Made by a program: the position numbers and the translations under genes. From Eubacteriales bacterium (lineage in GTDB: Bacteria; Bacillota; Clostridia; Acetivibrionales; JANLFN01): a stretch of DNA of 64,000 nt. Shown here piece after piece: positions 1-64,000 of the stretch. Each line of letters opens with the position of its first letter. Positions within the stretch are counted from its first letter, which is position 1. The notes under the pieces were generated by a model. That model was not told where the DNA came from and did no database searches. It saw nothing but the letters and a program-made list of their open reading frames with translations. The DNA is taken from contig JANLFN010000001.1 in the NCBI GenBank assembly GCA_024655885.1, positions 310,001-374,000 on the forward strand, given 5' to 3'.

Positions 1-66
1 AAATTTTTCACAAACACCTTGACAGAACGGTTATTTAACCTCTAAAAGCAGTTTGACGTTCACGGG

Positions 67-798
67 TTATATCATCCTGTTGATTTCCTTTTTCAACCTG
101 CTGATAATTCTTTTTTCCAGACGCGATATATAAGACTGTGAAATTCCAAGCATATCGGCTACTTCCTTCTGAGTTTTTTCTATCCCGTTGGACAATCCGA
201 ACCTGAGCTCCATGATTTTTTTCTCCCGGACAGAGAGTTTTTTCATTGCCATGCTTAAAAGCTCTTTGTCCACTTCATCCTCAATGCTGCGGTGTATAAG
301 GTCGTTGTCGGTCCCCAGTATATCGGACAAGAGCAGTTCATTTCCCTCCCAATCGATATTCAAGGGTTCGTCGATAGAAATCTCCGTTTTCACTCTGTTA
401 TTTCTTCTCAGGTACATAAGTATTTCATTTTCAATGCAGCGGGAAGCATAAGTCGCAAGTTTTATGTTTTTTGCCGGATTAAATGTATTAATGGCCTTTA
501 TAAGGCCGATGGTCCCTATAGAGATCAAATCTTCCACACCTACTCCGGTATTCTCAAATTTACGGGCTATATAGACGACCAGTCTCAGATTTCTCTCGAT
601 CAGGATTGACTTTACTCCATAGTCACTTTCCTCCAGCTTGTTTAAAAGATAGTTTTCCTCATCATTGCTCAAAGGCGGGGGTAGTGCTTCGCTGCCGCCG
701 ATATAATGGACAAACAGGCTGCTGTGTAGGTTAAATCTTCTGAGAAGATTAATATATTTTATCCGAAGTAGTAGCTTCAATTTTTTGAATGCTTGCAA
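67..798 (-). CDS. sigE: RNA polymerase sporulation sigma factor SigE (pro-sigma-E)
   Basis: Mother-cell sigma factor of early sporulation, made as an inactive precursor and cut by SpoIIGA. The 243 residues follow the family plan: a basic, hydrophobic pro-sequence (about 1-30), the conserved [12 protein letters not shown] block at 32-43, sigma region 2 ([20 protein letters not shown], then a promoter-melting segment ending near 130), and a region 4 helix-turn-helix near 205-230. The start is TTG at 798, because GAAAGGGG lies 9 bases upstream and no better start exists. It sits 56 bp after spoIIGA in the usual spoIIG order. Identification is by close recalled similarity to B. subtilis SigE; nothing is missing. 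The normal neighbour sigG would lie beyond the window edge. Confidence 0.97.
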
Positions 799-854
799 TT
801 TTCAAATCCCCTTTCGAAAAATTCCGTAAATAATTTTGTGGCAACTGGAACTGC

Positions 855-1754
855 TTATCCAACCAACTCCGGTCCCAATAGCGCTTTATACCTTTCATTC
901 TTGGAAAGTGCCCTGTTGTAAATTCCGACGATTACATCGCTTACCCCCTTCTTTTCCCGGTTTTCTCCGATCTCAATATAATCAGGCTTAAAACCTATCA
1001 GCATACCATTTTCTTTTCCCAGGGAAGTATAGGGAATCAATCTGAATCTCGAAAGCCACCTGGAGTTGGAAATAACATCCGTTACACTGACCAGGTCGTT
1101 GTCCTTTGACTGGTCGAAAATATTCTGGATCTCCTGAGGCAGTACCTCCCTGATTGCGTTGAATTCTACGATTACAACGGGCATATCCGTCAAAGGGTCA
1201 TGCAGAGAATTGCCCGTATCAACCAATGCAGATAAATCTATTTTTTTGTTTTCAACTATGATTTTTAGCGGTATCAGGAGTTTTTCCCTGATAAACCTGT
1301 ATTGAATCACATCCCAAAAAGCTCTTATGATAATTGCGACAGTAACGATGGATAAAAAAAGCAAAATCCATTTGGACTGCCAGTACACATAGATGATCCC
1401 GTTTTTTATAAAGCCTCCGCTTTGGAAGAAGTAGAGGAATGTCAGTGCGGCCCCTGCAAAAATAAATGTGGAAATATAAAAAATAGCCAGGGTCTTTAAA
1501 AAAGCTTTTATTTTCTCGGGTGAAAATACTACCGCAACAATTGCAATGGATAGGACTACTTTGGCAATTGTTGAGTAATATACCTTCATGCCGGGAAATA
1601 CTACCAGCACAACAACATAGGCTGCTCCAATGAGGGCCCCAAGGAACAAACGCAAATTAGATGTTTTTGTTTTAGAAAACTTTGCCGTTACCAAGAGAAT
1701 CAAATAGTTCATTACTATGTTTTCTAAAAAAAGAACATCAAGGTATATATCCAC
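855..1754 (-). CDS. spoIIGA: Sporulation sigma-E processing protease SpoIIGA
   Basis: Membrane aspartic protease that activates pro-sigma-E after the septum forms. The N-terminal half has five or six hydrophobic segments; the C-terminal half is the protease domain, with the catalytic motif DTGNS (Asp at about residue 179). The reading frame stays open upstream, but GTG at 1754 is the better start: AGAGGGG lies 8 bases before it, and the protein then begins VDIYLDVLFLEN, like the family. That gives 299 residues, the usual length. It lies directly upstream of sigE, its substrate. A promoter with unusually long spacing is seen at 1823-1855. Confidence 0.93.
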   Translation of the reverse strand: MDIYLDVLFLENIVMNYLILLVTAKFSKTKTSNLRLFLGALIGAAYVVVLVVFPGMKVYYSTIAKVVLSIAIVAVVFSPEKIKAFLKTLAIFYISTFIFAGAALTFLYFFQSGGFIKNGIIYVYWQSKWILLFLSIVTVAIIIRAFWDVIQYRFIREKLLIPLKIIVENKKIDLSALVDTGNSLHDPLTDMPVVIVEFNAIREVLPQEIQNIFDQSKDNDLVSVTDVISNSRWLSRFRLIPYTSLGKENGMLIGFKPDYIEIGENREKKGVSDVIVGIYNRALSKNERYKALLGPELVG

Positions 1755-1822
1755 AGGTATTACCCCTCTAACAGACAATCCCCTATTTTTACTTATATTC
1801 AGGTGCTTGTATCTTTATGATT

Positions 1823-1855
1823 ATTATATAACCCGTATTAGTAATAATTTGTCAA
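1823..1855 (-). promoter_or_regulatory. spoIIG promoter with a 21-bp spacer and an overlapping Spo0A-like box
   Basis: On the minus strand TTGACA (1850-1855) and TATAAT (1823-1828) are both perfect sigma-A hexamers but 21 bp apart. The B. subtilis spoIIG promoter is known for an abnormal spacing of about 22 bp that makes it depend on Spo0A. The -35 is embedded in TTTTGACAAA, one mismatch from the reverse 0A box TTCGACA. The GTG of spoIIGA lies about 60 bases further on. Confidence 0.65.
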
Positions 1856-1905
1856 AAGGGAATGTTGAAAAAGAAAAATCGTATGACAAAAATACCTAAT
1901 AAAAC

Positions 1906-1954
1906 GCACTAATTTCCTCCCGTTGTTGAATATTTAACGCAAAGGAATTAGTGC
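1906..1954 (-). terminator. Possible terminator after ftsZ
   Basis: An inverted repeat (GCACTAATT-CC arms at 1906-1917 and 1944-1954, loop about 26) follows the ftsZ stop. On the minus strand the stem is followed by CGTTTTATT. The loop is long and the T tract imperfect, so the call is moderate. Confidence 0.4.
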
Positions 1955-1979
1955 ATTTTGCATAGGTCCTGAACATGCA

Positions 1980-3071
1980 TCATTTTGACCTGTTTCTCCT
2001 GAGAAATGTTGGAATATCCAGTTCATCCATTGCCAGAGGATTCATTTGGAGTTTTTCATTGCTGCTGCCGGATGGGAACTTGTCTGCAACCTTCTCCATG
2101 GGTTTTTTTGCAATAGGTCCTTTATCAAAGCCGGTGGCTATGACGGTAATTAAAATCTCATCCTTCAGGTTCTCGTCGATGACCGCACCGAAAATTATAT
2201 TTGCATCAGGGTCCGCGGATTTTTGTACCAGTTCTGCGGCCGTATTCACTTCAAACAACCCAAGGTCCGCACCCCCGGTGATATTTAAAAGAACACCTCT
2301 TGCACCTTCGATAGAGGTTTCAAGAAGCGGACTGTGAATCGCCTGTTTCGCAGCCTCTTCCGCCCTGTTTTCTCCGGCTGCCCTGCCGATTCCCATGTGG
2401 GCAAGCCCCGTGTTGAGCATGATGGTCTTCACATCGGCGAAATCCAGGTTTACAAGTCCCGGAACGGCTATCAAATCCGATATCCCCTGCACACCCTGGC
2501 GTAATACGTCGTCAGCAATCCTGAAGGCATCCACAATGGATGTTTTTTTCTCCGCCACCTGCAGCAGCCTGTCATTGGGAATGGTAACAAGCGTATCTAC
2601 AGTGCTTTTTAAATTTTCAATGCCCTCTTCGGCGTGCTGCATTCGTTTTCTTCCTTCGAACATAAAGGGTTTTGTTACAACACCTACAGTAAGGATTCCC
2701 ATTTCCTTAGCAATCTGCGCAACTACCGGAGCTGCTCCCGTCCCTGTACCGCCGCCCATTCCTGCGGTAACAAAAACCATATCCGCACCTTTAATGGCCT
2801 GTGCAATCTCATCTTTGCTTTCATTGGCGGCCTTCTCTCCAATTTCAGGATTAGCACCGGCTCCCAGCCCTTTTGTAAGCTTGTCCCCTATCTGAATTTT
2901 TGTATTTGCTTTTGAAAGGAACAACGCCTGTTTATCGGTATTTATTGCAATAAATTCAATTCCTCGAAGTCCTGCCGTTATCATCCTGTTAACGGCATTG
3001 CTGCCACCGCCGCCAACGCCTATGACCTTTATCTGCGCAAATTGCTCCATATCGATATCAAATTCCAGCAA
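1980..3071 (-). CDS. ftsZ: Cell division GTPase FtsZ
   Basis: Tubulin-like GTPase that polymerises into the cytokinetic Z ring. The 363-residue protein has the G-box [13 protein letters not shown] at 18-30, the tubulin signature GGGTGTG at 106-112, the synergy loop NLDFADVK, and the C-terminal peptide LDIPTFLRR that binds FtsA. TTG at 3071 is preferred to the ATG seven codons in, because AAAGGGGG sits 7 bases before the TTG. A 213-bp gap separates it from ftsA and holds a candidate promoter (3187-3215). It is the normal neighbour of ftsA upstream and spoIIGA downstream. Confidence 0.98.
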
Positions 3072-3186
3072 TGTTAATCCCCCTTTGTATAATCCTCACT
3101 TATCATTCGTATACCTTCACTACAGGCAATCACACAATACCTTCCGTATTGCCTTTCATCATTCCCATTATTACTATCTATATTTA

Positions 3187-3215
3187 AATATATCTTATAA
3201 TTGGAATAAACGCAA
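3187..3215 (-). promoter_or_regulatory. Candidate ftsZ promoter
   Basis: On the minus strand a weak -35 (TTGCGT, 3210-3215) and a good -10 (TATATT, 3187-3192) are separated by 17 bp in the ftsA-ftsZ gap. The -35 matches the consensus poorly. Confidence 0.3.
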
Positions 3216-3284
3216 GTTTGTATTTTTGCTATCTTTTAATGATTAATATCAAAAAGCTTGCAAGTACGGCAAAATAAGGTTGGA

Positions 3285-4520
3285 CTAGAACAATTTTTTA
3301 AAAAAACTGGTAATTTTTTCAATTAAAGTTGCCTCTTCTCCCTTGTTTTTAGGAGTCATCATTTTTACTTCACTGCCCAGGTTATTTCCTTTTCTTACGC
3401 TGGACACATACTTTATTAATCCTGATGCGGTGATATATTCCGGTTTCGATATGCTGCCAAGCTTAATAGAAGCAACTCTTGCCGGCAGTTCGAAAACTTC
3501 GGCAGCCAGTTGCTTTGCGCCTTCTACATAGGATATGCCTCCTCCCGTAAGCACCACTCCGGCACTGAAATTTCCTCCGATATTCGATTTCTGAAGCATT
3601 TCGGCGCACAGGGAAAAAATCTCATAGACCCTGGCTTCAATAATTTCAACAACCTCGGAAACTTTAACATTTTTCTTTTTGTTCTCATTCAATTCCGTCA
3701 GGGTAATTTCCTGGTCATTTTTTATCAAAGAAGTAAGTGCCAGTTCATATTGCCTTTTAAGCCTTTCAGCATCTGCATGGGAAATCTTAAGTCCTATAGA
3801 AATGTCATTGGTGATGTGGTCCCCTCCCACAGGTATGGAATCATAAAACAAGAGCCTTTTATTTTTATAAACCGACACATCTGTTACGCAGCCCCCCACA
3901 TCCAGCAGTACAACACCTATATCCTTTTCGTCCGGAGTTAAAAGCATTTCGCTTGTGGCAAAGGTTTCAACAACAAGCCCGTCAATTTTTAAATTTGCTT
4001 TTTCCATACTTTTAACAATATTTTGAACCGATGTGATCTTTCCCGCAATAATATCCGCTTCCACTTCCAGCTTTACGCCAACCATTCCAACAGGGTCAAT
4101 AATTTCGTCGTAACCGTCGATGATAAACTGTCTGGGTATAATATCAATAATTTGTCTATCGTCAGGAATGGTGACATCCTTTACGGCATACAGCAATTTT
4201 TCCACATCTTTTTTTGTAATCTCACGGTCTTCACTGGATATGTTTATCCAGCCCCTATTATCCATGATTGAAACGTGTGCACCCATTATATTTACATAGG
4301 CGGAACCTACTTTAATATCCGCCATTTCTTCCGCCTGTTCCACCGATTTTCTTATGGACCGGGCCGTACTTTCAATATCTACAATTACACCCTTTTTTAT
4401 ACCGCTGCAAGAGTCCATCCCCTCACCGAGGACTTCTATTTCATTTGACTTATTTAATCTCCCGATTAAAGTACATACCTTAGACGTGCCTATGTCAATC
4501 CCTACTACAATATCTCCCAA
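3285..4520 (-). CDS. ftsA: Cell division protein FtsA
   Basis: Actin-like ATPase that tethers FtsZ to the membrane. Visible features are the phosphate-1 motif GIDIGTSK at 7-14, the SHS2/1C insertion (about 85-165), the phosphate-2 motif LLDVGGCVTDV near 205, the adenosine motif VLTGGGISYVEG near 325, and a C-terminal amphipathic helix ending ITSFFKKLF that serves as membrane anchor. The length of 411 is typical. The start is TTG at 4520, with a GGGGGGTGG ribosome site upstream and no in-frame ATG nearby. It lies between sbp and ftsZ, as in other clostridial dcw clusters. Confidence 0.96.
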   Translation of the reverse strand: MGDIVVGIDIGTSKVCTLIGRLNKSNEIEVLGEGMDSCSGIKKGVIVDIESTARSIRKSVEQAEEMADIKVGSAYVNIMGAHVSIMDNRGWINISSEDREITKKDVEKLLYAVKDVTIPDDRQIIDIIPRQFIIDGYDEIIDPVGMVGVKLEVEADIIAGKITSVQNIVKSMEKANLKIDGLVVETFATSEMLLTPDEKDIGVVLLDVGGCVTDVSVYKNKRLLFYDSIPVGGDHITNDISIGLKISHADAERLKRQYELALTSLIKNDQEITLTELNENKKKNVKVSEVVEIIEARVYEIFSLCAEMLQKSNIGGNFSAGVVLTGGGISYVEGAKQLAAEVFELPARVASIKLGSISKPEYITASGLIKYVSSVRKGNNLGSEVKMMTPKNKGEEATLIEKITSFFKKLF

Positions 4521-4552
4521 TCAAGCCACCCCCCTGCAAGATAGGCATATTT

Positions 4553-4906
4553 CTATAATATATTATCTTTTTTTGAATATTTGTTCAACAAAAATCTTCG
4601 AATAATTGCAAAATTTAAAAACATCCGGTTGCCAAAAGCAAATACGGCAGCCAGATAAATAGGGATGCCCAATTTATCGCCGATATAGGCAAGAATCGCT
4701 GCTAATAAAGCGTTTCCGAAAAAGCCCGACAAAAATATCTTCATGTCAAACTTTCCCTGCACCGTAGCCGCTATTCCCCCAAAAACGGAGTCCATGGATG
4801 CCAGTATTGCGACAGCCACATAATTGGAGTATTGGAACGGGATATTGTAAGGTATCAAAAGTCCGATTACAACTCCGACAATCAAGCCTAAAATAGGTAT
4901 TATCAA
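4553..4906 (-). CDS. sbp: Small basic protein Sbp (DUF1290)
   Basis: Small integral membrane protein of the dcw cluster, function not established. The 117 residues hold three hydrophobic stretches (about 3-20, 28-45 and 60-95), the family sequence YVAVAILASMDSVFGG, and a basic tail. It keeps the conserved position between ftsQ and ftsA, 32 bp before ftsA. The start is TTG at 4906 behind AGGGGG. Identification rests on sequence pattern and gene order together. Confidence 0.9.
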   Translation of the reverse strand: MIIPILGLIVGVVIGLLIPYNIPFQYSNYVAVAILASMDSVFGGIAATVQGKFDMKIFLSGFFGNALLAAILAYIGDKLGIPIYLAAVFAFGNRMFLNFAIIRRFLLNKYSKKDNIL

Positions 4907-5000
4907 TTATGATTCCCCCTCTTTCCGTAAAAGTAAAACCAATTTTTATAATATTTTATAACATATTTCCAGTTTGATACATGGAAGCTTATATAACACA

Positions 5001-5855
5001 TTAATTTCCATGTTCGTTTTCAGGCATAAATCTGGGGTTTTTTCCCATGGTAAAATCCAGTAAACCCTTATCACTCTTTTTTAGATTCATCTGATAAATC
5101 TGTTTCAAAAAAGTCACCTTATAATTCAAGTCATCCAATCCTCCCAGGTTTACCATTATTCTGGAATCCAAAAGCAAATAGACCTTTGACAGATCGCTGA
5201 CATCTATATAGTTGATAATACCGGCCATTTTGAAGCTGCTTTCCTTATCCGAGCTTTCAACCGTGTCAATCACCTTAAATAATGCATCAAACTTGTCGGG
5301 GTTGTCAACCTTAAGCTCCTTTCCCAGTTCGTACCGGTCAAATTTAAAACCTTTAACCTGCGGCAGCCCATTCTTGTCCACATTATCCGAAGCATCCAGA
5401 ACATAGCCTTCTCTGTCCAGAATTAAATAAGTCCCGTGATATGGGACAAGACAGACAGGGGTTCTTTCCCATATAGAAATCAAAATCTTATCGGGAAGGT
5501 TAAACTTTACCTTTACCTCTTTAATATAGGGATGGCTGTCCAAAATATTTTTTTCCGCTTTTCCATCCCTTAATAAAAGGAGGCTTTTAACATCATTTCC
5601 TATGGTCTTAAACCCGTTGCTGCCAATAACAATATTGGCAGCACTGGCAATATCCTCGCTTTTATAATGCTGGTTACCTTCTACATCAATCCGGTTGATA
5701 TTGAATAAAGGAGACAGGGCAAGCAAAATTAGTGCGGACAAAAATGCAATTATGGCTAATAGGAATTTTAGCCATAACAGCCTTTTTTTATTGTGTTTTT
5801 TATTCCTACCCGCTTTCTTTGAATTGATATTCCTATTTATCTCTTGTACCTTCAA
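5001..5855 (-). CDS. ftsQ: Cell division protein FtsQ/DivIB
   Basis: Bitopic divisome protein that works with FtsB/DivIC and FtsL. The layout is classical: a basic cytoplasmic N-terminus (1-27), one transmembrane helix (about 28-49), a POTRA domain beginning FNINRIDVEGN, then the beta domain. The 284 residues are normal for Firmicutes. TTG at 5855 is the only reasonable start: AGAAGG lies 9 bases upstream and the frame closes just above. The murA 3' part ends 14 bp before it, so the two would be cotranscribed; with murA split, what transcribes ftsQ and everything after it is an open question. Confidence 0.92.
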   Translation of the reverse strand: MKVQEINRNINSKKAGRNKKHNKKRLLWLKFLLAIIAFLSALILLALSPLFNINRIDVEGNQHYKSEDIASAANIVIGSNGFKTIGNDVKSLLLLRDGKAEKNILDSHPYIKEVKVKFNLPDKILISIWERTPVCLVPYHGTYLILDREGYVLDASDNVDKNGLPQVKGFKFDRYELGKELKVDNPDKFDALFKVIDTVESSDKESSFKMAGIINYIDVSDLSKVYLLLDSRIMVNLGGLDDLNYKVTFLKQIYQMNLKKSDKGLLDFTMGKNPRFMPENEHGN

Positions 5856-5869
5856 TTGTTTTTTCCTTC

Positions 5870-6841
5870 TTAATCCATTTTTTCTATTTTTGCACCCACT
5901 TGAGAAAGTTTCTCGTCAATTCTTTCATAGCCTCTCTCGATAAGCTTGACCCCATTTACAACGGTTTCGCCTTCTGCCGCCAGTCCCGCCAAAACCAATG
6001 CGGCTCCCCCTCTTAAATCCCTGGCAGTAACATTGGCTCCCTTTAATTTTTTAACCCCTTTGATAACAGCAAGACGCCCTTCTAATTTAATATTGGCCCC
6101 CATTCTCAGCAGTTCTTCCACATGCTTGTATCTATTTTCAAAAACCGTTTCCACCACTATGCTGGTGCCTCTTGCAACGGACAGAAGGGCCACCATTTGA
6201 GCCTGCATATCCGTCGGGAATCCCGGATACGGCAAAGTCCTGACAATTTCAACGGCTTTAGGCCTTGCAGGGCCTGAAATATATATCATATTCTTTTTAA
6301 TGTTAATATGGCTTCCACTTTCCCTGAGACTGGATATAACGGAGCTTAAGTGCTCAGGTACCACATTCTTGATTCTAAGATCCCCTCCCGTTATTGCTGC
6401 CGCCACCAAATATGTTCCTGCTACAATTCTATCGGGAATAACGGTATGTTCCACATCCCTTAACCTTTTGTTGCCGCCCTTAATGCGAATAACACTGGTG
6501 CCCGCTCCTGACATATTAACCCCAAGCGAAATGAGGAAATTCTGCAGATCTACAATTTCCGGCTCCTTCGCGGCATTGCGTATGCATGTTTCCCCTTCGG
6601 CAAAAACAGAAGCAAGCATGATTTGCTCCGTTGCACCCACACTGGGGTAGTCCAGTTGAATGTCACAACCCTTAAGTTTATCCGCCTCACAGCTTATAAA
6701 ACCGTTGTTGACCTCCTGTATCCTTGCCCCCATACTTCTTATTGCTTTAAGGTGAAGGTCAATGGGCCTTGGGCCTATTTCACACCCACCCGGGTGCGTT
6801 ATGGCACAGGTACTGCTTAAGGTTGAGGTTGCCGTAAACAC
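5870..6841 (-). pseudogene. murA: murA, 3' part (UDP-GlcNAc enolpyruvyl transferase residues 115-419), separated from its 5' part
   Basis: MurA transfers enolpyruvate from PEP to UDP-GlcNAc, the first committed peptidoglycan step. This frame holds only the C-terminal 305 residues of the enzyme, from the catalytic loop PGGCEIGPRPIDLH to the end. The first 16-18 codons (from GTG at 6841) are not MurA-like and come from the inserted segment. The missing N-terminal 114 residues lie on the same strand at 55426-55768. Joined at the shared CCG GGT codons the frame continues without gain or loss, giving about 419 residues. Neither half shows stops or frameshifts, so the split looks recent or reversible. 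The GTG has only a weak AGAGAG ribosome site. ftsQ follows after 14 bp. Confidence 0.93.
6787..6795. repeat. Left boundary core repeat CACCCGGGT (att-like)
   Basis: The same 9-mer occurs at 55426-55434 in the same orientation, exactly where the two murA halves stop matching MurA. The left copy is extended by G to the perfect palindrome CACCCGGGTG. Beyond the core the two sites also share CACA two bases to the left and TTAT three bases to the right. A GTTATG hexamer (6798-6803) lies just inside the segment and is mirrored at the other end. Confidence 0.7.
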
Positions 6842-6970
6842 TTTATCTCTCTAAAAGGCTTAACCCCTTCTCTGCGTTCAACTTGAGCCAAAACGCCGTT
6901 ACGTTTAACCTTAACCCCAACCTTTAACAGATTAATCCATTTTATTTTACCACTGGTGAAACAACCTTTC

Positions 6971-7008
6971 AATTATTTAATGCTAATTTATTTAATGCTA
7001 ATTTATTC
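6971..7008. repeat. Short tandem repeat, period 15
   Basis: The unit TTTAATGCTAATTTA is repeated two and a half times in the AT-rich region between the left boundary and the murT promoter. No function is evident. Confidence 0.6.
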
Positions 7009-7064
7009 TGCCTGGTGGGAAATACTTACTTGTGAAAATAGTTATTCATTGACATTCCCCGTTG

Positions 7065-7073
7065 TGTTATAAT
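7065..7073 (+). promoter_or_regulatory. Extended -10 promoter for murT-gatD
   Basis: TGT followed by a perfect TATAAT (7068-7073) forms an extended -10 element about 140 bases before the murT start. TTGACA at 7049-7054 is too close (13-14 bp) to be a standard -35. Confidence 0.45.
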
Positions 7074-7212
7074 GAATCAACAGAAATAATTTTATTTTAT
7101 TATAAGGATGATTCATTGAAACACGCTTTACGGAAAATACAATATTATGGAAGAATGCTATTTTCCTACGCGTTATAATGGACCAAAGGCAAATAAATTT
7201 GTAGGAGTACAT

Positions 7213-8616
7213 ATGAACTTAAGACTTACTTTGACAATAGCCGTATGCAAAGTATTGATTAAAGCGTGCAGGCTGATAAACCAGGGAGGGACAACTCTTC
7301 CGGGGAAAATCGCCCTGAGGCTGTACCCGGGCATTATCAGCAAAATAACCCAGGGCTATAAAACCATTATGATTACAGGCACTAACGGAAAAACCACGAC
7401 AGCCCGCATTATTGGGCAGATACTGAAGGAAAACGGCATTGATTTCATCTCGAATAAATCCGGTGCTAACCTGGTGTACGGAGTTATCTCAACTTTTATT
7501 GAAGCCGCCGACCTTAAAGGCGGAAATTCTATCACCACGGCCCTGATAGAAATAGACGAAGCCGCTTTTAGTTCGCTGACCAAATTTATGGAACCCCATA
7601 TGCTGGTAGTCACCAATTTCTTCAGAGACCAGCTTGATCGCTATGGAGAGCTGTATGCGACCTTAAAAGGAGTCTTGTCGGGAATTGAGAGGTGCGAAAA
7701 AACAAAACTTGTCTTAAATGCAGACGATTCACTCTGTGCATCCCTCGGCAGGAATGAAAACAGGCCTACCTTATATTACGGCTTTAGCAGAAGTGCCTAC
7801 AGTGGAAAGAAAGAACTGATAAATTCCGATGCCCTGTTTTGCGTCTATTGTAAGGGCAAATACGAGTATTCATACCGTATATACGGGCACCTTGGAGGTT
7901 TTAGCTGCCCCAGGTGCGGTTACGGCAGGCCTCAAACCCATATCACCTGCACCCATATCCTTGAATTGAACAGCACATATTCGTTAATACGTTTTTCAGC
8001 GGACGCGGGAGACAAAAGCGGAAATCCACAGGAATATGAGGCAAAAATAAACCTGCCCGGCCTATACAATATCTATAACGCTCTTGCAGCAGCCGCTTGT
8101 GGCAGTATGCTGGGGCTGCCCGTGGAGAATACGATAAAAGCCCTTAAGAGCTTTGAGTGCGGATTTGGAAGGATGGAAACCATTGTTGCGGAGGGAAAGT
8201 TAATCAAGGTTATCCTGGTAAAAAACCCTACAGGATTCAACCAGGTTCTAAGCTATCTGTTGACCGAAGAAAAAAACATGCAGTTGGCTTTCCTCATCAA
8301 TGACAACGCGGCAGATGGAACCGATATTTCCTGGCTTTGGGACGTAGAGTTCGAAAAACTCGAGGACATGCAGGACAAGCTGGATAATATCTACGCGTCG
8401 GGTTTGAGAGCGGAAGATATGGCGGTGAGGCTGAAGTACGCGGGAGTGTACACAGACAAAATCCACATACTCAAAGATTACAACCAGCTGATAAATACGG
8501 GTCTATCCCGCACAAAACCGGGACACAGTTTTTTTATCCTGCCCACCTATACGGCTATGCTTGACATTAGAAAAATACTGAAAAAGAAGTTTGGTTTAAA
8601 GGAGTTCTGGAAATAA
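7213..8616 (+). CDS. murT: Lipid II isoglutaminyl synthase, MurT subunit
   Basis: Mur-ligase-like subunit that activates the D-Glu of lipid II with ATP so that GatD can supply ammonia. The P-loop GTNGKTT is at 56-62, followed by a central ligase domain with a Cys4 zinc ribbon (Cys210, 213, 232, 235) and the C-terminal DUF1727 domain. The 467-residue length fits. The frame is open from 7147, but ATG at 7213 has TAGGAG five bases upstream and gives the family N-terminus MNLRLTLTI. gatD follows after one base. It is the first gene inside the left boundary, and by coincidence or not it is also a peptidoglycan precursor gene. Confidence 0.95.
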   Translation: MNLRLTLTIAVCKVLIKACRLINQGGTTLPGKIALRLYPGIISKITQGYKTIMITGTNGKTTTARIIGQILKENGIDFISNKSGANLVYGVISTFIEAADLKGGNSITTALIEIDEAAFSSLTKFMEPHMLVVTNFFRDQLDRYGELYATLKGVLSGIERCEKTKLVLNADDSLCASLGRNENRPTLYYGFSRSAYSGKKELINSDALFCVYCKGKYEYSYRIYGHLGGFSCPRCGYGRPQTHITCTHILELNSTYSLIRFSADAGDKSGNPQEYEAKINLPGLYNIYNALAAAACGSMLGLPVENTIKALKSFECGFGRMETIVAEGKLIKVILVKNPTGFNQVLSYLLTEEKNMQLAFLINDNAADGTDISWLWDVEFEKLEDMQDKLDNIYASGLRAEDMAVRLKYAGVYTDKIHILKDYNQLINTGLSRTKPGHSFFILPTYTAMLDIRKILKKKFGLKEFWK

Positions 8617-8617
8617 T

Positions 8618-9361
8618 ATGTATGAACTGAACCTATGTCACCTATATCCTGATCTGCTTAACCTTTACGGGGACAGGGGAAATATCATCGCTCTTCAAAA
8701 GCGTGCAGAGTGGCGCGGTATAAAGGTAACCGTAACAAACCTGAGTTTGGGGGAGAGCTTTATACCCGAGAATTATGATATTGTTTTCCTTGGCGGGGGA
8801 CAGGACTATGAACAGGAAATTATCCAGGAGGATTTATTGAAGGAAAAAGGAAATGAAATAAAAAACGCCATTGAGAACAGCAAGGTTTTTCTGTGCATCT
8901 GTGGGGGATACCAGTTGCTCGGCAAGTACTACAAGACCTGGGAAGGGAAGGAAATAGAATTCTTAGGAGCCCTCGACCTGTGGACTATCGGCGGTCAAAA
9001 ACGCATGATCGGCAATATGGTTTTTGAATGCGATTTCTTGAAAACCGAGGCCTGTGACGGAAAAATCGTGGGCTTTGAAAACCATTCAGGCCGGACCTAC
9101 CTTGGCACAGGCGTTAAACCCCTGGGAAGGATGCTCAAAGGAAACGGCAATAATGGAGAAGACAAATTGGAAGGCGCCATATATAAAAACGTATACTGCT
9201 CTTATTCCCATGGAAGCTTGCTTCCTAAAAACCCCGCCTTTACAGACTTTCTTCTCACACTTTCCCTCAAACAAAAATACAAGGACTTTGTATCCCTGCT
9301 TCATTTAAACGACGATCTTGAAAACCTGGCCCACAATTCTATGGTTGAAAGGCTGTTATGA
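8618..9361 (+). CDS. gatD: Lipid II isoglutaminyl synthase, GatD glutamine amidotransferase subunit
   Basis: Class-I-like glutaminase that feeds ammonia to MurT for amidation of D-Glu in the stem peptide. The nucleophile is Cys95 in CICGGYQLLG, and the catalytic His is probably His198 in SHGSLLPKNP. The N-terminus LCHLYPDLLNLYGDRGN is characteristic of the cobyric-acid-synthase-like GatD group. The 247-residue length is normal. It is separated from murT by one base, so the two are translationally coupled and form the MurT-GatD complex. Confidence 0.94.
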   Translation: MYELNLCHLYPDLLNLYGDRGNIIALQKRAEWRGIKVTVTNLSLGESFIPENYDIVFLGGGQDYEQEIIQEDLLKEKGNEIKNAIENSKVFLCICGGYQLLGKYYKTWEGKEIEFLGALDLWTIGGQKRMIGNMVFECDFLKTEACDGKIVGFENHSGRTYLGTGVKPLGRMLKGNGNNGEDKLEGAIYKNVYCSYSHGSLLPKNPAFTDFLLTLSLKQKYKDFVSLLHLNDDLENLAHNSMVERLL

Positions 9362-9403
9362 TTTTGAAAAATAGGAAAAGAAAAGAGGACATTAATTGCA
9401 GCT

Positions 9404-10573
9404 ATGGCAAAGGTATTTTTGTTCAAGGGTAAGGAAAAGAGGGTGGAATATGGGCACCCATGGATATTCAAAAGCGATATAGAAAGCATCAGCGGAAGCT
9501 TCAGGCCCGGCGATGCCATAGAAGTGTACAGCAGGGGAAACAGGTTTTTGGGCATGGGTTATATAAACCCAAAGTCTCAAATTACCGTGAGGATGCTGTC
9601 CCCCGAGCATGAAGAAATCAACGGCGATTTCTTTTACAGGCGTATATCCTCCGCCTGGGATTACAGAAAAAAAATCGCCGACACTCAGAGCTGCAGGGTG
9701 GTCTTTGCCGAGTCCGATTTCCTCCCTGCCCTCATCGTTGATAAATTTGGAGATTACCTGGTGGTGCAAACCCTTGCCATGGGCATGGACAGGCATAAGG
9801 AAGAAGTTGTGGAAATACTGGACGAAATCATAAAGCCGGCCGGAATCTTTGAAAGAAACGATGTCCCTGTACGGGAACTGGAGGGACTGGAGCAGAAGAA
9901 GGGCTACCTGAAAGGCCATTTTGACACAAAAGTCCAAATGGTGGAGAACGGCATAAAATTTACGGTTGATGTGGAAAATGGCCAAAAGACCGGGTTTTTC
10001 CTGGATCAAAAGGAAAACCGTGCCGCCATAAAACCCCTGGTTAAAGGCGCAAAGGTGCTGGACTGCTTCAGCCATACAGGTTCTTTTGCGCTGCATGCGG
10101 CGTATTATGGGGCACAGGATGTCCTTGGCATAGATATTTCAGCCCATGCAGTGGAATTTGCCGCACATAATGCGAGACAAAACGGCCTGGAGCACATCTG
10201 CCGCTTTGAAACGGCAAATGCTTTTGATAAATTGAGGGAACTGGATGACCAAGGCCAAAAGTTTGATGTTGTCATCCTGGATCCCCCTGCTTTTGCAAAA
10301 ACCCGAAGTGCCGTTGAAGGGGCGGTGAGAGGCTATAAGGAGATCAATTTAAGGGCTATGAAAATTATAAGCAGCGGCGGCTTCCTTGTGACCTGTTCAT
10401 GCTCACACCATGTGGACCCCGACCTTTTTATGGACATCATTTACAGCTCAGCCATTGATGCCAAAAGAAAGGTAAGGCTTGTAGAGTACAGGGGCCAGGC
10501 CAAGGACCACCCCGTCCTTCTCGCCTCAGAGGAAACCCAGTACTTAAAATGCGCCATACTGCAGGTGGTGTAG
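9404..10573 (+). CDS. Class I SAM-dependent rRNA (cytosine-C5) methyltransferase, RlmI/YwbD family
   Basis: Predicted large-subunit rRNA m5C methyltransferase. The N-terminal part (1-75) is a PUA-like RNA-binding domain beginning GHPWIFKSDI. A linker follows, then a Rossmann methyltransferase with the SAM motif VLDCFSHTGSFALHAA near 225 and motif IV DPPAFAKT near 295. The CSCSHH segment near 335 holds the expected cysteines. The 389-residue length is typical. It lies 42 bp after gatD on the same strand and may be cotranscribed. Whether its target is the E. coli RlmI site cannot be told from sequence. Confidence 0.88.
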   Translation: MAKVFLFKGKEKRVEYGHPWIFKSDIESISGSFRPGDAIEVYSRGNRFLGMGYINPKSQITVRMLSPEHEEINGDFFYRRISSAWDYRKKIADTQSCRVVFAESDFLPALIVDKFGDYLVVQTLAMGMDRHKEEVVEILDEIIKPAGIFERNDVPVRELEGLEQKKGYLKGHFDTKVQMVENGIKFTVDVENGQKTGFFLDQKENRAAIKPLVKGAKVLDCFSHTGSFALHAAYYGAQDVLGIDISAHAVEFAAHNARQNGLEHICRFETANAFDKLRELDDQGQKFDVVILDPPAFAKTRSAVEGAVRGYKEINLRAMKIISSGGFLVTCSCSHHVDPDLFMDIIYSSAIDAKRKVRLVEYRGQAKDHPVLLASEETQYLKCAILQVV

Positions 10574-10612
10574 CCCTGCACAATATAGGTATCCCACTTT
10601 AGAACTGTTGTA

Positions 10613-11935
10613 TTAAATAATTTCCCTCTTTTCGATAACGGTACTCCCGTACTTGCTCGCTGCGGCAAGGAGCTCCTGCATAATACCGTCCGAAAAATCG
10701 CCAATAACCACTCCGGCCTTCCCCTTATACAACCTCAGCGCCTTCTCCAGGGCGGCCGGACTCTTGGTTTCAAAAACCAGGGGAGCCTTCAAATAAGCCT
10801 GGGCCGCATTCACAACTTTAGCCAGCAGGCCGGGATCCCCTTTGACCGCATCCACATTCACATAGACGGCCTCATAGTCCCCGGTGGCCATATCCAGGGC
10901 TTTATCCGCCACAAAGGCCAGGTTGCCGTTTTTAAGCTCATCCAGCAGTTCCCGGTCCTTCTCCGCATGGATGAAGCCCAGGTTCAGGCCCTGAAATTGG
11001 TCCTCGTGGACAACTCTAACGTCGGAGGTTATCAGCCGGCCGCACTTTCGGGCCTCTTCGGGCACTTCGGATGCCTCCGCCGCGGCTTTGATGGAGCGGA
11101 TGTATTCGGGGGTGGTGCCGCAGCATCCGCCGATGAGCCTCGCCCCATACCGGATAAACTCCCCGGTCAGCGCTGAAAAGGCCTCCACTGGTTCCTGGTA
11201 GACAAGCTCCCCATTGACAAGCTGGGGCAAACCGGCATTGGGCTTTATGCTCAGATGGATACCCCCAACCTCCCACATCCTCCTGGCAATCTCCAGCATG
11301 TGACGGGGTCCGAGAGAACAGTTGGTACCGATCATGTCGGCCCCCAGAGATTTTAGTACAGCAGCCGCCAGGTAAGGGTCGGAGCCCATTAAGGTTCTGC
11401 CGTTTGCCTGAAAGGTCAATGAGCATATTACGGGCAGGTTTGAAACATCTTTTGCCGCAAGAAGCGCCGCGCGCATCTGGGCCAGGTCGGTGAACGTCTC
11501 AAAATTGATGATGTCCACCCCACCGTCCACCACGGCCCGAACCTGTTCCTTAAAGGTTTCATAGGCCAAATCAAAGGTTAATTCCCCCGAAGGCTCGAAA
11601 AGCTCTCCTATGGGTCCTATGGATGCGGCCACAAAGCCGTCCTCGCCCATGACTTCTCTGGCAAGTCTGGCTCCCTCGTAATTCAGCTCATATACTTTTT
11701 CTCCAAGGGAGTACATCTCCAGTGCAATACGGTTAGCCTGGAATGTATTTGTCTGTATGACATCCGAGCCGGCTTCCTTGTACTGCCTGTAAATGTTTCT
11801 AACCTTCTCGGGGTATTTCAGGTTCCATTCCTCAGGGCATTCTCCTCCTTTTAGGCCTGCCTTCTGGAGCATAACGCCTTTTGAACCGTCATATATTAAT
11901 ACCTTTTTCTTGATCTCTTTAAGAAAATTCCTCAA
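10613..11935 (-). CDS. Homocysteine S-methyltransferase family protein with an extra C-terminal domain
   Basis: The first 300 residues form the zinc-dependent homocysteine-binding barrel found in the N-terminus of MetH. It starts VLIYDGSKGVMLQKAG (a DGAMGT-type motif) and has the zinc ligands Cys206, Cys271 and Cys272 (GTNC and GGCCG). The remaining 140 residues do not belong to that barrel. Segments such as LAKVVNAAQAYLKAPLVFE recall the start of a pterin-binding domain, but it is far too short to be complete. The methyl donor is unknown. The start is TTG at 11935 behind GGGAGG. It is convergent with the methyltransferase at 9404. No S-box leader is seen upstream. Confidence 0.85.
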   Translation of the reverse strand: MRNFLKEIKKKVLIYDGSKGVMLQKAGLKGGECPEEWNLKYPEKVRNIYRQYKEAGSDVIQTNTFQANRIALEMYSLGEKVYELNYEGARLAREVMGEDGFVAASIGPIGELFEPSGELTFDLAYETFKEQVRAVVDGGVDIINFETFTDLAQMRAALLAAKDVSNLPVICSLTFQANGRTLMGSDPYLAAAVLKSLGADMIGTNCSLGPRHMLEIARRMWEVGGIHLSIKPNAGLPQLVNGELVYQEPVEAFSALTGEFIRYGARLIGGCCGTTPEYIRSIKAAAEASEVPEEARKCGRLITSDVRVVHEDQFQGLNLGFIHAEKDRELLDELKNGNLAFVADKALDMATGDYEAVYVNVDAVKGDPGLLAKVVNAAQAYLKAPLVFETKSPAALEKALRLYKGKAGVVIGDFSDGIMQELLAAASKYGSTVIEKREII

Positions 11936-11981
11936 TGGATTCTTCCTCCCGGTGGACTTTAAAATTTTTTAAATAAAGCAA

Positions 11982-12022
11982 AAGTGATAAACAGAAACAT
12001 TATTTTTTCAGGTTTACCACTT
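11982..12022 (-). terminator. Hairpin between the 88-aa gene and the homocysteine methyltransferase gene
   Basis: Arms of 11 bp (11982-11992 and 12012-12022) with one mismatch; on the minus strand the stem is followed by TTTTGCTTT. This would end transcription from the gene at 12353. Confidence 0.45.
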
Positions 12023-12086
12023 GGCAATACAGAATATATATCATAAATATTACTAAAGGAATAAGCAAAAGGCGGAATAGGATTTG

Positions 12087-12353
12087 TCAGCCGGTTTTTG
12101 AACCGGGTACCAGCAGTGTATATCCTTCGTTGGTGTTAACAATTCTGTTGTACCTGATTTCATAGTCTATCCTCTCACCGGTATGCAAAATAACATATGC
12201 GCATCCGACCATTTCTTCTTTTTCTTTTTCCAGAACAATTTTATACTGCTCATCTTCTATTACTTTAGATATTTCTTCATAATAAAACCTGGTGCTATAG
12301 TCTTTTAGAATTTCAAAAATTACCTTCTCATGTGGGGCTGCTTGACGGGACAT
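12087..12353 (-). CDS. Hypothetical protein, 88 aa
   Basis: I do not recognise this family. The ATG at 12353 has GGAGG seven bases upstream and is preferred to an in-frame start five codons earlier. The protein is soluble, mixed alpha/beta and charged. The N-terminal half is helical and acidic/basic (KVIFEILKDYSTRFYYEEI); the C-terminal half looks like short strands (AYVILHTGERIDYEIRYNRI). It has no cysteine pair, signal or membrane segment. It stands alone on the minus strand between the acyl-CoA ligase and the homocysteine methyltransferase gene, with a hairpin after it. Confidence 0.75.
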   Translation of the reverse strand: MSRQAAPHEKVIFEILKDYSTRFYYEEISKVIEDEQYKIVLEKEKEEMVGCAYVILHTGERIDYEIRYNRIVNTNEGYTLLVPGSKTG

Positions 12354-12494
12354 GATTACCTCCACCATTTATTTTTCTTTATTATATCAGTTGTTCAATA
12401 TGATTTCAATTAATTATTACCATTTATTATAATCTTTTACATCGTGGCTTTTTAAACATGGCCCGTGAATAAAAAGCAAAAGGTGCCAAAGGAA

Positions 12495-14159
12495 TTATGC
12501 CGTTTCTATAGATGCCGCATCCTGCAGGTTCAATTCCTCAATGGCCGCCTCTCTCATCTTATACTTCTGTATTTTGCCGCTGGCTGTCATGGGAAAGCTC
12601 TCCATAAACTTCACGTATTTAGGAGTTTTATGTCTCGCCATATGGCTTTTTACATACTCCTTTATTTCCTCTTCGGTTGTGCAAGCACCCTCCTTCAGGA
12701 TAATGCAGGCCATCACCTCTTCTCCGTACTGCTTGCTGGGAACGCCGATCACCTGTACGTCTTTTACCGCAGGATGGGTATACAAAAATTCCTCTATTTC
12801 CTTTGGATAGATGTTTTCTCCACCCCTTATGATCATATCCTTTATCCGGCCCGTGATCTTGTAGTAGCCGTTTTCATCCACCGTAGCCAGGTCCCCGGTG
12901 TGCAGCCACCCATCCTCATCAATGGCTTGAGCCGTGGCTTCAGGCATTTTATAATAGCCTTTCATTACATTATAGCCCCTTACGACAAATTCTCCCGGGA
13001 CTCCGCAGGGCACTTCCTGGTTGGTGTTAGGGTCAACAACTTTTGTTTCAATAAAAGGAAGCGCCCTGCCCACAGTGGAAACACGCAGTTCTATGCTGTC
13101 ATGTACTCTCGTCTGGGTGCATACCGGAGAAGCTTCGGTCTGTCCGTAAGCAATGGTGATTTCCTTCATCCCCATCAGGTCTACAACCTGTTTCATAACC
13201 TTTATAGGACAGGGTGAACCTGCCATGATCCCTGTCCTCAGCCTGGGAAAGGCGAATTTTTTAAAATCCGGATGCTCCAGCATGGCAATAAACATGGTGG
13301 GCACTCCGTGCACGGCCGTACAGTTTTCATTCTGGATTGCCTCCATTACTTTGAGCGGCTGGAAATAATCCACAGGTACCATTGTGGTGCCATGGGTCAC
13401 ACAGGCCATTACAGCGAGCACACAACCAAAGCAGTGAAAAAACGGGACCGGAATGCACAGCTTATCCTCATGGGTAAAATTCATACAATCGCCGATACAT
13501 TTCCCGTTGTTTACAATATTGTAATGGGTAAGCATTACGCCCTTTGGGAAACCTGTTGTCCCGGAGGTGTACTGCATGTTAACGACCTCGTGTACGTTCA
13601 GGCTGGACTGTACCCTTCTCAGCTCTTCATCCGAAACTTCCTGCGCCATTTCATATAAATCGCGCCAATTGAACATTCCGGGTTGAACACTGTCTCCTAT
13701 ATAAACCACGTTTTTTAAAAAAGGAAGTGAAGGATTGTTCAGTTCGCCGGGTTTGGAATTCTTCAGCTCAGGACACAGCTCATTCAATATCTCCACATAA
13801 TTGCAGTCTTTAAACCCATCTATCAAAACAAGGGTATGGGAATCGGACTGCCTCAAAAGATATTCCAGTTCAAATATTTTATAATTGGTATTGACCGTGA
13901 CCAGAACTGCTCCAATTTTTGCGGCTGCAAACATGGTGATGAGCCACTCCGGATAATTTGTAGCCCATATGGCCACATGATCCCCCTTTTTCACCCCCAT
14001 GGCCATAAAACCCTTGGCAACAGTATTGCATATGTCCCTAAATTCCGAGTAAGTTTTTCTAAAAGGCCTGTCGGTATATAAAACAGCGTCATGGTCGGGA
14101 TACCTGTCCGCCATCTGGTCAAGCAAATCTCCCACTGTAATTTCTAATAAGCGATCCAT
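12495..14159 (-). CDS. AMP-forming acyl-CoA synthetase (fatty-acid CoA ligase family)
   Basis: Member of the ANL superfamily that activates a carboxylic acid with ATP and then transfers it to CoA. Motif A3 YTSGTTGFPKG lies near 190, A5 YGQTEASP near 335, A7 DGWLHTGD near 415, A8 GRIKDMIIRGGENIYP near 435, and the A10 lysine in PMTASGKIQKYK near 525. The 554-residue length is normal. ATG at 14159 is chosen because GGAGGGC lies 8 bases upstream. A complete T-box leader with a Leu (CTC) specifier precedes it and no other gene intervenes, so its expression should follow uncharged tRNA-Leu. This suggests, without proving, a substrate linked to leucine, such as a branched-chain acid. Confidence 0.93.
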   Translation of the reverse strand: MDRLLEITVGDLLDQMADRYPDHDAVLYTDRPFRKTYSEFRDICNTVAKGFMAMGVKKGDHVAIWATNYPEWLITMFAAAKIGAVLVTVNTNYKIFELEYLLRQSDSHTLVLIDGFKDCNYVEILNELCPELKNSKPGELNNPSLPFLKNVVYIGDSVQPGMFNWRDLYEMAQEVSDEELRRVQSSLNVHEVVNMQYTSGTTGFPKGVMLTHYNIVNNGKCIGDCMNFTHEDKLCIPVPFFHCFGCVLAVMACVTHGTTMVPVDYFQPLKVMEAIQNENCTAVHGVPTMFIAMLEHPDFKKFAFPRLRTGIMAGSPCPIKVMKQVVDLMGMKEITIAYGQTEASPVCTQTRVHDSIELRVSTVGRALPFIETKVVDPNTNQEVPCGVPGEFVVRGYNVMKGYYKMPEATAQAIDEDGWLHTGDLATVDENGYYKITGRIKDMIIRGGENIYPKEIEEFLYTHPAVKDVQVIGVPSKQYGEEVMACIILKEGACTTEEEIKEYVKSHMARHKTPKYVKFMESFPMTASGKIQKYKMREAAIEELNLQDAASIETA

Positions 14160-14270
14160 TTTTTTATGCCCTCCATTCATAGTAACAGGTTGAGTCCAAG
14201 GTTGAAAACCCGTACAGCTTTCACAATTTGCTTTGCCTTGCCTTAAGTTCTCGTATTTTTTCTTTATAAC

Positions 14271-14550
14271 AAAAAAACCTCACGCCTCCGGTTAAAGAGA
14301 CGAAAGGTATTTCTTCCGCGGTACCACTCCAATTGATGCGGCGTGCCGCATCCACTCATGTACAAAACCGTACATTTCTTTTTAACGGAAGAAACCGTGC
14401 CAGCCTACTCGTAAAAAAATTTACATTCGGTAGCAAACTCAAGGGCGAGATTCATCAAATCCACCTCTGCCTTGCACCACCCGGCAGCTCTCTTAAGGCT
14501 TGTTCCGACTATTACTCCCTGTCATCGCCGCATTGCTTTATTAAATTTAT
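14271..14550 (-). promoter_or_regulatory. T-box leader (probably leucine-specific) of the acyl-CoA ligase gene
   Basis: On the minus strand a Stem I region contains AGTAATAG, then AGAGAG and GGGTGGTGCAAGGC of the distal loop, then GAA-T-CTC-G followed by CCCTTGAG. This makes CTC (14447-14449, Leu) the specifier. The same counting gives TTC in the pheST leader of this window, which supports the reading. The T-box core GGAGTGGTACCGCGG is at 14316-14330. A terminator hairpin with wobble pairs and seven T's ends at 14271. Transcription antitermination by uncharged tRNA-Leu is expected. Confidence 0.9.
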
Positions 14551-14732
14551 CATATAGCAGCAAAACTATTTATTACACAAAAATAGTTTTGTCTCTCTAT
14601 TCCAAAACTCAATATTTTCAGCACTTCATCTACTGTAGGTACAGCGAGTTTCAGCACCAGTAATAGAGATTAACAATATATTACTATGTAAACGCACATG
14701 ATGTCAATATGGTTGTTAAGTGTATACGAGCA

Positions 14733-15383
14733 TTATACTTTTAAATTGTGTTTAAATGCATAAATGGCCGCCTGGGTCCTATCTGAGACATTGAGCTTTT
14801 TAAAGATATTGGAAACATGGTTTTTTACGGTCTTTTCACTTATGTAAAGCTGCCTGGCAATTTCTTTGTTGATCATACCTTCGGCAATGAGCTCCAGCAC
14901 TTCCACTTCTCTCATGGTCAGGCAGTTCTCATCGTTTTTCTCCCTTTCCCGCAAAGTAACCCTATTGAATTCCTTGACCAGCTCTTTTGTCATATTGGGC
15001 TGGATATAGGATTGTCCTTTGACTACATTTCTTATGGCTTCAATTAAAACCGCAGGCTCCGCATCCTTCAGCAAATAGCCTTCTGCCCCCATTTGAAGCG
15101 TTTTAAACAGATATTCCCTATCCTGGTGAATGGTCAATACGATTATTTTTGACCCACTGTTTTCCTGCCTCAGTTCCTTTATGGCCTGAAGCCCGTTGGT
15201 GCTTGGCATATTAATGTCCATCAGGATCACATCGGGCTTTTTTTCCCGGGCAAGCTTGACAGCTTCATCTCCATTTGACGCCTGCGCTATCACCACAATA
15301 TCGTTTTCCAGTTCCAATATCTGTTTTAGCCCCTGTCTGAACATCGAGTGGTCATCTGCGATCATTACTTTTATTTTTTCCAT
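14733..15383 (-). CDS. degU: NarL/FixJ-type response regulator, DegU-like
   Basis: Receiver domain (1-120) with acidic pocket Asp10/Asp11, phosphoacceptor Asp56 in LMDINMP, Thr84 and Lys106, then a LuxR-type helix-turn-helix (about 150-210) with LTMREVEVLELIAEGMINKEIA and the recognition segment SEKTVKNHVSNIFKKL. The length of 216 and Asp56 both match B. subtilis DegU. It starts 4 bp after degS and forms a two-component pair with it. Target genes cannot be inferred here. Confidence 0.92.
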   Translation of the reverse strand: MEKIKVMIADDHSMFRQGLKQILELENDIVVIAQASNGDEAVKLAREKKPDVILMDINMPSTNGLQAIKELRQENSGSKIIVLTIHQDREYLFKTLQMGAEGYLLKDAEPAVLIEAIRNVVKGQSYIQPNMTKELVKEFNRVTLREREKNDENCLTMREVEVLELIAEGMINKEIARQLYISEKTVKNHVSNIFKKLNVSDRTQAAIYAFKHNLKV

Positions 15384-15387
15384 CTAA

Positions 15388-16554
15388 CTAAAGCCCCTCC
15401 TTCTGCATTAAAGGTATAGCAATAATCAACCGGGTACCTTTCCCCGGCTTTGAACTGATTTCCAGTTCTCCGCTTAAAAGCTCAACCCTCTCCCTCATAC
15501 TGAAAAGGCCGAATCCGCTGTCCATATCATTGCTTCTTGCTTTCAGGTCATCCACATTGAACCCTTTGCCGTCGTCATATATGTAAAGCTTTAATTCCTT
15601 ATCCATAAATTCAAGATTAATTACAACATTCTGGGCCTGGGAATGCTTGTTGATATTGCTTATGGCTTCCTGGATAATCCGGTAAACCGTCAGGGATATC
15701 ACAGGCCGGATATCCGTGCAAAGTCCTCTTGTTTTAAAGGATACCGATATTCCCGACTCTTCTTGGAACGTCATTATGAAACGCTCCAGAGTGGGAACCA
15801 GACCCAGGTCGTCTAAAGACATGGGCCTTAAATTGTATATGATTTTCCTTACGTCCTGCAGGCTTTCTCTTACAATTGCCTTCAAATTTTGCAGTTCCTG
15901 TTTCGCTTTGAAAAAATCCACATCAATGAGCCTTTCGCATATTTCCGCCTTTAAAACAACATTGGACATGGACTGTGCAGGTCCGTCGTGAATTTCACGG
16001 GCTACACGCCTGCGTTCTTCTTCCTGGGCCTTTATGATCCTAAGGCCCAAAAGCTGCCTCTGCTGCAAATCTTCAATCTGAAGGCTGAGCTCCTGGAGAT
16101 CCCCGGTTAGATATCCCATGGCCACATCTACATTGGCTATGAGATTATCCGCCCTTTCAATGGTCCTGTAGGCTTCTTTGATTCTTACCTCCAGGTCGTT
16201 TCTTCTTTTGATGTAATACTGCTCCTGTTCACGCTTGACTGCAAGCTCTATGCGAATGTTGTCGGCTCTTTCATAAGCTCTCTTTAGCTCTTCCTGGCTA
16301 AACCTTTCAAAATTTTTATTCGCCAGCATCAATTTTCTTTTACTATCCTTAAGTTCAGCCTCAAGTACTTCCACAGTATCTATAAGCTCGGTTACCTGCT
16401 GTTTCAACTGTGTAAGCTCCTCCTCCAGCCTTTTATACTCTTTTCTTGCACTTTCGGCAATATCACAGATTTCATTTTTGCTGTTGCTAATGGCTTCAAT
16501 TGTCTTTTTTATGATTTTATCCAACTTTGCAACATCCAGCTTGTAGTTGGCCAC
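15388..16554 (-). CDS. degS: Soluble sensor histidine kinase, DegS-like
   Basis: Cytoplasmic kinase without membrane segments. Residues 1-175 form long helices typical of a coiled-coil sensor region (N-terminal DegS domain). The HisKA_3 dimerisation domain holds His189 in AREIHDGPAQSMSN, and a HATPase_c domain follows (N-box EAISNINKHSQA, G-box DDGKGFN, then GFGLFSMRER). The 388-residue length and His189 match B. subtilis DegS. The phosphorylation partner is DegU, 4 bp downstream. Confidence 0.93.
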   Translation of the reverse strand: MANYKLDVAKLDKIIKKTIEAISNSKNEICDIAESARKEYKRLEEELTQLKQQVTELIDTVEVLEAELKDSKRKLMLANKNFERFSQEELKRAYERADNIRIELAVKREQEQYYIKRRNDLEVRIKEAYRTIERADNLIANVDVAMGYLTGDLQELSLQIEDLQQRQLLGLRIIKAQEEERRRVAREIHDGPAQSMSNVVLKAEICERLIDVDFFKAKQELQNLKAIVRESLQDVRKIIYNLRPMSLDDLGLVPTLERFIMTFQEESGISVSFKTRGLCTDIRPVISLTVYRIIQEAISNINKHSQAQNVVINLEFMDKELKLYIYDDGKGFNVDDLKARSNDMDSGFGLFSMRERVELLSGELEISSKPGKGTRLIIAIPLMQKEGL

Positions 16555-16654
16555 GACTATTCCCTCACCGTTTAAATATAAATTGATTTATTCGACATTA
16601 AATACCAAAAACCCTTTATTTTATTTTATTATATTATTATTTTCCGAGATATAC

Positions 16655-16890
16655 AATAATGCATTCTGTGCTGAGGCGGTAGAATAAGAAAGTAATACGG
16701 ACTGAGGAAGTCAGGCTGTGTAAAAGAGCGGACGGAGGACGCTTCGTACCTTGCGGGAAAAAACATGATCTTAACCTCGAGCATCCGGTGAGCGCTACGG
16801 CAGTTTCAGCTTCTCAGCCCTCCGTTGAATAACCCTCGCAGGTTTTCTGCCTCAGGACATATAATGCGCCATTAGACGCATTATATGTCC
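16655..16890. repeat. MITE-like dispersed repeat, copy A
   Basis: The noncoding stretch between degS and adhE carries CTGAGG motifs in opposite orientation at its two ends and ATAATGC at both tips. Its right end (16801-16890) matches the right end of copy B at 35030-35100: both contain CAGCTTCTCAGCCCTC, then CGCA and TTTCTKCCTCAG, then CATATAATGC. No reading frame is visible inside. It looks like a degenerate non-autonomous element or a family of structured repeats. Confidence 0.5.
16855..16890 (-). terminator. Perfect 14-bp hairpin at the end of adhE
   Basis: GGACATATAATGCG (16855-16868) pairs perfectly with CGCATTATATGTCC (16877-16890) across an 8-base loop and overlaps the last codons of adhE. 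No T run follows on either strand, so it may act as an mRNA 3' stabiliser or weak terminator. It is also the tip of repeat copy A. Confidence 0.4.
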
Positions 16891-19544
16891 TTCAAGACAG
16901 GTTCTTCCTTCCTGCTTTTTTTATTCGGCGGGTTTAATTCGTCGTTTTTAATAACAAACTTCATCCTGCTGCTCTGCCGGTCGCCGTATGCCTTGAGGTA
17001 TATTTCCTTCAACTCGTCCACCAGGGGCATTCTGGGGTTTGTGCCCGTGCACTGGTCTGCAAAGGCATTATTGGCCATAAAGTCAAGACTCCTCTCAAGC
17101 TCTTCCTTCTTTATACCCGCGTCTTTCAGGGTGAAGGGAATATCTGTCTCTCTCATCAGGCCATACACAGCTTCGATAAGGGATCTTACCCCTTCTTCCG
17201 CTGTGGACGCTTTCAGCCCCAAAGCTCTCGCTATTTCCGCATACCGTTCGCCGGCACGGGGATATTCATATTTTGGATATGCAATAAATTTGGTGGGCCT
17301 GCTTGCGTTATACTCTATAACATAGGGGAGCAGTATGGCATTGGCCCTTCCATGGGGTATGTGAAAATTTGCCCCCAGGTTATGCGCCATACTGTGGTTA
17401 ATTCCAAGAAAAGCATTTGTAAATGCCATTCCTGCCATGGTAGAAGCATTGGCCATTTTTTCCCTTGCTTCCTTATCCTCCGGATTTTTGTAGGCTCTTG
17501 GAAGATATTCAAACACAAGCTGAATGGATTTGATTGCCAGTGCATCAGTATAATCTGAAGCCATTACCGATACATAGGCTTCAATGGAATGGGTGAGCAC
17601 ATCCATTCCCGTATCTGCCGTAACCGTGCGCGGCACCGTATAAGTCAGTTCGGGGTCGATAATGGAAATGTCGGGAGTTAATTCATAATCCGCAAGGGGA
17701 TATTTTATCCCTTTCACTTTATCGGTAATAACGGCAAAGGCCGTGATTTCAGAACCTGTTCCTGCTGTGGTAGGAATAGCGATAAGCCTTGCCTTTTTGC
17801 CCAGATCGGGAAACCTGACGGCCCTTTTTCGTATATCCATGAACTTTAGCCTCAGCATTTCAAACTGGGTATCCGGATATTCATAAAAAAGCCACATCCC
17901 TTTTGCCGCATCAATGGCTGACCCACCTCCAAAAGCAATAATGATATCCGGATTGGACAGGTTCATCTCCTTGACTCCCCGGTATACCGTTTCCACCGAA
18001 GGGTCAGGTTCCACATCCTGAAATATCTCGTATTTGATGCCCGCTTTTTCCAGGTGGTAGAACACCCGGTCCACCAGTCCCAGTTTTACCATGGAGCTGT
18101 CGGTTACAACAAAGGCTTTTTTACCTTTAATCTTGGAGAGGTAAGCCAAGGAACCGGGTTCAAAATATATTTTAGGAGGTATTTTAAACCATTTCATATT
18201 TACCGTCCTCTTGGCCACTCTTTTAATGTTGATCAGGTTGGAGGTACTGACATTTTGTGTTGTGGAATTCCTCCCCATTGTGCCGCATCCCAGGGTCAAT
18301 GACGGCCTGTAGTTGTTGTACAGGTCCCCTATGGCCCCCTGGGACGAAGGCGAGTTTACGATAAGACGTCCTGTACGCACTCTTCTGCTGAACTCATGGA
18401 TGATGTGGTCATCTTCCGAATGGATGACCGCCGTATGCCCCAATCCTCCGAACTCGGTCATCTCCTCGCATTTCCGGATACCCTCCCTGTAGTCCGAGAC
18501 CACATACAGTGCGATAATGGGGCTCAGTTTTTCCCTGGAAAGGGGATAGGCCGGCCCCACTCCTTCAAGCTGCGCCACCAGTATCTTGGTATCCCTGGGA
18601 ACGGAAAAGCCGCTCATCTCAGCAATTTTATATGCCGGCTGCCCTACGATTCTGGGATTCATGGCGCATTTTTCCTCATCAATGGCCGTTTCTTCCAATG
18701 CCTTTATTTCTTTTTCGCTTAAAAAATAGCATCTCATATCCCTCATGAGGGATATTACCTGGTCTGCAATTTCCCTGTCCACAATCAGGGCCTGTTCTGA
18801 AGCGCAAATCATCCCGTTGTCGAAAGTTTTGCTCAAAATCAAATCCGCCACCGCTCTCTTGATATTCGCCGTTTTTTCAATATAGCAGGGCACGTTGCCG
18901 GGTCCCACCCCAAGAGCGGGCTTTCCCGTGCTGTAAGCGGCATGGACCATGCTTGCCCCTCCTGTCGCCAATACCATGGACACATCGGGATGGTTCATCA
19001 GCATTTTAGTTGCTTCTATGGTGGGCTGTTCAATCCACTGGATGCAGAACTTGGGTGCCCCTGCTTTAACTGCGGCATCTCTGACTATTTCCGCCGCCCT
19101 GGACGAGCATCTCTGTGCCCTTGGGTGAAAGCTGAAAATAATGGGATTTCTGGTTTTAACACATATCAGGCTTTTAAAAAGGGTGGTCGATGTGGGATTT
19201 GTTACGGGAGTCACACCTGCGATGACCCCTACGGGCTCCGCAACTTCAAAATAATTCTCCGCCTCATTGTCATTGACGATTCCTACGGTCTTGTCGTATT
19301 TAATACTGTGGTAAACGTATTCCGTCGCAAACAGGTTTTTGGTTACCTTATCCTCGTAAATTCCCATTTGCGTCTCATCTACAGCCAGTTTTGCCAGCTC
19401 CATGTGCCGGTCGATTCCTGCAAAGGTCATTTCCTTTACGATGCGGTCAACCGACTCCTGGTCCAGGTTCTTATACTCCTCCTGGGCCTGTACGGCATTG
19501 CTTACCAGTCTTTCAACCATAGCCTGCATTTCTTCTCTTTCCAT
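16881..19544 (-). CDS. adhE: Bifunctional acetaldehyde-CoA/alcohol dehydrogenase AdhE
   Basis: Fermentation enzyme that reduces acetyl-CoA to acetaldehyde and then ethanol. The N-terminal aldehyde dehydrogenase domain (1-450) has Cys247 in MICASEQ and the nucleotide loop GVGPGNVP. The C-terminal iron-dependent alcohol dehydrogenase domain has FGGGSAIDAAKGM, GTGSEITAFAV and the metal-binding HSMAHNLGANFHIPHGRAN. ATG at 19544 follows AAGGAGGAGG; the frame is open 16 codons further up. The length of 887 is slightly above the family, with a charged, lysine-rich C-terminal tail of about 30 residues. AdhE usually forms spirosome filaments. It is a single gene with its own long upstream region. Confidence 0.97.
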   Translation of the reverse strand: MEREEMQAMVERLVSNAVQAQEEYKNLDQESVDRIVKEMTFAGIDRHMELAKLAVDETQMGIYEDKVTKNLFATEYVYHSIKYDKTVGIVNDNEAENYFEVAEPVGVIAGVTPVTNPTSTTLFKSLICVKTRNPIIFSFHPRAQRCSSRAAEIVRDAAVKAGAPKFCIQWIEQPTIEATKMLMNHPDVSMVLATGGASMVHAAYSTGKPALGVGPGNVPCYIEKTANIKRAVADLILSKTFDNGMICASEQALIVDREIADQVISLMRDMRCYFLSEKEIKALEETAIDEEKCAMNPRIVGQPAYKIAEMSGFSVPRDTKILVAQLEGVGPAYPLSREKLSPIIALYVVSDYREGIRKCEEMTEFGGLGHTAVIHSEDDHIIHEFSRRVRTGRLIVNSPSSQGAIGDLYNNYRPSLTLGCGTMGRNSTTQNVSTSNLINIKRVAKRTVNMKWFKIPPKIYFEPGSLAYLSKIKGKKAFVVTDSSMVKLGLVDRVFYHLEKAGIKYEIFQDVEPDPSVETVYRGVKEMNLSNPDIIIAFGGGSAIDAAKGMWLFYEYPDTQFEMLRLKFMDIRKRAVRFPDLGKKARLIAIPTTAGTGSEITAFAVITDKVKGIKYPLADYELTPDISIIDPELTYTVPRTVTADTGMDVLTHSIEAYVSVMASDYTDALAIKSIQLVFEYLPRAYKNPEDKEAREKMANASTMAGMAFTNAFLGINHSMAHNLGANFHIPHGRANAILLPYVIEYNASRPTKFIAYPKYEYPRAGERYAEIARALGLKASTAEEGVRSLIEAVYGLMRETDIPFTLKDAGIKKEELERSLDFMANNAFADQCTGTNPRMPLVDELKEIYLKAYGDRQSSRMKFVIKNDELNPPNKKSRKEEPVLKDI

Positions 19545-19888
19545 GTAAAACCTCCTCCTTAAGTATAAGCTGCCAATTTTTATTCTTTCCAAAAAGGAGC
19601 TTTAAATGTCTGGAAATTATATAGCTCTTTTTAAAATGCAATTTCCTCCGGGCTTTTTGGCGCTGTCAAGTTCCTTTCAATTGGGGAAAAGCCGTTGAAA
19701 TTGTCCACATGGCCGCAGAAGCCGGACCGGTTACCCAATAGGCTATATTGGCCTAAGAATATTCAAAGTACAAAATGCCGCATTATGTAGTAAAACTAGA
19801 AAAGATATAGTATTTATTAGCTAACTTAACCAAACCAAAAAATTCGATTTATCATGCACATATTTTACAAAATATCGTATACTGATTA
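19545..19888. other. Noncoding region between adhE and the M-box promoter
   Basis: About 340 bases of AT-rich sequence hold the divergent upstream regions of adhE and the Mg2+ transport operon. I found no convincing Rex operator or adhE promoter hexamers and no open frame with a ribosome site. Confidence 0.6.
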
Positions 19889-19917
19889 TTGAAATAGTCT
19901 TCATGTAGGTGTATAAT
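19889..19917 (+). promoter_or_regulatory. Promoter of the M-box/corA transcript
   Basis: TTGAAA (19889-19894) and TATAAT (19912-19917) are separated by 17 bp and lie about 20 bases before the M-box aptamer. Confidence 0.8.
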
Positions 19918-19937
19918 AGACTTGTTACAATTAAAAA

Positions 19938-20140
19938 TCGTTAGGTGAGGCTACTATACAGATATACGCTGCTGCCCCGAAACATCGAGAGATGCCAATG
20001 GGTCAACAAGTACTGCCGAAATAAGGTTTTACTTAACGCAGCTGGATGGAGGTATTCCAAAGCTGTACAGTGCTAAAGCTCAACGAATGATGGAGTTCTT
20101 TTTGCGTCCTATTCCGTCACTCGTTGTGGACGGTTTTTTG
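19938..20140 (+). promoter_or_regulatory. M-box (ykoK) magnesium riboswitch with terminator
   Basis: The aptamer is very close to consensus: GTTAGGTGAGGCTACTATA, then ATACGCTGCTGCCC, GCCAATGGGT, AATAAGG and ACTTAACGCAGCT. The expression platform (20081-20140) has two exclusive pairings: CAACGA with TCGTTG, and the terminator stem CCGTC/GACGG (20114-20133) followed by six T's. High Mg2+ should favour termination and low Mg2+ should allow corA expression. Confidence 0.96.
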
Positions 20141-20174
20141 TTTTATATTATACTGCAAGACGGAGGTGAATGGT

Positions 20175-20294
20175 ATGGATTGTGACCCTGGTGGTAGTGG
20201 CCCTAAACGATATTTTCCAATTTTGATAGGTTTATTTGCCGTACCGTTCACTATAGCGGTAGAACAGTTTGCGCAGGTAAACCCTCAAGACTGA
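20175..20294 (+). CDS. 39-aa membrane micro-protein between the M-box and corA
   Basis: ATG at 20175 is preceded by GGAGG at 8 bases, and the frame runs 39 codons to TGA, ending 26 bases before corA. The peptide starts MDCDPGGSGPKRYF, then has one hydrophobic segment of about 15 residues (PILIGLFAVPFTIAV), and ends polar. I do not recognise it. It is controlled by the same M-box as corA. It could be a regulatory or accessory peptide of the transporter, or a translated leader that couples to corA. The good ribosome site is the main evidence that it is real. Confidence 0.6.
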   Translation: MDCDPGGSGPKRYFPILIGLFAVPFTIAVEQFAQVNPQD

Positions 20295-20320
20295 ATATTT
20301 CATAAAAGGAGGGTGATTCT

Positions 20321-21250
20321 ATGCTTGAAATTTTCAAAACAGTAAACAACGAAATAGTCCTTTCAGATACCTTTGAGGACGGTGTATGGGTAAATCTTGT
20401 CGATCCGACTGAGGATGAAATCAACAGCGTCAATAATGCTCTAAATGTTGAAGCCGATTTTTTGAGGGCCGCATTAGACGAAGAAGAAAGAGCGAGAATA
20501 GAAAGCGATAATGGGCAGACACTGATAATCGTTGACATACCCATTATTGCGAAAGAGGGTAAAATGAATCTGTATACTACCATCCCTCTCGCCATTATCC
20601 TTATAAAGCATATTATTATTACGGTTTGTTTAAAAGAAGACACCTTGCTTAACGATTTTAGAAGCAACAAGGTAAAAGACTTTTTTACACAATATAAAAC
20701 CAGGTTTGTACTGCAAATACTTTATAAAAATGCGACGAGATATTTGCAGTATCTGAAGCACATTGATAAAACAAGCAACCGAATAGAGCAGGATTTGCAC
20801 AAATCCATGAGGAATAAGGAGCTCATACAAATGCTGAAGCTTGAAAAAAGCCTTGTTTATTTCTCAACAGCGCTAAAATCCAATGAAGTAGTTTTAGAAA
20901 AGCTCATGAAGTTTGAGCATATAAAGAGTTATCCCGAGGATACCGAATTGCTTGAAGACGTCATTATTGAGAACAGGCAGGCCATAGAGATGGCAAATAT
21001 ATACAGCAGCATTCTTTCCGGGACCATGGACGCTTTTGCCTCGGTTATTTCAAATAATTTAAATATAGTCATGAAGTTTTTAACCTCAGTGACCATAGTA
21101 ATGGCTATTCCTACAATGATTTCAAGCTTTTTTGGAATGAATGTGGACATTCCGTTGGCAGGTCCGTTCGCTTTTTGGATCATTGTAGTTATGGCACTGG
21201 CCATGTGCTTAATTACCGGATTCACTTTATATAAGAAAAAGATGTTTTAA
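20321..21250 (+). CDS. corA: CorA-family magnesium/cobalt transporter
   Basis: Pentameric divalent-cation channel of the CorA family. The 309 residues comprise a cytoplasmic alpha/beta domain (1-240), the long stalk helix, and two C-terminal transmembrane helices with the signature GMN in SFFGMNVDIP near residue 270. A positively charged KKKMF tail follows the last helix. The start ATG follows AAAGGAGGG. An M-box upstream directly supports Mg2+ as the substrate. A hairpin terminator lies at 21277-21301. Confidence 0.95.
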   Translation: MLEIFKTVNNEIVLSDTFEDGVWVNLVDPTEDEINSVNNALNVEADFLRAALDEEERARIESDNGQTLIIVDIPIIAKEGKMNLYTTIPLAIILIKHIIITVCLKEDTLLNDFRSNKVKDFFTQYKTRFVLQILYKNATRYLQYLKHIDKTSNRIEQDLHKSMRNKELIQMLKLEKSLVYFSTALKSNEVVLEKLMKFEHIKSYPEDTELLEDVIIENRQAIEMANIYSSILSGTMDAFASVISNNLNIVMKFLTSVTIVMAIPTMISSFFGMNVDIPLAGPFAFWIIVVMALAMCLITGFTLYKKKMF

Positions 21251-21276
21251 ATTGTCGGATCAGAAGCGATAAATTT

Positions 21277-21301
21277 AAGTGCCCTGCAAAAACGGGCACT
21301 T
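21277..21301 (+). terminator. Terminator hairpin after corA
   Basis: AAGTGCCC and GGGCACTT form a perfect 8-bp stem with a 9-base loop, 26 bases after the corA stop and directly before the convergent gene end at 21303. The following T tract is poor. Confidence 0.55.
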
Positions 21302-21302
21302 A

Positions 21303-21548
21303 TTATCTCTCACAAAAATTTCCCGCACCGTCGTAAAAGCTTTCATCCGGCTTGCGCAAAATACCCTGGCTGTCGTAAAATTCTTCGTCCGCCTTCCTTA
21401 ATATGCCTAAATAGTCAAAATAATCCTCCCCCGGGTCACGCATGATGCCTTCACTATCATAATAGCTCTCTCCCGGGTTCCGTAAGGTTTGCCGTCCGTC
21501 ATAAAATTTCTCTCTAAGGGAATACAAAAGTTCATCACTCTTTTTCAT
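21303..21548 (-). CDS. Microprotein built of 14-residue repeats
   Basis: From about residue 16 onward this 81-aa protein consists of nearly five copies of a 14-residue unit with consensus YDSxGILRxPxESF (for example YDSEGIMRDPGEDY and YDSQGILRKPDESF). A short helical leader precedes them. There is no signal peptide or membrane segment. The ATG at 21548 is chosen over a TTG one codon upstream; neither has a clear ribosome site, which lowers confidence. The acidic, aromatic-rich repeat could form a stacked-turn structure. I know of no named family. It is convergent with corA and lies downstream of korC. Confidence 0.65.
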   Translation of the reverse strand: MKKSDELLYSLREKFYDGRQTLRNPGESYYDSEGIMRDPGEDYFDYLGILRKADEEFYDSQGILRKPDESFYDGAGNFCER

Positions 21549-21601
21549 CAAATTAATAAAGTGTGATATTTATATGGAACAATATTTTTTATCCCAAGGC
21601 A

Positions 21602-22135
21602 TTAATAATTCATTCCGGCTTCAAGTGCTTGAATCTCCTCCGGTATAAGATAGTGTTTTTTTTCAGGCAGCACCTTTTTTAAAGCCTCGGTAAAGTTTTG
21701 TATTGTTGTCACACCCGTTTTCGCGATGAGCTTCCCTATGAGGATGATATTGGCGTAGGTCAGATTTCCCATGTCCGAAGCCATTTTTGTGGCGGGAATT
21801 TCACAGACGTCTATATCCTTCCTTGCAGGACTTTTCGTTACCAGTGAGCTGTCGGTGAGGATCAGGCCTCCCGGCACAACAAAGCTTTCAAACTTTTCGA
21901 GGGATGGGCCGTTCATAACAATCAGTGCTGTGGCACTGTTTAAAATGGGTGAACCCACAGGTTCATCCGAGATGATTACATGGCAGTTGGCAGTACCGCC
22001 ACGCATTTCCGGGCCATAGGAAGGAAGCCATGAAACGTTCTTCCCTTCCAGCATACCCGCATAGGCCAGGATCCTGCCTGCAGACAATATGCCCTGACCG
22101 CCGAAGCCGGCGATGATGATCTCCTGATGCGTCAT
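21602..22135 (-). CDS. korC: 2-oxoacid:ferredoxin oxidoreductase, gamma subunit (KorC)
   Basis: Gamma subunit of a four-subunit 2-oxoacid:ferredoxin oxidoreductase, which oxidatively decarboxylates a 2-oxoacid to acyl-CoA while reducing ferredoxin. The family start is clear: EIIIAGFGGQGILSAGRILAYA, followed by SYGPEMRGGTANCHV. The 177-residue length is normal. It begins 5 bp after korB. The subunit order D-A-B-C on the minus strand is that of 2-oxoglutarate/2-oxoisovalerate-type enzymes; the actual substrate cannot be read from the sequence. Confidence 0.93.
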   Translation of the reverse strand: MTHQEIIIAGFGGQGILSAGRILAYAGMLEGKNVSWLPSYGPEMRGGTANCHVIISDEPVGSPILNSATALIVMNGPSLEKFESFVVPGGLILTDSSLVTKSPARKDIDVCEIPATKMASDMGNLTYANIILIGKLIAKTGVTTIQNFTEALKKVLPEKKHYLIPEEIQALEAGMNY

Positions 22136-22140
22136 ATCCC

Positions 22141-22887
22141 CTACACCTCCATATCCTTATCTTTAAAATTTCCCAGAGGGTAGGCGGGAAGCATATTTTC
22201 CTGCAGCCACTGAATCGCCTCAACCGGTTCCAGTCCCCAGTTTGTGGGGCATGTGGACAGCACTTCCACTATTGAGAAGCCCTTTTTGTCCAGCTGTGTC
22301 TGAAAGGCTTTCTTTATGGCTTTTTTCGCATTCATTATATTCTTTATGTCATGTACCGAAACCCTTTCAACAAAGGCTGCGCCTTCAAGGGTGGAAAGCA
22401 TTTCGCAAACCTTGATAGGGTAACCGTGGAGTTCAGGTTTTCTTCCATAAGGGGTTGTCTGCGTTACCTGGCCCAATAGCGTCGTCGGAGCCATCTGGCC
22501 GGAAGTCATGCCATAGATGGCATTATTTACAAATATGGTGGTGATCTTTTCTCCCCTTGCGGCAGCGTGAACTATTTCCGCCGTCCCTATGGCCGCCAGG
22601 TCCCCGTCCCCCTGATAGGTAAACACCACATGGTCGGGGTGCACCCGCTTAATACCCGTAGCAACGGCCGGTGCCCTTCCGTGTGCAGCCTGCGCCATAT
22701 CACAGTTGAAAAACAAATAGTTATTATAAGTGCAACCAACCGAAGAAACCCCGATGGCTTCACCCTCTACTCCCAATTCATCAATAACCTCCGCCACCAG
22801 CCTGTGTATTATCCCGTGGGAACACCCGGGACAGTATGGCAGTGAAACATCTTTCAGCGCGTGAGGCCTTTTAAATACTACAGCCAT
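22141..22887 (-). CDS. korB: 2-oxoacid:ferredoxin oxidoreductase, beta subunit (KorB)
   Basis: TPP-binding beta subunit. The N-terminus has CPGCSHG (Cys19, Cys22), which with further cysteines can bind an Fe-S cluster. The TPP/Mg2+ motif GDGDLAAIG near 94 is followed by NNAIYGMTSGQ near 121. Its 248 residues are typical of the short Kor/Vor type. It ends 5 bp before korC and starts 87 bp after korA. No leader structure is seen in that gap, but it contains an AACCTTAACCC motif repeated elsewhere in the window. Confidence 0.94.
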   Translation of the reverse strand: MAVVFKRPHALKDVSLPYCPGCSHGIIHRLVAEVIDELGVEGEAIGVSSVGCTYNNYLFFNCDMAQAAHGRAPAVATGIKRVHPDHVVFTYQGDGDLAAIGTAEIVHAAARGEKITTIFVNNAIYGMTSGQMAPTTLLGQVTQTTPYGRKPELHGYPIKVCEMLSTLEGAAFVERVSVHDIKNIMNAKKAIKKAFQTQLDKKGFSIVEVLSTCPTNWGLEPVEAIQWLQENMLPAYPLGNFKDKDMEV

Positions 22888-22974
22888 TTATCTTCCCTCC
22901 AAAATAACGTTTAGCGTTATGGTTCTTTTTAGTACTTTAAACCTTCAAAAGCCAAACCTTAACCCTTATCTTAA

Positions 22975-24030
22975 CTATTTAAGTATCTGTTTTATCCTAT
23001 CCAGTATCTCCTTCTGGGTGGGAAGCATTCCACCCATTCTCCCATAGAAGTGGACGTTATTTTTCCCATTGACCGCAAGCCTTACATCCTCCACCATCTG
23101 TCCCGCACTTAATTCTACCGTCAGAAAAGCTTTCGGCACCTGCGCATACTTTTCAAAAGCCTTGCTAGGAAAGGGCCAAAGGGTGATGGGTCTTATGAGT
23201 CCAACCTTGATGCCTTCCTTTTGGGCCATTTTGATAACATTTTTCACAATTCTTGCCACAGAGCCGTAAGCCGCTACAATAATATCCGCATCATCACAGT
23301 TGTAAACCTCCACCCTGGTCTCATTCAAGGCAATCTGCTCATATTTTTTCTGCAGTTTTATGTTATGGGCTTCAAGCTCCTCGGGCTTTATATAAATTGA
23401 GGTGACCACGTTGTGTTCCCGGTTCATGCCCGTCCCTGTGAGCGCCCAATCCTTCTTGAAATCAGGGGTCTCCTCCTTATCCCTGAACTCTACGGCTTCC
23501 ATCATCTGTCCCAAAGTCCCGTCGCCCATGATCATGGCTAAGACCCTGTACCTATCGGCAATGTTAAAAGCTTCTACCGTTAATTCATAGAGTTCCTGAA
23601 CACTGTACGGCGCCAGGACCACCAGTTTATAGTCCCCGTGGCCGCCCCCTTTTACTGCCTGGAAATAGTCTCCCTGGGAGGGAAGAATTCCTCCCAGGCC
23701 GGGCCCGCACCGGACAATATTGACTATAACCGCCGGCAGTTCCGCACAGGAAGCGTAGGATATCCCTTCCTGCTTCAAGCTGATACCCGGGCTTGAGGAA
23801 GAGGTCATAACCCTTGCTCCCGCACTGGCAGCACCGTACACCATATTGATAGCAGCCACTTCGCTTTCCGCCTGTATAAAAGTTCCGTTTACCTTCGGCA
23901 TCATCTTTGCCATATAATGAGCGATCTCCGTCTGAGGTGTTATAGGATAACCGAAATAATATCTGCAGCCAGCCCTCAATGCGGCTTCAGCAATTACTTC
24001 ATTCCCCTTCATCAATAATTTTTCTCCCAT
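22975..24030 (-). CDS. korA: 2-oxoacid:ferredoxin oxidoreductase, alpha subunit (KorA)
   Basis: Alpha subunit that shapes the substrate and CoA sites. It begins MGEKLLMKGNEVIAEAAL and continues with CRYYFGYPITPQTEI, the conserved signature. It later shows SSSSPGISLKQEGISYA, and in the C-terminal domain VAAYGSVARIVKN and LIRPITLWPFP. ATG at 24030 is chosen because GGGAGG lies 10 bases upstream; the frame is open 15 codons more. The 351-residue length is normal for the separate alpha chain. The gap of 120 bp to korD is longer than between the other subunits. Confidence 0.94.
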   Translation of the reverse strand: MGEKLLMKGNEVIAEAALRAGCRYYFGYPITPQTEIAHYMAKMMPKVNGTFIQAESEVAAINMVYGAASAGARVMTSSSSPGISLKQEGISYASCAELPAVIVNIVRCGPGLGGILPSQGDYFQAVKGGGHGDYKLVVLAPYSVQELYELTVEAFNIADRYRVLAMIMGDGTLGQMMEAVEFRDKEETPDFKKDWALTGTGMNREHNVVTSIYIKPEELEAHNIKLQKKYEQIALNETRVEVYNCDDADIIVAAYGSVARIVKNVIKMAQKEGIKVGLIRPITLWPFPSKAFEKYAQVPKAFLTVELSAGQMVEDVRLAVNGKNNVHFYGRMGGMLPTQKEILDRIKQILK

Positions 24031-24150
24031 TGCTTTAAATCCTCCCATATTGAAGCTAAGGCCCCAACCTGCCACCGGACTTTTTGCCTAAATATCCGGT
24101 GAGTGGCCATAAGGAGCCAATCCTCTGCCAAGCCTTAACCTTTGTCTTAA

Positions 24151-24357
24151 CTACCTCTCTACCTCGATTGCACAGTCAGGGCATATGGTTGCACAAAACG
24201 CACAACCGGTACACATGTCCATGTCCCTAACTCCTGCCGGATGAAACCCTTTGAGGTTGAGCTTGTCGGTATCCATTTCAACGATTTTTTTAGGACAAAC
24301 CGTAGTACACAACCTGCAGCCTTTACATCTTTCTTCATAGAATATAACTTTAGCCAT
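24151..24357 (-). CDS. korD: 2-oxoacid:ferredoxin oxidoreductase, delta (ferredoxin-like) subunit KorD
   Basis: A 68-residue electron-transfer subunit with two [4Fe-4S] motifs: Cys11-14-17-21 and Cys49-52-55-59. ATG at 24357 has AGGG five bases upstream; an in-frame start four codons earlier is less likely. It is the first gene of the korDABC run and passes electrons from the TPP centre to free ferredoxin. Confidence 0.93.
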   Translation of the reverse strand: MAKVIFYEERCKGCRLCTTVCPKKIVEMDTDKLNLKGFHPAGVRDMDMCTGCAFCATICPDCAIEVER

Positions 24358-24499
24358 AATATCCCTCACAATTTTGTAAACTGCATTCTAGAACCAATCC
24401 GTCATGGTCTATTATAAAGCTGTTTGCCTGCATTTGCAAGAAAAAAATAGCCACGCCTTAAGCACACGGCTTTCTTCCGTCACCGGGTATAAAAATCTT

Positions 24500-25168
24500 T
24501 TATTCCCAGGGAAGCTTAATAAACTTTTGAAGTTCCAAAAACCTCTTCTTTTCATTGTCCGCCATATGTCTTATAGACTCACTGAATCCGCTTGTAAAAG
24601 CCACCGGAATATTCAGCTTTTTCGACACCTCTTCAATGATTTTTCCCCCCTGAATCAAGTCATCCGCCGTTGTGTCCTCCAGTAAATTGGTATTGTTCAC
24701 GATACCCGTCACTTTGAGTCTGGAACTGTATTCAATTTCCGCTATCAGCCGTCCTATTTTTTCATCCGTATCCGTCATCGGCCTTCTGGTGTTGACAACA
24801 AAAAACATCTCATAGTCATCCTTTAAAATCTCGTCCCTGTATCTTGACAGTGCCTTTGCCCCTATATCGTCCCCTCCTACGTCAAATACCACACGGTATT
24901 CCTTTCTCTCAAAAATTCCGTTGATCTCGGGAGGAAGCGAAGGGACATCCACATTTGTATTGGCATACAGCGGAAGTATTACCAAGATTCCTCTCCTCTC
25001 AAGCTCCGACTTGGCATCTGCCGTACGGAAATAAGGGTTGACTATGTCAAAATCGACAATGGCGGTCTTATCATACAACTCGGACAGCTTTATGGCAAAG
25101 TTGACTGCCACCTCCGTTTTTCCGCTGCCAAAATGTCCTGTAAAAATATTAATCCTTTTGTTGAACAT
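24500..25168 (-). CDS. ParA/MinD-like P-loop ATPase
   Basis: Nucleotide-binding protein of the CobQ/MinD/ParA superfamily. The P-loop GHFGSGKT is at 11-18, a DFDIVNPYFR segment near 40, the DVGGDD Walker B-like segment near 95, and NTRRPMTD near 130. The ATG at 25168 follows AGGAAGG at 8 bases; the open frame upstream codes for non-family residues. The exact client is unknown. It lies 142 bp upstream of korD on the same strand and could be cotranscribed, so a role in cofactor handling for the oxidoreductase is possible but speculative. Confidence 0.82.
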   Translation of the reverse strand: MFNKRINIFTGHFGSGKTEVAVNFAIKLSELYDKTAIVDFDIVNPYFRTADAKSELERRGILVILPLYANTNVDVPSLPPEINGIFERKEYRVVFDVGGDDIGAKALSRYRDEILKDDYEMFFVVNTRRPMTDTDEKIGRLIAEIEYSSRLKVTGIVNNTNLLEDTTADDLIQGGKIIEEVSKKLNIPVAFTSGFSESIRHMADNEKKRFLELQKFIKLPWE

Positions 25169-25298
25169 AGGCGAGTCCTTCCTGTCCTTTCGAAACTTCA
25201 CTGTATCCTTTTGTCCTGCAACAGGATCCGGTTCTGAAGCGGGGCAAAACAGCCAAATAGGCCCCAAACTTTAAACCTCAGGCATTAGATCCTAAACG

Positions 25299-26057
25299 CT
25301 AAACCGTCTTTATCAGGTCCTTTACCACTTCTCCCGCAATAATCAGGCCTGCAACCGATGGGACGAAGGAAATGCTGCCGGGGATTTGACGGCGTATGGT
25401 ACACTTGCGGGTGGTGCCCTTGGGGCAAATACACCCTTCGCTGCAGCTTGAATTCTCGGTTTCTACCGGTTTAAGCGGCTCTTCCCGGGAATAGACCACC
25501 TTGAGGGACTTCACTCCCCTCTGCCTCAATTCCTTTCTCATAACCTTGGCAAGGGGGTCCACCGAAGTGTCGTAAATATCCGCAACCTCAAATTTTGTAG
25601 GGTCCAGCTTGTTGCCGGCCCCCATGCTGCTTATGACAGGTATCCCCTTTTCCTGGGCTTTCACGATAAGGCCGATTTTTCCCGTTACCGTGTCTATGGC
25701 GTCCACGATATAGTCGTAATCCTCATGAATAAGCTCATCTGCCGTATCAGGCATGTAAAATTTCTGGTAAACCGTCACTTCCGCCTTCGGGTTGATATCC
25801 AGTACCCTGTCCCTCATGACTTCCACCTTGGGCCTGCCCACGGTTCTCCTTGTGGCATGAAGCTGCCTGTTAATATTGGTAAGGCAAATACAGTCGTCAT
25901 CAACAAGTACGAACTTACCCACCCCTGCGCGTACAAGCCCTTCCACAACAAAGGTCCCCACTCCGCCTATGCCGAAAACGGCCACCTTGCTTCCCGCTAG
26001 TTTTTTTAAAGCATCCGCTCCGATCAGCAATTCAGTTCTTGAAAATTCATGCAGCAT
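25299..26057 (-). CDS. tcdA: tRNA threonylcarbamoyladenosine dehydratase, TcdA/YgdL-like
   Basis: E1-like ATP-dependent enzyme that cyclises t6A37 of tRNA to ct6A. The N-terminus LHEFSRTELLIGADALKKL is typical, followed by the nucleotide motif GIGGVG at 29-34, the catalytic-region DDCICLTNINRQ, and DAIDTVTGKI near 115. Cys-rich EGCICPKGTTRKC near 205 is probably a zinc loop. The ATG at 26057 matches homologue N-termini, though its ribosome site (CCGGAA) is weak and the frame is open 23 codons further. It lies upstream of the ParA-like ATPase gene on the same strand. Confidence 0.9.
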   Translation of the reverse strand: MLHEFSRTELLIGADALKKLAGSKVAVFGIGGVGTFVVEGLVRAGVGKFVLVDDDCICLTNINRQLHATRRTVGRPKVEVMRDRVLDINPKAEVTVYQKFYMPDTADELIHEDYDYIVDAIDTVTGKIGLIVKAQEKGIPVISSMGAGNKLDPTKFEVADIYDTSVDPLAKVMRKELRQRGVKSLKVVYSREEPLKPVETENSSCSEGCICPKGTTRKCTIRRQIPGSISFVPSVAGLIIAGEVVKDLIKTV

Positions 26058-26442
26058 ATAATTCCGGCCCCTGCTCTTTATTCTCATAAAATTTTTGTAC
26101 ACCCTGCGCCAAAACTCAAGATTCACAGGATTTTATTTATTGCAAATACAACAAGCTCCAGCACAACGTGGTGAAGCTGTTTGTGGTAAAGCTATTTTTG
26201 TGTAATAAAATAATTTTGCCACTCGTTTATATTATACATAAAGATTCATGCTCTAACAAATAATTTAATCTTTAATTTTAATAAAATTATTCATTGTATT
26301 CTTACCCTATTGAATCTTATAATAAAGTAAAATAGAATTTTATTATAGCCATTTGGTTTTATAACAATTAATATTATAACAAGAAAAGTCAACCTGAATT
26401 CTTTTCACATATTAATAAAAATTGGACGAAAAGGAGAATAAA

Positions 26443-26820
26443 ATGAAGAACCCTATCAGTACAAAATCCGCTCCCCAAGCCGTCGGTCCTTATTCACAGG
26501 CAGTGAAGGTCGGCAACCTGCTGTTTATATCCGGCCAGCTTCCCATTGACCCCGCCACAGGGGTATTGGCTGGAAATGACATTGCGTCCCAGACGCAGCA
26601 GGCGTTAAAGAATGTAAAATCCATCGTTGAAGCCTCGGGAATGACCATGGACGATCTTGTAAAGGTAACCGTGTATTTATCGGATATGGAGAATTTTTCT
26701 AAAATGAATGAGGTCTACGCCACCTTTTTCCAAAAAGACTATCCTGCCCGCGCTGCTGCGGAAGTCTCCAGGCTGCCCAAGGACGCCCTCGTCGAAATCG
26801 AAGCCATAGCGGGAAAATAA
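26443..26820 (+). CDS. ridA: RidA family enamine/imine deaminase
   Basis: Trimeric YjgF/YER057c/UK114 protein that hydrolyses reactive 2-aminoacrylate and related imines released by PLP enzymes. The 125 residues show [24 protein letters not shown] at the N-terminus, [10 protein letters not shown], and the C-terminal signature [23 protein letters not shown] with the carboxylate-binding Arg. ATG at 26443 follows AAGGAG; an upstream in-frame ATG at 26422 lacks one. It is the first plus-strand gene after the divergent tcdA, separated by about 385 bp of AT-rich sequence with no other gene. Confidence 0.95.
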
Positions 26821-26864
26821 ACGGTCCCGGTAAAAATCCCACCGAAAGTGAGGTCTCAGAGCCC

Positions 26865-27122
26865 ATGGAATACATGTTCAAAGCAAAGGGCGTATGTTCA
26901 AGCTCCATCCATTTGACCATTGAAGGCGGCATCATCAAGGGAATCAAGTTTGTAGGGGGGTGCCACGGCAATCTGCAGGGCATTGAAAAACTGGTTACCG
27001 GCATGAAAGCCGAAGAAGTGGCGAATAAGCTAAAAGATATCAAATGCGGTTTTAAAGACACGTCCTGTCCCGACCAGCTTGCGCTGGCAATTATAGAGGC
27101 ATTGGATAGACAGGAAGCCTGA
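26865..27122 (+). CDS. TSCPD-domain protein (TIGR03905 type)
   Basis: An 85-residue protein with the TSCPD motif at the C-terminus (DTSCPDQLALAI). It also has GVCSSSIHLTIEGG and VGGCHGNLQGIEKLVTGM, which give three conserved cysteines likely to bind a metal. The same domain occurs at the end of some B12-dependent ribonucleotide reductases; the free-standing protein has no assigned role that I know of. It follows ridA by 44 bp and is probably cotranscribed. The ribosome site is weak. Confidence 0.85.
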   Translation: MEYMFKAKGVCSSSIHLTIEGGIIKGIKFVGGCHGNLQGIEKLVTGMKAEEVANKLKDIKCGFKDTSCPDQLALAIIEALDRQEA

Positions 27123-27165
27123 ATCCTTCTGCGTTTCAGGTTGCTTAAATTCCAACGCCGCAGCC

Positions 27166-27330
27166 TCATGCAGCATAGAAGATGGTAAGGAATGCTATGC
27201 CCAAGACAAAGGCGGCTAAAAGGAACCATAGGATGCAGACAACAAACCTTTTTAAGCTGATTTTGTTTTTTGTCCTATAGCCCTTGATAGAATATGTTTT
27301 GGGCAATAAATCCTCATCCCTGTCAAACAT
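27166..27330 (-). CDS. Small single-pass membrane protein, 54 aa
   Basis: ATG at 27330 has GGAGGGGG 7 bases upstream. The open frame further up is GC-rich Pro/Gly/Arg sequence and unlikely to be coding. The protein has a charged N-terminal half (MFDRDEDLLPKTYSIKGYRT) and one C-terminal transmembrane helix (about 29-52). No family is recognised. It lies downstream of the ArsR gene on the same strand (130 bp) and converges on the TSCPD gene. Confidence 0.65.
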   Translation of the reverse strand: MFDRDEDLLPKTYSIKGYRTKNKISLKRFVVCILWFLLAAFVLGIAFLTIFYAA

Positions 27331-27460
27331 GGCAAGACCCCCTCCTTTCGGCTTTATAACCCTTTCCGGCCCTGAACTCCCAGGCTGACGGGCTCCAGGC
27401 GAAACACGCCCGCCCGCCCCAGAACCCTGGGCCACCGGGCGCAAGAAACCGCACCGGTTT

Positions 27461-27826
27461 TCAGCTGTGCCTTACGTGCTCCATTCCCTGATTGAACAGC
27501 TGCAAGATATGGTCGTCGTCCAGTGAATAAATCACCGACTTCCCTTCCTTCCTGTGCTTTACAAGCTTCAACGTCCGCAAAAGCCTGAGCTGGTGGGATA
27601 TGGCCGATTGGGACATGTCCAGCACCTCGGCAATATCACACACGCACATTTCAAACTTTGAAAGGGCATAGATTATTTTGAGCCGGGTTGGATCCCCCAG
27701 CGCCTTGAATACTTCCGAAAGCCTTGTTATTTCGTCGTCTTCCGGCATGCACTGCCTCAAGCAGTTCACATGGTCAATGTTAATCTTAAATTCCCGACAG
27801 CAGTCTTCACAATTCTCGATGATCAT
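27461..27826 (-). CDS. ArsR/SmtB-family metal-sensing repressor (CadC/SmtB-like)
   Basis: Winged-helix repressor with two possible metal sites. The alpha-3 CVCD motif (Cys61, Cys63) with the Cys-rich N-terminus (Cys6, 9, 10, 22, 26) resembles CadC. The alpha-5 residues Asp104, His106, His117 and His120 match the zinc site of SmtB. The recognition helix is MSQSAISHQLRLL. ATG at 27826 has GGAG 8 bases upstream. No metal pump lies beside it, so its target is not obvious. A palindrome over the divergent promoter at 27886-27919 may be its operator. Confidence 0.9.
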   Translation of the reverse strand: MIIENCEDCCREFKINIDHVNCLRQCMPEDDEITRLSEVFKALGDPTRLKIIYALSKFEMCVCDIAEVLDMSQSAISHQLRLLRTLKLVKHRKEGKSVIYSLDDDHILQLFNQGMEHVRHS

Positions 27827-27885
27827 CGCACTGTCTCCATTCCATTCTTCTAATACCATTATATTTTTATATAGGCCATAAGTCA

Positions 27886-27919
27886 AACAGTTGCCTTTTT
27901 CAGCGGCAACTGTTATAAT
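27886..27919 (+). promoter_or_regulatory. Divergent promoter overlapped by a 10-bp palindrome
   Basis: AACAGTTGCC (27886-27895) and GGCAACTGTT (27905-27914) form a perfect inverted repeat with a 9-base centre. The same bases contain a possible plus-strand promoter: TTGCCT (27891-27896), 17 bp, TATAAT (27914-27919). A repressor bound here would block it. The ArsR gene starts about 60 bases away on the other strand. Confidence 0.5.
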
Positions 27920-28068
27920 GAGCGCAGTTTAAAATACAGTATTTCCATAGGGTAAGCTGTGCCAATTTCAAGGATAACCCGATTTTAAAGCGCGTTATCA
28001 CAAGTATATTCACACAATGAAGGTCAATGTGCCGTGATAACCGAATTAAGCAGTTTGGAGGAACGCCT

Positions 28069-28875
28069 GTGCCGTATTTGTATATTTTTCTTGCATTGCT
28101 GTTATCGGCCTTAGTCTATATGCGTTTTGAAGCCGGCTTCGTCAAAGTGGACAGGATTGACTTTACAAAGGACAAAAAGGGAGTAAAAATAATACAGCTC
28201 TCGGACATCCACGTCCGCTATCTGAAAGTCCGTCCCCAAAAAATAAGACAGGTAATAGAAAAGGAAAACCCGGATTTGCTCTTCATCACCGGGGATTATA
28301 TAGATAAACCGGCCCATATACCTCTTTTTTTAAATGTTCTTGCATACATTACAAAGGGTTACCGGACCTATCTCTGCCTTGGGAACCATGATTACACGGC
28401 CTTCCAGGGGGACCTTAAAGGCCTTGCGGCTTTTGTCCGGAGCATCCGGGAAACAGGGGTTCATGTTTTACGGAATGAGACGGTGTGTTTTGACAAAAAC
28501 AATAAAAAATACAACCTCATCGGGCTTGAAGACCTGAGGTCAAAAAACGTGGACTTTGAAAAAGCATTGAGCTCATGCAGCCCCGGCGCCTTTATGAATA
28601 TCGCCCTATCCCACAATCCCGACATTGCGCTGGAGATTCCCCGGGGCAAGGTAGATTACCTTTTCTGCGGCCATTTTCACGGCGGACAGATATGGGCTCC
28701 CTTCAACCTTGAGTTTAAGGTCCTCCGGTACGAAAAGCTCTGCAAGATGGGGGTGAAACGCGGGCTTCACAAAATAAACGGCATAAACCTCTATATTAAT
28801 AGAGGCCTGGGAAATGTATGCGTGCCTTTGAGGTTTCTCTCCAGACCGGAAATCACCGTTATCCGTTTGCCTTAA
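28069..28875 (+). CDS. Membrane-anchored metallophosphoesterase, YkuE-like
   Basis: Calcineurin-like phosphoesterase with one N-terminal hydrophobic helix (PYLYIFLALLLSALVY). The metal ligands are in SDIHVR, GDYID, GNHD, SHNPD and GHFHGGQ, in the usual order. GTG at 28069 has GGAGG 7 bases upstream and places the hydrophobic helix directly at the start. The 268-residue length fits YkuE/YpbG-type enzymes, some of which act on lipid or UDP-sugar substrates; the substrate here is unknown. It reads away from the ArsR gene. Confidence 0.87.
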   Translation: MPYLYIFLALLLSALVYMRFEAGFVKVDRIDFTKDKKGVKIIQLSDIHVRYLKVRPQKIRQVIEKENPDLLFITGDYIDKPAHIPLFLNVLAYITKGYRTYLCLGNHDYTAFQGDLKGLAAFVRSIRETGVHVLRNETVCFDKNNKKYNLIGLEDLRSKNVDFEKALSSCSPGAFMNIALSHNPDIALEIPRGKVDYLFCGHFHGGQIWAPFNLEFKVLRYEKLCKMGVKRGLHKINGINLYINRGLGNVCVPLRFLSRPEITVIRLP

Positions 28876-28946
28876 GCCTGTCCTTGCAATACCCCTGCCC
28901 TATGTTGGAAAGAAGTCCTATTGTCACGACATCCTGATTGTATTTT

Positions 28947-30302
28947 CTATTCTCTCAAACGCTTTTCCAGTCTTTCCTTTTCCGCCTCAAATCCGGGTTT
29001 CCCAAGAAGGGCGAACATATTCCGCTTATATGCCTCTACACCCGGCTGGTCAAAGGGATTCACTCCCAACAGGTATCCGCTGATGGCACAGGCCTTTTCG
29101 AAAAAATAGACCAGACTCCCGAAATAATATTCATCCATTTGGGGAATGCTCACAAGAAGGTTGGGCACTCCGCCGTCCGTATGGGCCAGCAGGGTTCCTT
29201 CCAGCGCCTTTTTGTTAATGTAGTCCATTTCCTTCCCTTCCAAAAAATTCAGCCCGTCCGTATTATCCTCACTTGCTTTTATCGCAACAGTCCTGCGGGG
29301 TTTCTCAATCTTTAAAACGGTCTCGAAAATGTTCCTCAGCCCATCCTGCACATACTGTCCCAAGGAGTGCAAATCCGTAGTAAAATCAAGGCCCGCAGGA
29401 AAAATGCCTTTTTGGTCCTTTCCCTCGCTCTCCCCGTAGAGCTGTTTCCACCACTCGGTGAAAAAGTGCAGAGAAGCCTCATAGTTAACCAGAATTTCAG
29501 TGGTCCTGCCCTTTCTGTACAGGGCATTCCTTATGGCTGCGTACATGTAGCAGTCATTCGTCCACAAATTGTGGCAGTTATATTTATGACAGGCGTCGGC
29601 GGCCCCTTCCATTATTCTATCGATATCCGCGCCGCTAACGGCAATAGGCAGAAGCCCAACCGCCGTTAGAACCGAATACCTGCCGCCTACGTCATCCGGG
29701 ATGACAAAGCTTTCATATTTCTCTTCCGATGCCAGCTTCTTCAGGGCCCCTCTTTCCCTGTCGGTGGTGACAAAGATTCTCCCGGCAGCCTTTTTTCTTC
29801 CGTACTTTTTCTCCATGTACTCCTTGAAAATCCTGAAGGCAATGGCAGGTTCCATGGTAGTACCCGATTTGGATATGACGTTGACGGAAATTTCCTTTCC
29901 TTCCAGCAGCTCCATCAGGTCATGCATATAAGTGGAACTGAGATTATTGCCTGCAAAATAAACTTCAGGGGCTTTCCTTTTGTCCCTGGGAAGCACATTG
30001 TGGAAAGAATGGCCTAGGGCCTCTATGGCCGCACGGGCTCCCAGATAAGATCCTCCTATGCCTATGACAACCAGCGCCTCGGTGTCCGACCGTATTTTCC
30101 CTGCCGCCTCTTTTATCCTGGAAAACTCGGCTTTATCATAGTTCAAAGGCAGATCCACCCATCCGGTAAAATCGCTGCCCGGTCCTGTCCTGTTGTGAAG
30201 CATTTCATGGGCGGATTTTATAAAGCTATCGAAATAATGAATTTCACTTTCTTTGATAAAACCTGCCGATTTTGAAAAATCAAATATAAGGCTCTCCATC
30301 AT
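28947..30302 (-). CDS. pgi: Glucose-6-phosphate isomerase
   Basis: Glycolytic isomerase of glucose-6-phosphate and fructose-6-phosphate. Visible motifs are [15 protein letters not shown] near 78, [15 protein letters not shown] near 143, the family signature [16 protein letters not shown] near 203, and near the C-terminus the catalytic-lysine region [21 protein letters not shown]. The 451 residues are the usual length of the short bacterial form. Two adjacent ATG codons (30302 and 30299) follow GGGAGG; either could be used. It is convergent with the metallophosphoesterase gene and stands alone. Confidence 0.97.
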
Positions 30303-30555
30303 TACAACCTCCCAACACCTTTGTATTAGTATAACATGAATGTTTTTCTTTAAAAAGAATTTATTGCCCTGTATTCGTTTTATTCTATTATTTCTTAAAA
30401 TTTAATACAAAAACGTAATATTTTAACCACTTTTAGAATTATTTTTAACGCAATAATTTTATATTTCTGCTAAAACTAATTTCGACCAGACAGTTGAAAT
30501 ACCCTCTGTGTGTTATAAATATCAAATTGCTGTTTGCGAAAGAAGGTGATTTTAC

Positions 30556-30774
30556 ATGTCCAACAGGAATAAGATACTGGTCCCCGGAAGCAGAGAGGCT
30601 CTGGACAGGTTTAAGATGGAGTGCGCTCAGGAGATAGGACGTTTGCAGTACGTAAAGGAAAACAACGACCACTATAAGGGTGACGTGCCTTCCAGGGTGA
30701 ATGGGCAGCAGGGAGGCCCAATCGGCGGTCAAATGGTTAAAAGGATGATTGAAATGGCTGAAAAACAGTTGTAA
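30556..30774 (+). CDS. Small acid-soluble spore protein, alpha/beta type
   Basis: DNA-binding spore protein that protects the chromosome in the dormant spore. The 72 residues contain both family motifs: EALDRFKMECAQEIG (helix 1, ending at the GPR germination-protease region) and GQQGGPIGGQMVKRMIEMAE (helix 2). The ribosome site is AGAAGGTGA. Expression would be forespore-specific under sigma G; I could not assign its promoter with confidence. A strong bidirectional hairpin follows. Confidence 0.93.
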   Translation: MSNRNKILVPGSREALDRFKMECAQEIGRLQYVKENNDHYKGDVPSRVNGQQGGPIGGQMVKRMIEMAEKQL

Positions 30775-30787
30775 GCGCGACCCGGCG

Positions 30788-30824
30788 AAAAAGTGCCTGG
30801 TTATTATGTAACCCGGCACTTTTT
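30788..30824. terminator. Bidirectional terminator between the SASP gene and pheT
   Basis: AAAAAGTGCC and GGCACTTTTT (with an inner GG/CC pair) form a strong stem with A and T runs at both sides. It can end transcription of the SASP gene on plus and pheT on minus. Confidence 0.85.
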
Positions 30825-30845
30825 CTGGGTCTAACTTTTTGCCTC

Positions 30846-33236
30846 TTATTCTCTCAACTGAGCTCCAAAGTTGTTTTTCAGCCCTTCCAGTATTTCATGG
30901 ACCGCCCGGTTCACTTCTTCATCCGTCAGGGTTCTTTCCCTTGTCCTGAAAGTGATGGAATAGGCCACGCTTTTCATTCCCTCGGGAACCTGCTTCCCCT
31001 TATAGACATCGAAAAGCTTCACCGCTTCAACGATTTCCCCGCCCTTCTCCCGGATGACGCTCTCAATCTGCTTCACAAGAATTCCATCCCTCACAAGCAT
31101 GGCAATATCCCTTGAAACCGCAGGGAATTTTGGCAGTGGCTTATATTGGGCGGTCAGGGATGCGGCCCGGATGAGGGGCTCCACTTCTATTACCCCAATG
31201 TAGGTACGCTCAGGCCCCTCGAAGTTTTCTGCCACTTCAGGATGAATCTCTCCCAGGACACCGATACCCTGTTGATTCACAACAAGCCTGGCCGTCCTCC
31301 CCGGATGGAATGCCGGGAAGTCCTTTTCAGGTCCGAACTCAAAGTCTTTTATGCCAAGGGCACTCAAAAGGTCTTCAACGATACCCTTTAAATCGTAGAA
31401 ATCCACATTTCCGTACATCCCCAAAGTCAATACCTGCTTTTCATGAGGCAGTTTGCTGTGATCTGTCCCTTGAGGCAGGTATACATGGGATAATTCGAAC
31501 AGTTTTACCGATTCCATACGCCTGTTATAGTTAGTAGCTATAACCTCAAGCATGTTCGGAATGGTTGTGGTCCTCATGATGCTGAAGTCTTCACCCAGGG
31601 GATTGGATATAACCACCGCATTTCTCAGCGGACTGTCGGCTGGAAGATTAATCCTGTCGAAAACCTTGGGGCTTGTAAAAGAAAAGGTGTAGATCTCATA
31701 AAGCCCGCAGGCGGCCATGGTATTTTTTATAATGTCCTCTACTTTCTGCTTAAAGGTTTTCTTTCCTACGGTGGTCGTCTTGCCGGGCAAGAGAGTGGGC
31801 TCAATGTTGTTATATCCATAGAACCTGGCAACTTCCTCCGCCAGGTCTGCCTCCCTTTCCACATCTGCCCTGAAGCTTGGCACTTTCAGCAACATGTTTG
31901 CTTCATCATACTCGAACTCCAATGCCTTTAAAATATTCAGCATATCTGCGGCTTTTATGGATGTGCCCAGCAAGCTGTTTATCCTTTCAGGCCTGAACTT
32001 GATGCTTCTCTGCTCCCACTTTTTCCCGTAGCAGTCGATGACCCCCTTGCAGACCGTACCCGCCCCAAGCTCCTCTACCAGCTGGGCCGCCCTGTTGACC
32101 GCCGCAATGGCATTTTCCACATCAAGCCCTTTTTCATAACGGCTTGACGCTTCGGTCCGAAGCCCCAGTTTTTTTGAGGTAAGCCGGATGGAGGTGCCGT
32201 CAAACACAGCGGATTCAAACAGAATATCACGGGTTTTTTCGGTGATCTCCGAATTTTCTCCTCCCATGACTCCCGCTACCCCCACAGGCCTCTTTGCGTC
32301 CGCGATGACAAGCATGGAGGAATCAAGCTTCCTCTCCTGCCCGTCAAGGGTTTTTATGGTTTCTCCTTCCGAGGCCCTTCTTACTACAATTCTCTTTTCC
32401 TGCAGGTAATCCATGTCAAAAGCGTGCATGGGCTGGCCCATCTCCAGCATCACATAATTTGTAATATCCACAATGTTGTTGATGGGTCTCACGCCCGCAG
32501 CCCTCAGCCTCTCTCTCATCCATTTGGGTGAGGGTGCGATTTTGACACCCCTGACCACCCTGGCGGCATATCTTAAGCATAAATCCCTGTCCTTGACCTC
32601 AACGGAGGCATACTCATCCACAGGACCTCCTTCTTCCTTAACTGCGATTTCAGGTTTTGTAAATCTGGTATTCAGTGCAACCGCCGCTTCCCTGGCGATA
32701 CCGGTCATACTGAGGCAGTCCGGCCTGTTGGGAGTGATTTCGAACTCCACAACCGTGTCGTTCAAGCCAATAACCTCTCGGATATCCTTACCCAGGGGCA
32801 AATCCTTCTCCAGAATGAAAATCCCGTGTTCCGCAGCGTTGGGATAGTCCTCAAGGGAAAGCCCCAGCTCCTGTATGGAACACATCATGCCATTGGACTC
32901 TACCCCCCTTAACATGCTTTTTTCGATTTTCTTCCCTCCCGGAAGTGTAGACCCGTCCAGAGCTACCGGAATGTAGTCCCCGACCCGGATATTTTGTGCG
33001 CCGGTCACGATCTGCAGGACTTCATTTCCCACATCCACCTTGGATACCTGGAGCTTATCCGCCTGCGGATGCTTTTCCAGGGATAGGATTTTCCCCACAA
33101 CAACCCTGGAGATCTCTTCTCCCAGCGTCTCAAGCCCCTCTACCTTGGAACCCGACATAGTCAATGCATTTGCAAACTCTTTAGGGCTGACGTTTATATC
33201 CACATAATCTCTAAGCCAATTCAGCGGTACCTTCAT
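30846..33236 (-). CDS. pheT: Phenylalanyl-tRNA synthetase beta subunit
   Basis: Beta chain of the (alpha-beta)2 enzyme, carrying tRNA recognition and editing. Domains in order are: N-terminal MKVPLNWLRDYVDI, an EMAP-like tRNA-binding domain (40-150), B3/B4 editing domain (about 210-385), B5 (about 405-475), a catalytic-like domain, and the C-terminal FDX-ACB domain (about 700-796) with PKFPAVSRDIAMLV. ATG at 33236 has AAAGGAG upstream; six extra codons are open before it. The 796-residue length is normal. It follows pheS by 77 bp in one T-box-controlled operon. Confidence 0.97.
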   Translation of the reverse strand: MKVPLNWLRDYVDINVSPKEFANALTMSGSKVEGLETLGEEISRVVVGKILSLEKHPQADKLQVSKVDVGNEVLQIVTGAQNIRVGDYIPVALDGSTLPGGKKIEKSMLRGVESNGMMCSIQELGLSLEDYPNAAEHGIFILEKDLPLGKDIREVIGLNDTVVEFEITPNRPDCLSMTGIAREAAVALNTRFTKPEIAVKEEGGPVDEYASVEVKDRDLCLRYAARVVRGVKIAPSPKWMRERLRAAGVRPINNIVDITNYVMLEMGQPMHAFDMDYLQEKRIVVRRASEGETIKTLDGQERKLDSSMLVIADAKRPVGVAGVMGGENSEITEKTRDILFESAVFDGTSIRLTSKKLGLRTEASSRYEKGLDVENAIAAVNRAAQLVEELGAGTVCKGVIDCYGKKWEQRSIKFRPERINSLLGTSIKAADMLNILKALEFEYDEANMLLKVPSFRADVEREADLAEEVARFYGYNNIEPTLLPGKTTTVGKKTFKQKVEDIIKNTMAACGLYEIYTFSFTSPKVFDRINLPADSPLRNAVVISNPLGEDFSIMRTTTIPNMLEVIATNYNRRMESVKLFELSHVYLPQGTDHSKLPHEKQVLTLGMYGNVDFYDLKGIVEDLLSALGIKDFEFGPEKDFPAFHPGRTARLVVNQQGIGVLGEIHPEVAENFEGPERTYIGVIEVEPLIRAASLTAQYKPLPKFPAVSRDIAMLVRDGILVKQIESVIREKGGEIVEAVKLFDVYKGKQVPEGMKSVAYSITFRTRERTLTDEEVNRAVHEILEGLKNNFGAQLRE

Positions 33237-33313
33237 CGTCAATACTCCTTTCACTGTTAAACTTCATGGGCAAAATTCCCAAAGAAAGCATTGGGTCCAA
33301 AGAATCCATCCCT

Positions 33314-34333
33314 TTAAAACTGCTTTAAAAACCTTATATCATTTTCATAAAACAGCCTCGAATCGTCAATATTAAACTTGCCCAAGGCAACCCTCTCTAC
33401 TCCCAGGCCAAAGGCAAACCCGCTGTACACCTCGGGGTCAATTCCGCACACCTCCAGGACCTTGGGGTGCACCATTCCGGATCCCAGTATCTCAATCCAC
33501 CCCTCATTTTTACACACCCGGCAGCCTGTGCCCCCACAGACCCAGCAGGACACATCCACCTCGGCGCTGGGTTCGGTGAAGGGAAAATGATGGGGTCTCA
33601 AACGGACCTTGGTCTTCTCCCCGAACAGGCTTTTCGCAAATACCTGCAGCGTGCCTATAAGGTCTCCCATGGTTATGCCCTTGTCCACAACCAGTCCCTC
33701 TACCTGGTGGAATATAGGAGAGTGGGTTGCATCCACCTCGTCCGAGCGGTAGGTCCTTCCCGGGCATATGACCTTTATGGGGGGCTTTTTACTCTCCATC
33801 ACCCTGATTTGCACCGGAGAGGTGTGGGTCCTTAAAACGATATTGTCATCAACATAAAACGTATCCTGTACATCCCTGGAGGGGTGGTTTTTAGGTATGT
33901 TCAGCGCCTCGAAATTATAGTAATCCAGCTCAACCTCTGGCCCTTCCGCAATTTCATATCCCATCCCCAGGAAGACCTCCTCTATTTCATTCATGACCAT
34001 GCTTAAAGGGTGTCTGTGGCCCAAAGCTCTGCTCTTTCCCGGTATAGTCACGTCGATGGCTTCCTTTTGGAGCAGCAGGGACCTTTCGTGCCTCACAAGT
34101 TTCCTTTTCGTTTCTTCTATCCTGCTTTCAAGAAAAGCCCTCACCCCATTTGCAAGCTGTCCTATGGCAGGCCTTTCCTCCGCCGTTAAGGCTCCCATTC
34201 CTCTCAAAACGGAAGTAAGCTCTCCCTTTTTCCCAAGGTATTTAACCCTGATATTCTCCAGCTCCTGAACCGCCGTCACCTGGGAAAGCTCTTTTTCAGC
34301 CCGGATTTTAATGGCATTCAATTGGTCTTTCAT
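33314..34333 (-). CDS. pheS: Phenylalanyl-tRNA synthetase alpha subunit
   Basis: Catalytic alpha chain of PheRS. The N-terminal coiled coil (1-85) is followed by the class II core with motif 2 [17 protein letters not shown] near 195 and motif 3 [15 protein letters not shown] near 305. Between them is the Cys4 insertion [12 protein letters not shown] near 265, usual in Firmicutes and probably zinc-binding. The 339 residues are standard. Expression should depend on the Phe T-box at 34441-34735. Confidence 0.97.
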
Positions 34334-34440
34334 TCCATTGACTCCTTCCTTTCCTAAATGGTAAATTTTGTGTTTGATAAAATATTTCTCTGGTTTGCAG
34401 AGTAAAATGGTTAAGGGAGAATGATGCTTACCCCTGTATC

Positions 34441-34735
34441 ATAAAAACCTTCGTCCCTAGCAAAGGACGAAGGTTTTCTCCGCGTTACCACCCATGTTCT
34501 TATCAAAAAGATAAACACTCAACAAGATAACTCGCTTTTTACCTCAAAAGCTTCATTATCCTCATTATTCTAACGGTTTTGCTCCGGCATCTCCTACTTT
34601 TGAGTTCAGGATGCAGCTCCAGAGGGAACTTCAACGGTTTGTCATTTAAGGATGCTTCCAGCCTGCGGCATCCTTTCTCTGTATCAACTTGCCGTCTACT
34701 TTACTCTTTCACAGCTTTTAGCAATATTTTTCAAT
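34441..34735 (-). promoter_or_regulatory. T-box leader (Phe) of pheST
   Basis: On the minus strand Stem I ends with GAA-G-TTC-C followed by CTCTGGAG, giving the Phe codon TTC (34626-34628) as specifier. The T-box core GGGTGGTAACGCGG is at 34480-34493, followed by the terminator ACCTTCGTCC/GGACGAAGGT with a T run near 34444. It is a full transcription-attenuation T-box. Confidence 0.95.
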
Positions 34736-34736
34736 A

Positions 34737-34765
34737 ATTATACCATAAAAACAGCCGCCATACAA
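34737..34765 (-). promoter_or_regulatory. Promoter of the pheST T-box transcript
   Basis: On the minus strand TTGTAT (34760-34765) and TATAAT (34737-34742) are separated by exactly 17 bp, directly before the leader. Confidence 0.8.
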
Positions 34766-34779
34766 CCATTAAATCTGTA

Positions 34780-35115
34780 TAATGCGCGGCAGCGCATTAT
34801 ACGCTGAGAGGCTGAGCAGGGCTGCTGCCTTGCTGAGAGCTGAAAATTAAGGTTGAGGTGATCCTCACGAGCTGTTCCAGGTTAAAGGCTTTTTTTATTA
34901 ATATCGTTGCTGCTATAAAGCGTTACTGAAACTTAACCTTGTACCTGCTACAGAGCATTTCTTCAACCTCAACCTTGCTATTGCTAAAGAGTCATTCTTC
35001 AGCCTTAAATGCACACGCATTATATTAATCTCAGCTTCTCAGCCCTCAGCCCGCCCGCGCTGCGCAACCTTTCTTCCTCAGCCATATAATGCTGTGTATT
35101 ATACTTATTATGCAC
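34780..35115. repeat. MITE-like dispersed repeat, copy B
   Basis: The gap between the pheST promoter and galE has no gene. Its left end begins TATAATGCG, pairs with CGCATTATA, then shows CTGAGAGGCTGAGC. Its right end, read inverted, begins TATAATAC/TATATGGCTGAGG and GGGCTGAGAAGCTGAG. The right end resembles copy A at 16801-16890. The middle has several AACCTTG/AACCTCAACCTT stretches. The left inner part shares the 13-mer TTAAGGTTGAGGT (34847-34859) with the sequence just inside the left murA boundary (6817-6829). Confidence 0.5.
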
Positions 35116-35148
35116 AAAACGCTATTGGCTTAAACCTTCGTTTAATTT

Positions 35149-36135
35149 TTACTTCCTGAAGCCCTCCGGATTATTCTTATGCCAGTTCCAGGCAGTTTCA
35201 ATGATGGTTTTCAGTTCATGATACCGGGGGCTCCACCCCAGCTCCCTTTGAATTTTTTCGGAGGATGCCACCAGCACCGCCGGGTCTCCCGGTCTTCTTC
35301 CGGAAACAACCGCCTTTATCGCCGCTCCCGTAACTTCTCGGGCAATTTCGACCACCTCCTTAACCGAAAAGCCCTCCCCGTTTCCGAGGTTGAACACATC
35401 GCTTTTACCTCCGCTTCTCAACTTATTCAGAGCCAGGATATGAGCCCGGGCAAGGTCCATCACATGAATGTAATCCCGGATGCATGTCCCATCCGGTGTG
35501 TTATAATCCTCTCCAAAAATGCTTATAGCTTCGCGCTGTCCAAGGGCCGTCCGGAGGACTATGGGAATCAGGTGGCTTTCAGGACTGTGATCTTCCCCTA
35601 TTTTACCGCTGGTATGGGCACCGGCCGCATTGAAGTACCTCAGAGATATATACCGTATTCCATAGGCATTATCCACCCATTTTAACGCCTTTTCCACCGT
35701 CAGCTTGGTCTCACCATAGGGGTTGGTGGGCATTGTCCTGTCCGTTTCAAGAATAGGTATGCTTTCCGGTTCCCCATAGACTGCGGCAGTAGAGGAAAAA
35801 ACAATTTTATTGACGCCGTGTTCCTTCATTTTGGTGAAAAGGTTCAGGGAAGAAGCCACATTATTGTTATAGTATTTCAGCGGGTCCGAAACGCTCTCAC
35901 CTACAAGGGAATCCGCAGCAAAATGGATTACCGCCTCGATGCTGTTCTCTCGGAATACCCTGTCCAAAAAATCCGAATCCCTCAAATCCCCATTGTAGAA
36001 CTTACCTCCCAGAATAGCTTCCCGGTGCCCCTTTTGAAGGTTATCCAGTACCACTACATCTTCCTTCGAGTCAATCAGTTCGGCAACCGTATGGCTCCCT
36101 ATATACCCTGCCCCTCCTGTAACCAGGATTGCCAT
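35149..36135 (-). CDS. galE: UDP-glucose 4-epimerase
   Basis: Extended short-chain dehydrogenase that interconverts UDP-glucose and UDP-galactose. The NAD motif TGGAGYIGSH is at 6-15, the catalytic Tyr140-x3-Lys144 (YGETK) is preceded by FSSTAAVYG, and NLGNGEGFSVKEV lies near 260. ATG at 36135 follows AAAGGAGG; eight further codons are open upstream. The 328-residue length is typical. It stands alone; no galactose genes flank it, so a role in cell-surface sugar supply is as likely as galactose use. Confidence 0.96.
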   Translation of the reverse strand: MAILVTGGAGYIGSHTVAELIDSKEDVVVLDNLQKGHREAILGGKFYNGDLRDSDFLDRVFRENSIEAVIHFAADSLVGESVSDPLKYYNNNVASSLNLFTKMKEHGVNKIVFSSTAAVYGEPESIPILETDRTMPTNPYGETKLTVEKALKWVDNAYGIRYISLRYFNAAGAHTSGKIGEDHSPESHLIPIVLRTALGQREAISIFGEDYNTPDGTCIRDYIHVMDLARAHILALNKLRSGGKSDVFNLGNGEGFSVKEVVEIAREVTGAAIKAVVSGRRPGDPAVLVASSEKIQRELGWSPRYHELKTIIETAWNWHKNNPEGFRK

Positions 36136-36290
36136 GGTGAAAACACCTCCTTTAAACAAAATCTATATGAGATTATAGCTTATTTCTTTCCATTTGATTA
36201 TACTTTTAAAAATATTTTGCACCAATATTTTTCACCAGCAGGGATTGTCCTCCCCGGTTTTCCATACGGAAAACTTTGTTGAAGCACTAA

Positions 36291-36329
36291 AAAACCAGCC
36301 TGCCGATACCTTGTCGACAGGCTGGTTTT
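36291..36329 (-). terminator. Terminator after the flavoprotein gene
   Basis: AAAACCAGCCTG (36291-36302) and CAGGCTGGTTTT (36318-36329) form a perfect 12-bp stem with a 15-base loop, followed on the minus strand by a run of T. Confidence 0.88.
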
Positions 36330-36369
36330 CTGAATAAGCTCTCTCTATATAAACCATATCCGGTTTTGG

Positions 36370-38061
36370 CTACTGTGCCTTTGCCGCACTTTTTCCCGCA
36401 ATGCGGCCGAACGTTATGATATCGGCCACGGCATTGCCTCCGAGACGGTTGCCGGCATGGATGCCGCCGGTAACCTCGCCTGCTGCATAGAAGCCGGGAA
36501 TTACTTTGCCGCTTTTGTCCAGTACCCGCGCATATGAATCAATTTCAAGCCCTCCCATGGTGTGATGGACGGAGGAAGTGCGCGGGGTGGCATAGAAAGG
36601 AGGTTTCTCCAGCTTTGGTCCAAAGTTCTTTTTGCCGAAATCCGGATCCTTTTGATTGTCTATGTAGGAGTTGTATTTCCTGATCTCGGCGACCAGCGCA
36701 CCCGAAGGCATTCCAAGCTGCTTCTCAAGGTCTTCAAGGGTATCCGCCTTGTAGACGCTCTTGGTCTTTATAAGGTCGTCGATATTGTCTCCCCATCCGT
36801 TTTTCCCGCCCGGCTGGGGATTACCGGCCGTAACCTGGTCGCAGATGATGTAGAACATGCTGTCGGTCTGCTTCAATGCTGCCTTTGACAATACGTCGCG
36901 CTCGGCATATTCATTCACAAAGCGTTTCCCTTCTTTGTTCACAAATACCTGAGATTCGGCACTGCTCCACAAGCCCCCCGAGAGCAAGCCCGTAACCGGT
37001 TGAGAACTTGGCATCAGCTGGATGAATCCCATGCCTACCAGGTTCGCACCCACAGCTTCGCCCATTATGATTCCGTCTCCCGTGGCCGTGGGGGAATTGG
37101 TGGTCGGCATATCCAGAGGCATTTTCTCCCAATAAATATTATACTTCGCCCGCATTTCGGGATTCGCACCAAAGCCGCCGGTGGCCATAACAACGCCCTT
37201 ATTTGCCCTGAGGGTGACGGGCGTGCCGTCGGTCTTTGTGGCTTTAACGCCTACCACTTTGCCGTTTTCAACAATTAATTCATTGGCCTTCGTCTCCAGC
37301 ATAATTTCGGCGCCCAGCTTGACTGCCGCATCAGAAAGCGTTTTGATGTATCCGCTGCCCACAGGCATAGTATTGCTGTGGGTCCTTGGCCAAAGTGCGC
37401 CCAGAACGGTGCTGATATTGTCATTCCACTTGAGGCCGTAGCCTTCCAGCCACTGGATGGACCCCAGGGCATTGGTGCACAGTGTACGGACCAGGTCCAG
37501 TTTTCCGGTAATGGTGGTTTTCCCGTCAAGGGAAACTCTCTTGCCGCCCAGGTAGGTGTGGATCATATGCAGTTCCACCGAATCGAACAGTACATTTTTA
37601 TCGCCGGACTTGAGATATTCCCTGATCTGGCCCTTCAATACCGTGAGTGTAGGCCCGAAATCGCCGAAATCACTTTCTTTTGCATCCAGCAGTGCCGTGA
37701 GATCTTCAAGAAGCGGTTTTGTCATCTTCACATTTTTTTGACGCTCCGGGTCTACAGCATTGAACACTCCACCCGAGCGAGCGGTATTTCCGCCAAGAAT
37801 AGCCGCTTTTTCAATCAGGATCACGCTGGCACCGTTTTCCGCTGCGGAAGTAGCTGCAGCAAGTCCTGCACCGCCGCCGCCGACTACAATTACGTCAGCC
37901 GTCTTGTTAATCGCCGCACCTGTGCTGCCGGCTGCCGCTTTGCCGGCGTCGCCGCCGGCCGGAGTCCCGGCCGCGCCGCCTGAGCAGCCCGTCGTCAGCG
38001 CCATGATGGCGCTGAGCATTAAGCAGAGAATGACTTTGGAATTAATTCTTTTCATTTTCAT
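36370..38061 (-). CDS. FAD-dependent lipoprotein oxidoreductase (fumarate-reductase/flavocytochrome c family)
   Basis: Extracytoplasmic flavoprotein of the fumarate/urocanate reductase family. Residues 1-26 are a lipoprotein signal with lipobox LTTGC (Cys26); a Gly/Ala-rich linker follows. The FAD motif DVIVVGGGGAGLAAA starts at 57, EKAAILGGNTARSGG near 85, and the C-terminal FAD and active-site segments are HTMGGLEID and GEVTGGIHAGNRLGGNA. Unlike many relatives the protein has no FMN-binding or heme domain, so its electron donor must be separate; none is encoded beside it. The start follows GGAGAGGGG. The 563 residues are one complete FAD domain plus linker. The substrate is unknown. Confidence 0.88.
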   Translation of the reverse strand: MKMKRINSKVILCLMLSAIMALTTGCSGGAAGTPAGGDAGKAAAGSTGAAINKTADVIVVGGGGAGLAAATSAAENGASVILIEKAAILGGNTARSGGVFNAVDPERQKNVKMTKPLLEDLTALLDAKESDFGDFGPTLTVLKGQIREYLKSGDKNVLFDSVELHMIHTYLGGKRVSLDGKTTITGKLDLVRTLCTNALGSIQWLEGYGLKWNDNISTVLGALWPRTHSNTMPVGSGYIKTLSDAAVKLGAEIMLETKANELIVENGKVVGVKATKTDGTPVTLRANKGVVMATGGFGANPEMRAKYNIYWEKMPLDMPTTNSPTATGDGIIMGEAVGANLVGMGFIQLMPSSQPVTGLLSGGLWSSAESQVFVNKEGKRFVNEYAERDVLSKAALKQTDSMFYIICDQVTAGNPQPGGKNGWGDNIDDLIKTKSVYKADTLEDLEKQLGMPSGALVAEIRKYNSYIDNQKDPDFGKKNFGPKLEKPPFYATPRTSSVHHTMGGLEIDSYARVLDKSGKVIPGFYAAGEVTGGIHAGNRLGGNAVADIITFGRIAGKSAAKAQ

Positions 38062-38399
38062 TTAGACCCCTCTCCTTTATTTGAATATTATCACGGATAT
38101 ATCCGGTGGCTTCTTCCCTCTGCCGTCTGACCCATGCCCCTTTTTTCGTGGGGTTTAGATTTTTCACCTATATATCTATATGTCCATTTTTAATGCAATA
38201 TGCGTAACCGAAGGATTCAGTGGGGATTCACATTACGGGTGACCGCCTGGTCCGTGTTCCAGCGGGAAATCCGAAATGAAAGGCGCTTTGATGCCGGTAT
38301 GGCAAAACTGTAAATTTGCAAAAAAAACATCCTGGAAAATTTTCAATTCCAGGCTGCTTTAAAAAATTACATTCTATCTTCATGCTATTTACTGCATAT
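38062..38399. other. Noncoding region upstream of the flavoprotein gene
   Basis: About 340 bases between the flavoprotein start and the tRNA-Val gene. I see no gene, riboswitch or clear promoter in it. Confidence 0.6.
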
Positions 38400-38475
38400 T
38401 GGTGGGCAATGAGGGGCTCGAACCCCCGACTTTCACCACGTCAAGATGACACTCTACCAGCTGAGTTAATTGCCC
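38400..38475 (-). tRNA. tRNA-Val (anticodon GAC)
   Basis: A cloverleaf can be drawn on the minus strand: acceptor GGGCAAT/ATTGCCC, D-stem ACTC/GAGT, anticodon stem TCATC/GGTGA with loop TTGACGT (anticodon GAC), T-arm with GGTTCGAGCC. The CCA end is encoded. Confidence 0.94.
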
Positions 38476-38629
38476 CTATTTTTCTTTGCATTACATATTA
38501 TAATACCACTGCTTGCTCCTGTCAAACTTAATTTTACAACAAATTATCCTGATGTTGCTTTCAAGGTATATATCCATATTCCATAAAGAAAATAGCGGAT
38601 TCCAGATTGCTGAAACCCGCCATTTTCAA

Positions 38630-38707
38630 TGGTCGGAGTGACTGGACTTGAACCAGCGACCTCTTGCACCCCAAGCAAGCACTCTAGCCAAACTGAGCCA
38701 CACCCCG
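38630..38707 (-). tRNA. tRNA-Pro (anticodon GGG)
   Basis: Minus-strand cloverleaf: acceptor CGGGGTG/CACTCCG, D-stem GCTC/GAGT, anticodon stem CTTGC/GCAAG with loop TTGGGGT (anticodon GGG), and T-loop GGTTCAAGTCC. CCA is encoded. It lies 154 bp upstream of the tRNA-Val gene on the same strand. Confidence 0.95.
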
Positions 38708-38906
38708 ACATCCATTCTGAAGAACATTTTATATTATAAAACATAATCGGATAAAGCACAAGTATTTTTTCTGATCTGGTGTGATTTTTTCTGATCTGGG
38801 ATATATTTCTTTGAAAAATCATGTAACATGAATAAAGCGATAAAAAATGTAAATAATCCAGTAATATACGGTTCTAAATAAAAAGACAAAAGATAGGAGG
38901 TAATCT

Positions 38907-39734
38907 ATGTATAACCATGAGGCGGCAAGCAGTCCTGAGCCTCGCAACACAATAGGAAACGAATACACTTCTTTAAAGAAAAACAACAAGGGTTATTTTT
39001 TCACTGTATGCATTCTATTCATAGTGACAGCGGCACTGTACGCGAATAACTTTCTGGTATATAAATCCTATAGGGAATTAAAAAATCAATTTGAGATTAC
39101 AACATCCAAATATAAATCATTAACTGTGAATAATACCGATTTAAACGTGGAAAATTCCAGACTGAAAAAAGAAAACGAAGAATTGAAGCAGAATTACAAC
39201 AGGATTATTAGCCGGAATGAAGAGATCATAAAGCAGATAGAAGCAATTCAAAAGAAGAACGACGAACTTGTAAAGAGAAACCGTGAATTGGTAGAAGACA
39301 ACATTGCGCTGCAGAATTCTGTTAAAATGGCGGCTTCGGTGGGAATCAAGCCGCAAAATTACAGCAAGTTCCAAGGGATTAGTTCACGGGGAGAACTTCA
39401 GAGAGGAACATACCTGGGCAAATTTTTGGGAACCGCCTACACGCCCAGCAAGGAGGAATGCGGCAACAGCAAGGGAATCACCAATTCAGGGGAACCTATC
39501 ATACCGGGCATTTCTATCGCCATCGACAACAAGTACTGGCCTTTTGGAACCGTGTTCTATATAAAAGGATTGGGTTATGCCGTTGCCATGGATACGGGCA
39601 GTGCTATCAAAGGAAAGTACAGGTTTGATTTTGCCGTATTTGATAAGAAATTTGCCAAAGCCCTTGGTTCCAGGGAATGGGATGTATATCTGGTAAAAGA
39701 AGGTAAGGGTTATGTTGAAAGCACTGTTTTCTAA
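38907..39734 (+). CDS. Membrane-anchored 3D-domain protein (putative peptidoglycan lytic enzyme)
   Basis: The 275 residues comprise a cytoplasmic N-terminus, one transmembrane helix (about 30-50), a long coiled coil (about 52-135, rich in Asn/Glu/Lys heptads), and a C-terminal 3D domain (about 172-270). The 3D domain contains GTAYTPSKEECGNSKG, IDNKYWPFGTVFYI and the name-giving aspartates in AMDTGSAIKG and RFDFAV. This fold is shared with MltA/Rpf-like and YocH-type muralytic enzymes. The ribosome site is AGGAGG. It reads away from the tRNA genes and ends at a terminator. Confidence 0.9.
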   Translation: MYNHEAASSPEPRNTIGNEYTSLKKNNKGYFFTVCILFIVTAALYANNFLVYKSYRELKNQFEITTSKYKSLTVNNTDLNVENSRLKKENEELKQNYNRIISRNEEIIKQIEAIQKKNDELVKRNRELVEDNIALQNSVKMAASVGIKPQNYSKFQGISSRGELQRGTYLGKFLGTAYTPSKEECGNSKGITNSGEPIIPGISIAIDNKYWPFGTVFYIKGLGYAVAMDTGSAIKGKYRFDFAVFDKKFAKALGSREWDVYLVKEGKGYVESTVF

Positions 39735-39830
39735 CAAACCCTGTCAGGATTCCATGCTGGTGACCTTTGGGTGTGAAAAATCCTTGGGGATATCATGAAC
39801 AATTTTTCATTTTTTTCCCCTAAAATCCAG

Positions 39831-39858
39831 AAAGCCTGGGCGGTACGCCAAGGCTTTT
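39831..39858 (+). terminator. Terminator after the 3D-domain gene
   Basis: AAAGCCTGGGCG pairs with CGCCAAGGCTTT (one mismatch) and is followed by TTTTGTTTT on the plus strand. Confidence 0.75.
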
Positions 39859-39940
39859 GTTTTCCAAAAAACGGATAAAAAATACGTCTCTGAAATAATG
39901 CCATTCTTTTATTTTCTACCCATAGATATGACATTAGCCA

Positions 39941-40099
39941 TTATAACTTCCTAAACATGGAGTCTATCCTGAAAGTATTGCGCCTGCTGCGAAAAATACT
40001 TTTCCGGCTATTTTCATAGATACCTACCTGCAGGAATACATGATCTTCAATCTTAGGTTTTTTCTTAAACCAATGGATTATATTTTTTAGTTTGAACAT
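39941..40099 (-). CDS. Small basic protein, 52 aa, divergent from the abrB-like gene
   Basis: ATG at 40099 has AAGGTGG 6 bases upstream, and the frame runs 52 codons to TAA at 39941. The product is strongly basic (MFKLKNIIHWFKKKPKIEDH, later SRKSIFRSRRN) with aromatic residues and no membrane helix. It could bind nucleic acid or membranes as an amphipathic peptide. I do not recognise it. The ribosome site and the lack of any other use for this stretch are the evidence; codon support is limited by length. Confidence 0.5.
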   Translation of the reverse strand: MFKLKNIIHWFKKKPKIEDHVFLQVGIYENSRKSIFRSRRNTFRIDSMFRKL

Positions 40100-40228
40100 C
40101 AGCAACCACCTTTTTTATTATACCACCCTGGGAGCAAATCTCAACCATGGGAAAATAAAAAATTTACTTATAAAATTTTAACATTTAAAATATTGTAAAA
40201 TAATTATATCGACTATATGCTAGAAATA

Positions 40229-40257
40229 TTGACAATTTATAACATATTATGTATAAT
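40229..40257 (+). promoter_or_regulatory. Consensus promoter of the abrB-like gene
   Basis: Perfect TTGACA (40229-40234) and TATAAT (40252-40257) with 17-bp spacing, 31 bases before the start codon, in very AT-rich DNA that AbrB-type regulators themselves favour. Confidence 0.88.
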
Positions 40258-40288
40258 ATAATCACATTATGGTAAAGGTGGGATTAAA

Positions 40289-40546
40289 ATGAAATCATTG
40301 GGGATTGTAAGAAAAATAGACGAGCTCGGAAGAATTGTATTGCCTATAGAACTTAGAAGAACCTATGAAGTAAATGTAGGCGATCCTTTGGAAATTTACA
40401 CCGAAGGAAAAATGATCATTATAAAGAAGTATGCCCCGGAATGTGTTTTTTGTGGTAATGCAGGAAATGTGGAGGAGTTTAAAGGGAAGAATATTTGTCC
40501 CAGTTGTAAAAATGAGATAAAAAAGATAAACATTCCCCGGAAATAG
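40289..40546 (+). CDS. AbrB/SpoVT-family transition-state regulator with a C-terminal Cys4 knuckle
   Basis: Swapped-hairpin DNA-binding domain at 2-47 (SLGIVRKIDELGRIVLPIELRRTYEVNVGD in two parts), as in AbrB, Abh and SpoVT. The C-terminal third has Cys52, Cys55, Cys70 and Cys73, a probable zinc ribbon in place of AbrB's usual C-terminal multimerisation domain. The 85-residue length is typical of the clostridial form. A near-perfect sigma-A promoter lies upstream and a strong terminator just after the stop. Confidence 0.92.
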   Translation: MKSLGIVRKIDELGRIVLPIELRRTYEVNVGDPLEIYTEGKMIIIKKYAPECVFCGNAGNVEEFKGKNICPSCKNEIKKINIPRK

Positions 40547-40559
40547 CCGGGGTTTTTTT
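40535..40559 (+). terminator. Terminator after the abrB-like gene
   Basis: CCCCGG (40535-40540) and CCGGGG (40547-40552) with a 6-base loop, followed by seven T's; the hairpin overlaps the last codons. Confidence 0.9.
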
Positions 40560-40573
40560 ATTAATTGAATTTA

Positions 40574-43500
40574 TTAGAACAGGGACGGCGGTACGCCGAA
40601 CAGCACCCATCCGGGGCCATTTCCCCCCGAAGCCTGGGCGCCCACGCCTTTGCGGTTGACCACCCCATCCTGCGCCGCCTCCTTCAAGCTTACTGTGCCT
40701 GAAGTGCCTGTGGCAAGCCTGGACTTGAACACAACGGTTATAACGTCATGTTCTTCATTGATAAAGGCGGATGCCACATCATTAGCGTCCACAGGTCTCG
40801 CCTGCATCTCCCCTTCAAACTGTGCCGTCACGGCAAAGGCGGACAGCAGTTCCTCCGGCTGCAAGGCTCCTTGCAGGCTGAAGCCGCCGGACGCACCGGC
40901 ATCCGAAGCTCCCGGGAACCTGACGGCCGAATCCATCTGAATTTCCATGCTCAGCTGGTCATCGGATACGGTTGCACAGGAGATCTCCGGTGCCGGGACT
41001 TTTTCTATGCCAGGAGCGAACTCCATAACCGTACCTGTGCCCAGTACGGCTATGGCCGTCCTGCTGTCTGCCACCCAATTTGTGCCCGTCTCATTCCGGA
41101 CGGTGTGGGAGATGGCCAGATAGTACCGGCTGAGGGGCGTATTTTCCGGGCTGGTCCTCAACATATCGATGTCCTCCGAAAGATACAGCACGGCTTTATG
41201 CTCCTCCTCGTCATACTCCGCCGCACCCTGAGCCAATATCTGGACACAATCGCCGGTGCCGCTGCTGTTGGACACAAGCCTGTATTTTGTAATATCCCTT
41301 GCATCCTCCGGGTCCATTCTTTCCGGATAGCTGACCACAATGGTCCTTCTGTCAGGCATATACACTCCTGCGGGTGTAATGGGGTCCTTATCGGCATCCG
41401 TATTGTTTATTGTAATGGGGACCGAACGATAGTTTTTTCCAGGATTCGGCGCAAGTTTTATAAAGCCGGAGGTATCGGTGATATCGCTGCCCGATGTGGG
41501 AATATACAAATACACCGTCTTGTTGGCAGGAACATTGGTACAGGTGGTTAAAAGCTTCCTGTCCAGGACCAGCCTGTACATGGTATCGTTGACCCTGACT
41601 GCTTGTACAACGTTTACACCGGCCCCATTATTCAGCAGGGGAGTAACTCCGTCCTCATCACTATAGAGGAATATACCGGCAGGGTCGGTGTCCATCTTGA
41701 CTGCTTCACTGAAATTCAATGTAATTACCCTGTTGTTTTCAGCGTATGCGTTCACCAATTGGGGCTGGCGGGCCTGGCCGTCGTTGCCGTAAAACTGGAT
41801 GATATTGGCCCAATTGTCCGCCTGGACTATCCCGGTGTTCCCCACAATTCTAAAGATGCCTCCCGCCGCTTTGGAATGGGCACTATCAAACAAGACTTCC
41901 GAAAACCTCACAATCAGGGTATTGGGATCCTCCGGGTCCATCCATGCCCTGTGGGCCTTGCTGTCCAAATTATACTCCTTCCCATTGTCCCCGTCGGTGG
42001 AAACGCCCAATGCGCCGGGAATAAGATTGTTGGCCGTGTCGGTGCCGCTCCATATCCTGCCCTTAATTGTACGGTCCTCCACCGTTCTGTCAAAGTATAT
42101 CTTGAGGGTTTGGCTGTCCTGGGCAGCGGCTCCCAGAATTCTGGACTTTGTGGGGTCCACTCCCCGGCCGGTAAAGGGGTACCTTATTTCATCCTCTTTT
42201 CCCATGGGGACCCCGTCGGAGTTTTCAAGGCCCCTGACGGTCAGGGTGTACACAGCCCCGTTTAAGGTGGTGGGAATGGTGAGCCTGACGGTTTTTCTAA
42301 AATCGGGGCCGTCGCCGCGTGCGGCCATCTCCGCATGGTCAGGATACCCGATGCCGTTGTCGATGGTGTAGCAGGACACATCTTCCGCGTTGGCTCCCAG
42401 GTTTTTGTCGAACTGCACCAGGATGACCCTGTCATTGTCTCGGGGACGTGTGATAGAGACGACGCCGTTGATCTTCTCTGCGGCCGCACTTCCTGCGAAC
42501 GCCGTGGTGTTTTTGCCGTCCGAAACATTGATGGAATTGCCGTATATGTCTTTAACGTTGACTGCGGTCAATTTGTACGGGACACTCTTCATAGGGGAGG
42601 TGGTCAGCCTGACCGACTTCCCGTCCTCCTGCACCTCCACTTTTTGCACCGGCACCGTGGTGCCGCTCCCATAGGCCTCTTGCATTGTGTAATTGGATGC
42701 AGTCTCAGCCGACAGCAGCTCCAGCTTTCTTGCAAAGTGCAGCACGACCTCGGTGCTGCTGACAACCTCCACCGCGGGCGTATCGAACTCAAGGGCAGTG
42801 TCCGGCTTCTTCATGCCCACAAAAGTTTTCTGCGTGTCCGAAGCTGTGGTGGACAGGCTTTTGCCGTAGATATTCATAAGCCCGCCCTGCACCGAAACCC
42901 TATACACCGTTGAATCCTTCATAGCCCCTCCCAGGGTCAGCAGCACAGACACCCAGGCGGAAGCCTCGGTGCCCGAAAATGAATTTTCCGCATCGGGCTT
43001 TTCCGCTGCGGTCACCGGCACCTCTGTACTGCTGTATGCCTCCGTCAAGGTAAAGGACGCGTCTTTTAATGTGCTCCAGTCAATTCCCGTATTGAACTCC
43101 ACCGCCACCTTATTGAAGTCCACGGCCCTCGCATTGACGGCTTTTAAGCTGTCGGTATTTTTCTTTGTGCCCGCAAAAGTCCTGCCCTCATCCTTATCCA
43201 TTACGTTGCCGGACAAATCCGCCGCACCGGACACCGAAATACTGTAAAGGGTCGCGCCCTTCTGCTCCGAGGTGGTAAGCAGGACAACCCTGTCCGACTC
43301 GTAGCCCACGCTGTATATGGTCAGGGGTGTGCCGGTAAAATAAGTTTCAGCGATTGAAAAACTGGCGCCGTCGATGTTTACGGTTTCTGAAAATTCAATT
43401 CTCACTTTGTTATAATCCGCCGAGGATATGCTCATAATCTCCGGTTTCCTTGTATCCGCCGGCCTACCGTTAAATCCATAGGTTTTTGTGCCGCTTGTCA

Positions 43501-44503
43501 TGGTGTATGCTGTTCCGGGTACGGTATCGGATGCCAGGTATACCAAAACCGTTTTTCTCTTCGCGTCATATCCGGCAACCTTGCAAAAGGCCACATCCAG
43601 GGCATTTCCCGCCGGGTCCCTGACCGAAACAGACAGGCCGGGCTCATCCTCTTCACTTAACGGCGTATTCAGCTTAACCTCAATCACCCTGCTCGCCGCC
43701 GCTGTAACACTTTTTACATCCAGTGTGTTAGAAACGGGATCACTGTAAATTCCTGCCGCAACCGCCTTGTCTTTATCGATTTTTCCCGTTTCCACCAGGA
43801 CGGCGGCAAGAGTTTTATCCCCTCCTTTTCCCGTGGTTTTTAACGCCTCCACAGTGGCCTGCGCCAGGTTCTCCACAGTGAAGGGGCTGGCTAAGGCGGC
43901 CTTATGTAAACCTTTGCCTGCTGCGTAGGATAGGGTATCTTTATACTCAAAATCAACTCCGCACTTATAGCCCAGGGCTTCCAGCATTACCTTGTAATAT
44001 CCCTGGGCCGTGATGGGGTCTGCGGGCGAAAAGTTGGTGCCGTCCCCCAGCCAGCCCAGGTCGGGTCTGGACTTGAGATAAGCCATATAGGGTTTTGCCC
44101 AGCCCACTTTTCCTGCGTCCGCAAAATTCTGCTGTCCTTGAAAACCCGCCGCTTCCTCTGCCAATCCCTTGAGCCTTAAAAACATGATGGCCGCCTGCAC
44201 CCTGGTCAGCGATGTGGCCATGTATTCGGGAGTAACGCCTCCCCCCGCCCCCAGCAGCATGCCTATGTCCCTGCATATTGCGGCGTCTGTTGAGATTGTG
44301 CCGGGGGGCGCTGCAAAAGCGGGCAGCCATGAACTGAAAAAGAGTACTGAAGCAATAAAGGCAGCTATGGCAGGTTGAAAAATTTTTTTAATTTTATATA
44401 TAGATCTTTCAGTCAAAAGATTTGCGCCAATAAAATAAATCTGGTCTGAACCAATCTTATTGATGACATTGACCATATTTTTCTCTTTCATACAGCCTTT
44501 CAC
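40574..44503 (-). CDS. Very large S-layer-homology protein with Ig-like repeats, 1309 aa
   Basis: Secreted surface protein. The N-terminus has a long leader ending in a signal peptide (hydrophobic core about 47-62, cleavage after LPAFA, about residue 68). One to three divergent SLH-type modules follow (about 70-250; typical segments ICRDIGMLLGAGG and NFADAGKVGWAKPYM). The rest is a chain of about eight Ig-like domains of the SbsA/Big_5 type, with recurring patterns such as VRIEFSETVN, VLTTSPM and YGNSI. It would bind secondary wall polymers through SLH and extend outward. Of several possible starts (GTG 44503, ATG 44491, ATG 44476) none has a strong ribosome site. Overlapping open frames are GC-rich shadows. 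Confidence 0.87.
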   Translation of the reverse strand: MKGCMKEKNMVNVINKIGSDQIYFIGANLLTERSIYKIKKIFQPAIAAFIASVLFFSSWLPAFAAPPGTISTDAAICRDIGMLLGAGGGVTPEYMATSLTRVQAAIMFLRLKGLAEEAAGFQGQQNFADAGKVGWAKPYMAYLKSRPDLGWLGDGTNFSPADPITAQGYYKVMLEALGYKCGVDFEYKDTLSYAAGKGLHKAALASPFTVENLAQATVEALKTTGKGGDKTLAAVLVETGKIDKDKAVAAGIYSDPVSNTLDVKSVTAAASRVIEVKLNTPLSEEDEPGLSVSVRDPAGNALDVAFCKVAGYDAKRKTVLVYLASDTVPGTAYTMTSGTKTYGFNGRPADTRKPEIMSISSADYNKVRIEFSETVNIDGASFSIAETYFTGTPLTIYSVGYESDRVVLLTTSEQKGATLYSISVSGAADLSGNVMDKDEGRTFAGTKKNTDSLKAVNARAVDFNKVAVEFNTGIDWSTLKDASFTLTEAYSSTEVPVTAAEKPDAENSFSGTEASAWVSVLLTLGGAMKDSTVYRVSVQGGLMNIYGKSLSTTASDTQKTFVGMKKPDTALEFDTPAVEVVSSTEVVLHFARKLELLSAETASNYTMQEAYGSGTTVPVQKVEVQEDGKSVRLTTSPMKSVPYKLTAVNVKDIYGNSINVSDGKNTTAFAGSAAAEKINGVVSITRPRDNDRVILVQFDKNLGANAEDVSCYTIDNGIGYPDHAEMAARGDGPDFRKTVRLTIPTTLNGAVYTLTVRGLENSDGVPMGKEDEIRYPFTGRGVDPTKSRILGAAAQDSQTLKIYFDRTVEDRTIKGRIWSGTDTANNLIPGALGVSTDGDNGKEYNLDSKAHRAWMDPEDPNTLIVRFSEVLFDSAHSKAAGGIFRIVGNTGIVQADNWANIIQFYGNDGQARQPQLVNAYAENNRVITLNFSEAVKMDTDPAGIFLYSDEDGVTPLLNNGAGVNVVQAVRVNDTMYRLVLDRKLLTTCTNVPANKTVYLYIPTSGSDITDTSGFIKLAPNPGKNYRSVPITINNTDADKDPITPAGVYMPDRRTIVVSYPERMDPEDARDITKYRLVSNSSGTGDCVQILAQGAAEYDEEEHKAVLYLSEDIDMLRTSPENTPLSRYYLAISHTVRNETGTNWVADSRTAIAVLGTGTVMEFAPGIEKVPAPEISCATVSDDQLSMEIQMDSAVRFPGASDAGASGGFSLQGALQPEELLSAFAVTAQFEGEMQARPVDANDVASAFINEEHDVITVVFKSRLATGTSGTVSLKEAAQDGVVNRKGVGAQASGGNGPGWVLFGVPPSLF

Positions 44504-44857
44504 TACCTGTGTGACATTGATATTATGTTAACCTTTATATTCTAGTGTAATAAAATTAAACCAAAAGATAAAGTGAAAAATCTGGTTATACCCAGGTTTA
44601 ATACTATTTTGTTTGATTGGAAAACCCGCGTAAGCCTAAAGGTGTATCTCCTTACATTAGACGGGTCAAGTGAAAATCTTCCTTCAGATATGTCTTCTCT
44701 TACCAATAGATCATTGTAGAATTAAGCCGTGAAAGGTGTTTTTCGGTTTATAAAGAGCGTGATCGTGTTCGATGAAAGGATGTGAAAAAAGAGGTTCTAT
44801 AGGTTTTTCACATCCTCCTTTGCATGATAGAAACTGTGTGGAGGGCGTTGCATAGTT
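44504..44857. other. Noncoding region upstream of the large SLH gene, with a hairpin
   Basis: About 350 bases. The only clear structure is GGATGTGAAAAA (44778-44789) pairing with TTTTTCACATCC (44803-44814), which follows the permease gene on the minus strand and may terminate it. No gene is seen. Confidence 0.65.
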
Positions 44858-46348
44858 TCAACGGGCCTTTTTCGGCATCAAATGTTTTGTCTTTCGTCTT
44901 GCCGCAAAGGGGACCAGATTGTCCAATACGACCCCGGCCCTGCTTTCATCCGAGCTTGCCAGTACACTGTGTTTGGCACTGTAAAAGTAGTATATGGCTA
45001 TACCTATGGCCATCCATACCACAAATCGGATCCAGGTGGCCAAAGGCAGGTTCAGCATAAGGTAAACGCAAAATATTACCGACAATATGGGCAGGTAAGG
45101 TGTCCAGGGCACTTTAAAAGGCCTTTCCGCATCGGGCTGTGTCCGCCTCAATATGATCACCCCTAAAGACACCACCGTTAAAGCGGACAATGTCCCGATA
45201 TTGGCCATTTCTGCAATAATGCCCACAGGGAAGAATGCTCCTATGAGGCTTATGGCAGTTCCTACAAGCAGGGTATCGATATAGGGCGTTTCATACTTTT
45301 TGTGTATTACGGCAAAAACCGGAGGCAGCAGCCCATCCCTCGCCATTGCAAAAAATATCCTGCTCTGGGCGAAAATTACCGCAATAAGCACGCTTGTAAG
45401 CCCGGCCAGGGCTCCTATTGAAACAAAAGATGTGGCCCATCGGATTCCTGTGCTGAGAAGGGCCGCGGCAATAGGTGAAGGCGTATTCAGCCGGGTGTAG
45501 TTTATCATCCCTGTCAGTATCCCTGCCACCAGGATATATAAAACAGTGGATATAACGAGGGAACTTACAATGCCTAAGGGCAGATCCCTCTTGGGATTTC
45601 TGACCTCCTCTGCGGCCGTAGCTACAGCGTCAAAGCCTATATAAGCGAAAAAAACTATGGCGGCACCCTGCATGATCCCCGATACTCCAAAAGGCGCAAA
45701 AGGTGTCCAGTTTCCCGGATTTACCCTGAAGGCTCCCACAAGGATGAAAAGCAGGATAACCAGCAGTTTCACCAGCACAATAAACTTGGTGGCCTTTGCA
45801 CTGTCCTTTGTTCCCCGTACGGCAATCCATGTGACTATCAAAGTAATAAGAACCGCGGGGATATTGATTATCCCTCCTTCAAAGGGGGATAGGGCAAAAG
45901 CTCCGGGTATATGGATACCCGCCGACCTTAGAAGATCTGCAAAGTATGAACTCCATCCTACCGAAACCGCCCCCGCCGCTACCAGATATTCAAGGACCAG
46001 GTTCCATCCGATCAGCCATGCCACAATTTCACCCAGGGAAGCATAAGCATAGGAATAAGCGCTGCCGGCCACAGGAACCATCGCCGAAAGTTCCGCATAG
46101 CAAAGCGCAGCAAGTCCCGCTGCAATGCCTGAGATAATAAACGACAGGATCACCGCAGGTCCTGCGTATGTCGCTGCCGCCACCCCTGTGAGGACAAAAA
46201 TACCCGTCCCTATAATGGCTCCCACACCCAGTGCGGTCAGGTCAAGGGCTCCCATACTCCTGGAGAGCGCCCGTTTTTTTTCGCCTTTAGCCTCAAGCAT
46301 GGATATATTCACAGGTTTCTTCCGCAATAATGTATTCCAGGATGCCAT
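44858..46348 (-). CDS. APC-family amino-acid permease (cationic amino acid transporter group)
   Basis: A 496-residue membrane protein with 12-13 hydrophobic segments. The first carries the APC signature GVGAIIGTGIFVLTG near 43, followed by GPAVILSFIISGIAAGLAALCYAEL and later FFAYIGFDAVATAAEEVRNPKRDLP, the CAT-group signature. It resembles B. subtilis YfnA-type proteins. Start ATG follows GAGGTGA. The substrate amino acid cannot be predicted safely. It is flanked by terminators on both sides and so is probably a single gene. No lysine or other riboswitch precedes it. Confidence 0.93.
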   Translation of the reverse strand: MASWNTLLRKKPVNISMLEAKGEKKRALSRSMGALDLTALGVGAIIGTGIFVLTGVAAATYAGPAVILSFIISGIAAGLAALCYAELSAMVPVAGSAYSYAYASLGEIVAWLIGWNLVLEYLVAAGAVSVGWSSYFADLLRSAGIHIPGAFALSPFEGGIINIPAVLITLIVTWIAVRGTKDSAKATKFIVLVKLLVILLFILVGAFRVNPGNWTPFAPFGVSGIMQGAAIVFFAYIGFDAVATAAEEVRNPKRDLPLGIVSSLVISTVLYILVAGILTGMINYTRLNTPSPIAAALLSTGIRWATSFVSIGALAGLTSVLIAVIFAQSRIFFAMARDGLLPPVFAVIHKKYETPYIDTLLVGTAISLIGAFFPVGIIAEMANIGTLSALTVVSLGVIILRRTQPDAERPFKVPWTPYLPILSVIFCVYLMLNLPLATWIRFVVWMAIGIAIYYFYSAKHSVLASSDESRAGVVLDNLVPFAARRKTKHLMPKKAR

Positions 46349-46491
46349 TCGCTCACCTCAAATTCATAGGGTCTTCAATACTGAACAGGCCATTATGCGG
46401 ATCATCCATTGTCCACATAAGGCCAGTAATAGTTTTTTACATATAAAAAAACTTATACCGCAAAACCGGCGGCTAATTATTACTAAATGTC

Positions 46492-46528
46492 GAAAAAAAA
46501 AGAAGCCCGGTATAAACCCTTGCTTCCC
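46492..46528 (-). terminator. Terminator after the 54-aa membrane protein gene
   Basis: On the minus strand GAAGC..GGT pairs with ACC..GCTTC, followed by nine T's. Confidence 0.8.
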
Positions 46529-46582
46529 AAAGTGTTATTAACTATTTCCATTCAATGAAGCAAAACCGATTTTTTAGGCCGT

Positions 46583-46747
46583 TCACCTTTTTTTAGAAAA
46601 CAGCAGGTATAGAACATAGGCTATTACAACAACTACAGCCACAGGTAAAAGCACCGCCAGCGCGAGCCTGACCACTTTAAGAGCAACCACAAAAAGTATT
46701 ATAAACACGGCTATGGCAACGATGCTTTTCACAAGGTTATTATTCAT
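46583..46747 (-). CDS. Small hydrophobic membrane protein, 54 aa
   Basis: ATG at 46747 has AAGGGG 8-9 bases upstream. The protein is almost entirely hydrophobic, with two closely spaced helices (about 7-26 and 28-49), a short Lys-Val-Val-Arg turn between them and a basic FSKKR end. No family is recognised. It follows the cysteine desulfurase-like gene on the same strand after about 95 bp and is ended by a terminator. It resembles the 54-aa protein at 27166 only in size. Confidence 0.7.
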   Translation of the reverse strand: MNNNLVKSIVAIAVFIILFVVALKVVRLALAVLLPVAVVVVIAYVLYLLFSKKR

Positions 46748-46840
46748 AATTCTATTCCCCTTTTTAAGTATTTTAATTAATAATACGGATATATTAATTA
46801 AATGTCTTAAAAACATTAAATGTTTTTATTATAAATAATA

Positions 46841-47986
46841 TTACAGTTTGCGGGAAATTTCTCTTAAAGCGTCAAGGGTCCGGTCTATATCTTCCAATGT
46901 GTTGAAGCATCCCACGCTGAACCTGACCACTCCCGTTTCAACTGTCCCTAATGTCCTGTGCGCCAGAGGCGCACAGTGAAATCCTGCCCTTGTGGCTATA
47001 TGATAGACTTTATCAAGCGTATAGCTTATTTGCGTGGAATCGGTACCAATAAAATTTAAAGCTACGATTCCTGTATTTTTTTTCATGTCGTTCTTGCTGT
47101 AAACCTTCACCCCTCGGATCTCTTCCACTCCCTCATGCAGTCTTTTTACCAGCATGTACTTATACAACTCCATATTTTCCAGGCCGAAGTTTTCTATAAA
47201 CCGGATACCGTGACTCAGCCCCACAATTCCCGGGGTATTTAGCGTCCCGCTTTCCAGCACGTCGGGCATAAACTCAGGCTGATACAGGTTTTCGGAGTTG
47301 CTTCCCGTACCTCCCTGTAAAAGGGGATTGATTTTCAGTCCTTCCCTGACGTACAGCCCCCCGGTGCCCTGAGGCCCCAAAAGCCCTTTGTGTCCTGGGA
47401 ACGCCATCATATCCGCGTTTATTTCATCCACGTCGATTTTAACGGTGCCGGCTCCCTGGGCAGCATCCACCAGAAAAAGAATCCCATTTTCTCTGGCAAT
47501 TTTTCCGATCTCCTTCACTGGCATTACTATGCCGTTCACGTTTGATGACAGTGTGCAGATGATAAGCCTGGTATTTTGCCGGATACTTTTTTTAATATCC
47601 TGGGGGTCAATCTCTCCAAACTCATTTCCCTCAATAATTGAGACCTGCATCCCCATATCCCTTTCAAGGGTTTTTAAAGGTCTGGCCACGGAGTTGTGTT
47701 CCATACACGTGGTGATAACATGGTCCCCCGGTTTGAGGCAGCCTTTTATCGCAATATTTAAAGCCTCGGTAGCATTTTTAGTAAAACACAGCTGCAGCGG
47801 ATTGCTGAAATTAAAAAAACTGCTTATGACTTCTCTCGCCTCAATAACCGCCTTGCCGGATTCTATGGACATGGCATGCCCGCCGCGCCCCGGATTGGCA
47901 CAATATTCCCTCATACACCGGGTCATCTCCTCCATCACCCTGTCGGGCTTGGGATATGAAGTTGCCGCGTTATCCAAGTATATCAT
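46841..47986 (-). CDS. Cysteine desulfurase family PLP enzyme (NifS/CsdA-like)
   Basis: Class V aminotransferase fold enzyme that takes sulfur (or selenium) from cysteine (selenocysteine). It begins MIYLDNAATSYPKP, has the PLP-site His MEHNSV near 96, Asp in LVDAAQGAG near 174, the PLP lysine Lys200 in FPGHKGLLGPQG, and the persulfide cysteine Cys338 in AGFHCAPLAH. ATG at 47986 has GGAGG 10 bases upstream; seven more codons are open. The 381 residues match the TIGR01977-type subgroup. No IscU or SufU partner is adjacent. Confidence 0.93.
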   Translation of the reverse strand: MIYLDNAATSYPKPDRVMEEMTRCMREYCANPGRGGHAMSIESGKAVIEAREVISSFFNFSNPLQLCFTKNATEALNIAIKGCLKPGDHVITTCMEHNSVARPLKTLERDMGMQVSIIEGNEFGEIDPQDIKKSIRQNTRLIICTLSSNVNGIVMPVKEIGKIARENGILFLVDAAQGAGTVKIDVDEINADMMAFPGHKGLLGPQGTGGLYVREGLKINPLLQGGTGSNSENLYQPEFMPDVLESGTLNTPGIVGLSHGIRFIENFGLENMELYKYMLVKRLHEGVEEIRGVKVYSKNDMKKNTGIVALNFIGTDSTQISYTLDKVYHIATRAGFHCAPLAHRTLGTVETGVVRFSVGCFNTLEDIDRTLDALREISRKL

Positions 47987-48022
47987 CGCATACCGCCTCC
48001 GTCTCATGATCTTTATGGGTAC

Positions 48023-48055
48023 AAAAAAGCTGTGATTTTATAGTCTAACCACAGC
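48023..48055 (-). terminator. Terminator after the ECF gene
   Basis: On the minus strand GCTGTGG and TCACAGC form a 7-bp stem with one wobble pair, followed by six T's, ending the ECF transcript before the cysteine desulfurase gene. Confidence 0.7.
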
Positions 48056-48150
48056 ATATGTCGTTTCTCCTCTTAAGTTTCCTGGCGCTGAACATTTTGT
48101 TTTGGAAAAAAGTTCAGGCGCTAATTTCCAAGTATAGCTTTAAATATCCC

Positions 48151-48687
48151 CTATCCGTTCATCTCAACACTTTTTCCAAGGGCCCTCAACACAATCAACG
48201 CAATGGCTCCTCCCACCAAAGCCGTAACCAGTTGAGGCCAACCGAAAAGGAAATACAGGGTGCCAGCCAGTTTGGGAGCCATTTTCAGCACCACCAGGAA
48301 AAAGGATACCGAGCCGAAAAGCACCCCGAATTTTAAAACCGCACCCAGGATTATTCCGGCAATTTTGCTCTTTTTAAGCAGAAAATAGAAGCACAGCACC
48401 AGTACAATATTGCCGGCTGCTACAAAAGGCGAAAAAGGCAGAAGAAAGGATGCAATGGGTGAATGGGTTGTAAGCAGAGAACCCACAGGCGCTATGGCCG
48501 CTATGATGATTCCTCCCCACACTCCTACTGTGGCAGTGGCAATAAGAAGACATGCATTGACCAGGGGTCCCACAATAAAATTGCTGTTGGGTCCCAAGGG
48601 GACAAAGCGCCCCAAGGATTGAAATACAAGGGTCAATGCCGCCAAAATGGCTGTTCTGGCAATAAATCTAACCTTTACACTCTTCAT
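48151..48687 (-). CDS. ECF transporter substrate-binding (S) component
   Basis: Membrane protein of 178 residues with five to six helices. The N-terminus (KSVKVRFIARTAILAALTLVFQSLGRF) carries the ARTAILAAL-type motif that docks S components onto the shared EcfT subunit. Small-residue-rich helices such as GPLVNACLLIATATVGVWGG follow. ATG at 48687 follows GGAGG. The vitamin or metal substrate is not evident; it does not look like ThiT, BioY or RibU to me. A structured leader with a terminator (48745-48905) suggests ligand control. Confidence 0.82.
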   Translation of the reverse strand: MKSVKVRFIARTAILAALTLVFQSLGRFVPLGPNSNFIVGPLVNACLLIATATVGVWGGIIIAAIAPVGSLLTTHSPIASFLLPFSPFVAAGNIVLVLCFYFLLKKSKIAGIILGAVLKFGVLFGSVSFFLVVLKMAPKLAGTLYFLFGWPQLVTALVGGAIALIVLRALGKSVEMNG

Positions 48688-48744
48688 ACTAACGACCTCC
48701 ATAAAGAATACTTTCTAGTCCAAAATTCAAATACGTAAAAATAC

Positions 48745-48905
48745 AACAAAAAAGCCCCTCATGACTATTCACGTCACAAAGGGCAAAGACACAACAAGCA
48801 TCTCGGCTCACCCTTCGTTTAGAATACTCTTTCCCGTTAGGCATAATACACCTGGATTTTCCTTCAATGTAAGATTTTCTCCTCACCATCTCGGAATATG
48901 CAATT
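48745..48905 (-). promoter_or_regulatory. Structured leader RNA of unknown class upstream of the ECF gene
   Basis: The 200 bases between the upstream stop codon and the ECF start end in a clear terminator on the minus strand (arms 48773-48784 and 48754-48765, then six T's). Upstream of it are about 120 bases with the octamer CCGAGATG twice (minus strand; 48799-48806 and 48887-48894) and TGAGG/GGTGAG beside each. I checked it by eye against TPP, FMN, cobalamin, SAM, THF, preQ1, ZTP, Moco, glycine and T-box consensus blocks and found no match. It may be a riboswitch not in that list. Confidence 0.5.
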
Positions 48906-49157
48906 CTAATATGTCAGGGCCACCTTTACTCTTACCCCCTTTAAGTTACCCAGCTTACCGGTTAAGGCGCCGATTTCGTCGCCGGTACCGTCGGCTATAA
49001 CCGAAATAACCGATATACCCCGTTCCCTATACGGTATCCCCATCCGGCCTACAATAATCCTCCCATAACTGCTCAGTATTTCATTTACTTTTCCCGCTGT
49101 CTCTTCACGGTTGCTGATCACGATTCCTATAACCGCAACCCTTGTTTCCTTTTCCAT
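48906..49157 (-). CDS. TM1266-type iron-only hydrogenase system regulator
   Basis: Small ACT/NikR-like protein of 83 residues. The sequence VAVIGIVISNREETAGKVNEILSSYG and GRMGIPYRERGISVISVIADG matches the family associated with [FeFe]-hydrogenase maturation genes. No hydrogenase gene lies in this window. The start ATG follows AGGGTATGAT. It is cotranscribed with, or immediately precedes, the leader of the ECF gene. Confidence 0.87.
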   Translation of the reverse strand: MEKETRVAVIGIVISNREETAGKVNEILSSYGRIIVGRMGIPYRERGISVISVIADGTGDEIGALTGKLGNLKGVRVKVALTY

Positions 49158-49380
49158 ATCATACCCTGGTTATGTACTTATTCACACAATAAATTCCTAA
49201 AATTTATATGCTTTTATTATACCAATTTTTTAGGTAAAGTAAAAGGCAAAGTAAACAATTTTATTCCTACTGGCCATTTTTTTCATATAATTCCTTCAGC
49301 GTTGATAAGATGCTGTACGGAATCCCCAGGCATTTAATGGGAAAGCCCTAACGATTTTTCTCATTTTTACAGCACAAGCC

Positions 49381-49417
49381 AATAATAAAAGCCCGGAACG
49401 CCGGACTTTTATTATTT
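49381..49417 (-). terminator. Strong terminator after the 668-aa SLH gene
   Basis: A nearly perfect 16-bp stem (AATAATAAAAG.CCGG pairing with CCGG.CTTTTATTATT) has a 4-base loop and T-rich 3' flank on the minus strand. Confidence 0.88.
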
Positions 49418-49448
49418 TTATAATTTAATCGCTGGATTATTTTTTCAT

Positions 49449-51455
49449 CTACTGTATGGATATTACTACCAGCTCCGCCTTCCCTCCCGGCCTGTCAAGG
49501 TATACATCCACCTGTCCGTATACCCAGTTGGTTTTAACATCATTGATACCTTTTTCGGCGCAAACTCCGTTATAATACTTGAAGTAAATTTTAACATCAT
49601 CCCTGAAGCGGTATACATTGCCGTTAACCATAATCCTCTTTTCATCTATGGCCCCCACGGCGACGCCCTTGGCATCGGCATTAGGAATTTCAACAATTTT
49701 ATTTACAGAATTATTTGCCATTTCCACCTTCACCACATCTCCCGCTTTGGTATCTTTTATCTGGGGATAAGTGGTGTACAGATATTCATTTCCGTCAATC
49801 ATCAGCGTATACTCATACCTTGAATTTCTGTCATTTGCAATTTTCTCAACCACACCAAACCTGTAGTGGTCATAGAAAGCATCATTGAGCACCAGCACAT
49901 TGATGTCCGAGAAAGGACCGGTCCTGTTCCAGAACGCAATTTTTCCCTCCTCCAGGTTGCCCGTAGGCATATCCGACCAGTCTATGAGGCTCACGTCGCA
50001 ATCTTTTCCCTGGTCATTGGATATCAGGTTGAATATTTTCACGTTCTCTGTGACATCTGTAGAATTAATCTGTCTGTCATCCTTGTCCACCGTCACCTCT
50101 CCGATGTTCATGTAGGGGACATCCTCCAGGACAACCTTTTGCAGTTGGTTTTCCGAGGTCTCCTGGGTTGACGTATTGGGGTCATATACCTTTTGATACT
50201 TGACTACCTTGCCCTTTTTGTCCCAAGGATCCGAATCCACTTTGAATGTCTGGGTGGCTCCGCTGGTCAGCAGGAGCTTAACGGTGTACACCCTCTTCCC
50301 GTAGTCGGACAGGTCGGTGGACGTGGTTGTGCCCCAGTTGACCACAAAGGCAAAATTCGTATTGTCGCTGCTGTCAGGGTAGTATATGTCCACAACCTTG
50401 CCGTCATAGCCCAGAAGGATGGTTACGTTCTCATTAATCTTAAAGGACCCTGCCGTGCTGTTAATTTTATTCAAGTCAAAATATTTGCCCAGCTCATAGT
50501 CGGTGCCGTCGATCTGAATTGTCGTTGGAGAAAATTTATTGGGGAGTATGCCGGTGATATTCCCTGTCACCTTGTTGTCCACCACAAGGATATACCTGTT
50601 TTTGTTGGCGGCGTCCGACACCTGGTATACCACGTCATAGTCCTTGATCTGCGATATCTTGATGGATTCCCCTATATTGTTGGTCTGTGGGCTGGTGCTT
50701 TTGTCAATGGTGTTGCGCACGATGGGAGGATTCCCGCTAAGATCGATGGACCCCAGCTTTTTCGTGGCCGGGTTGAAATTTTTCACCACCTCGGGCTTGC
50801 TGTAAACCGAGTAAATATTGTCCCTGGTCATGCCCACTTTTGCCGCGTAAGTCTGGTCCGCATCCCCTGCGCTGGCCTTTTTCACATTAGTATCCAAAAG
50901 TCTGTCCACCATCAGTACAAAGGCCCATCTTGGCAGACCGTCGTTTGCACCGAGATTGATACCTGCCGTCAGTCCAAGCTCTGCCGCTTTTCCCACGTAG
51001 TTTTTGGGCCATAGTCCCTGTACATCGTCGTCGGTATATCCCAATGCCCTTACCAATACCGTACAGGCCTGCGCAAAGGTTATGCTCTCACCCGGGTGAA
51101 ATTTTCCGTCCGGCATGCCGGAAATCAGTCCTTTATTCAAAGCTGCGTTGATATATCCGCTTGACCAGCCGTTCAGCTCTACATCGGGAAAAATCGTGGA
51201 CCCTTTCATGGAATCCGCCACCGTCTCAAGACCCGAGGCAATCACCATGCCCTTGGCAAACTGCTCCCTTGTAATTATTTCATCGGGCCTGAACTGGCCG
51301 CTCCCGTCTCCGCTCACAATCCCCAGCGAGCTCAAACGCTCCAGTGCGTCCGCATATACGGCGTTGCCGGGTACGTCCGTAAACCCTCCTGCATATGCAC
51401 CGGTGGCAATGCATAGTATTGCTGCAATTAAAGCAAGTGATATGTATTTTTTCAT
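49449..51455 (-). CDS. S-layer-homology domain surface protein, 668 aa
   Basis: Exported protein with a classical signal peptide (cleaved after ATGAYA, residue 22), then two clear SLH modules and a third weaker one (about 23-200; GGFTDVPGNAVYADALERL, IVSGDGSGQFRPDEIITREQFA, LISGMPDGKFHPGESITFAQA). The remaining 470 residues are beta-rich with no recognised domain or catalytic motif. It is likely anchored to the wall polymer and part of the surface layer. The bases coding FHPGES contain the decamer CACCCGGGTG (51089-51098), the same as the boundary core; this is probably coincidence. Confidence 0.92.
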   Translation of the reverse strand: MKKYISLALIAAILCIATGAYAGGFTDVPGNAVYADALERLSSLGIVSGDGSGQFRPDEIITREQFAKGMVIASGLETVADSMKGSTIFPDVELNGWSSGYINAALNKGLISGMPDGKFHPGESITFAQACTVLVRALGYTDDDVQGLWPKNYVGKAAELGLTAGINLGANDGLPRWAFVLMVDRLLDTNVKKASAGDADQTYAAKVGMTRDNIYSVYSKPEVVKNFNPATKKLGSIDLSGNPPIVRNTIDKSTSPQTNNIGESIKISQIKDYDVVYQVSDAANKNRYILVVDNKVTGNITGILPNKFSPTTIQIDGTDYELGKYFDLNKINSTAGSFKINENVTILLGYDGKVVDIYYPDSSDNTNFAFVVNWGTTTSTDLSDYGKRVYTVKLLLTSGATQTFKVDSDPWDKKGKVVKYQKVYDPNTSTQETSENQLQKVVLEDVPYMNIGEVTVDKDDRQINSTDVTENVKIFNLISNDQGKDCDVSLIDWSDMPTGNLEEGKIAFWNRTGPFSDINVLVLNDAFYDHYRFGVVEKIANDRNSRYEYTLMIDGNEYLYTTYPQIKDTKAGDVVKVEMANNSVNKIVEIPNADAKGVAVGAIDEKRIMVNGNVYRFRDDVKIYFKYYNGVCAEKGINDVKTNWVYGQVDVYLDRPGGKAELVVISIQ

Positions 51456-51498
51456 GTCAATCCCCCATTAGAATTATTTATGATAGGTTACAGCCCTT

Positions 51499-52677
51499 TT
51501 ATTCAAATCTTAATGCCTCTATCGGGTTCAGCTTTGCGGCCTTATAGGCGGGAAACATTCCAAACACCACTCCGATGGCCAGGGAAATCACGAAGGACAT
51601 GACAATCCACGGTATGGAATACACCTCTGGTATGATCTTAAGACCGCCGGCAACAATTTTTACGACTGCGACGCCAAACAGGATTCCCATAATTCCGCCT
51701 ATTCCCGTAACCACCAGCGCCTCAATTAAAAACTGCACAAGAATGCTTTTCCTTTTTGCCCCAATAGCCTTCCTGATTCCAATTTCCCGCGTTCTTTCGG
51801 TTACCGAAACCAGCATGATGTTCATAATTCCGATGCCGCCCACAATCAGCGAAATAGCGGCGATTCCCGCCAGGACAAAGGTCATTGTCCCGGTGACCGT
51901 AGAAAGGGTCTGCAGCATCTGGGCCTGGTTAAATACGCGGAAGGTCTTGGTGTCCTTGTATATGGCCGTAAGAAAAGTATTCAACTTTTCCATGGCGGCA
52001 TCCACCGTCTCAGGCGTTGCAGCCTGGACCGCAAAGCTCCGGATCACCGCATTCTTTGTGAGTCTTTGAGCCACGGTCACAGGGATGACCACAGTGTCAT
52101 CGGCGGATTGGTCCTGCCCGTTGTCCGTTTCTTCCAGCACCCCCACCACCGTAAACTCCTGGCCGTTGATCTTTATTGTTTTCCCCAATGGGTCGGAACC
52201 TTCAAAAACCTCGCTAACCAGGGCTGTTCCCACCAGGGCTACCTTCTGCATATAATCCACGTCAAAACTCATCAGAAATCTTCCTCTTTGGACGTGCATA
52301 TTCTTTACCGACTCATATTCCGCATTTGTCCCCAGCAAAGTGGTATCTCCCGTCTTATTTCCCACTTTAACCTTGACGCTGCTGCTGATGGTGGGTGAAA
52401 TGGCGCTGATGATATCGCTGTTTTCTTCCGCCAGCTTCTGCAGCTGGCTGTATGTAACATTCCTGTTGCTGTTTCTCCCTGTAATCATGATTTGAATCAG
52501 GTTGGTCCCCATTCCCTGTACCGAATCGGTGATGTTTTTTGTGCTCCCCTGTGCAAAGGAAACGGCCGCTATGACCGCACCTACACCGATGATAACCCCA
52601 AGCATGGTTAAAAAAGACCTTCCCTTGTTGCCCAAAATACTTTTAATAGCCATTTTATATGCTTGAATAAACCCCAT
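51499..52677 (-). CDS. MacB-like ABC transporter permease
   Basis: The 392 residues have the MacB/FtsX plan: one N-terminal helix preceded by [24 protein letters not shown], a large extracytoplasmic MacB_PCD domain (about 50-265), and three C-terminal helices with [19 protein letters not shown] and [18 protein letters not shown]. It begins directly after the stop codon of the ATPase gene (no gap) behind GGGAGGTGA. With the ATPase and the membrane-fusion protein it forms a YknXYZ/MacAB-type system. Such systems export peptides, toxins or antibiotics, or sense envelope stress. Substrate unknown. Confidence 0.93.
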
Positions 52678-53355
52678 TCAGCTCACCTCCCTGTCCTCTA
52701 TGACTTCTCCGTCCTGGATCCGGATGATTCTTTGGGACTGCAGGGCCACATTATTGTCATGGGTTATGAGAATAATGGTATTCCCCTTGCTGTGCAGCTC
52801 CTTCAAAATTTTCATGATTTCGACGCCGGATTTTGTATCCAGGTTGCCGGTGGGCTCATCGGCCAGGATTATGGGGGGAGCGCTTACAAGGGCTCTTGCA
52901 ATTGCAACCCTCTGCTGCTGTCCTCCCGACAGCTCCGAAGGCTTATGGTCCAGTCTTTCCCCAAGGCCTACGCTCTCCAGTGCGGCCTTTGCCTTCTTAT
53001 GCCTCTCCTTTGCGTGAACGCCCTGGTATATGAGGGGAAGCTCCACATTTTCAATGGCCGTAAGTTTTTGCAGCAAATTGAACCCTTGAAATATGAAGCC
53101 TATCTTGTAATTCCTTATATGCGCGAGCTCGTCGTCATTGAGCTTGCTGACTTCTTTCCCATCCAGGATGTAAGTGCCCGAAGTGGGAGTATCAAGGCAT
53201 CCCAGCATATTCATCAGCGTGGATTTCCCTGAACCGGAAGGACCTGTTATGGCCACAAATTCGTGCTGCCTGATGCTCAGGCTTATATTATTCAAGGCGT
53301 TTACCACATTATTTCCCATAGTATACTTTTTGCACATGTTGGATATTTCTATCAC
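52678..53355 (-). CDS. MacB/LolD-like ABC transporter ATPase
   Basis: Nucleotide-binding subunit with Walker [10 protein letters not shown] near 38, Q-loop FIFQGFNLL, signature [15 protein letters not shown] near 141, Walker [12 protein letters not shown] and H-loop ITHD. GTG at 53355 has GGGG 7 bases upstream and gives [11 protein letters not shown], the family start; the frame is open 17 codons further up, overlapping the upstream gene. The 225 residues are standard for the MacB/LolD class. Confidence 0.95.
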
Positions 53356-53386
53356 TCGTTCACCCCATCCCTTCATCCATGGAATA

Positions 53387-55216
53387 TTACCTTGGGCCGC
53401 CATCACCCGGGCCGCCGCCCATCATCATGGTCTGCCGCTGGGTGCTGGTGCTCCTCGTCGTCTGGGTTTGTGCCGGAAGAATGACTTCCTCTCCTTCCTT
53501 CAATCCGCTCACGATTTCAATATAATCGGTTGTATTGATCCCTACTTCCACCTCTCTTGGTACGGCATTGGCATAATTCCTGCCGGATGCAGTGCCGGTT
53601 CTGGCATTATTGGACCTCTGGCCGCTGCTCCCCGTCTGATTTGCTCCCGTCGCATTACCGCCGCCCTGCCGGCTAAACGAATTGGCACCGGAGGCATTAT
53701 TGGTACCTGCCTTTGCAGTATTACTGCCGGTTGTGGGATTATTCTGGCTCTGGGCTTTTTGCCCGCCGCCGCTCTTTCCGTCTGACTTTACCCAAACTAT
53801 GGTCTTGTTGTTTTGCTTCTGAACGGCTTCAATAGGAACATACAGCACATTTGTCTTGTTTTCCACCATGATTTCCGCGTTGGCATTCATCCCCACCTTG
53901 AGGTTTTCCGGATTATCGATGGATATGGTAACAGGATAGGTCGTAACCCCGTTGGAAGAGGTGCCCTGGGATTCTATATAGGATACAACGCCCGTGAGGG
54001 GCTTGCTTGTTGTTTCCGGAAGTGCGTCTATGGTGACGTTCACCTTTTGGCCCAGCTTTATCTTTGCAATGTCAAGCTCGTCGACGGGAATGGGGAACTG
54101 CATGTGGTCGCTGTCTATGAGCACGGCAAGGGATTGCCCCTTCTCCACCGAATCTCCGGTACCTACCTTTTGGTCTACGATCACGCCGTCCATAGGGGCG
54201 TAGATTTTATAATAGGTAAGCTGCTTTTTAGCCGTATCCACCTGCACCTGCAAATCAGTGATTTTTATGCTTGCGGTCTCCTTGTTAAGTAAAACGCTGT
54301 CATCTTCCAGTTCAACCATGATCGCTCCCTTATCCACATACTGGTTTTCCATCACATTGATTTTTTTGACGGTCCCTGACGTAGCACTTTTAATCACCCT
54401 GCTTTCCGCTACCTTCAGGGTGCTGCTGCCGGCGCTGGAAATGGTACCGGCAGGGGTCGCAATTTCCGCATTGGCCGTCATGCCCTCCTGCAGTGAGCCG
54501 GGATTTTCAATAGTAATTTCCACGTTATACAGCTGTCCTCCGGAAGATGTGGAATAGGGCTTATTGCTTATGTAGGATACCTTTCCGCTTACAGACTGCA
54601 TAAGGCTCGGCAGGTACACGGTTGCCGGCTGGCCGGTCACGATGTTTGTGATTCCGCCGCTGTTAAAGGGTACCAGCAGTGTGAGTGTGGAATTGTCGGT
54701 GAGGGTGAGTATGGCTGTACCCTTGTTCAAGACATCCCCCACCTTGACCTGAATGCCTGTGACATGGCCGCTGAAAGGAGCCTTTACATTAAGGTTCTCT
54801 ACGTCCGAAACCGCGTTATTATACGATAAAAGGGCTTGTTCCATATTGTTCTTCGCCTGTTCAAGGTTCAAATTCGCGTCGGAATCATCCAGTTCAAACA
54901 TTAAATCCCCGGCCTTGACCCTGTCGCCTTCCTTGAAATAAGCCTTTGTTACCGTACTGTTTACACTGGAGAAAAGTTCATCCTTGTTGGAGGATTCAAT
55001 GGCTCCTGAACCGGTTACCGTCACGGTCAAATCACCCCTTGCGACCTTTGCCGTCCGCTGTGTGACTGCGTTTTTACCGGAGGCCCCCAATATTTTGAAG
55101 CCGTTCAATAGAAGAAAAACCCCGACGATCACAACCAGTAGAATTCCCACCACTACTATTTTTCCAGTTTTCTTGCCAATAAATGTCCTTGTCTTAGATA
55201 TGATTTCCGCCGTCAC
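53387..55216 (-). CDS. Membrane fusion (HlyD/RND-like) subunit of the MacAB-type exporter, 609 aa
   Basis: One N-terminal transmembrane helix (about 19-37) anchors an extracytoplasmic adaptor. Unusually the protein has two lipoyl/barrel-sandwich units: one around 60-180 (GAIESSNKDELFSSVNSTVTKAYFKEGD, split here) and a second around 265-375 (VIKSATSGTVKKINVMENQYV). Beta-barrel segments follow. Residues 480-560 are a low-complexity Gly/Asn/Ser/Ala linker, and the tail ends with TMMMGGGPGDGGPR. The start is GTG at 55216 behind AAGGAGG. It is the first gene of the three-gene export operon and lies just inside the right boundary, so its promoter region abuts the murA 5' part. Confidence 0.9.
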   Translation of the reverse strand: MTAEIISKTRTFIGKKTGKIVVVGILLVVIVGVFLLLNGFKILGASGKNAVTQRTAKVARGDLTVTVTGSGAIESSNKDELFSSVNSTVTKAYFKEGDRVKAGDLMFELDDSDANLNLEQAKNNMEQALLSYNNAVSDVENLNVKAPFSGHVTGIQVKVGDVLNKGTAILTLTDNSTLTLLVPFNSGGITNIVTGQPATVYLPSLMQSVSGKVSYISNKPYSTSSGGQLYNVEITIENPGSLQEGMTANAEIATPAGTISSAGSSTLKVAESRVIKSATSGTVKKINVMENQYVDKGAIMVELEDDSVLLNKETASIKITDLQVQVDTAKKQLTYYKIYAPMDGVIVDQKVGTGDSVEKGQSLAVLIDSDHMQFPIPVDELDIAKIKLGQKVNVTIDALPETTSKPLTGVVSYIESQGTSSNGVTTYPVTISIDNPENLKVGMNANAEIMVENKTNVLYVPIEAVQKQNNKTIVWVKSDGKSGGGQKAQSQNNPTTGSNTAKAGTNNASGANSFSRQGGGNATGANQTGSSGQRSNNARTGTASGRNYANAVPREVEVGINTTDYIEIVSGLKEGEEVILPAQTQTTRSTSTQRQTMMMGGGPGDGGPR

Positions 55217-55273
55217 TTTTTTACCTCCTTGTTCATATATGCACTAAAATATCCGGCAATTAGATTTATACCG

Positions 55274-55768
55274 TTATTCAACATAATTATCCCATATTGT
55301 CATTGTAGCCATAAAATGTATCAAATCAGTGAAGAAAATATTAATAAATTGTGAATAATAGGAACGGGCAGGAGTTGAGCCGTCCTCTTTATTAGACTCT
55401 GAAAGTGCCCACAGCATAACACATTCACCCGGGTAGCTTATAGTCACTTTTTTTAGCCTTGACAGCATGGAACCTAGAAATATGATGGATGACCTCATTT
55501 CAATGGCAAGGGTTTCCGGGATTTCCGTCTGGCTCACCTTTGATGAGTCAACAGTAATAGTACCGTTTTCAAAAGAAACATCACAGCCTATGATTTTTAA
55601 TATTTCCAGAGTAGTTTCAACATCTCTTAATCTGGGACAGTTGTGGATAACATTCATGCCGCCGTTTAATATCGTTGCTGCCAGAATGGGCAGAACAGCA
55701 TTTTTTGCTCCTTCCACAGCCAATTCCCCTTTTATTTTTTGTCCTCCAGTTATAAGCAACCTGTTCAT
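55274..55768 (-). pseudogene. murA: murA, 5' part (residues 1-114) fused to 50 codons of inserted sequence
   Basis: The frame starts at ATG 55768 behind GGAGGTG and reads MNRLLITGGQKIKGELAVEGAKN, the MurA N-terminus with the UDP-GlcNAc/PEP lysine Lys22 of KN. It is normal up to ISYPG (residue 114). At the core repeat (55426-55434) the protein stops resembling MurA; the next 50 codons (beginning ECVMLWALSES) belong to the inserted segment and end at 55274. The rest of MurA is at 5870-6795, 48.6 kb away on the same strand. It lies 156 bp after murG. As it stands the product lacks most of both enzyme domains and should be inactive alone. Confidence 0.93.
55426..55434. repeat. Right boundary core repeat CACCCGGGT (att-like)
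   Basis: Second copy of the 9-mer at 6787-6795, same orientation. On the murA side it codes TyrProGly. CATAAC (55415-55420), the inverse of the GTTATG found inside the left boundary, lies just inside the segment. Confidence 0.7.
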
Positions 55769-55924
55769 CACAAACACCTCCGTAAACCCCGGTAGAAAAA
55801 CCGACATGTGCATCCATACTACTATTTTATGTGGAGGCGTCAAAATTGTTACTTTACCGCAAAGCATTGCTTGTCCGCCAAATAGACGGTCCTGAGGGCA
55901 GGAAACCCTCTCCTGCCACAAAAA

Positions 55925-57031
55925 CTACTTTTTTCTTTCTTTTAGCAGTTCCTGCATTTTAGAATATATTTTTTCCGATGCGTTTGTAATGCCGGCTTTC
56001 TTTGCATTCCGCGCCATTTTTGCCAGCTGTTCCCTGTCCTTTAAGAGGTCCGTTATCTGCTGGTACAGGATGCTGCCGTTCAGGTCCTTTTCTAGAATGA
56101 CTACCGCCGCGCCCTGTTCCTCCAATGCCCTTGCATTATACTCCTGGTGATTGGCGGTTACGTTGGGCGAGGGTATTATTACGGAAGGAATCCCCAGGGC
56201 CGTCAATTCGCTTATTGTAATAGCTCCGGCCCTGCATACCATTAAATCCGCCGAAGCCATTGCTTCCGCCATATTGTATATATAGGGCACCACATTGAAT
56301 GAACTGTAATTCAACCCTTTCAGCTTATTCCTGACTTCGTCATACTGGGCTTCACCCGTCGCAAATAGAATTTGGCAGTCGCTTTCCCTATAATATTTAA
56401 GGGCCATCTCGCAAACCGTCTCATTCATTTTTTCAGCCCCCCTGCTTCCGCCGAAGATAACAACCAGGTTGCTCTCCTGGGCTATCCCAAGCTTTTGCCG
56501 TGCACTCACCCTGTCCATATCCAGCATTTCGCTTCTTATGGGATTGCCTGTCAAAAACAGCTTTTCACCGGTCTTGAAGTACTTTTTTGACTCCTTGAAG
56601 CTGATGGCGACGGCATCCACAAATTTTGAAAGAATGCGGTTTGTTATTCCAGGAAAGGCATTTTGCTCATGGATCAGCGTGGGTATCTTCATCATGGCGG
56701 CGTTCATGAGTACGGGTCCGCAGACATATCCTCCCGTACCGATAACGATATCGGGCTTAAATTCCTTCAATACCCTGCGGGCTTCCAGCATTCCCCGGAA
56801 CAGCTCCTTTACCGTCCTCAAAGTGTCGAAGGAAAGTTTTCTTTTGAATCCCCTTACCTTGATCAACCTCAATTCAAAGCCTTCCCTGGGCACAAGCCTT
56901 GTTTCCAGCCCATTTTCGGTGCCCACAAAAATAATCTGGGCCCGGGGATTTTTCTGTGTAATAAATTTGGCTATGGCAAGTCCCGGGTTTATATGCCCGG
57001 CCGTACCCCCACCGGCTATCACTACCTTCAT
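55925..57031 (-). CDS. murG: UDP-GlcNAc:undecaprenyl-PP-MurNAc-pentapeptide GlcNAc transferase MurG
   Basis: Peripheral membrane glycosyltransferase (GT28) that makes lipid II from lipid I. It begins MKVVIAGGGTAGHINPGLAIA with the first Gly-rich loop. GTGGYVCGP near 100 is the second, VFGGSRGAEKMNE near 190 the third, and CRAGAITISELTALGIPSVIIP near 265 the UDP-GlcNAc site. The 368 residues are typical. It keeps its normal place between ftsW and murA. The 147-bp gap to ftsW is filled by two hairpin repeats. Confidence 0.96.
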   Translation of the reverse strand: MKVVIAGGGTAGHINPGLAIAKFITQKNPRAQIIFVGTENGLETRLVPREGFELRLIKVRGFKRKLSFDTLRTVKELFRGMLEARRVLKEFKPDIVIGTGGYVCGPVLMNAAMMKIPTLIHEQNAFPGITNRILSKFVDAVAISFKESKKYFKTGEKLFLTGNPIRSEMLDMDRVSARQKLGIAQESNLVVIFGGSRGAEKMNETVCEMALKYYRESDCQILFATGEAQYDEVRNKLKGLNYSSFNVVPYIYNMAEAMASADLMVCRAGAITISELTALGIPSVIIPSPNVTANHQEYNARALEEQGAAVVILEKDLNGSILYQQITDLLKDREQLAKMARNAKKAGITNASEKIYSKMQELLKERKK

Positions 57032-57051
57032 TCACTCAACACCTTTCATGC

Positions 57052-57176
57052 GGAGACACCCCTCATCGCCGGAGCAATGCTCCCTGTCCTGGGAGGTGTG
57101 TCCCCTCACCTTTCCAAAGGGGACATCCCTCATCTTCAAAGCCATGCTTCCTGTTCAGGGAGGAATGTCCCCTTTC
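57052..57176. repeat. Pair of about 62-bp hairpin repeats between ftsW and murG
   Basis: Two tandem units (about 57052-57114 and 57115-57176) share GGRGACAYCCCTCATC, ATGCTYCCTGT and GGGAGG.RTGTCCCC. Each is an imperfect palindrome, the second being GGGGACATCCCTC with GGGAGGAATGTCCCC. They fill almost the whole gap inside a cell-wall operon. They are not followed by T runs, so they look like REP-type repeats or processing/attenuation hairpins rather than simple terminators. Confidence 0.75.
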
Positions 57177-57177
57177 C

Positions 57178-58290
57178 TTACACCCTCTCATAATTTGATT
57201 GCCTGGAAATATTCAGCAGTATACCGATGCCGCACATCAAAAACAGCAGGGCTGTTCCACCGGCGCTGAAAAAAGGCAAGGGCATACCGGTCACAGGCAT
57301 GGAGGAAGTTACAACAGCCACATTAATAATGACCTGAACAGCCACAAGGGAAGTAATGCCTACGGCAACCAAGCTTCCAAAGACATCCGGAGCATTGATT
57401 GCAACCTTTATGCCCCTCCAGATAAAAATTAAAAACAGCAGCAGCACTGCCAATACTCCTATAAACCCCAATTCTTCCGCTAATACGGCAAGAATAAAAT
57501 CGTTTTGCGGTTCAGGGATGTATAGAAACTTTTGAAGGCTTTTCCCCAGTCCCCTGCCGAAAAGGCCTCCGGACCCGATGGCATAAAGGGATTGAACCAC
57601 CTGCCATCCGTTTCCGTGTAAATCCTTCCAGGGATCTAAAAACGATAAAAGCCTGGCGCGCCTGTACTCCGAAAACATGGCTAAGGCACCCAGCCCTACA
57701 ACGGCCGGTAAAGCCAGCAGCACAAAGTGTTTGATTCTCGCTCCCGCACTAAACAGCATAACTATGGCAACTGAGATAATAACGATGGTACAGCTGAAAT
57801 GGGGCTCCAGCAAAAGAATTCCGGAAAATATTCCCAATATCACCAAATACGGCAGCAGGCCTTTAAAAAAAGACTGCAACTGGTCCCTCCTCCTGGAGAG
57901 GCTGTATGCAAAAAACAGGATAATGGAAAGTTTTGCGAACTCGGAAGGCTGAAAATGGATGGCCCCTATGTAGATCCATCGTTGGGACCCGTTCTCCTCA
58001 TGTCCTATTCCCGGAATGAGTACAAGGATTAACAAAATGATGCTAAAGATAAGAAATAGGGAAGACCATTTCCCAAGTTTTTTATAATCGATATTTATAC
58101 ACACGAACATTGCGGCCAGGCCTATCAACGCATACCTCAACTGACCCTTTAAAAAGAAGTATACGTCATGGTTCTTCGTATTATTATAAGCATAAGGCGC
58201 GCTGGCACTAAATACCATAATCAGTCCCATAGATAGAAGAATCAAAACCGTAATGAATATCCAAAAATCAATGGGTTTCTTTACCTTCAT
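57178..58290 (-). CDS. ftsW: FtsW/SpoVE-type lipid II glycosyltransferase (SEDS family)
   Basis: Ten-helix SEDS peptidoglycan polymerase that works with a class B PBP. Visible family segments are LGLIMVFSASAPYAYNN (about 20-36), NGSQRWIYIGAIHFQPSEFAKL near 105, QVVQSLYAIGSGGLFGRGLGKS near 230, and PVTGMPLPFFSAGGTALL near the end. The 370 residues are usual. ATG at 58290 follows GGCGGAGG. Position in the dcw cluster suggests FtsW or the sporulation paralogue SpoVE; sequence alone does not separate them. Confidence 0.93.
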   Translation of the reverse strand: MKVKKPIDFWIFITVLILLSMGLIMVFSASAPYAYNNTKNHDVYFFLKGQLRYALIGLAAMFVCINIDYKKLGKWSSLFLIFSIILLILVLIPGIGHEENGSQRWIYIGAIHFQPSEFAKLSIILFFAYSLSRRRDQLQSFFKGLLPYLVILGIFSGILLLEPHFSCTIVIISVAIVMLFSAGARIKHFVLLALPAVVGLGALAMFSEYRRARLLSFLDPWKDLHGNGWQVVQSLYAIGSGGLFGRGLGKSLQKFLYIPEPQNDFILAVLAEELGFIGVLAVLLLFLIFIWRGIKVAINAPDVFGSLVAVGITSLVAVQVIINVAVVTSSMPVTGMPLPFFSAGGTALLFLMCGIGILLNISRQSNYERV

Positions 58291-58306
58291 ATATTACCTC
58301 CGCCCA

Positions 58307-59302
58307 TTAAAAAAATCTTATGCCCAGTGCAAAAAAGCCTATAAAGCAAAGTAAAGCGGTTATACTCCAGAATACGTATACAACCTTGGTTTCGGTCCAT
58401 CCTGAAAGCTCAAAATGGTGATGCAAAGGCGCCATTTTGAAAACTCTTTTTCTCCTTGTTTTATAGGATACAACCTGAATGATTACCGACAAAGTTTCCA
58501 CAACATAAACGGCACCGACAATCAAAAGTATCAAGGGCATTTTCATTATTACCGCAACAGCTCCCACAGCCCCCCCTAGGGCCAGTGCGCCCGTATCCCC
58601 CATGAAAACCCTTGCCGGATGGATATTAAATACAAGAAATCCCAGACATCCTCCTGCGACCATGGCCGTAAAAATTTTCACATAATCCCATTCTGCCGAA
58701 GTCATTGCCACCAGCGTAAAAAATACCATTACAATTAATGTAACTCCGGATGCCAGGCCGTCAAGTCCGTCGGTGATATTCACCGCATTGGTAACCGAGA
58801 GCAGCACAAAAATGGTAAAGGGTATAAAAGCCCACGCCAGGTCAAAAGTAATATTCTTCCCCACAAAAGGCACTATTATATCCGTCCCCAGGTCGGTAAA
58901 GGAAACATAAAATGCAAAAGCGGTTGCAATAAACAACAGGCCCAGCATTTTTTGATGGGCATACAGTCCGTCCTTGCTTTTCTTTTTAACCTTTAAAAAA
59001 TCGTCTATAAAGCCGATCAGTCCGAAACCAATGGTTACGAAGAGGAGGGGAAGCAGTTTAAAGTGTCCCGTTTTAGCCACAAAGTAAAAGGACATAAATA
59101 AAATAGAGATTAGGAAAATAATACCTCCCATGGTGGGGGTTCCGGTTTTTTTAAAATGTGTTGCCGGTCCGTCGTCCCTTACGGTCTGACCGAATTTAAA
59201 CCTTGCCAGTATAGGAATCAAAACCGGGCCAAGAATCAAGGTCAGTACAAATGTTGCAATAAAAGCGATAACCTGAATTGAAGCATAATAAGACAAATTC
59301 AA
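58307..59302 (-). CDS. mraY: Phospho-MurNAc-pentapeptide transferase MraY
   Basis: Integral membrane enzyme that forms lipid I from UDP-MurNAc-pentapeptide and undecaprenyl phosphate. It has ten hydrophobic segments; the catalytic region shows GTPTMGGIIF near 50, FIDDFLKVKKKSKDGL near 95, NAVNITDGLDGLASG near 170 and the PLHHHFE motif near 293. The frame is open to 59347, but TTG at 59302 has GGAGTGGGG upstream and gives the family N-terminus without overlapping murF. The length is then 331. Confidence 0.95.
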   Translation of the reverse strand: MNLSYYASIQVIAFIATFVLTLILGPVLIPILARFKFGQTVRDDGPATHFKKTGTPTMGGIIFLISILFMSFYFVAKTGHFKLLPLLFVTIGFGLIGFIDDFLKVKKKSKDGLYAHQKMLGLLFIATAFAFYVSFTDLGTDIIVPFVGKNITFDLAWAFIPFTIFVLLSVTNAVNITDGLDGLASGVTLIVMVFFTLVAMTSAEWDYVKIFTAMVAGGCLGFLVFNIHPARVFMGDTGALALGGAVGAVAVIMKMPLILLIVGAVYVVETLSVIIQVVSYKTRRKRVFKMAPLHHHFELSGWTETKVVYVFWSITALLCFIGFFALGIRFF

Positions 59303-59340
59303 AGTATCCCCACTCCCACTTCTCCGTTGAGGAGACAATT

Positions 59341-60723
59341 TTAGCAATTGTGTTTTGTCAACCCTTCCACAACCTGTTCCATTTTCATCCCCCGGGACCC
59401 TTTTACCAGTATGACATCCCCGTCTTTTACAAAGCCCTGCAGGAACTGAACCGCTTCATCATTGTTTTCAAAGAAAAAAACATTGCTTTTTGATGCGCCC
59501 GCTTCCATGGCTCCTTCTGCAATATTTTTCCCGTGTTGCCCTACGGTGACAATATAGTTGACCTCTTTGGACACGGCAAATCTTCCTACATCCAGGTGGG
59601 CCTTATAAGCCCAGTCCCCCATTTCCAGCATGTCTCCCAGAACCGCTATGGTCCTGCTTTTTCCACCCAGATCCTTTAATACGCTGATAGCCGCTTCCAT
59701 GGATTGGGGGCTTGCATTATATGTGTCGTTAATGATCTTGATCTTACCGCAGTTGACTATATTCAGTCTCATATTCCCCTGGCTGAATTCCCCAATGCCG
59801 CTTATCACCTTCTCCATACTCATGCCCAGTTCAATCCCTACGGCGATTGCAGCAAGAGCATTATGCACATTGTGCAGGCCGGGTACGGGTATATGTACTT
59901 TATACTCTTTATTCCCCACCGCTGTCTCGAAGGAGATCCCGTTTTCTCCCAGGTTCTTAATATTATAAGCTTGATAATCCAGTCCATCCTCCATACCGAA
60001 AAAAACGGTCCTGAATTTAAGCAGGTCCTTCAGTCCGTACAGGAGCTTATCGTCACCATTTAAAACTACAAGTCCGCTCCTGTCCAATCCCTCCAAAATT
60101 TCCATTTTCGCTTTCAAAATATTCTGCCTTGAGCCCAGCTTTTCGATATGGGAAAGTCCGATGTTGGTAATCACCGCAATATCCGGCTTTGCAATGGACG
60201 TAAGGCGGCGGATCTCTCCAAAGCCGCTCATTCCCATTTCAATTACCGCCGCCTCGTGAAAACTGTCAAGATTAAAAATGGTGAGAGGCAGTCCTACCTC
60301 GTTGTTATAGTTCCCCGCCGTTTTGAGTACATTGAACTTTTGTCCCAAGACACCGGCGATCATATCTTTGGTAGATGTCTTGCCTACACTTCCCGTGACG
60401 CCTACAAACGGTATCCTGAACTTCTGCCTGTAATACCTGGCAAGGTCATGCATTGCCTTCATAGTACTTTCTACCTTTATAACAACCCTGCCTCCGGCGG
60501 GAACACTCTCTTTTTGCGTCAAAGTTCCCAGGGCTCCGGCTTCAAAGGAGTTCCTGATAAAATCGTGGCCGTCAAACTTTTCACCGATAATGGGAATAAA
60601 TAGCGACCCTTCTCTCATTTTTCTGGAATCGGTTGAAATGCTGCCGAATTCTGTTTTTATCTCTCCCGAAACCAGGACCCCGTTTGTAGCTTGGATTACT
60701 TCTTGACATTTCAACGGCCGCAT
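59341..60723 (-). CDS. murF: UDP-MurNAc-tripeptide--D-alanyl-D-alanine ligase MurF
   Basis: Last cytoplasmic Mur ligase, adding D-Ala-D-Ala. The P-loop GVTGSVGKTSTKD is at 108-120, AGNYNNEVGLPLT follows near 136, and the C-terminal domain holds NDTYNASPQSMEAAI near 313. The 460 residues are standard. Its ATG overlaps the murE stop by one base (TAATG), so translation is coupled. mraY follows. Confidence 0.97.
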   Translation of the reverse strand: MRPLKCQEVIQATNGVLVSGEIKTEFGSISTDSRKMREGSLFIPIIGEKFDGHDFIRNSFEAGALGTLTQKESVPAGGRVVIKVESTMKAMHDLARYYRQKFRIPFVGVTGSVGKTSTKDMIAGVLGQKFNVLKTAGNYNNEVGLPLTIFNLDSFHEAAVIEMGMSGFGEIRRLTSIAKPDIAVITNIGLSHIEKLGSRQNILKAKMEILEGLDRSGLVVLNGDDKLLYGLKDLLKFRTVFFGMEDGLDYQAYNIKNLGENGISFETAVGNKEYKVHIPVPGLHNVHNALAAIAVGIELGMSMEKVISGIGEFSQGNMRLNIVNCGKIKIINDTYNASPQSMEAAISVLKDLGGKSRTIAVLGDMLEMGDWAYKAHLDVGRFAVSKEVNYIVTVGQHGKNIAEGAMEAGASKSNVFFFENNDEAVQFLQGFVKDGDVILVKGSRGMKMEQVVEGLTKHNC

Positions 60724-62180
60724 TAACCACCCTCCAGTTTTAATTCTTCTAAAATTTCCCTTACAACTTCCCGTTCATCAAAATGAATGGTTTTATCCTT
60801 AAAAATCTGATAGGTTTCATGTCCTTTTCCTGCCAGCACTATAATGTCTCCGGCAGCGGCATTCGCTATCGCATATTTGATTGCGTCGCGTCTTTCCACG
60901 ATAGTTATATATTCTGCGTTAACGCCCTTTATCCCTTCCTCAATATCCTTAATAATAGCTTCCGGAGCTTCGGTCCTGGGATTATCCGACGTTATTATGG
61001 TAAAATCGGCAATTCTTCCCGAAATTTCACCCATAATCGGCCTTTTTGTCCTGTCCCGGTCACCACCGCATCCAAAAACCGAAATCAGCCTTCCGGGGCA
61101 GTAATCCTTCACGGTGGTCAATATGTTCTCCAGACTGTCGGGTGAATGGGCATAGTCTATGATTATGGTAAAATCCTTGCCTGAATACGCTATTTCCGCC
61201 CTGCCCGGCACGCTTACTTTTTCAAGCCCGGCTTTTATATATTCAAGGGAAATGCCGGAAAGGCCGCATGCTCCGGCGGCGGCAATGGCATTGTACACAC
61301 TGAATGTGCCGGGTATGTTCACCCTAATGTTTTCACTGCCCCAGGGCGTCAAAATCTTGAATTCAACACCCCCCGGATGCTTTTTTATGTCCACTGCCCT
61401 TATGTCCGCATCTTTCTCGATGGAAAAGGTGTACAGCTCACAATCCGCCCTTTCGAGTATTGTTTTCCCGTATTCGTTATCTATGTTTACCAGGCCTTTT
61501 TTGCTCTTTTTAAAGAGCTTCATTTTGGCGTTGAGATAGTTTTCAAAGGTTTCATGAAAATCCATATGGTCCCTGGAAAGGTTGGTAAATATCCCTATGT
61601 CATAATCGCTGCAGCTTACCCGGTGCAGTTCAAGCGCATGGGATGACACTTCCATCACAACGGCGTCAACCTTCTTTTCAACCATCTCGGAAAACAGGAA
61701 CTGCAAATCATAGGATTCGGGTGTTGTCCTTTGCGCGGGAAGAGCCTCGTTCCCGATATAGTTTGCAATTGTCCCTATCAATCCCACCTTTTGTCCTGCA
61801 CATTCCAGTATGGATTTAATCATAAATGTGGTCGTTGTTTTTCCCTTGGTCCCCGTAACGCCAATCAGATTGAATTTAGAGGAAGGGTGGCCGAAAAAAA
61901 CATCGGATACAAAAGCCAGGGCATACCGGGTATCTTTGACACGCACTACGGCAATACCCTCCGGAACATCCACTTCCTTTTGGACCAGCAAGGCTACAGC
62001 CCCGTTTTCCAAAGCCGCGAGTATATAATTGTGGGCATCAAATTTAAACCCCTCAATGCAAACAAACAGAGAACCCCTCCTGGCATTCCTGGAGTCATAA
62101 GCTATGCTGTCCACTTCTATGTCCATATTGCCTTTGCATGCCACTGTTTCCATACCCTTGATCAAGTCTTTTAATAGCAT
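60723..62180 (-). CDS. murE: UDP-MurNAc-L-Ala-D-Glu:meso-DAP ligase MurE
   Basis: Adds the third residue of the stem peptide. The P-loop GVTGTKGKTTTT is at 107-118, the carbamoylated-lysine region follows, and TSDNPRTEAP near 405 carries the DNPR motif that selects meso-diaminopimelate rather than lysine. ATG at 62180 has GGAGG upstream; eight more codons are open. The 485 residues are normal. Its stop overlaps the murF start. Confidence 0.97.
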   Translation of the reverse strand: MLLKDLIKGMETVACKGNMDIEVDSIAYDSRNARRGSLFVCIEGFKFDAHNYILAALENGAVALLVQKEVDVPEGIAVVRVKDTRYALAFVSDVFFGHPSSKFNLIGVTGTKGKTTTTFMIKSILECAGQKVGLIGTIANYIGNEALPAQRTTPESYDLQFLFSEMVEKKVDAVVMEVSSHALELHRVSCSDYDIGIFTNLSRDHMDFHETFENYLNAKMKLFKKSKKGLVNIDNEYGKTILERADCELYTFSIEKDADIRAVDIKKHPGGVEFKILTPWGSENIRVNIPGTFSVYNAIAAAGACGLSGISLEYIKAGLEKVSVPGRAEIAYSGKDFTIIIDYAHSPDSLENILTTVKDYCPGRLISVFGCGGDRDRTKRPIMGEISGRIADFTIITSDNPRTEAPEAIIKDIEEGIKGVNAEYITIVERRDAIKYAIANAAAGDIIVLAGKGHETYQIFKDKTIHFDEREVVREILEELKLEGG

Positions 62181-62274
62181 ATGTAACCTCCGTATTCTAA
62201 GCATACTATCTATGTTGAATTATATCCCAAAACGTTTACTAAAAATACTACTATTTTTAATCAATCCCCGGTCT

Positions 62275-64000
62275 CTATTCGGTATCCAAAGACCTGAACT
62301 CCACCTGAATGATATCCCCTTTGGCGACATTGGAGCCCGGCGCCGCACTCTGCTTGACGGCAGTACCCATACCAATCACCTTTATATTAAGCCCGGCATC
62401 GTTCAAAGCCTGTGTCGCTTCCCCTATGGTTTTGTTCAAAACGTCGGGCACCTTTACCATGGCCTGCTGGCCGGATTTGGTAGTGTAGAGTACCACAACG
62501 GACTTTTGTGGAACACTGGCATTCGGTTTAGGCATCTGGTCCACAATCACACTGCCGCTCCCTTCAATCTTGTATTCCAGTGAAAACTGCTTGAGGGTTT
62601 TCTTGGCCTCTTCAACAGTTATATTCCTCACATCCGGTACATTGACCTCTTGGGCCATCATTTCCTTATCCTTTTCGGTATATCTCCTGTCCACTTCCAG
62701 GTAGCTCAGCACATCCTCCACCAGCTTTCCGGCAACCGGGGCCGCAATGGCGCCTCCCTGGTGCCCGTATGGTCCGGTGGGGAAATCCAGTACCACAAGG
62801 ACGCATATCACCGGATTATCCGCCGGCGCAAAAGCGGAGAAGGAAGCAATGTATCTCCCCTTTGTCTTGCTCTCCAGCGTTTCAGCCGTACCTGTTTTTC
62901 CCGCAACCCTGTATCCCTTGACGTAGGCATTTCTCCCGGTGCCATAGGTTACAACGCCTTCCAGGATGTTTTTGACCGTATCCGAAGTTTGCTTGGAAAT
63001 GACATTCCGGACCACCTCCGGCTCAAATTTCTTCACTATGTTGCCGTCCTGGTCGGTGAGCTCCTTCACCAGCCTGGGTTTCATAAGCTTTCCCCCGTTG
63101 GCGATGGCCCCGTAGGCTGTTATAAGCTGTATGGGCGTTATTTGAAACCTCTGGCCGAAGGAAGCGGTAGCCATATTCACTTCGGTGGGTTTGGAGTGGA
63201 TAATGCTCTTCGTCTCACCGGGCAGCTCTATCTGTGTCTTATCGTAAAACCCAAATGCCTTCAAGTATTTATAGAACTTATCCACTCCCAGGCTCTGCGC
63301 CACACGGACAAAAACGGGATTGCACGAATTGTACACCCCCTCCGCAAAGGTCTCATTTCCATGGGGTGTTGCCCTCCAGCAGTTGATTTTCCAGCCTCCC
63401 ACAGTGACGGGAAAGTCGTTTACGGGTGTGTCGGGTGTCACCACATTCTCTTCAATACCCGCGGAGGTGGTAATGGCCTTAAAGGTGGAGCCCGGTTCAT
63501 AGGTGTCGGCAACCGCTTTATCCCTCCACACCGTTTCTTGAAGCTTCTTTATATCCTCCTGCGTATTTCCCTTCCACGTACTCGCATCCTCCCCGGGAGG
63601 ACATGCATAGGGGTTGTTCAGGTCAAAATCGGGCTTGGAACTCAGCGCCAGTATGTCGCCTGTCCTTGGGTCCATGACAATGGCTGTGGCCCCGTTCAGG
63701 ACCTTGTTATCCGCTATGGCATTTTCAATGACCTTTTCCGCAAGGTGCTGTATTGTCTCATCGATGGTCAGAACCACATTGAGCCCGTCCTGGGGGTCTA
63801 TATGCTTTTCTTCCTTGAACGGAACTTCATTTCCTCCTGCATCCACTTCACTGAGAATTTTGCCGGGAGTGCCTTTCAGGTACTGCTCCATGACGGCTTC
63901 AATGCCGTCCAGGCCCTGGTTGTCGGTCCCCGTAAAGCCTATAACGTGTGCGGCCAGATTCCTGTAAGGGTAAAAGCGTTTCGTATCCTCGTCAATATAT
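62275..64000 (-). CDS. spoVD: SpoVD/PbpB-type class B penicillin-binding protein with two PASTA domains (5' end outside the window)
   Basis: Transpeptidase of the dcw cluster. The frame continues through the window edge at 64000, so the N-terminal membrane helix and part of the dimerisation domain are missing. The transpeptidase motifs are SxxK in EPGSTFKAITTS, SxN in YNSCNPVF, and KTG in VAGKTGTAETL. Two PASTA domains follow (about the last 125 residues: NVPDVRNITVEEAKKTL and KVPDVLNKTIGEATQAL). Two PASTA units resemble PbpB, while the single copy beside murE in Clostridia is usually named SpoVD; the choice of name is uncertain. Confidence 0.9.
   Translation of the reverse strand, partial: YIDEDTKRFYPYRNLAAHVIGFTGTDNQGLDGIEAVMEQYLKGTPGKILSEVDAGGNEVPFKEEKHIDPQDGLNVVLTIDETIQHLAEKVIENAIADNKVLNGATAIVMDPRTGDILALSSKPDFDLNNPYACPPGEDASTWKGNTQEDIKKLQETVWRDKAVADTYEPGSTFKAITTSAGIEENVVTPDTPVNDFPVTVGGWKINCWRATPHGNETFAEGVYNSCNPVFVRVAQSLGVDKFYKYLKAFGFYDKTQIELPGETKSIIHSKPTEVNMATASFGQRFQITPIQLITAYGAIANGGKLMKPRLVKELTDQDGNIVKKFEPEVVRNVISKQTSDTVKNILEGVVTYGTGRNAYVKGYRVAGKTGTAETLESKTKGRYIASFSAFAPADNPVICVLVVLDFPTGPYGHQGGAIAAPVAGKLVEDVLSYLEVDRRYTEKDKEMMAQEVNVPDVRNITVEEAKKTLKQFSLEYKIEGSGSVIVDQMPKPNASVPQKSVVVLYTTKSGQQAMVKVPDVLNKTIGEATQALNDAGLNIKVIGMGTAVKQSAAPGSNVAKGDIIQVEFRSLDTE

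Follow-up and report, generated by a model that had tools for sequence, protein, structure and literature searches.

We consider it likely that the murA gene of the dcw cluster is kept split and that its halves are rejoined in trans by one clade of large serine recombinases (hereafter clade M), probably in the sporulating mother cell. The window (the whole 64 000-nucleotide stretch analysed here) carries the two halves 48.6 kb apart on the same strand, and the same cut was found in 46 of the 54 dcw murA genes recovered from 58 genomes of the order (four genomes with no dcw C-half at E 1e-112, G010, G014, G019 and G055, lie outside the counts of 46 split and 8 unsplit genes). If this reading is true, programmed DNA joining has become fixed in a bacterial lineage for a gene of wall-precursor synthesis, at a cost of 10–600 kb of chromosome discarded or inverted in one cell type. 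Peptidoglycan-precursor supply would be linked to mother-cell fate, the question of why such switches persist would become directly testable, and clade M would provide a new integrase, together with its paired sites, for experiments.

The two halves of murA and the DNA between them

In the window genome (G000), murA is broken at PG|GC, in the loop of the catalytic Cys. The N-half (55427..55768, minus strand) encodes residues 1–114 in 114 codons and ends in KKVTISYPG, after which the frame continues into non-MurA sequence; the C-half (5870..6793, minus strand) begins with PGGC and reads PGGCEIGPRPIDLHL...EKMD up to the stop codon. Both breaks carry the 9-bp core CACCCGGGT (left copy, 6787..6795; right copy, 55426..55434), the starts of the two copies being separated by 48 639 bp. 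The coordinates of the halves confirm the same-strand split at the PGGC codons described in an earlier note on this DNA, and its claim that the halves rejoin in frame was borne out: an uninterrupted frame is recovered when they are joined within the shared codons, and only then does the product have the MurA features of ∼ 420 residues and a PGGC catalytic loop. The distal part of the dcw cluster follows 3' of the C-half (67..5855, minus strand) with ftsQ, DUF1290, ftsA, ftsZ, spoIIGA and sigE, as named by a Pfam scan that covered this left flank, the right-hand dcw genes beyond 55900 lying outside it. The same note had called the target essential, which does not fit the presence of two further full-length murA genes in this genome, C9 (57% identity to the C-half) and C7 (49%).

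The DNA between the halves (6796..55425) is ordinary chromosome. Pfam and Rfam matches place there murT-gatD (7147..9361, plus strand; Pfam), degSU-like genes, adhE, corA with an M-box, POR genes, pheST with a T-box, two tRNAs, an SLH protein and ABC/HlyD genes; murT-gatD adjoins the C-half also in G004, G027 and G039, where it was named from translations. Of the 40 window proteins scanned, 34 lie inside the segment, and 31 of these match ordinary chromosomal families (pheST, corA, adhE and murT-gatD included) while three match nothing. A skin element with an internal recombinase was considered and rejected: none of the 34 proteins matched a recombinase in Pfam, and reading the translations of the entire segments of G004, G027 and G039 revealed none either. 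Nor did the window proteins scanned with Pfam, or the translations read from those three genomes, include phage or island genes. A composite transposon with terminal repeats was likewise discarded, as the right end of the segment has no other copy in the genome and the left end gave two short matches, both near the start of murT and neither at the break.

The proposed recombination sites rest on an alignment of 31 N-sites and 35 C-sites, on codon constraint and on the inverted repeat of the inner arms. The putative N-side site (55405..55450, minus strand) would consist of an outer arm made of murA codons (AAAGTGACTATAAGCTAC, 55433-55450), the core CCGGGT (55427-55432) and an inner arm (GAATGTGTTATGCTGTGGGCAC, 55405-55426). 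Its C-side counterpart (6771..6815, minus strand) would comprise the inner arm CAGTACCTGTGCCATAACGCAC (6794-6815), the core CCGGGT (6788-6793) and an outer arm of murA codons (GGGTGTGAAATAGGCCC, 6771-6787). In a comparison of 12 genomes from 12 families, the fraction of identical codons reached 0.679 over the six codons preceding the break versus 0.394 in the rest of the N-half, and 0.641 beside the break versus 0.400 on the C side, where the signal is barely above that of the best other window (0.635); in the site alignment, the unsplit gene of G002 shares the spelling of the split genes on this side. The inner arms form inverted repeats with a mean of 14.4 matches out of 22 versus 8.6 after shuffling, above the 95th percentile in 25 of 29 genomes. 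As in skin-type systems, a gene is split, its parts share a short core and they rejoin in frame in silico, which supports the earlier reading of a precise, reversible-looking split made by site-specific recombination. A scan for second target sites in 17 genomes (G000, G001, G007 and G009 being outside its listing) provided weak evidence. Among the matches listed, the murA N-site was the sole match with 0–1 mismatches in G011, G013, G015, G017, G028, G031 and G048, other places matched as well as the murA site in G033 and G035, and at three mismatches most counts resembled the control.

Age and distribution of the split

The split cannot be attributed to chance, because the same codons are cut across the order, including in genomes assembled as single contigs. 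It was present in 11 of the 16 named loci, several of which are the same genomes under their names, and the cultivated representatives identified by name are A. straminisolvens, A. alkalicellulosi and Herbivorax sp. Alkaliphilus pronyensis, a member of another order, likewise has an N-half that breaks off at these codons. This distribution contradicts the earlier proposal of a recent insertion, and the best reading is that the split is old and fixed. In the best murA tree, the unsplit state requires four changes and the base is unresolved; as few as one such change is compatible with the well-supported branches.

The idea of an inserted element fares no better. The intervening DNA differs between the segments read and spans 10–253 kb, and in two genomes distances of 528 and 606 kb separate halves that lie on opposite strands. 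The earlier note had held that relatives with the same arrangement and with MurA homology running past the breaks would tell against its view; the arrangement is indeed shared by relatives, but the homology ends at the break.

Joining the halves gave one open MurA frame with PGGC in all 29 genomes with both halves in hand, the joined product being 418–432 residues long (start codons were chosen by rule). Both halves are under purifying selection, dN ranging from 0.004 to 0.10 and staying well under dS in nine close pairs compared without gaps (dS was undefined for one N-half).

The clade-M recombinase

Clade M was found in 45 of the 46 split genomes and in none of the eight unsplit ones (Fisher p 8.6e-9, relatedness ignored). 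Its gene is usually located outside the segment between the halves, as is the case in nine of the ten genomes readable on one contig; in G035 it lies inside. In the window genome the gene (G000:C57:23680-25143) is on another contig than the split murA, and its product combines the Resolvase, Recombinase and zinc-ribbon domains of a large serine recombinase (PF00239, 3.7e-18; PF07508, 3.8e-24; PF13408, 3.2e-15). In G007, which has the split, clade M is the sole match to PF07508. The one split genome without clade M, G029, encodes only a 40% relative, which lies ∼ 1 kb from the N-half. The N-half of G010 is likewise cut, and its assembly of 580 contigs yielded no clade-M gene. A regular expression for the catalytic serine motif gave hits at 18 of 30 loci and was left unused.

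Clade M is not the sigK recombinase: a full-length sigK scored above the cut-off in 30 of the 46 split genomes, including G000, G001, G007 and every one of the 14 f13 genomes. A phage source was rejected: the best 10 of the listed records had at most 33% identity, all 811 matching records were below 60%, and the viral contigs gave no clade-M match. The best NCBIfam matches were weak: CcrB and CcrC came first, followed by XisF of the fdxN element, with scores that fell far short of the cut-offs. We also considered rpoN as a second split gene adjoining the recombinase and saw no signature of recombination there.

A conserved micro-ORF, coding for a protein of ∼ 31–58 residues, was found upstream of the recombinase in 29 of the 37 genomes examined, 23 of the 29 having served to build its model (not in the other eight, G007 included); in the window genome it lies ∼ 4.7 kb from the recombinase. 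The micro-protein is a possible directionality factor. A separate directionality factor is described for the C. difficile skin element, under the control of sigma-E and SpoIIID (PMC5025042). Of 37 loci, 28 have the motif GGACAWNNTT ahead of the recombinase (mean after shuffling, 0.79) and 19, from seven families, have GGACA-N23-CATA (0.52 after shuffling), the latter being absent in the window genome; the loci are related, and the motif was first seen by eye in printed sequences and tested afterwards. It looks like a mother-cell control element; a scan with textbook sigma-factor consensus sequences gave no excess (23 of 30 loci).

Proposed programmed joining, its rivals and related systems

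We infer that clade M is the joining enzyme, that the micro-protein has a role in joining and that joining is timed to sporulation; against this reading, a joined murA was seen in none of the genomes that have clade M. The germ line would carry the dcw-cluster murA in two pieces, and clade M, with the micro-protein encoded upstream as its candidate directionality factor, would recombine two attL/attR-like sites in the PG|GC codons, yielding a full murA frame and leaving a near-palindromic attP-like site as the reciprocal junction. Recombination would release the DNA between directly oriented halves (6796..55425 in the window) as a circle, and would cause an inversion in the two genomes whose halves lie on opposite strands. 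Joining would probably be confined to the terminal mother cell, where losing germ-line DNA is harmless and the spore cortex requires precursors, while growth would be served by the two other murA genes.

The same recombinase and sites could instead join the halves stochastically in growing cells, as phase variation or bet-hedging, which we regard as unlikely. Such joining would be consistent with the lack of the sporulation-like motif upstream of the window genome's recombinase, and inverted halves would join without DNA loss. However, each of the 45 genomes that have both clade M and a dcw C-half was assembled in the split state. Besides, excision in direct orientation would remove pheST and tRNAs from the chromosome of the window genome and polA (named from translations) from that of G004 and G027, and the conserved upstream motif resembles one of mother-cell control.

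It is far less probable that MurA is assembled from two separately translated chains with no joining at all. The purifying selection on both halves would suit such an enzyme, as would the in-frame ATG, GTG or TTG upstream of PGGC in 11 of 35 C-halves, that of the window included, but the other 24 lack any such codon from the last in-frame stop to PGGC. The non-MurA sequence that follows PG in the N-halves varies in length and often ends in a stop after only a few codons, and two chains would leave both the synonymous constraint and the recombinase unexplained. Still less credible is RNA trans-splicing, in which transcripts would pair through their complementary inner arms and then be spliced: no Rfam intron family scored above its gathering score in the window, the constraint extends to the coding outer arms, the halves co-occur with a DNA recombinase, and we know of no trans-splicing of this kind in bacteria.

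We give almost no credence to a dead gene, a redundant murA copy disrupted long ago and now drifting; two other full murA genes would permit it, but the open frames and low dN of both halves over many families and the conserved site DNA speak against decay. A recent skin-type mobile element in murA of this strain, or an assembly error, is just as implausible: the 9-bp core is common to both ends, but the same codons are cut across the order, single-contig assemblies included, and no mobile genes were seen among the window proteins scanned.

As proposed, the joining of murA resembles the sigK skin system of B. subtilis and C. difficile in that a host gene is split by sites in its codons and a large serine recombinase takes part. 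There, recombinase and directionality factor are inside the element, whereas here the recombinase is usually elsewhere, ordinary chromosome of 10–253 kb (or an inverted arrangement) separates the halves, and the target is a peptidoglycan-precursor enzyme rather than a sigma factor. The nifD, fdxN and hupL elements of cyanobacterial heterocysts also have a gene joined in a terminal cell, as proposed here, but with an element-borne recombinase and in a different cell type. The gin element in gerE of B. cereus ATCC10987 likewise has non-phage intervening DNA, a 9-bp shared core and a serine recombinase, GirC, with an extra factor, GirX (PMC5595907). The same source depicts gin as a 28.6-kb genomic island with its own recombinases, present in some strains; the murA split, in contrast, is shared over an order and no island was recognised. 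SP-beta in spsM of B. subtilis and yin in yabG of C. botulinum are further sporulation-linked interruptions but are described as a prophage and a prophage-like segment (PMC4191935, PMC10747680), whereas no phage genes were matched here. The published sporulation rearrangements that we found remove a discrete element with its own enzyme; in murA the element is gone or unrecognisable, the split itself is what many families conserve, and the presumed joining enzyme has a chromosomal locus of its own. Our searches of the open-access literature turned up nothing on a murA that is split or rejoined.

A broader reading, to which we give an even chance, is that the system is a domesticated, trans-acting form of DNA splicing, stable over the order, which joins distant and sometimes inverted loci into a functional wall gene and works as a two-step cascade in at least six genomes; perhaps it extends more widely in Clostridia. 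In those genomes, a second integrase would first have to put the recombinase gene together. That gene was found in two pieces, beside another integrase, in six genomes; the C-piece of G028 contains stops, and the clade-M gene of G047 is broken into overlapping frames.

Split murA in the window and across Acetivibrionales

The murA gene in the division and wall (dcw) cluster of the window genome is present as two halves on the minus strand. The N-half (residues 1–114; 55768–55427) ends with KKVTISYPG, the C-half (PGGC onward; 6793–5870) starts with PGGCEIGPRPIDLHL, and the breaks lie in two copies of a shared sequence, CACCCGGGT (6787–6795 and 55426–55434), whose starts are 48,639 bp apart. Left of the C-half are ftsQ, a DUF1290 gene, ftsA, ftsZ, spoIIGA and sigE. 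Elsewhere in the genome (3.44 Mb in 65 contigs) are two further full-length murA genes. A Pfam scan of 34 proteins encoded in the segment between the halves assigned 31 of them to ordinary families, found no match for three and no recombinase among the 34; the families include murT–gatD, a methyltransferase, degSU-like genes, adhE, corA, POR subunits, pheST, an epimerase, SLH and transporter genes. RNA features of the segment are an M-box, two T-boxes and two tRNAs. The 27–33 bp directly 5′ of murT (window 7104–7138) are repeated at G000:C32:244361 and C41:30803 (94–96%).

Searching all 58 genomes of the order Acetivibrionales for the C-half of the dcw murA (E 1e-112) gave 54 positives, of which 46 are split at the same break (frames of 310–353 aa) and eight, spread over five families, are unsplit (421–438 aa; G002, G008, G012, G016, G021, G023, G030 and G037). 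The split is thus old, and the proposal in the earlier note of a recent insertion is not borne out. In 40 genomes, including the window's, the C-half mostly occupies a ∼310–350 aa frame beginning at the break, and the other murA copies listed for the same genomes have frames of at least 360 aa, nearly all >415 aa; the N-halves were located elsewhere, with the murA match ending near the same residue. The murA tree, whose base is weakly supported, requires four state changes.

The split was seen in 11 of 16 named loci (several being the same genomes under their names), including Acetivibrio straminisolvens (order Acetivibrionales), A. alkalicellulosi and Herbivorax sp.; we take G048 to be A. thermocellus and G027 to be R. 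cellulolyticum. PGGC is read through in the remaining five, labelled Oscillospiraceae (two), Ruminococcus, Clostridia and Lacrimispora. One of the 11 split loci is from a member of a different order (Peptostreptococcales), Alkaliphilus pronyensis: its N-half (L227 5001–5400) stops at the same PG codons, and a similar arm comes next. Past this N-half are ABC transporter genes, and no recombinase was seen among the ORFs read up to 5 kb away. This locus suggests that the split either extends beyond Acetivibrionales or had two origins.

Break sites and in silico joining

Alignment of 31 N-side and 35 C-side sites gave an N-side consensus (31 sites) of roughly AAAGTgACTATaAGCTAy-CCgGGT-GrGTGTGTtAnntTATTGGCAc, comprising an outer arm of murA codons and an inner arm on the segment side. 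The coding arms are conserved at synonymous positions, with ACT for 28/30 Thr, AGC for 24/27 Ser and GGT for 29/31 Gly on the N side, and GAA for 35/35 Glu and ATA for 30/32 Ile on the C side. The eight unsplit genes, a small sample, have ACT for 0/3 Thr, AGC for 2/5 Ser and GAA for 4/6 Glu; G002, though unsplit, shares the C-side spelling with split genes. With one genome per family (12 families), the fraction of identical codons reaches 0.679 over the six N-half codons preceding the break vs 0.394 elsewhere in that half (best other codon window, 0.613), and 0.641 vs 0.400 elsewhere on the C side, where the best other window reaches 0.635 and the codon signal is therefore weaker. The inner arms of a genome are mutual inverted repeats (mean 14.4/22 vs 8.6 shuffled), above the 95th percentile in 25 of 29 genomes. 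Judged by sequence, this layout is that expected for the attL and attR sites of a serine integrase, and joining would yield an attB-like site within an intact murA, together with an attP-like near-palindrome. In G035, GGTACTTTTTTTACAGTATTGGCA is found in more than 10 dispersed copies and is probably a repeat family.

In silico joining after the CC of the shared codons produced a single frame of 418–432 aa with PGGC in 29/29 genomes, the start codon being chosen by rule. No ATG, GTG or TTG is found from the last in-frame stop to PGGC in 24 of 35 C-halves, so that their loop is not translatable from a usual start unless the halves are joined. In nine close pairs, dN is 0.004–0.10, well under dS (gap-free comparison; dS undefined for one N-half).

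Both halves were seen on one contig in twelve genomes. They are in direct orientation and ∼10–12 kb apart in G004, G018, G027, G032, G036 and G039, 23 kb in G005, 48.6 kb in the window genome, 92 kb in G028 and 253 kb in G035, and are on opposite strands, 528 and 606 kb apart, in G003 and G048, respectively. Named from translations alone, the whole segments of G004, G027 and G039 consist of ordinary genes unlike those of the window, those of G039 also differing from those of G004 and G027; murT–gatD adjoins the C-half in all three, as in the window. Intervening genes and distances thus vary, and what stays constant is the two break sites rather than the DNA between them.

A serine recombinase accompanying the split

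PF07508 recombinases were found in 38 of 40 genomes, and G007, a split genome that is 99% complete, has just one. Its relatives form a single clade, clade M (∼50–60% identity; 47–49% for pieces in family f4), which is present in 45 of the 46 split genomes: uninterrupted in 36, interrupted in seven f4 genomes and G028, and in overlapping frames in G047. Six of the eight unsplit genomes have no match at E 1e-60, and G012 and G037 have relatives at 35–36% only (Fisher p 8.6e-9 for clade M vs split, uncorrected for kinship). The exception among split genomes, G029, has only a 40% relative; this differing recombinase gene (G029:C503:5663–8121) lies ∼1 kb past the murA N-half, where the inner arm deviates from the consensus, and may belong to an element that entered the site later. 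Clade M is present and the C-half was not found in G055; G019 combines a split N-half with recombinase N-pieces, G010 has a split N-half with no clade M found, and G014 has neither the dcw C-half nor clade M.

The clade M gene of the window genome (G000:C57:23680–25143) encodes Resolvase, Recombinase and zinc-ribbon domains. In 14 of 20 fetched loci, apgM is next to the recombinase gene or within ∼9 kb, and rpoN, CPBP protease and 5-formyltetrahydrofolate cyclo-ligase genes also recur (one copy each scanned), so that clade M looks like a resident chromosomal gene. Ten genomes have the gene, or a piece of it, on the same contig as both halves; in nine of them it lies outside the intervening segment, and in G035 it lies inside. 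The viral contigs and sequence records searched contained no close phage relative. The ∼390 aa sigma-54 (rpoN) product ends before the RpoN box in G007, G003, G011 and G017 (L198, L200, L203, L216); full-length rpoN is near the recombinase in G001 and G031. A conserved ∼105 aa protein with no Pfam or NCBIfam match (one copy scanned) is encoded upstream on the opposite strand (L200 9049–9363, L203 8886–9200 and six other loci).

A cut between WYNE or WFNE and RY also divides the recombinase gene of f4 genomes and of G028. Both pieces were found in all five f4 genomes searched for both (G018, G027, G032, G049, G051; G036 and G052 were outside the N-piece search) and in G028. They are separated by 14 kb in G027, 27 kb in G032, 25 kb in G051 and 38 kb in G028, and are on separate contigs in G018 and G049; in 6/6, another serine recombinase is on the inner side, 0.3–5.3 kb from a break. 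The C-piece of G028 has stops. If this system works, the recombinase gene of these genomes must be joined before murA.

Identity of clade M with the sigK enzyme was rejected because 30 of the 46 split-murA genomes have a full-length sigK match above the cut-off; in others of the 46, sigK is in pieces. Besides most f4 genomes, fragmented sigK was seen in G005, G009, G010, G016, G026, G028 and G034. In G016, sigK is in pieces but murA is unsplit, so the two splits are separate.

Proposed joining during sporulation and its possible control

The best reading of these sequence data is that the clade M recombinase would act in trans to join the murA halves site-specifically in the mother cell during sporulation, with a micro-protein as directionality factor; the two other murA genes could serve growth. 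Every one of the 45 assemblies that contain both clade M and a dcw C-half shows the split state, which means that joining has to be rare or restricted in the sequenced cells. In the window genome, direct-orientation joining would lose pheST and tRNAs. Such a system would work like skin, SP-beta/spsM and gin but, unlike these, is not confined to a discrete element that encodes the recombinase, and its gap is up to hundreds of kilobases or inverted. The open-access literature searched yielded no account of split or rejoined murA.

The candidate directionality factor gene (micro-ORF) encodes a basic protein of ∼31–58 aa upstream of the recombinase in many loci, e.g. SKSRVIIKKYTGQKKAEEILSKIIQLFL in G048. 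By HMM (E <1e-4), it was found in 29 of 37 genomes (f6 loci left out) and 10 of 11 families (not found in G007); 23 of the 29 sequences went into the model, with G000, G019, G028, G039, G043 and G047 outside it. A promoter-like motif, picked after the sequences had been seen and missing in the window genome, lies no more than 420 bases upstream of the recombinase match. The pattern GGACAWNNTT is present at 28/37 loci (0.79 on average and at most 4 after shuffling), and GGACA-N18..30-CATA at 19/37 (0.52 on average and at most 4 after shuffling), with a spacing of 23 in 19/19, from seven families. CATAYANT precedes the micro-ORF in 10/29 regions vs 1.33. GGACAA agrees with the SpoIIID box of B. 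subtilis, and CATA with the −10 element of sigma-E promoters; both appear as logos in PMC517825. According to PMC5025042, the C. difficile SpoIIID box is KRTAACARK, which GGACAA fits more poorly than the B. subtilis box. In the same species, both sigma-E and SpoIIID control the skin directionality factor, and the centre of a putative SpoIIID motif lies 46 bp before its start site (PMC5025042). G028, G019 and G018 likewise have the micro-ORF upstream of their cut recombinase gene, and in the window genome it is ∼4.7 kb from the recombinase (E 3.7e-7).
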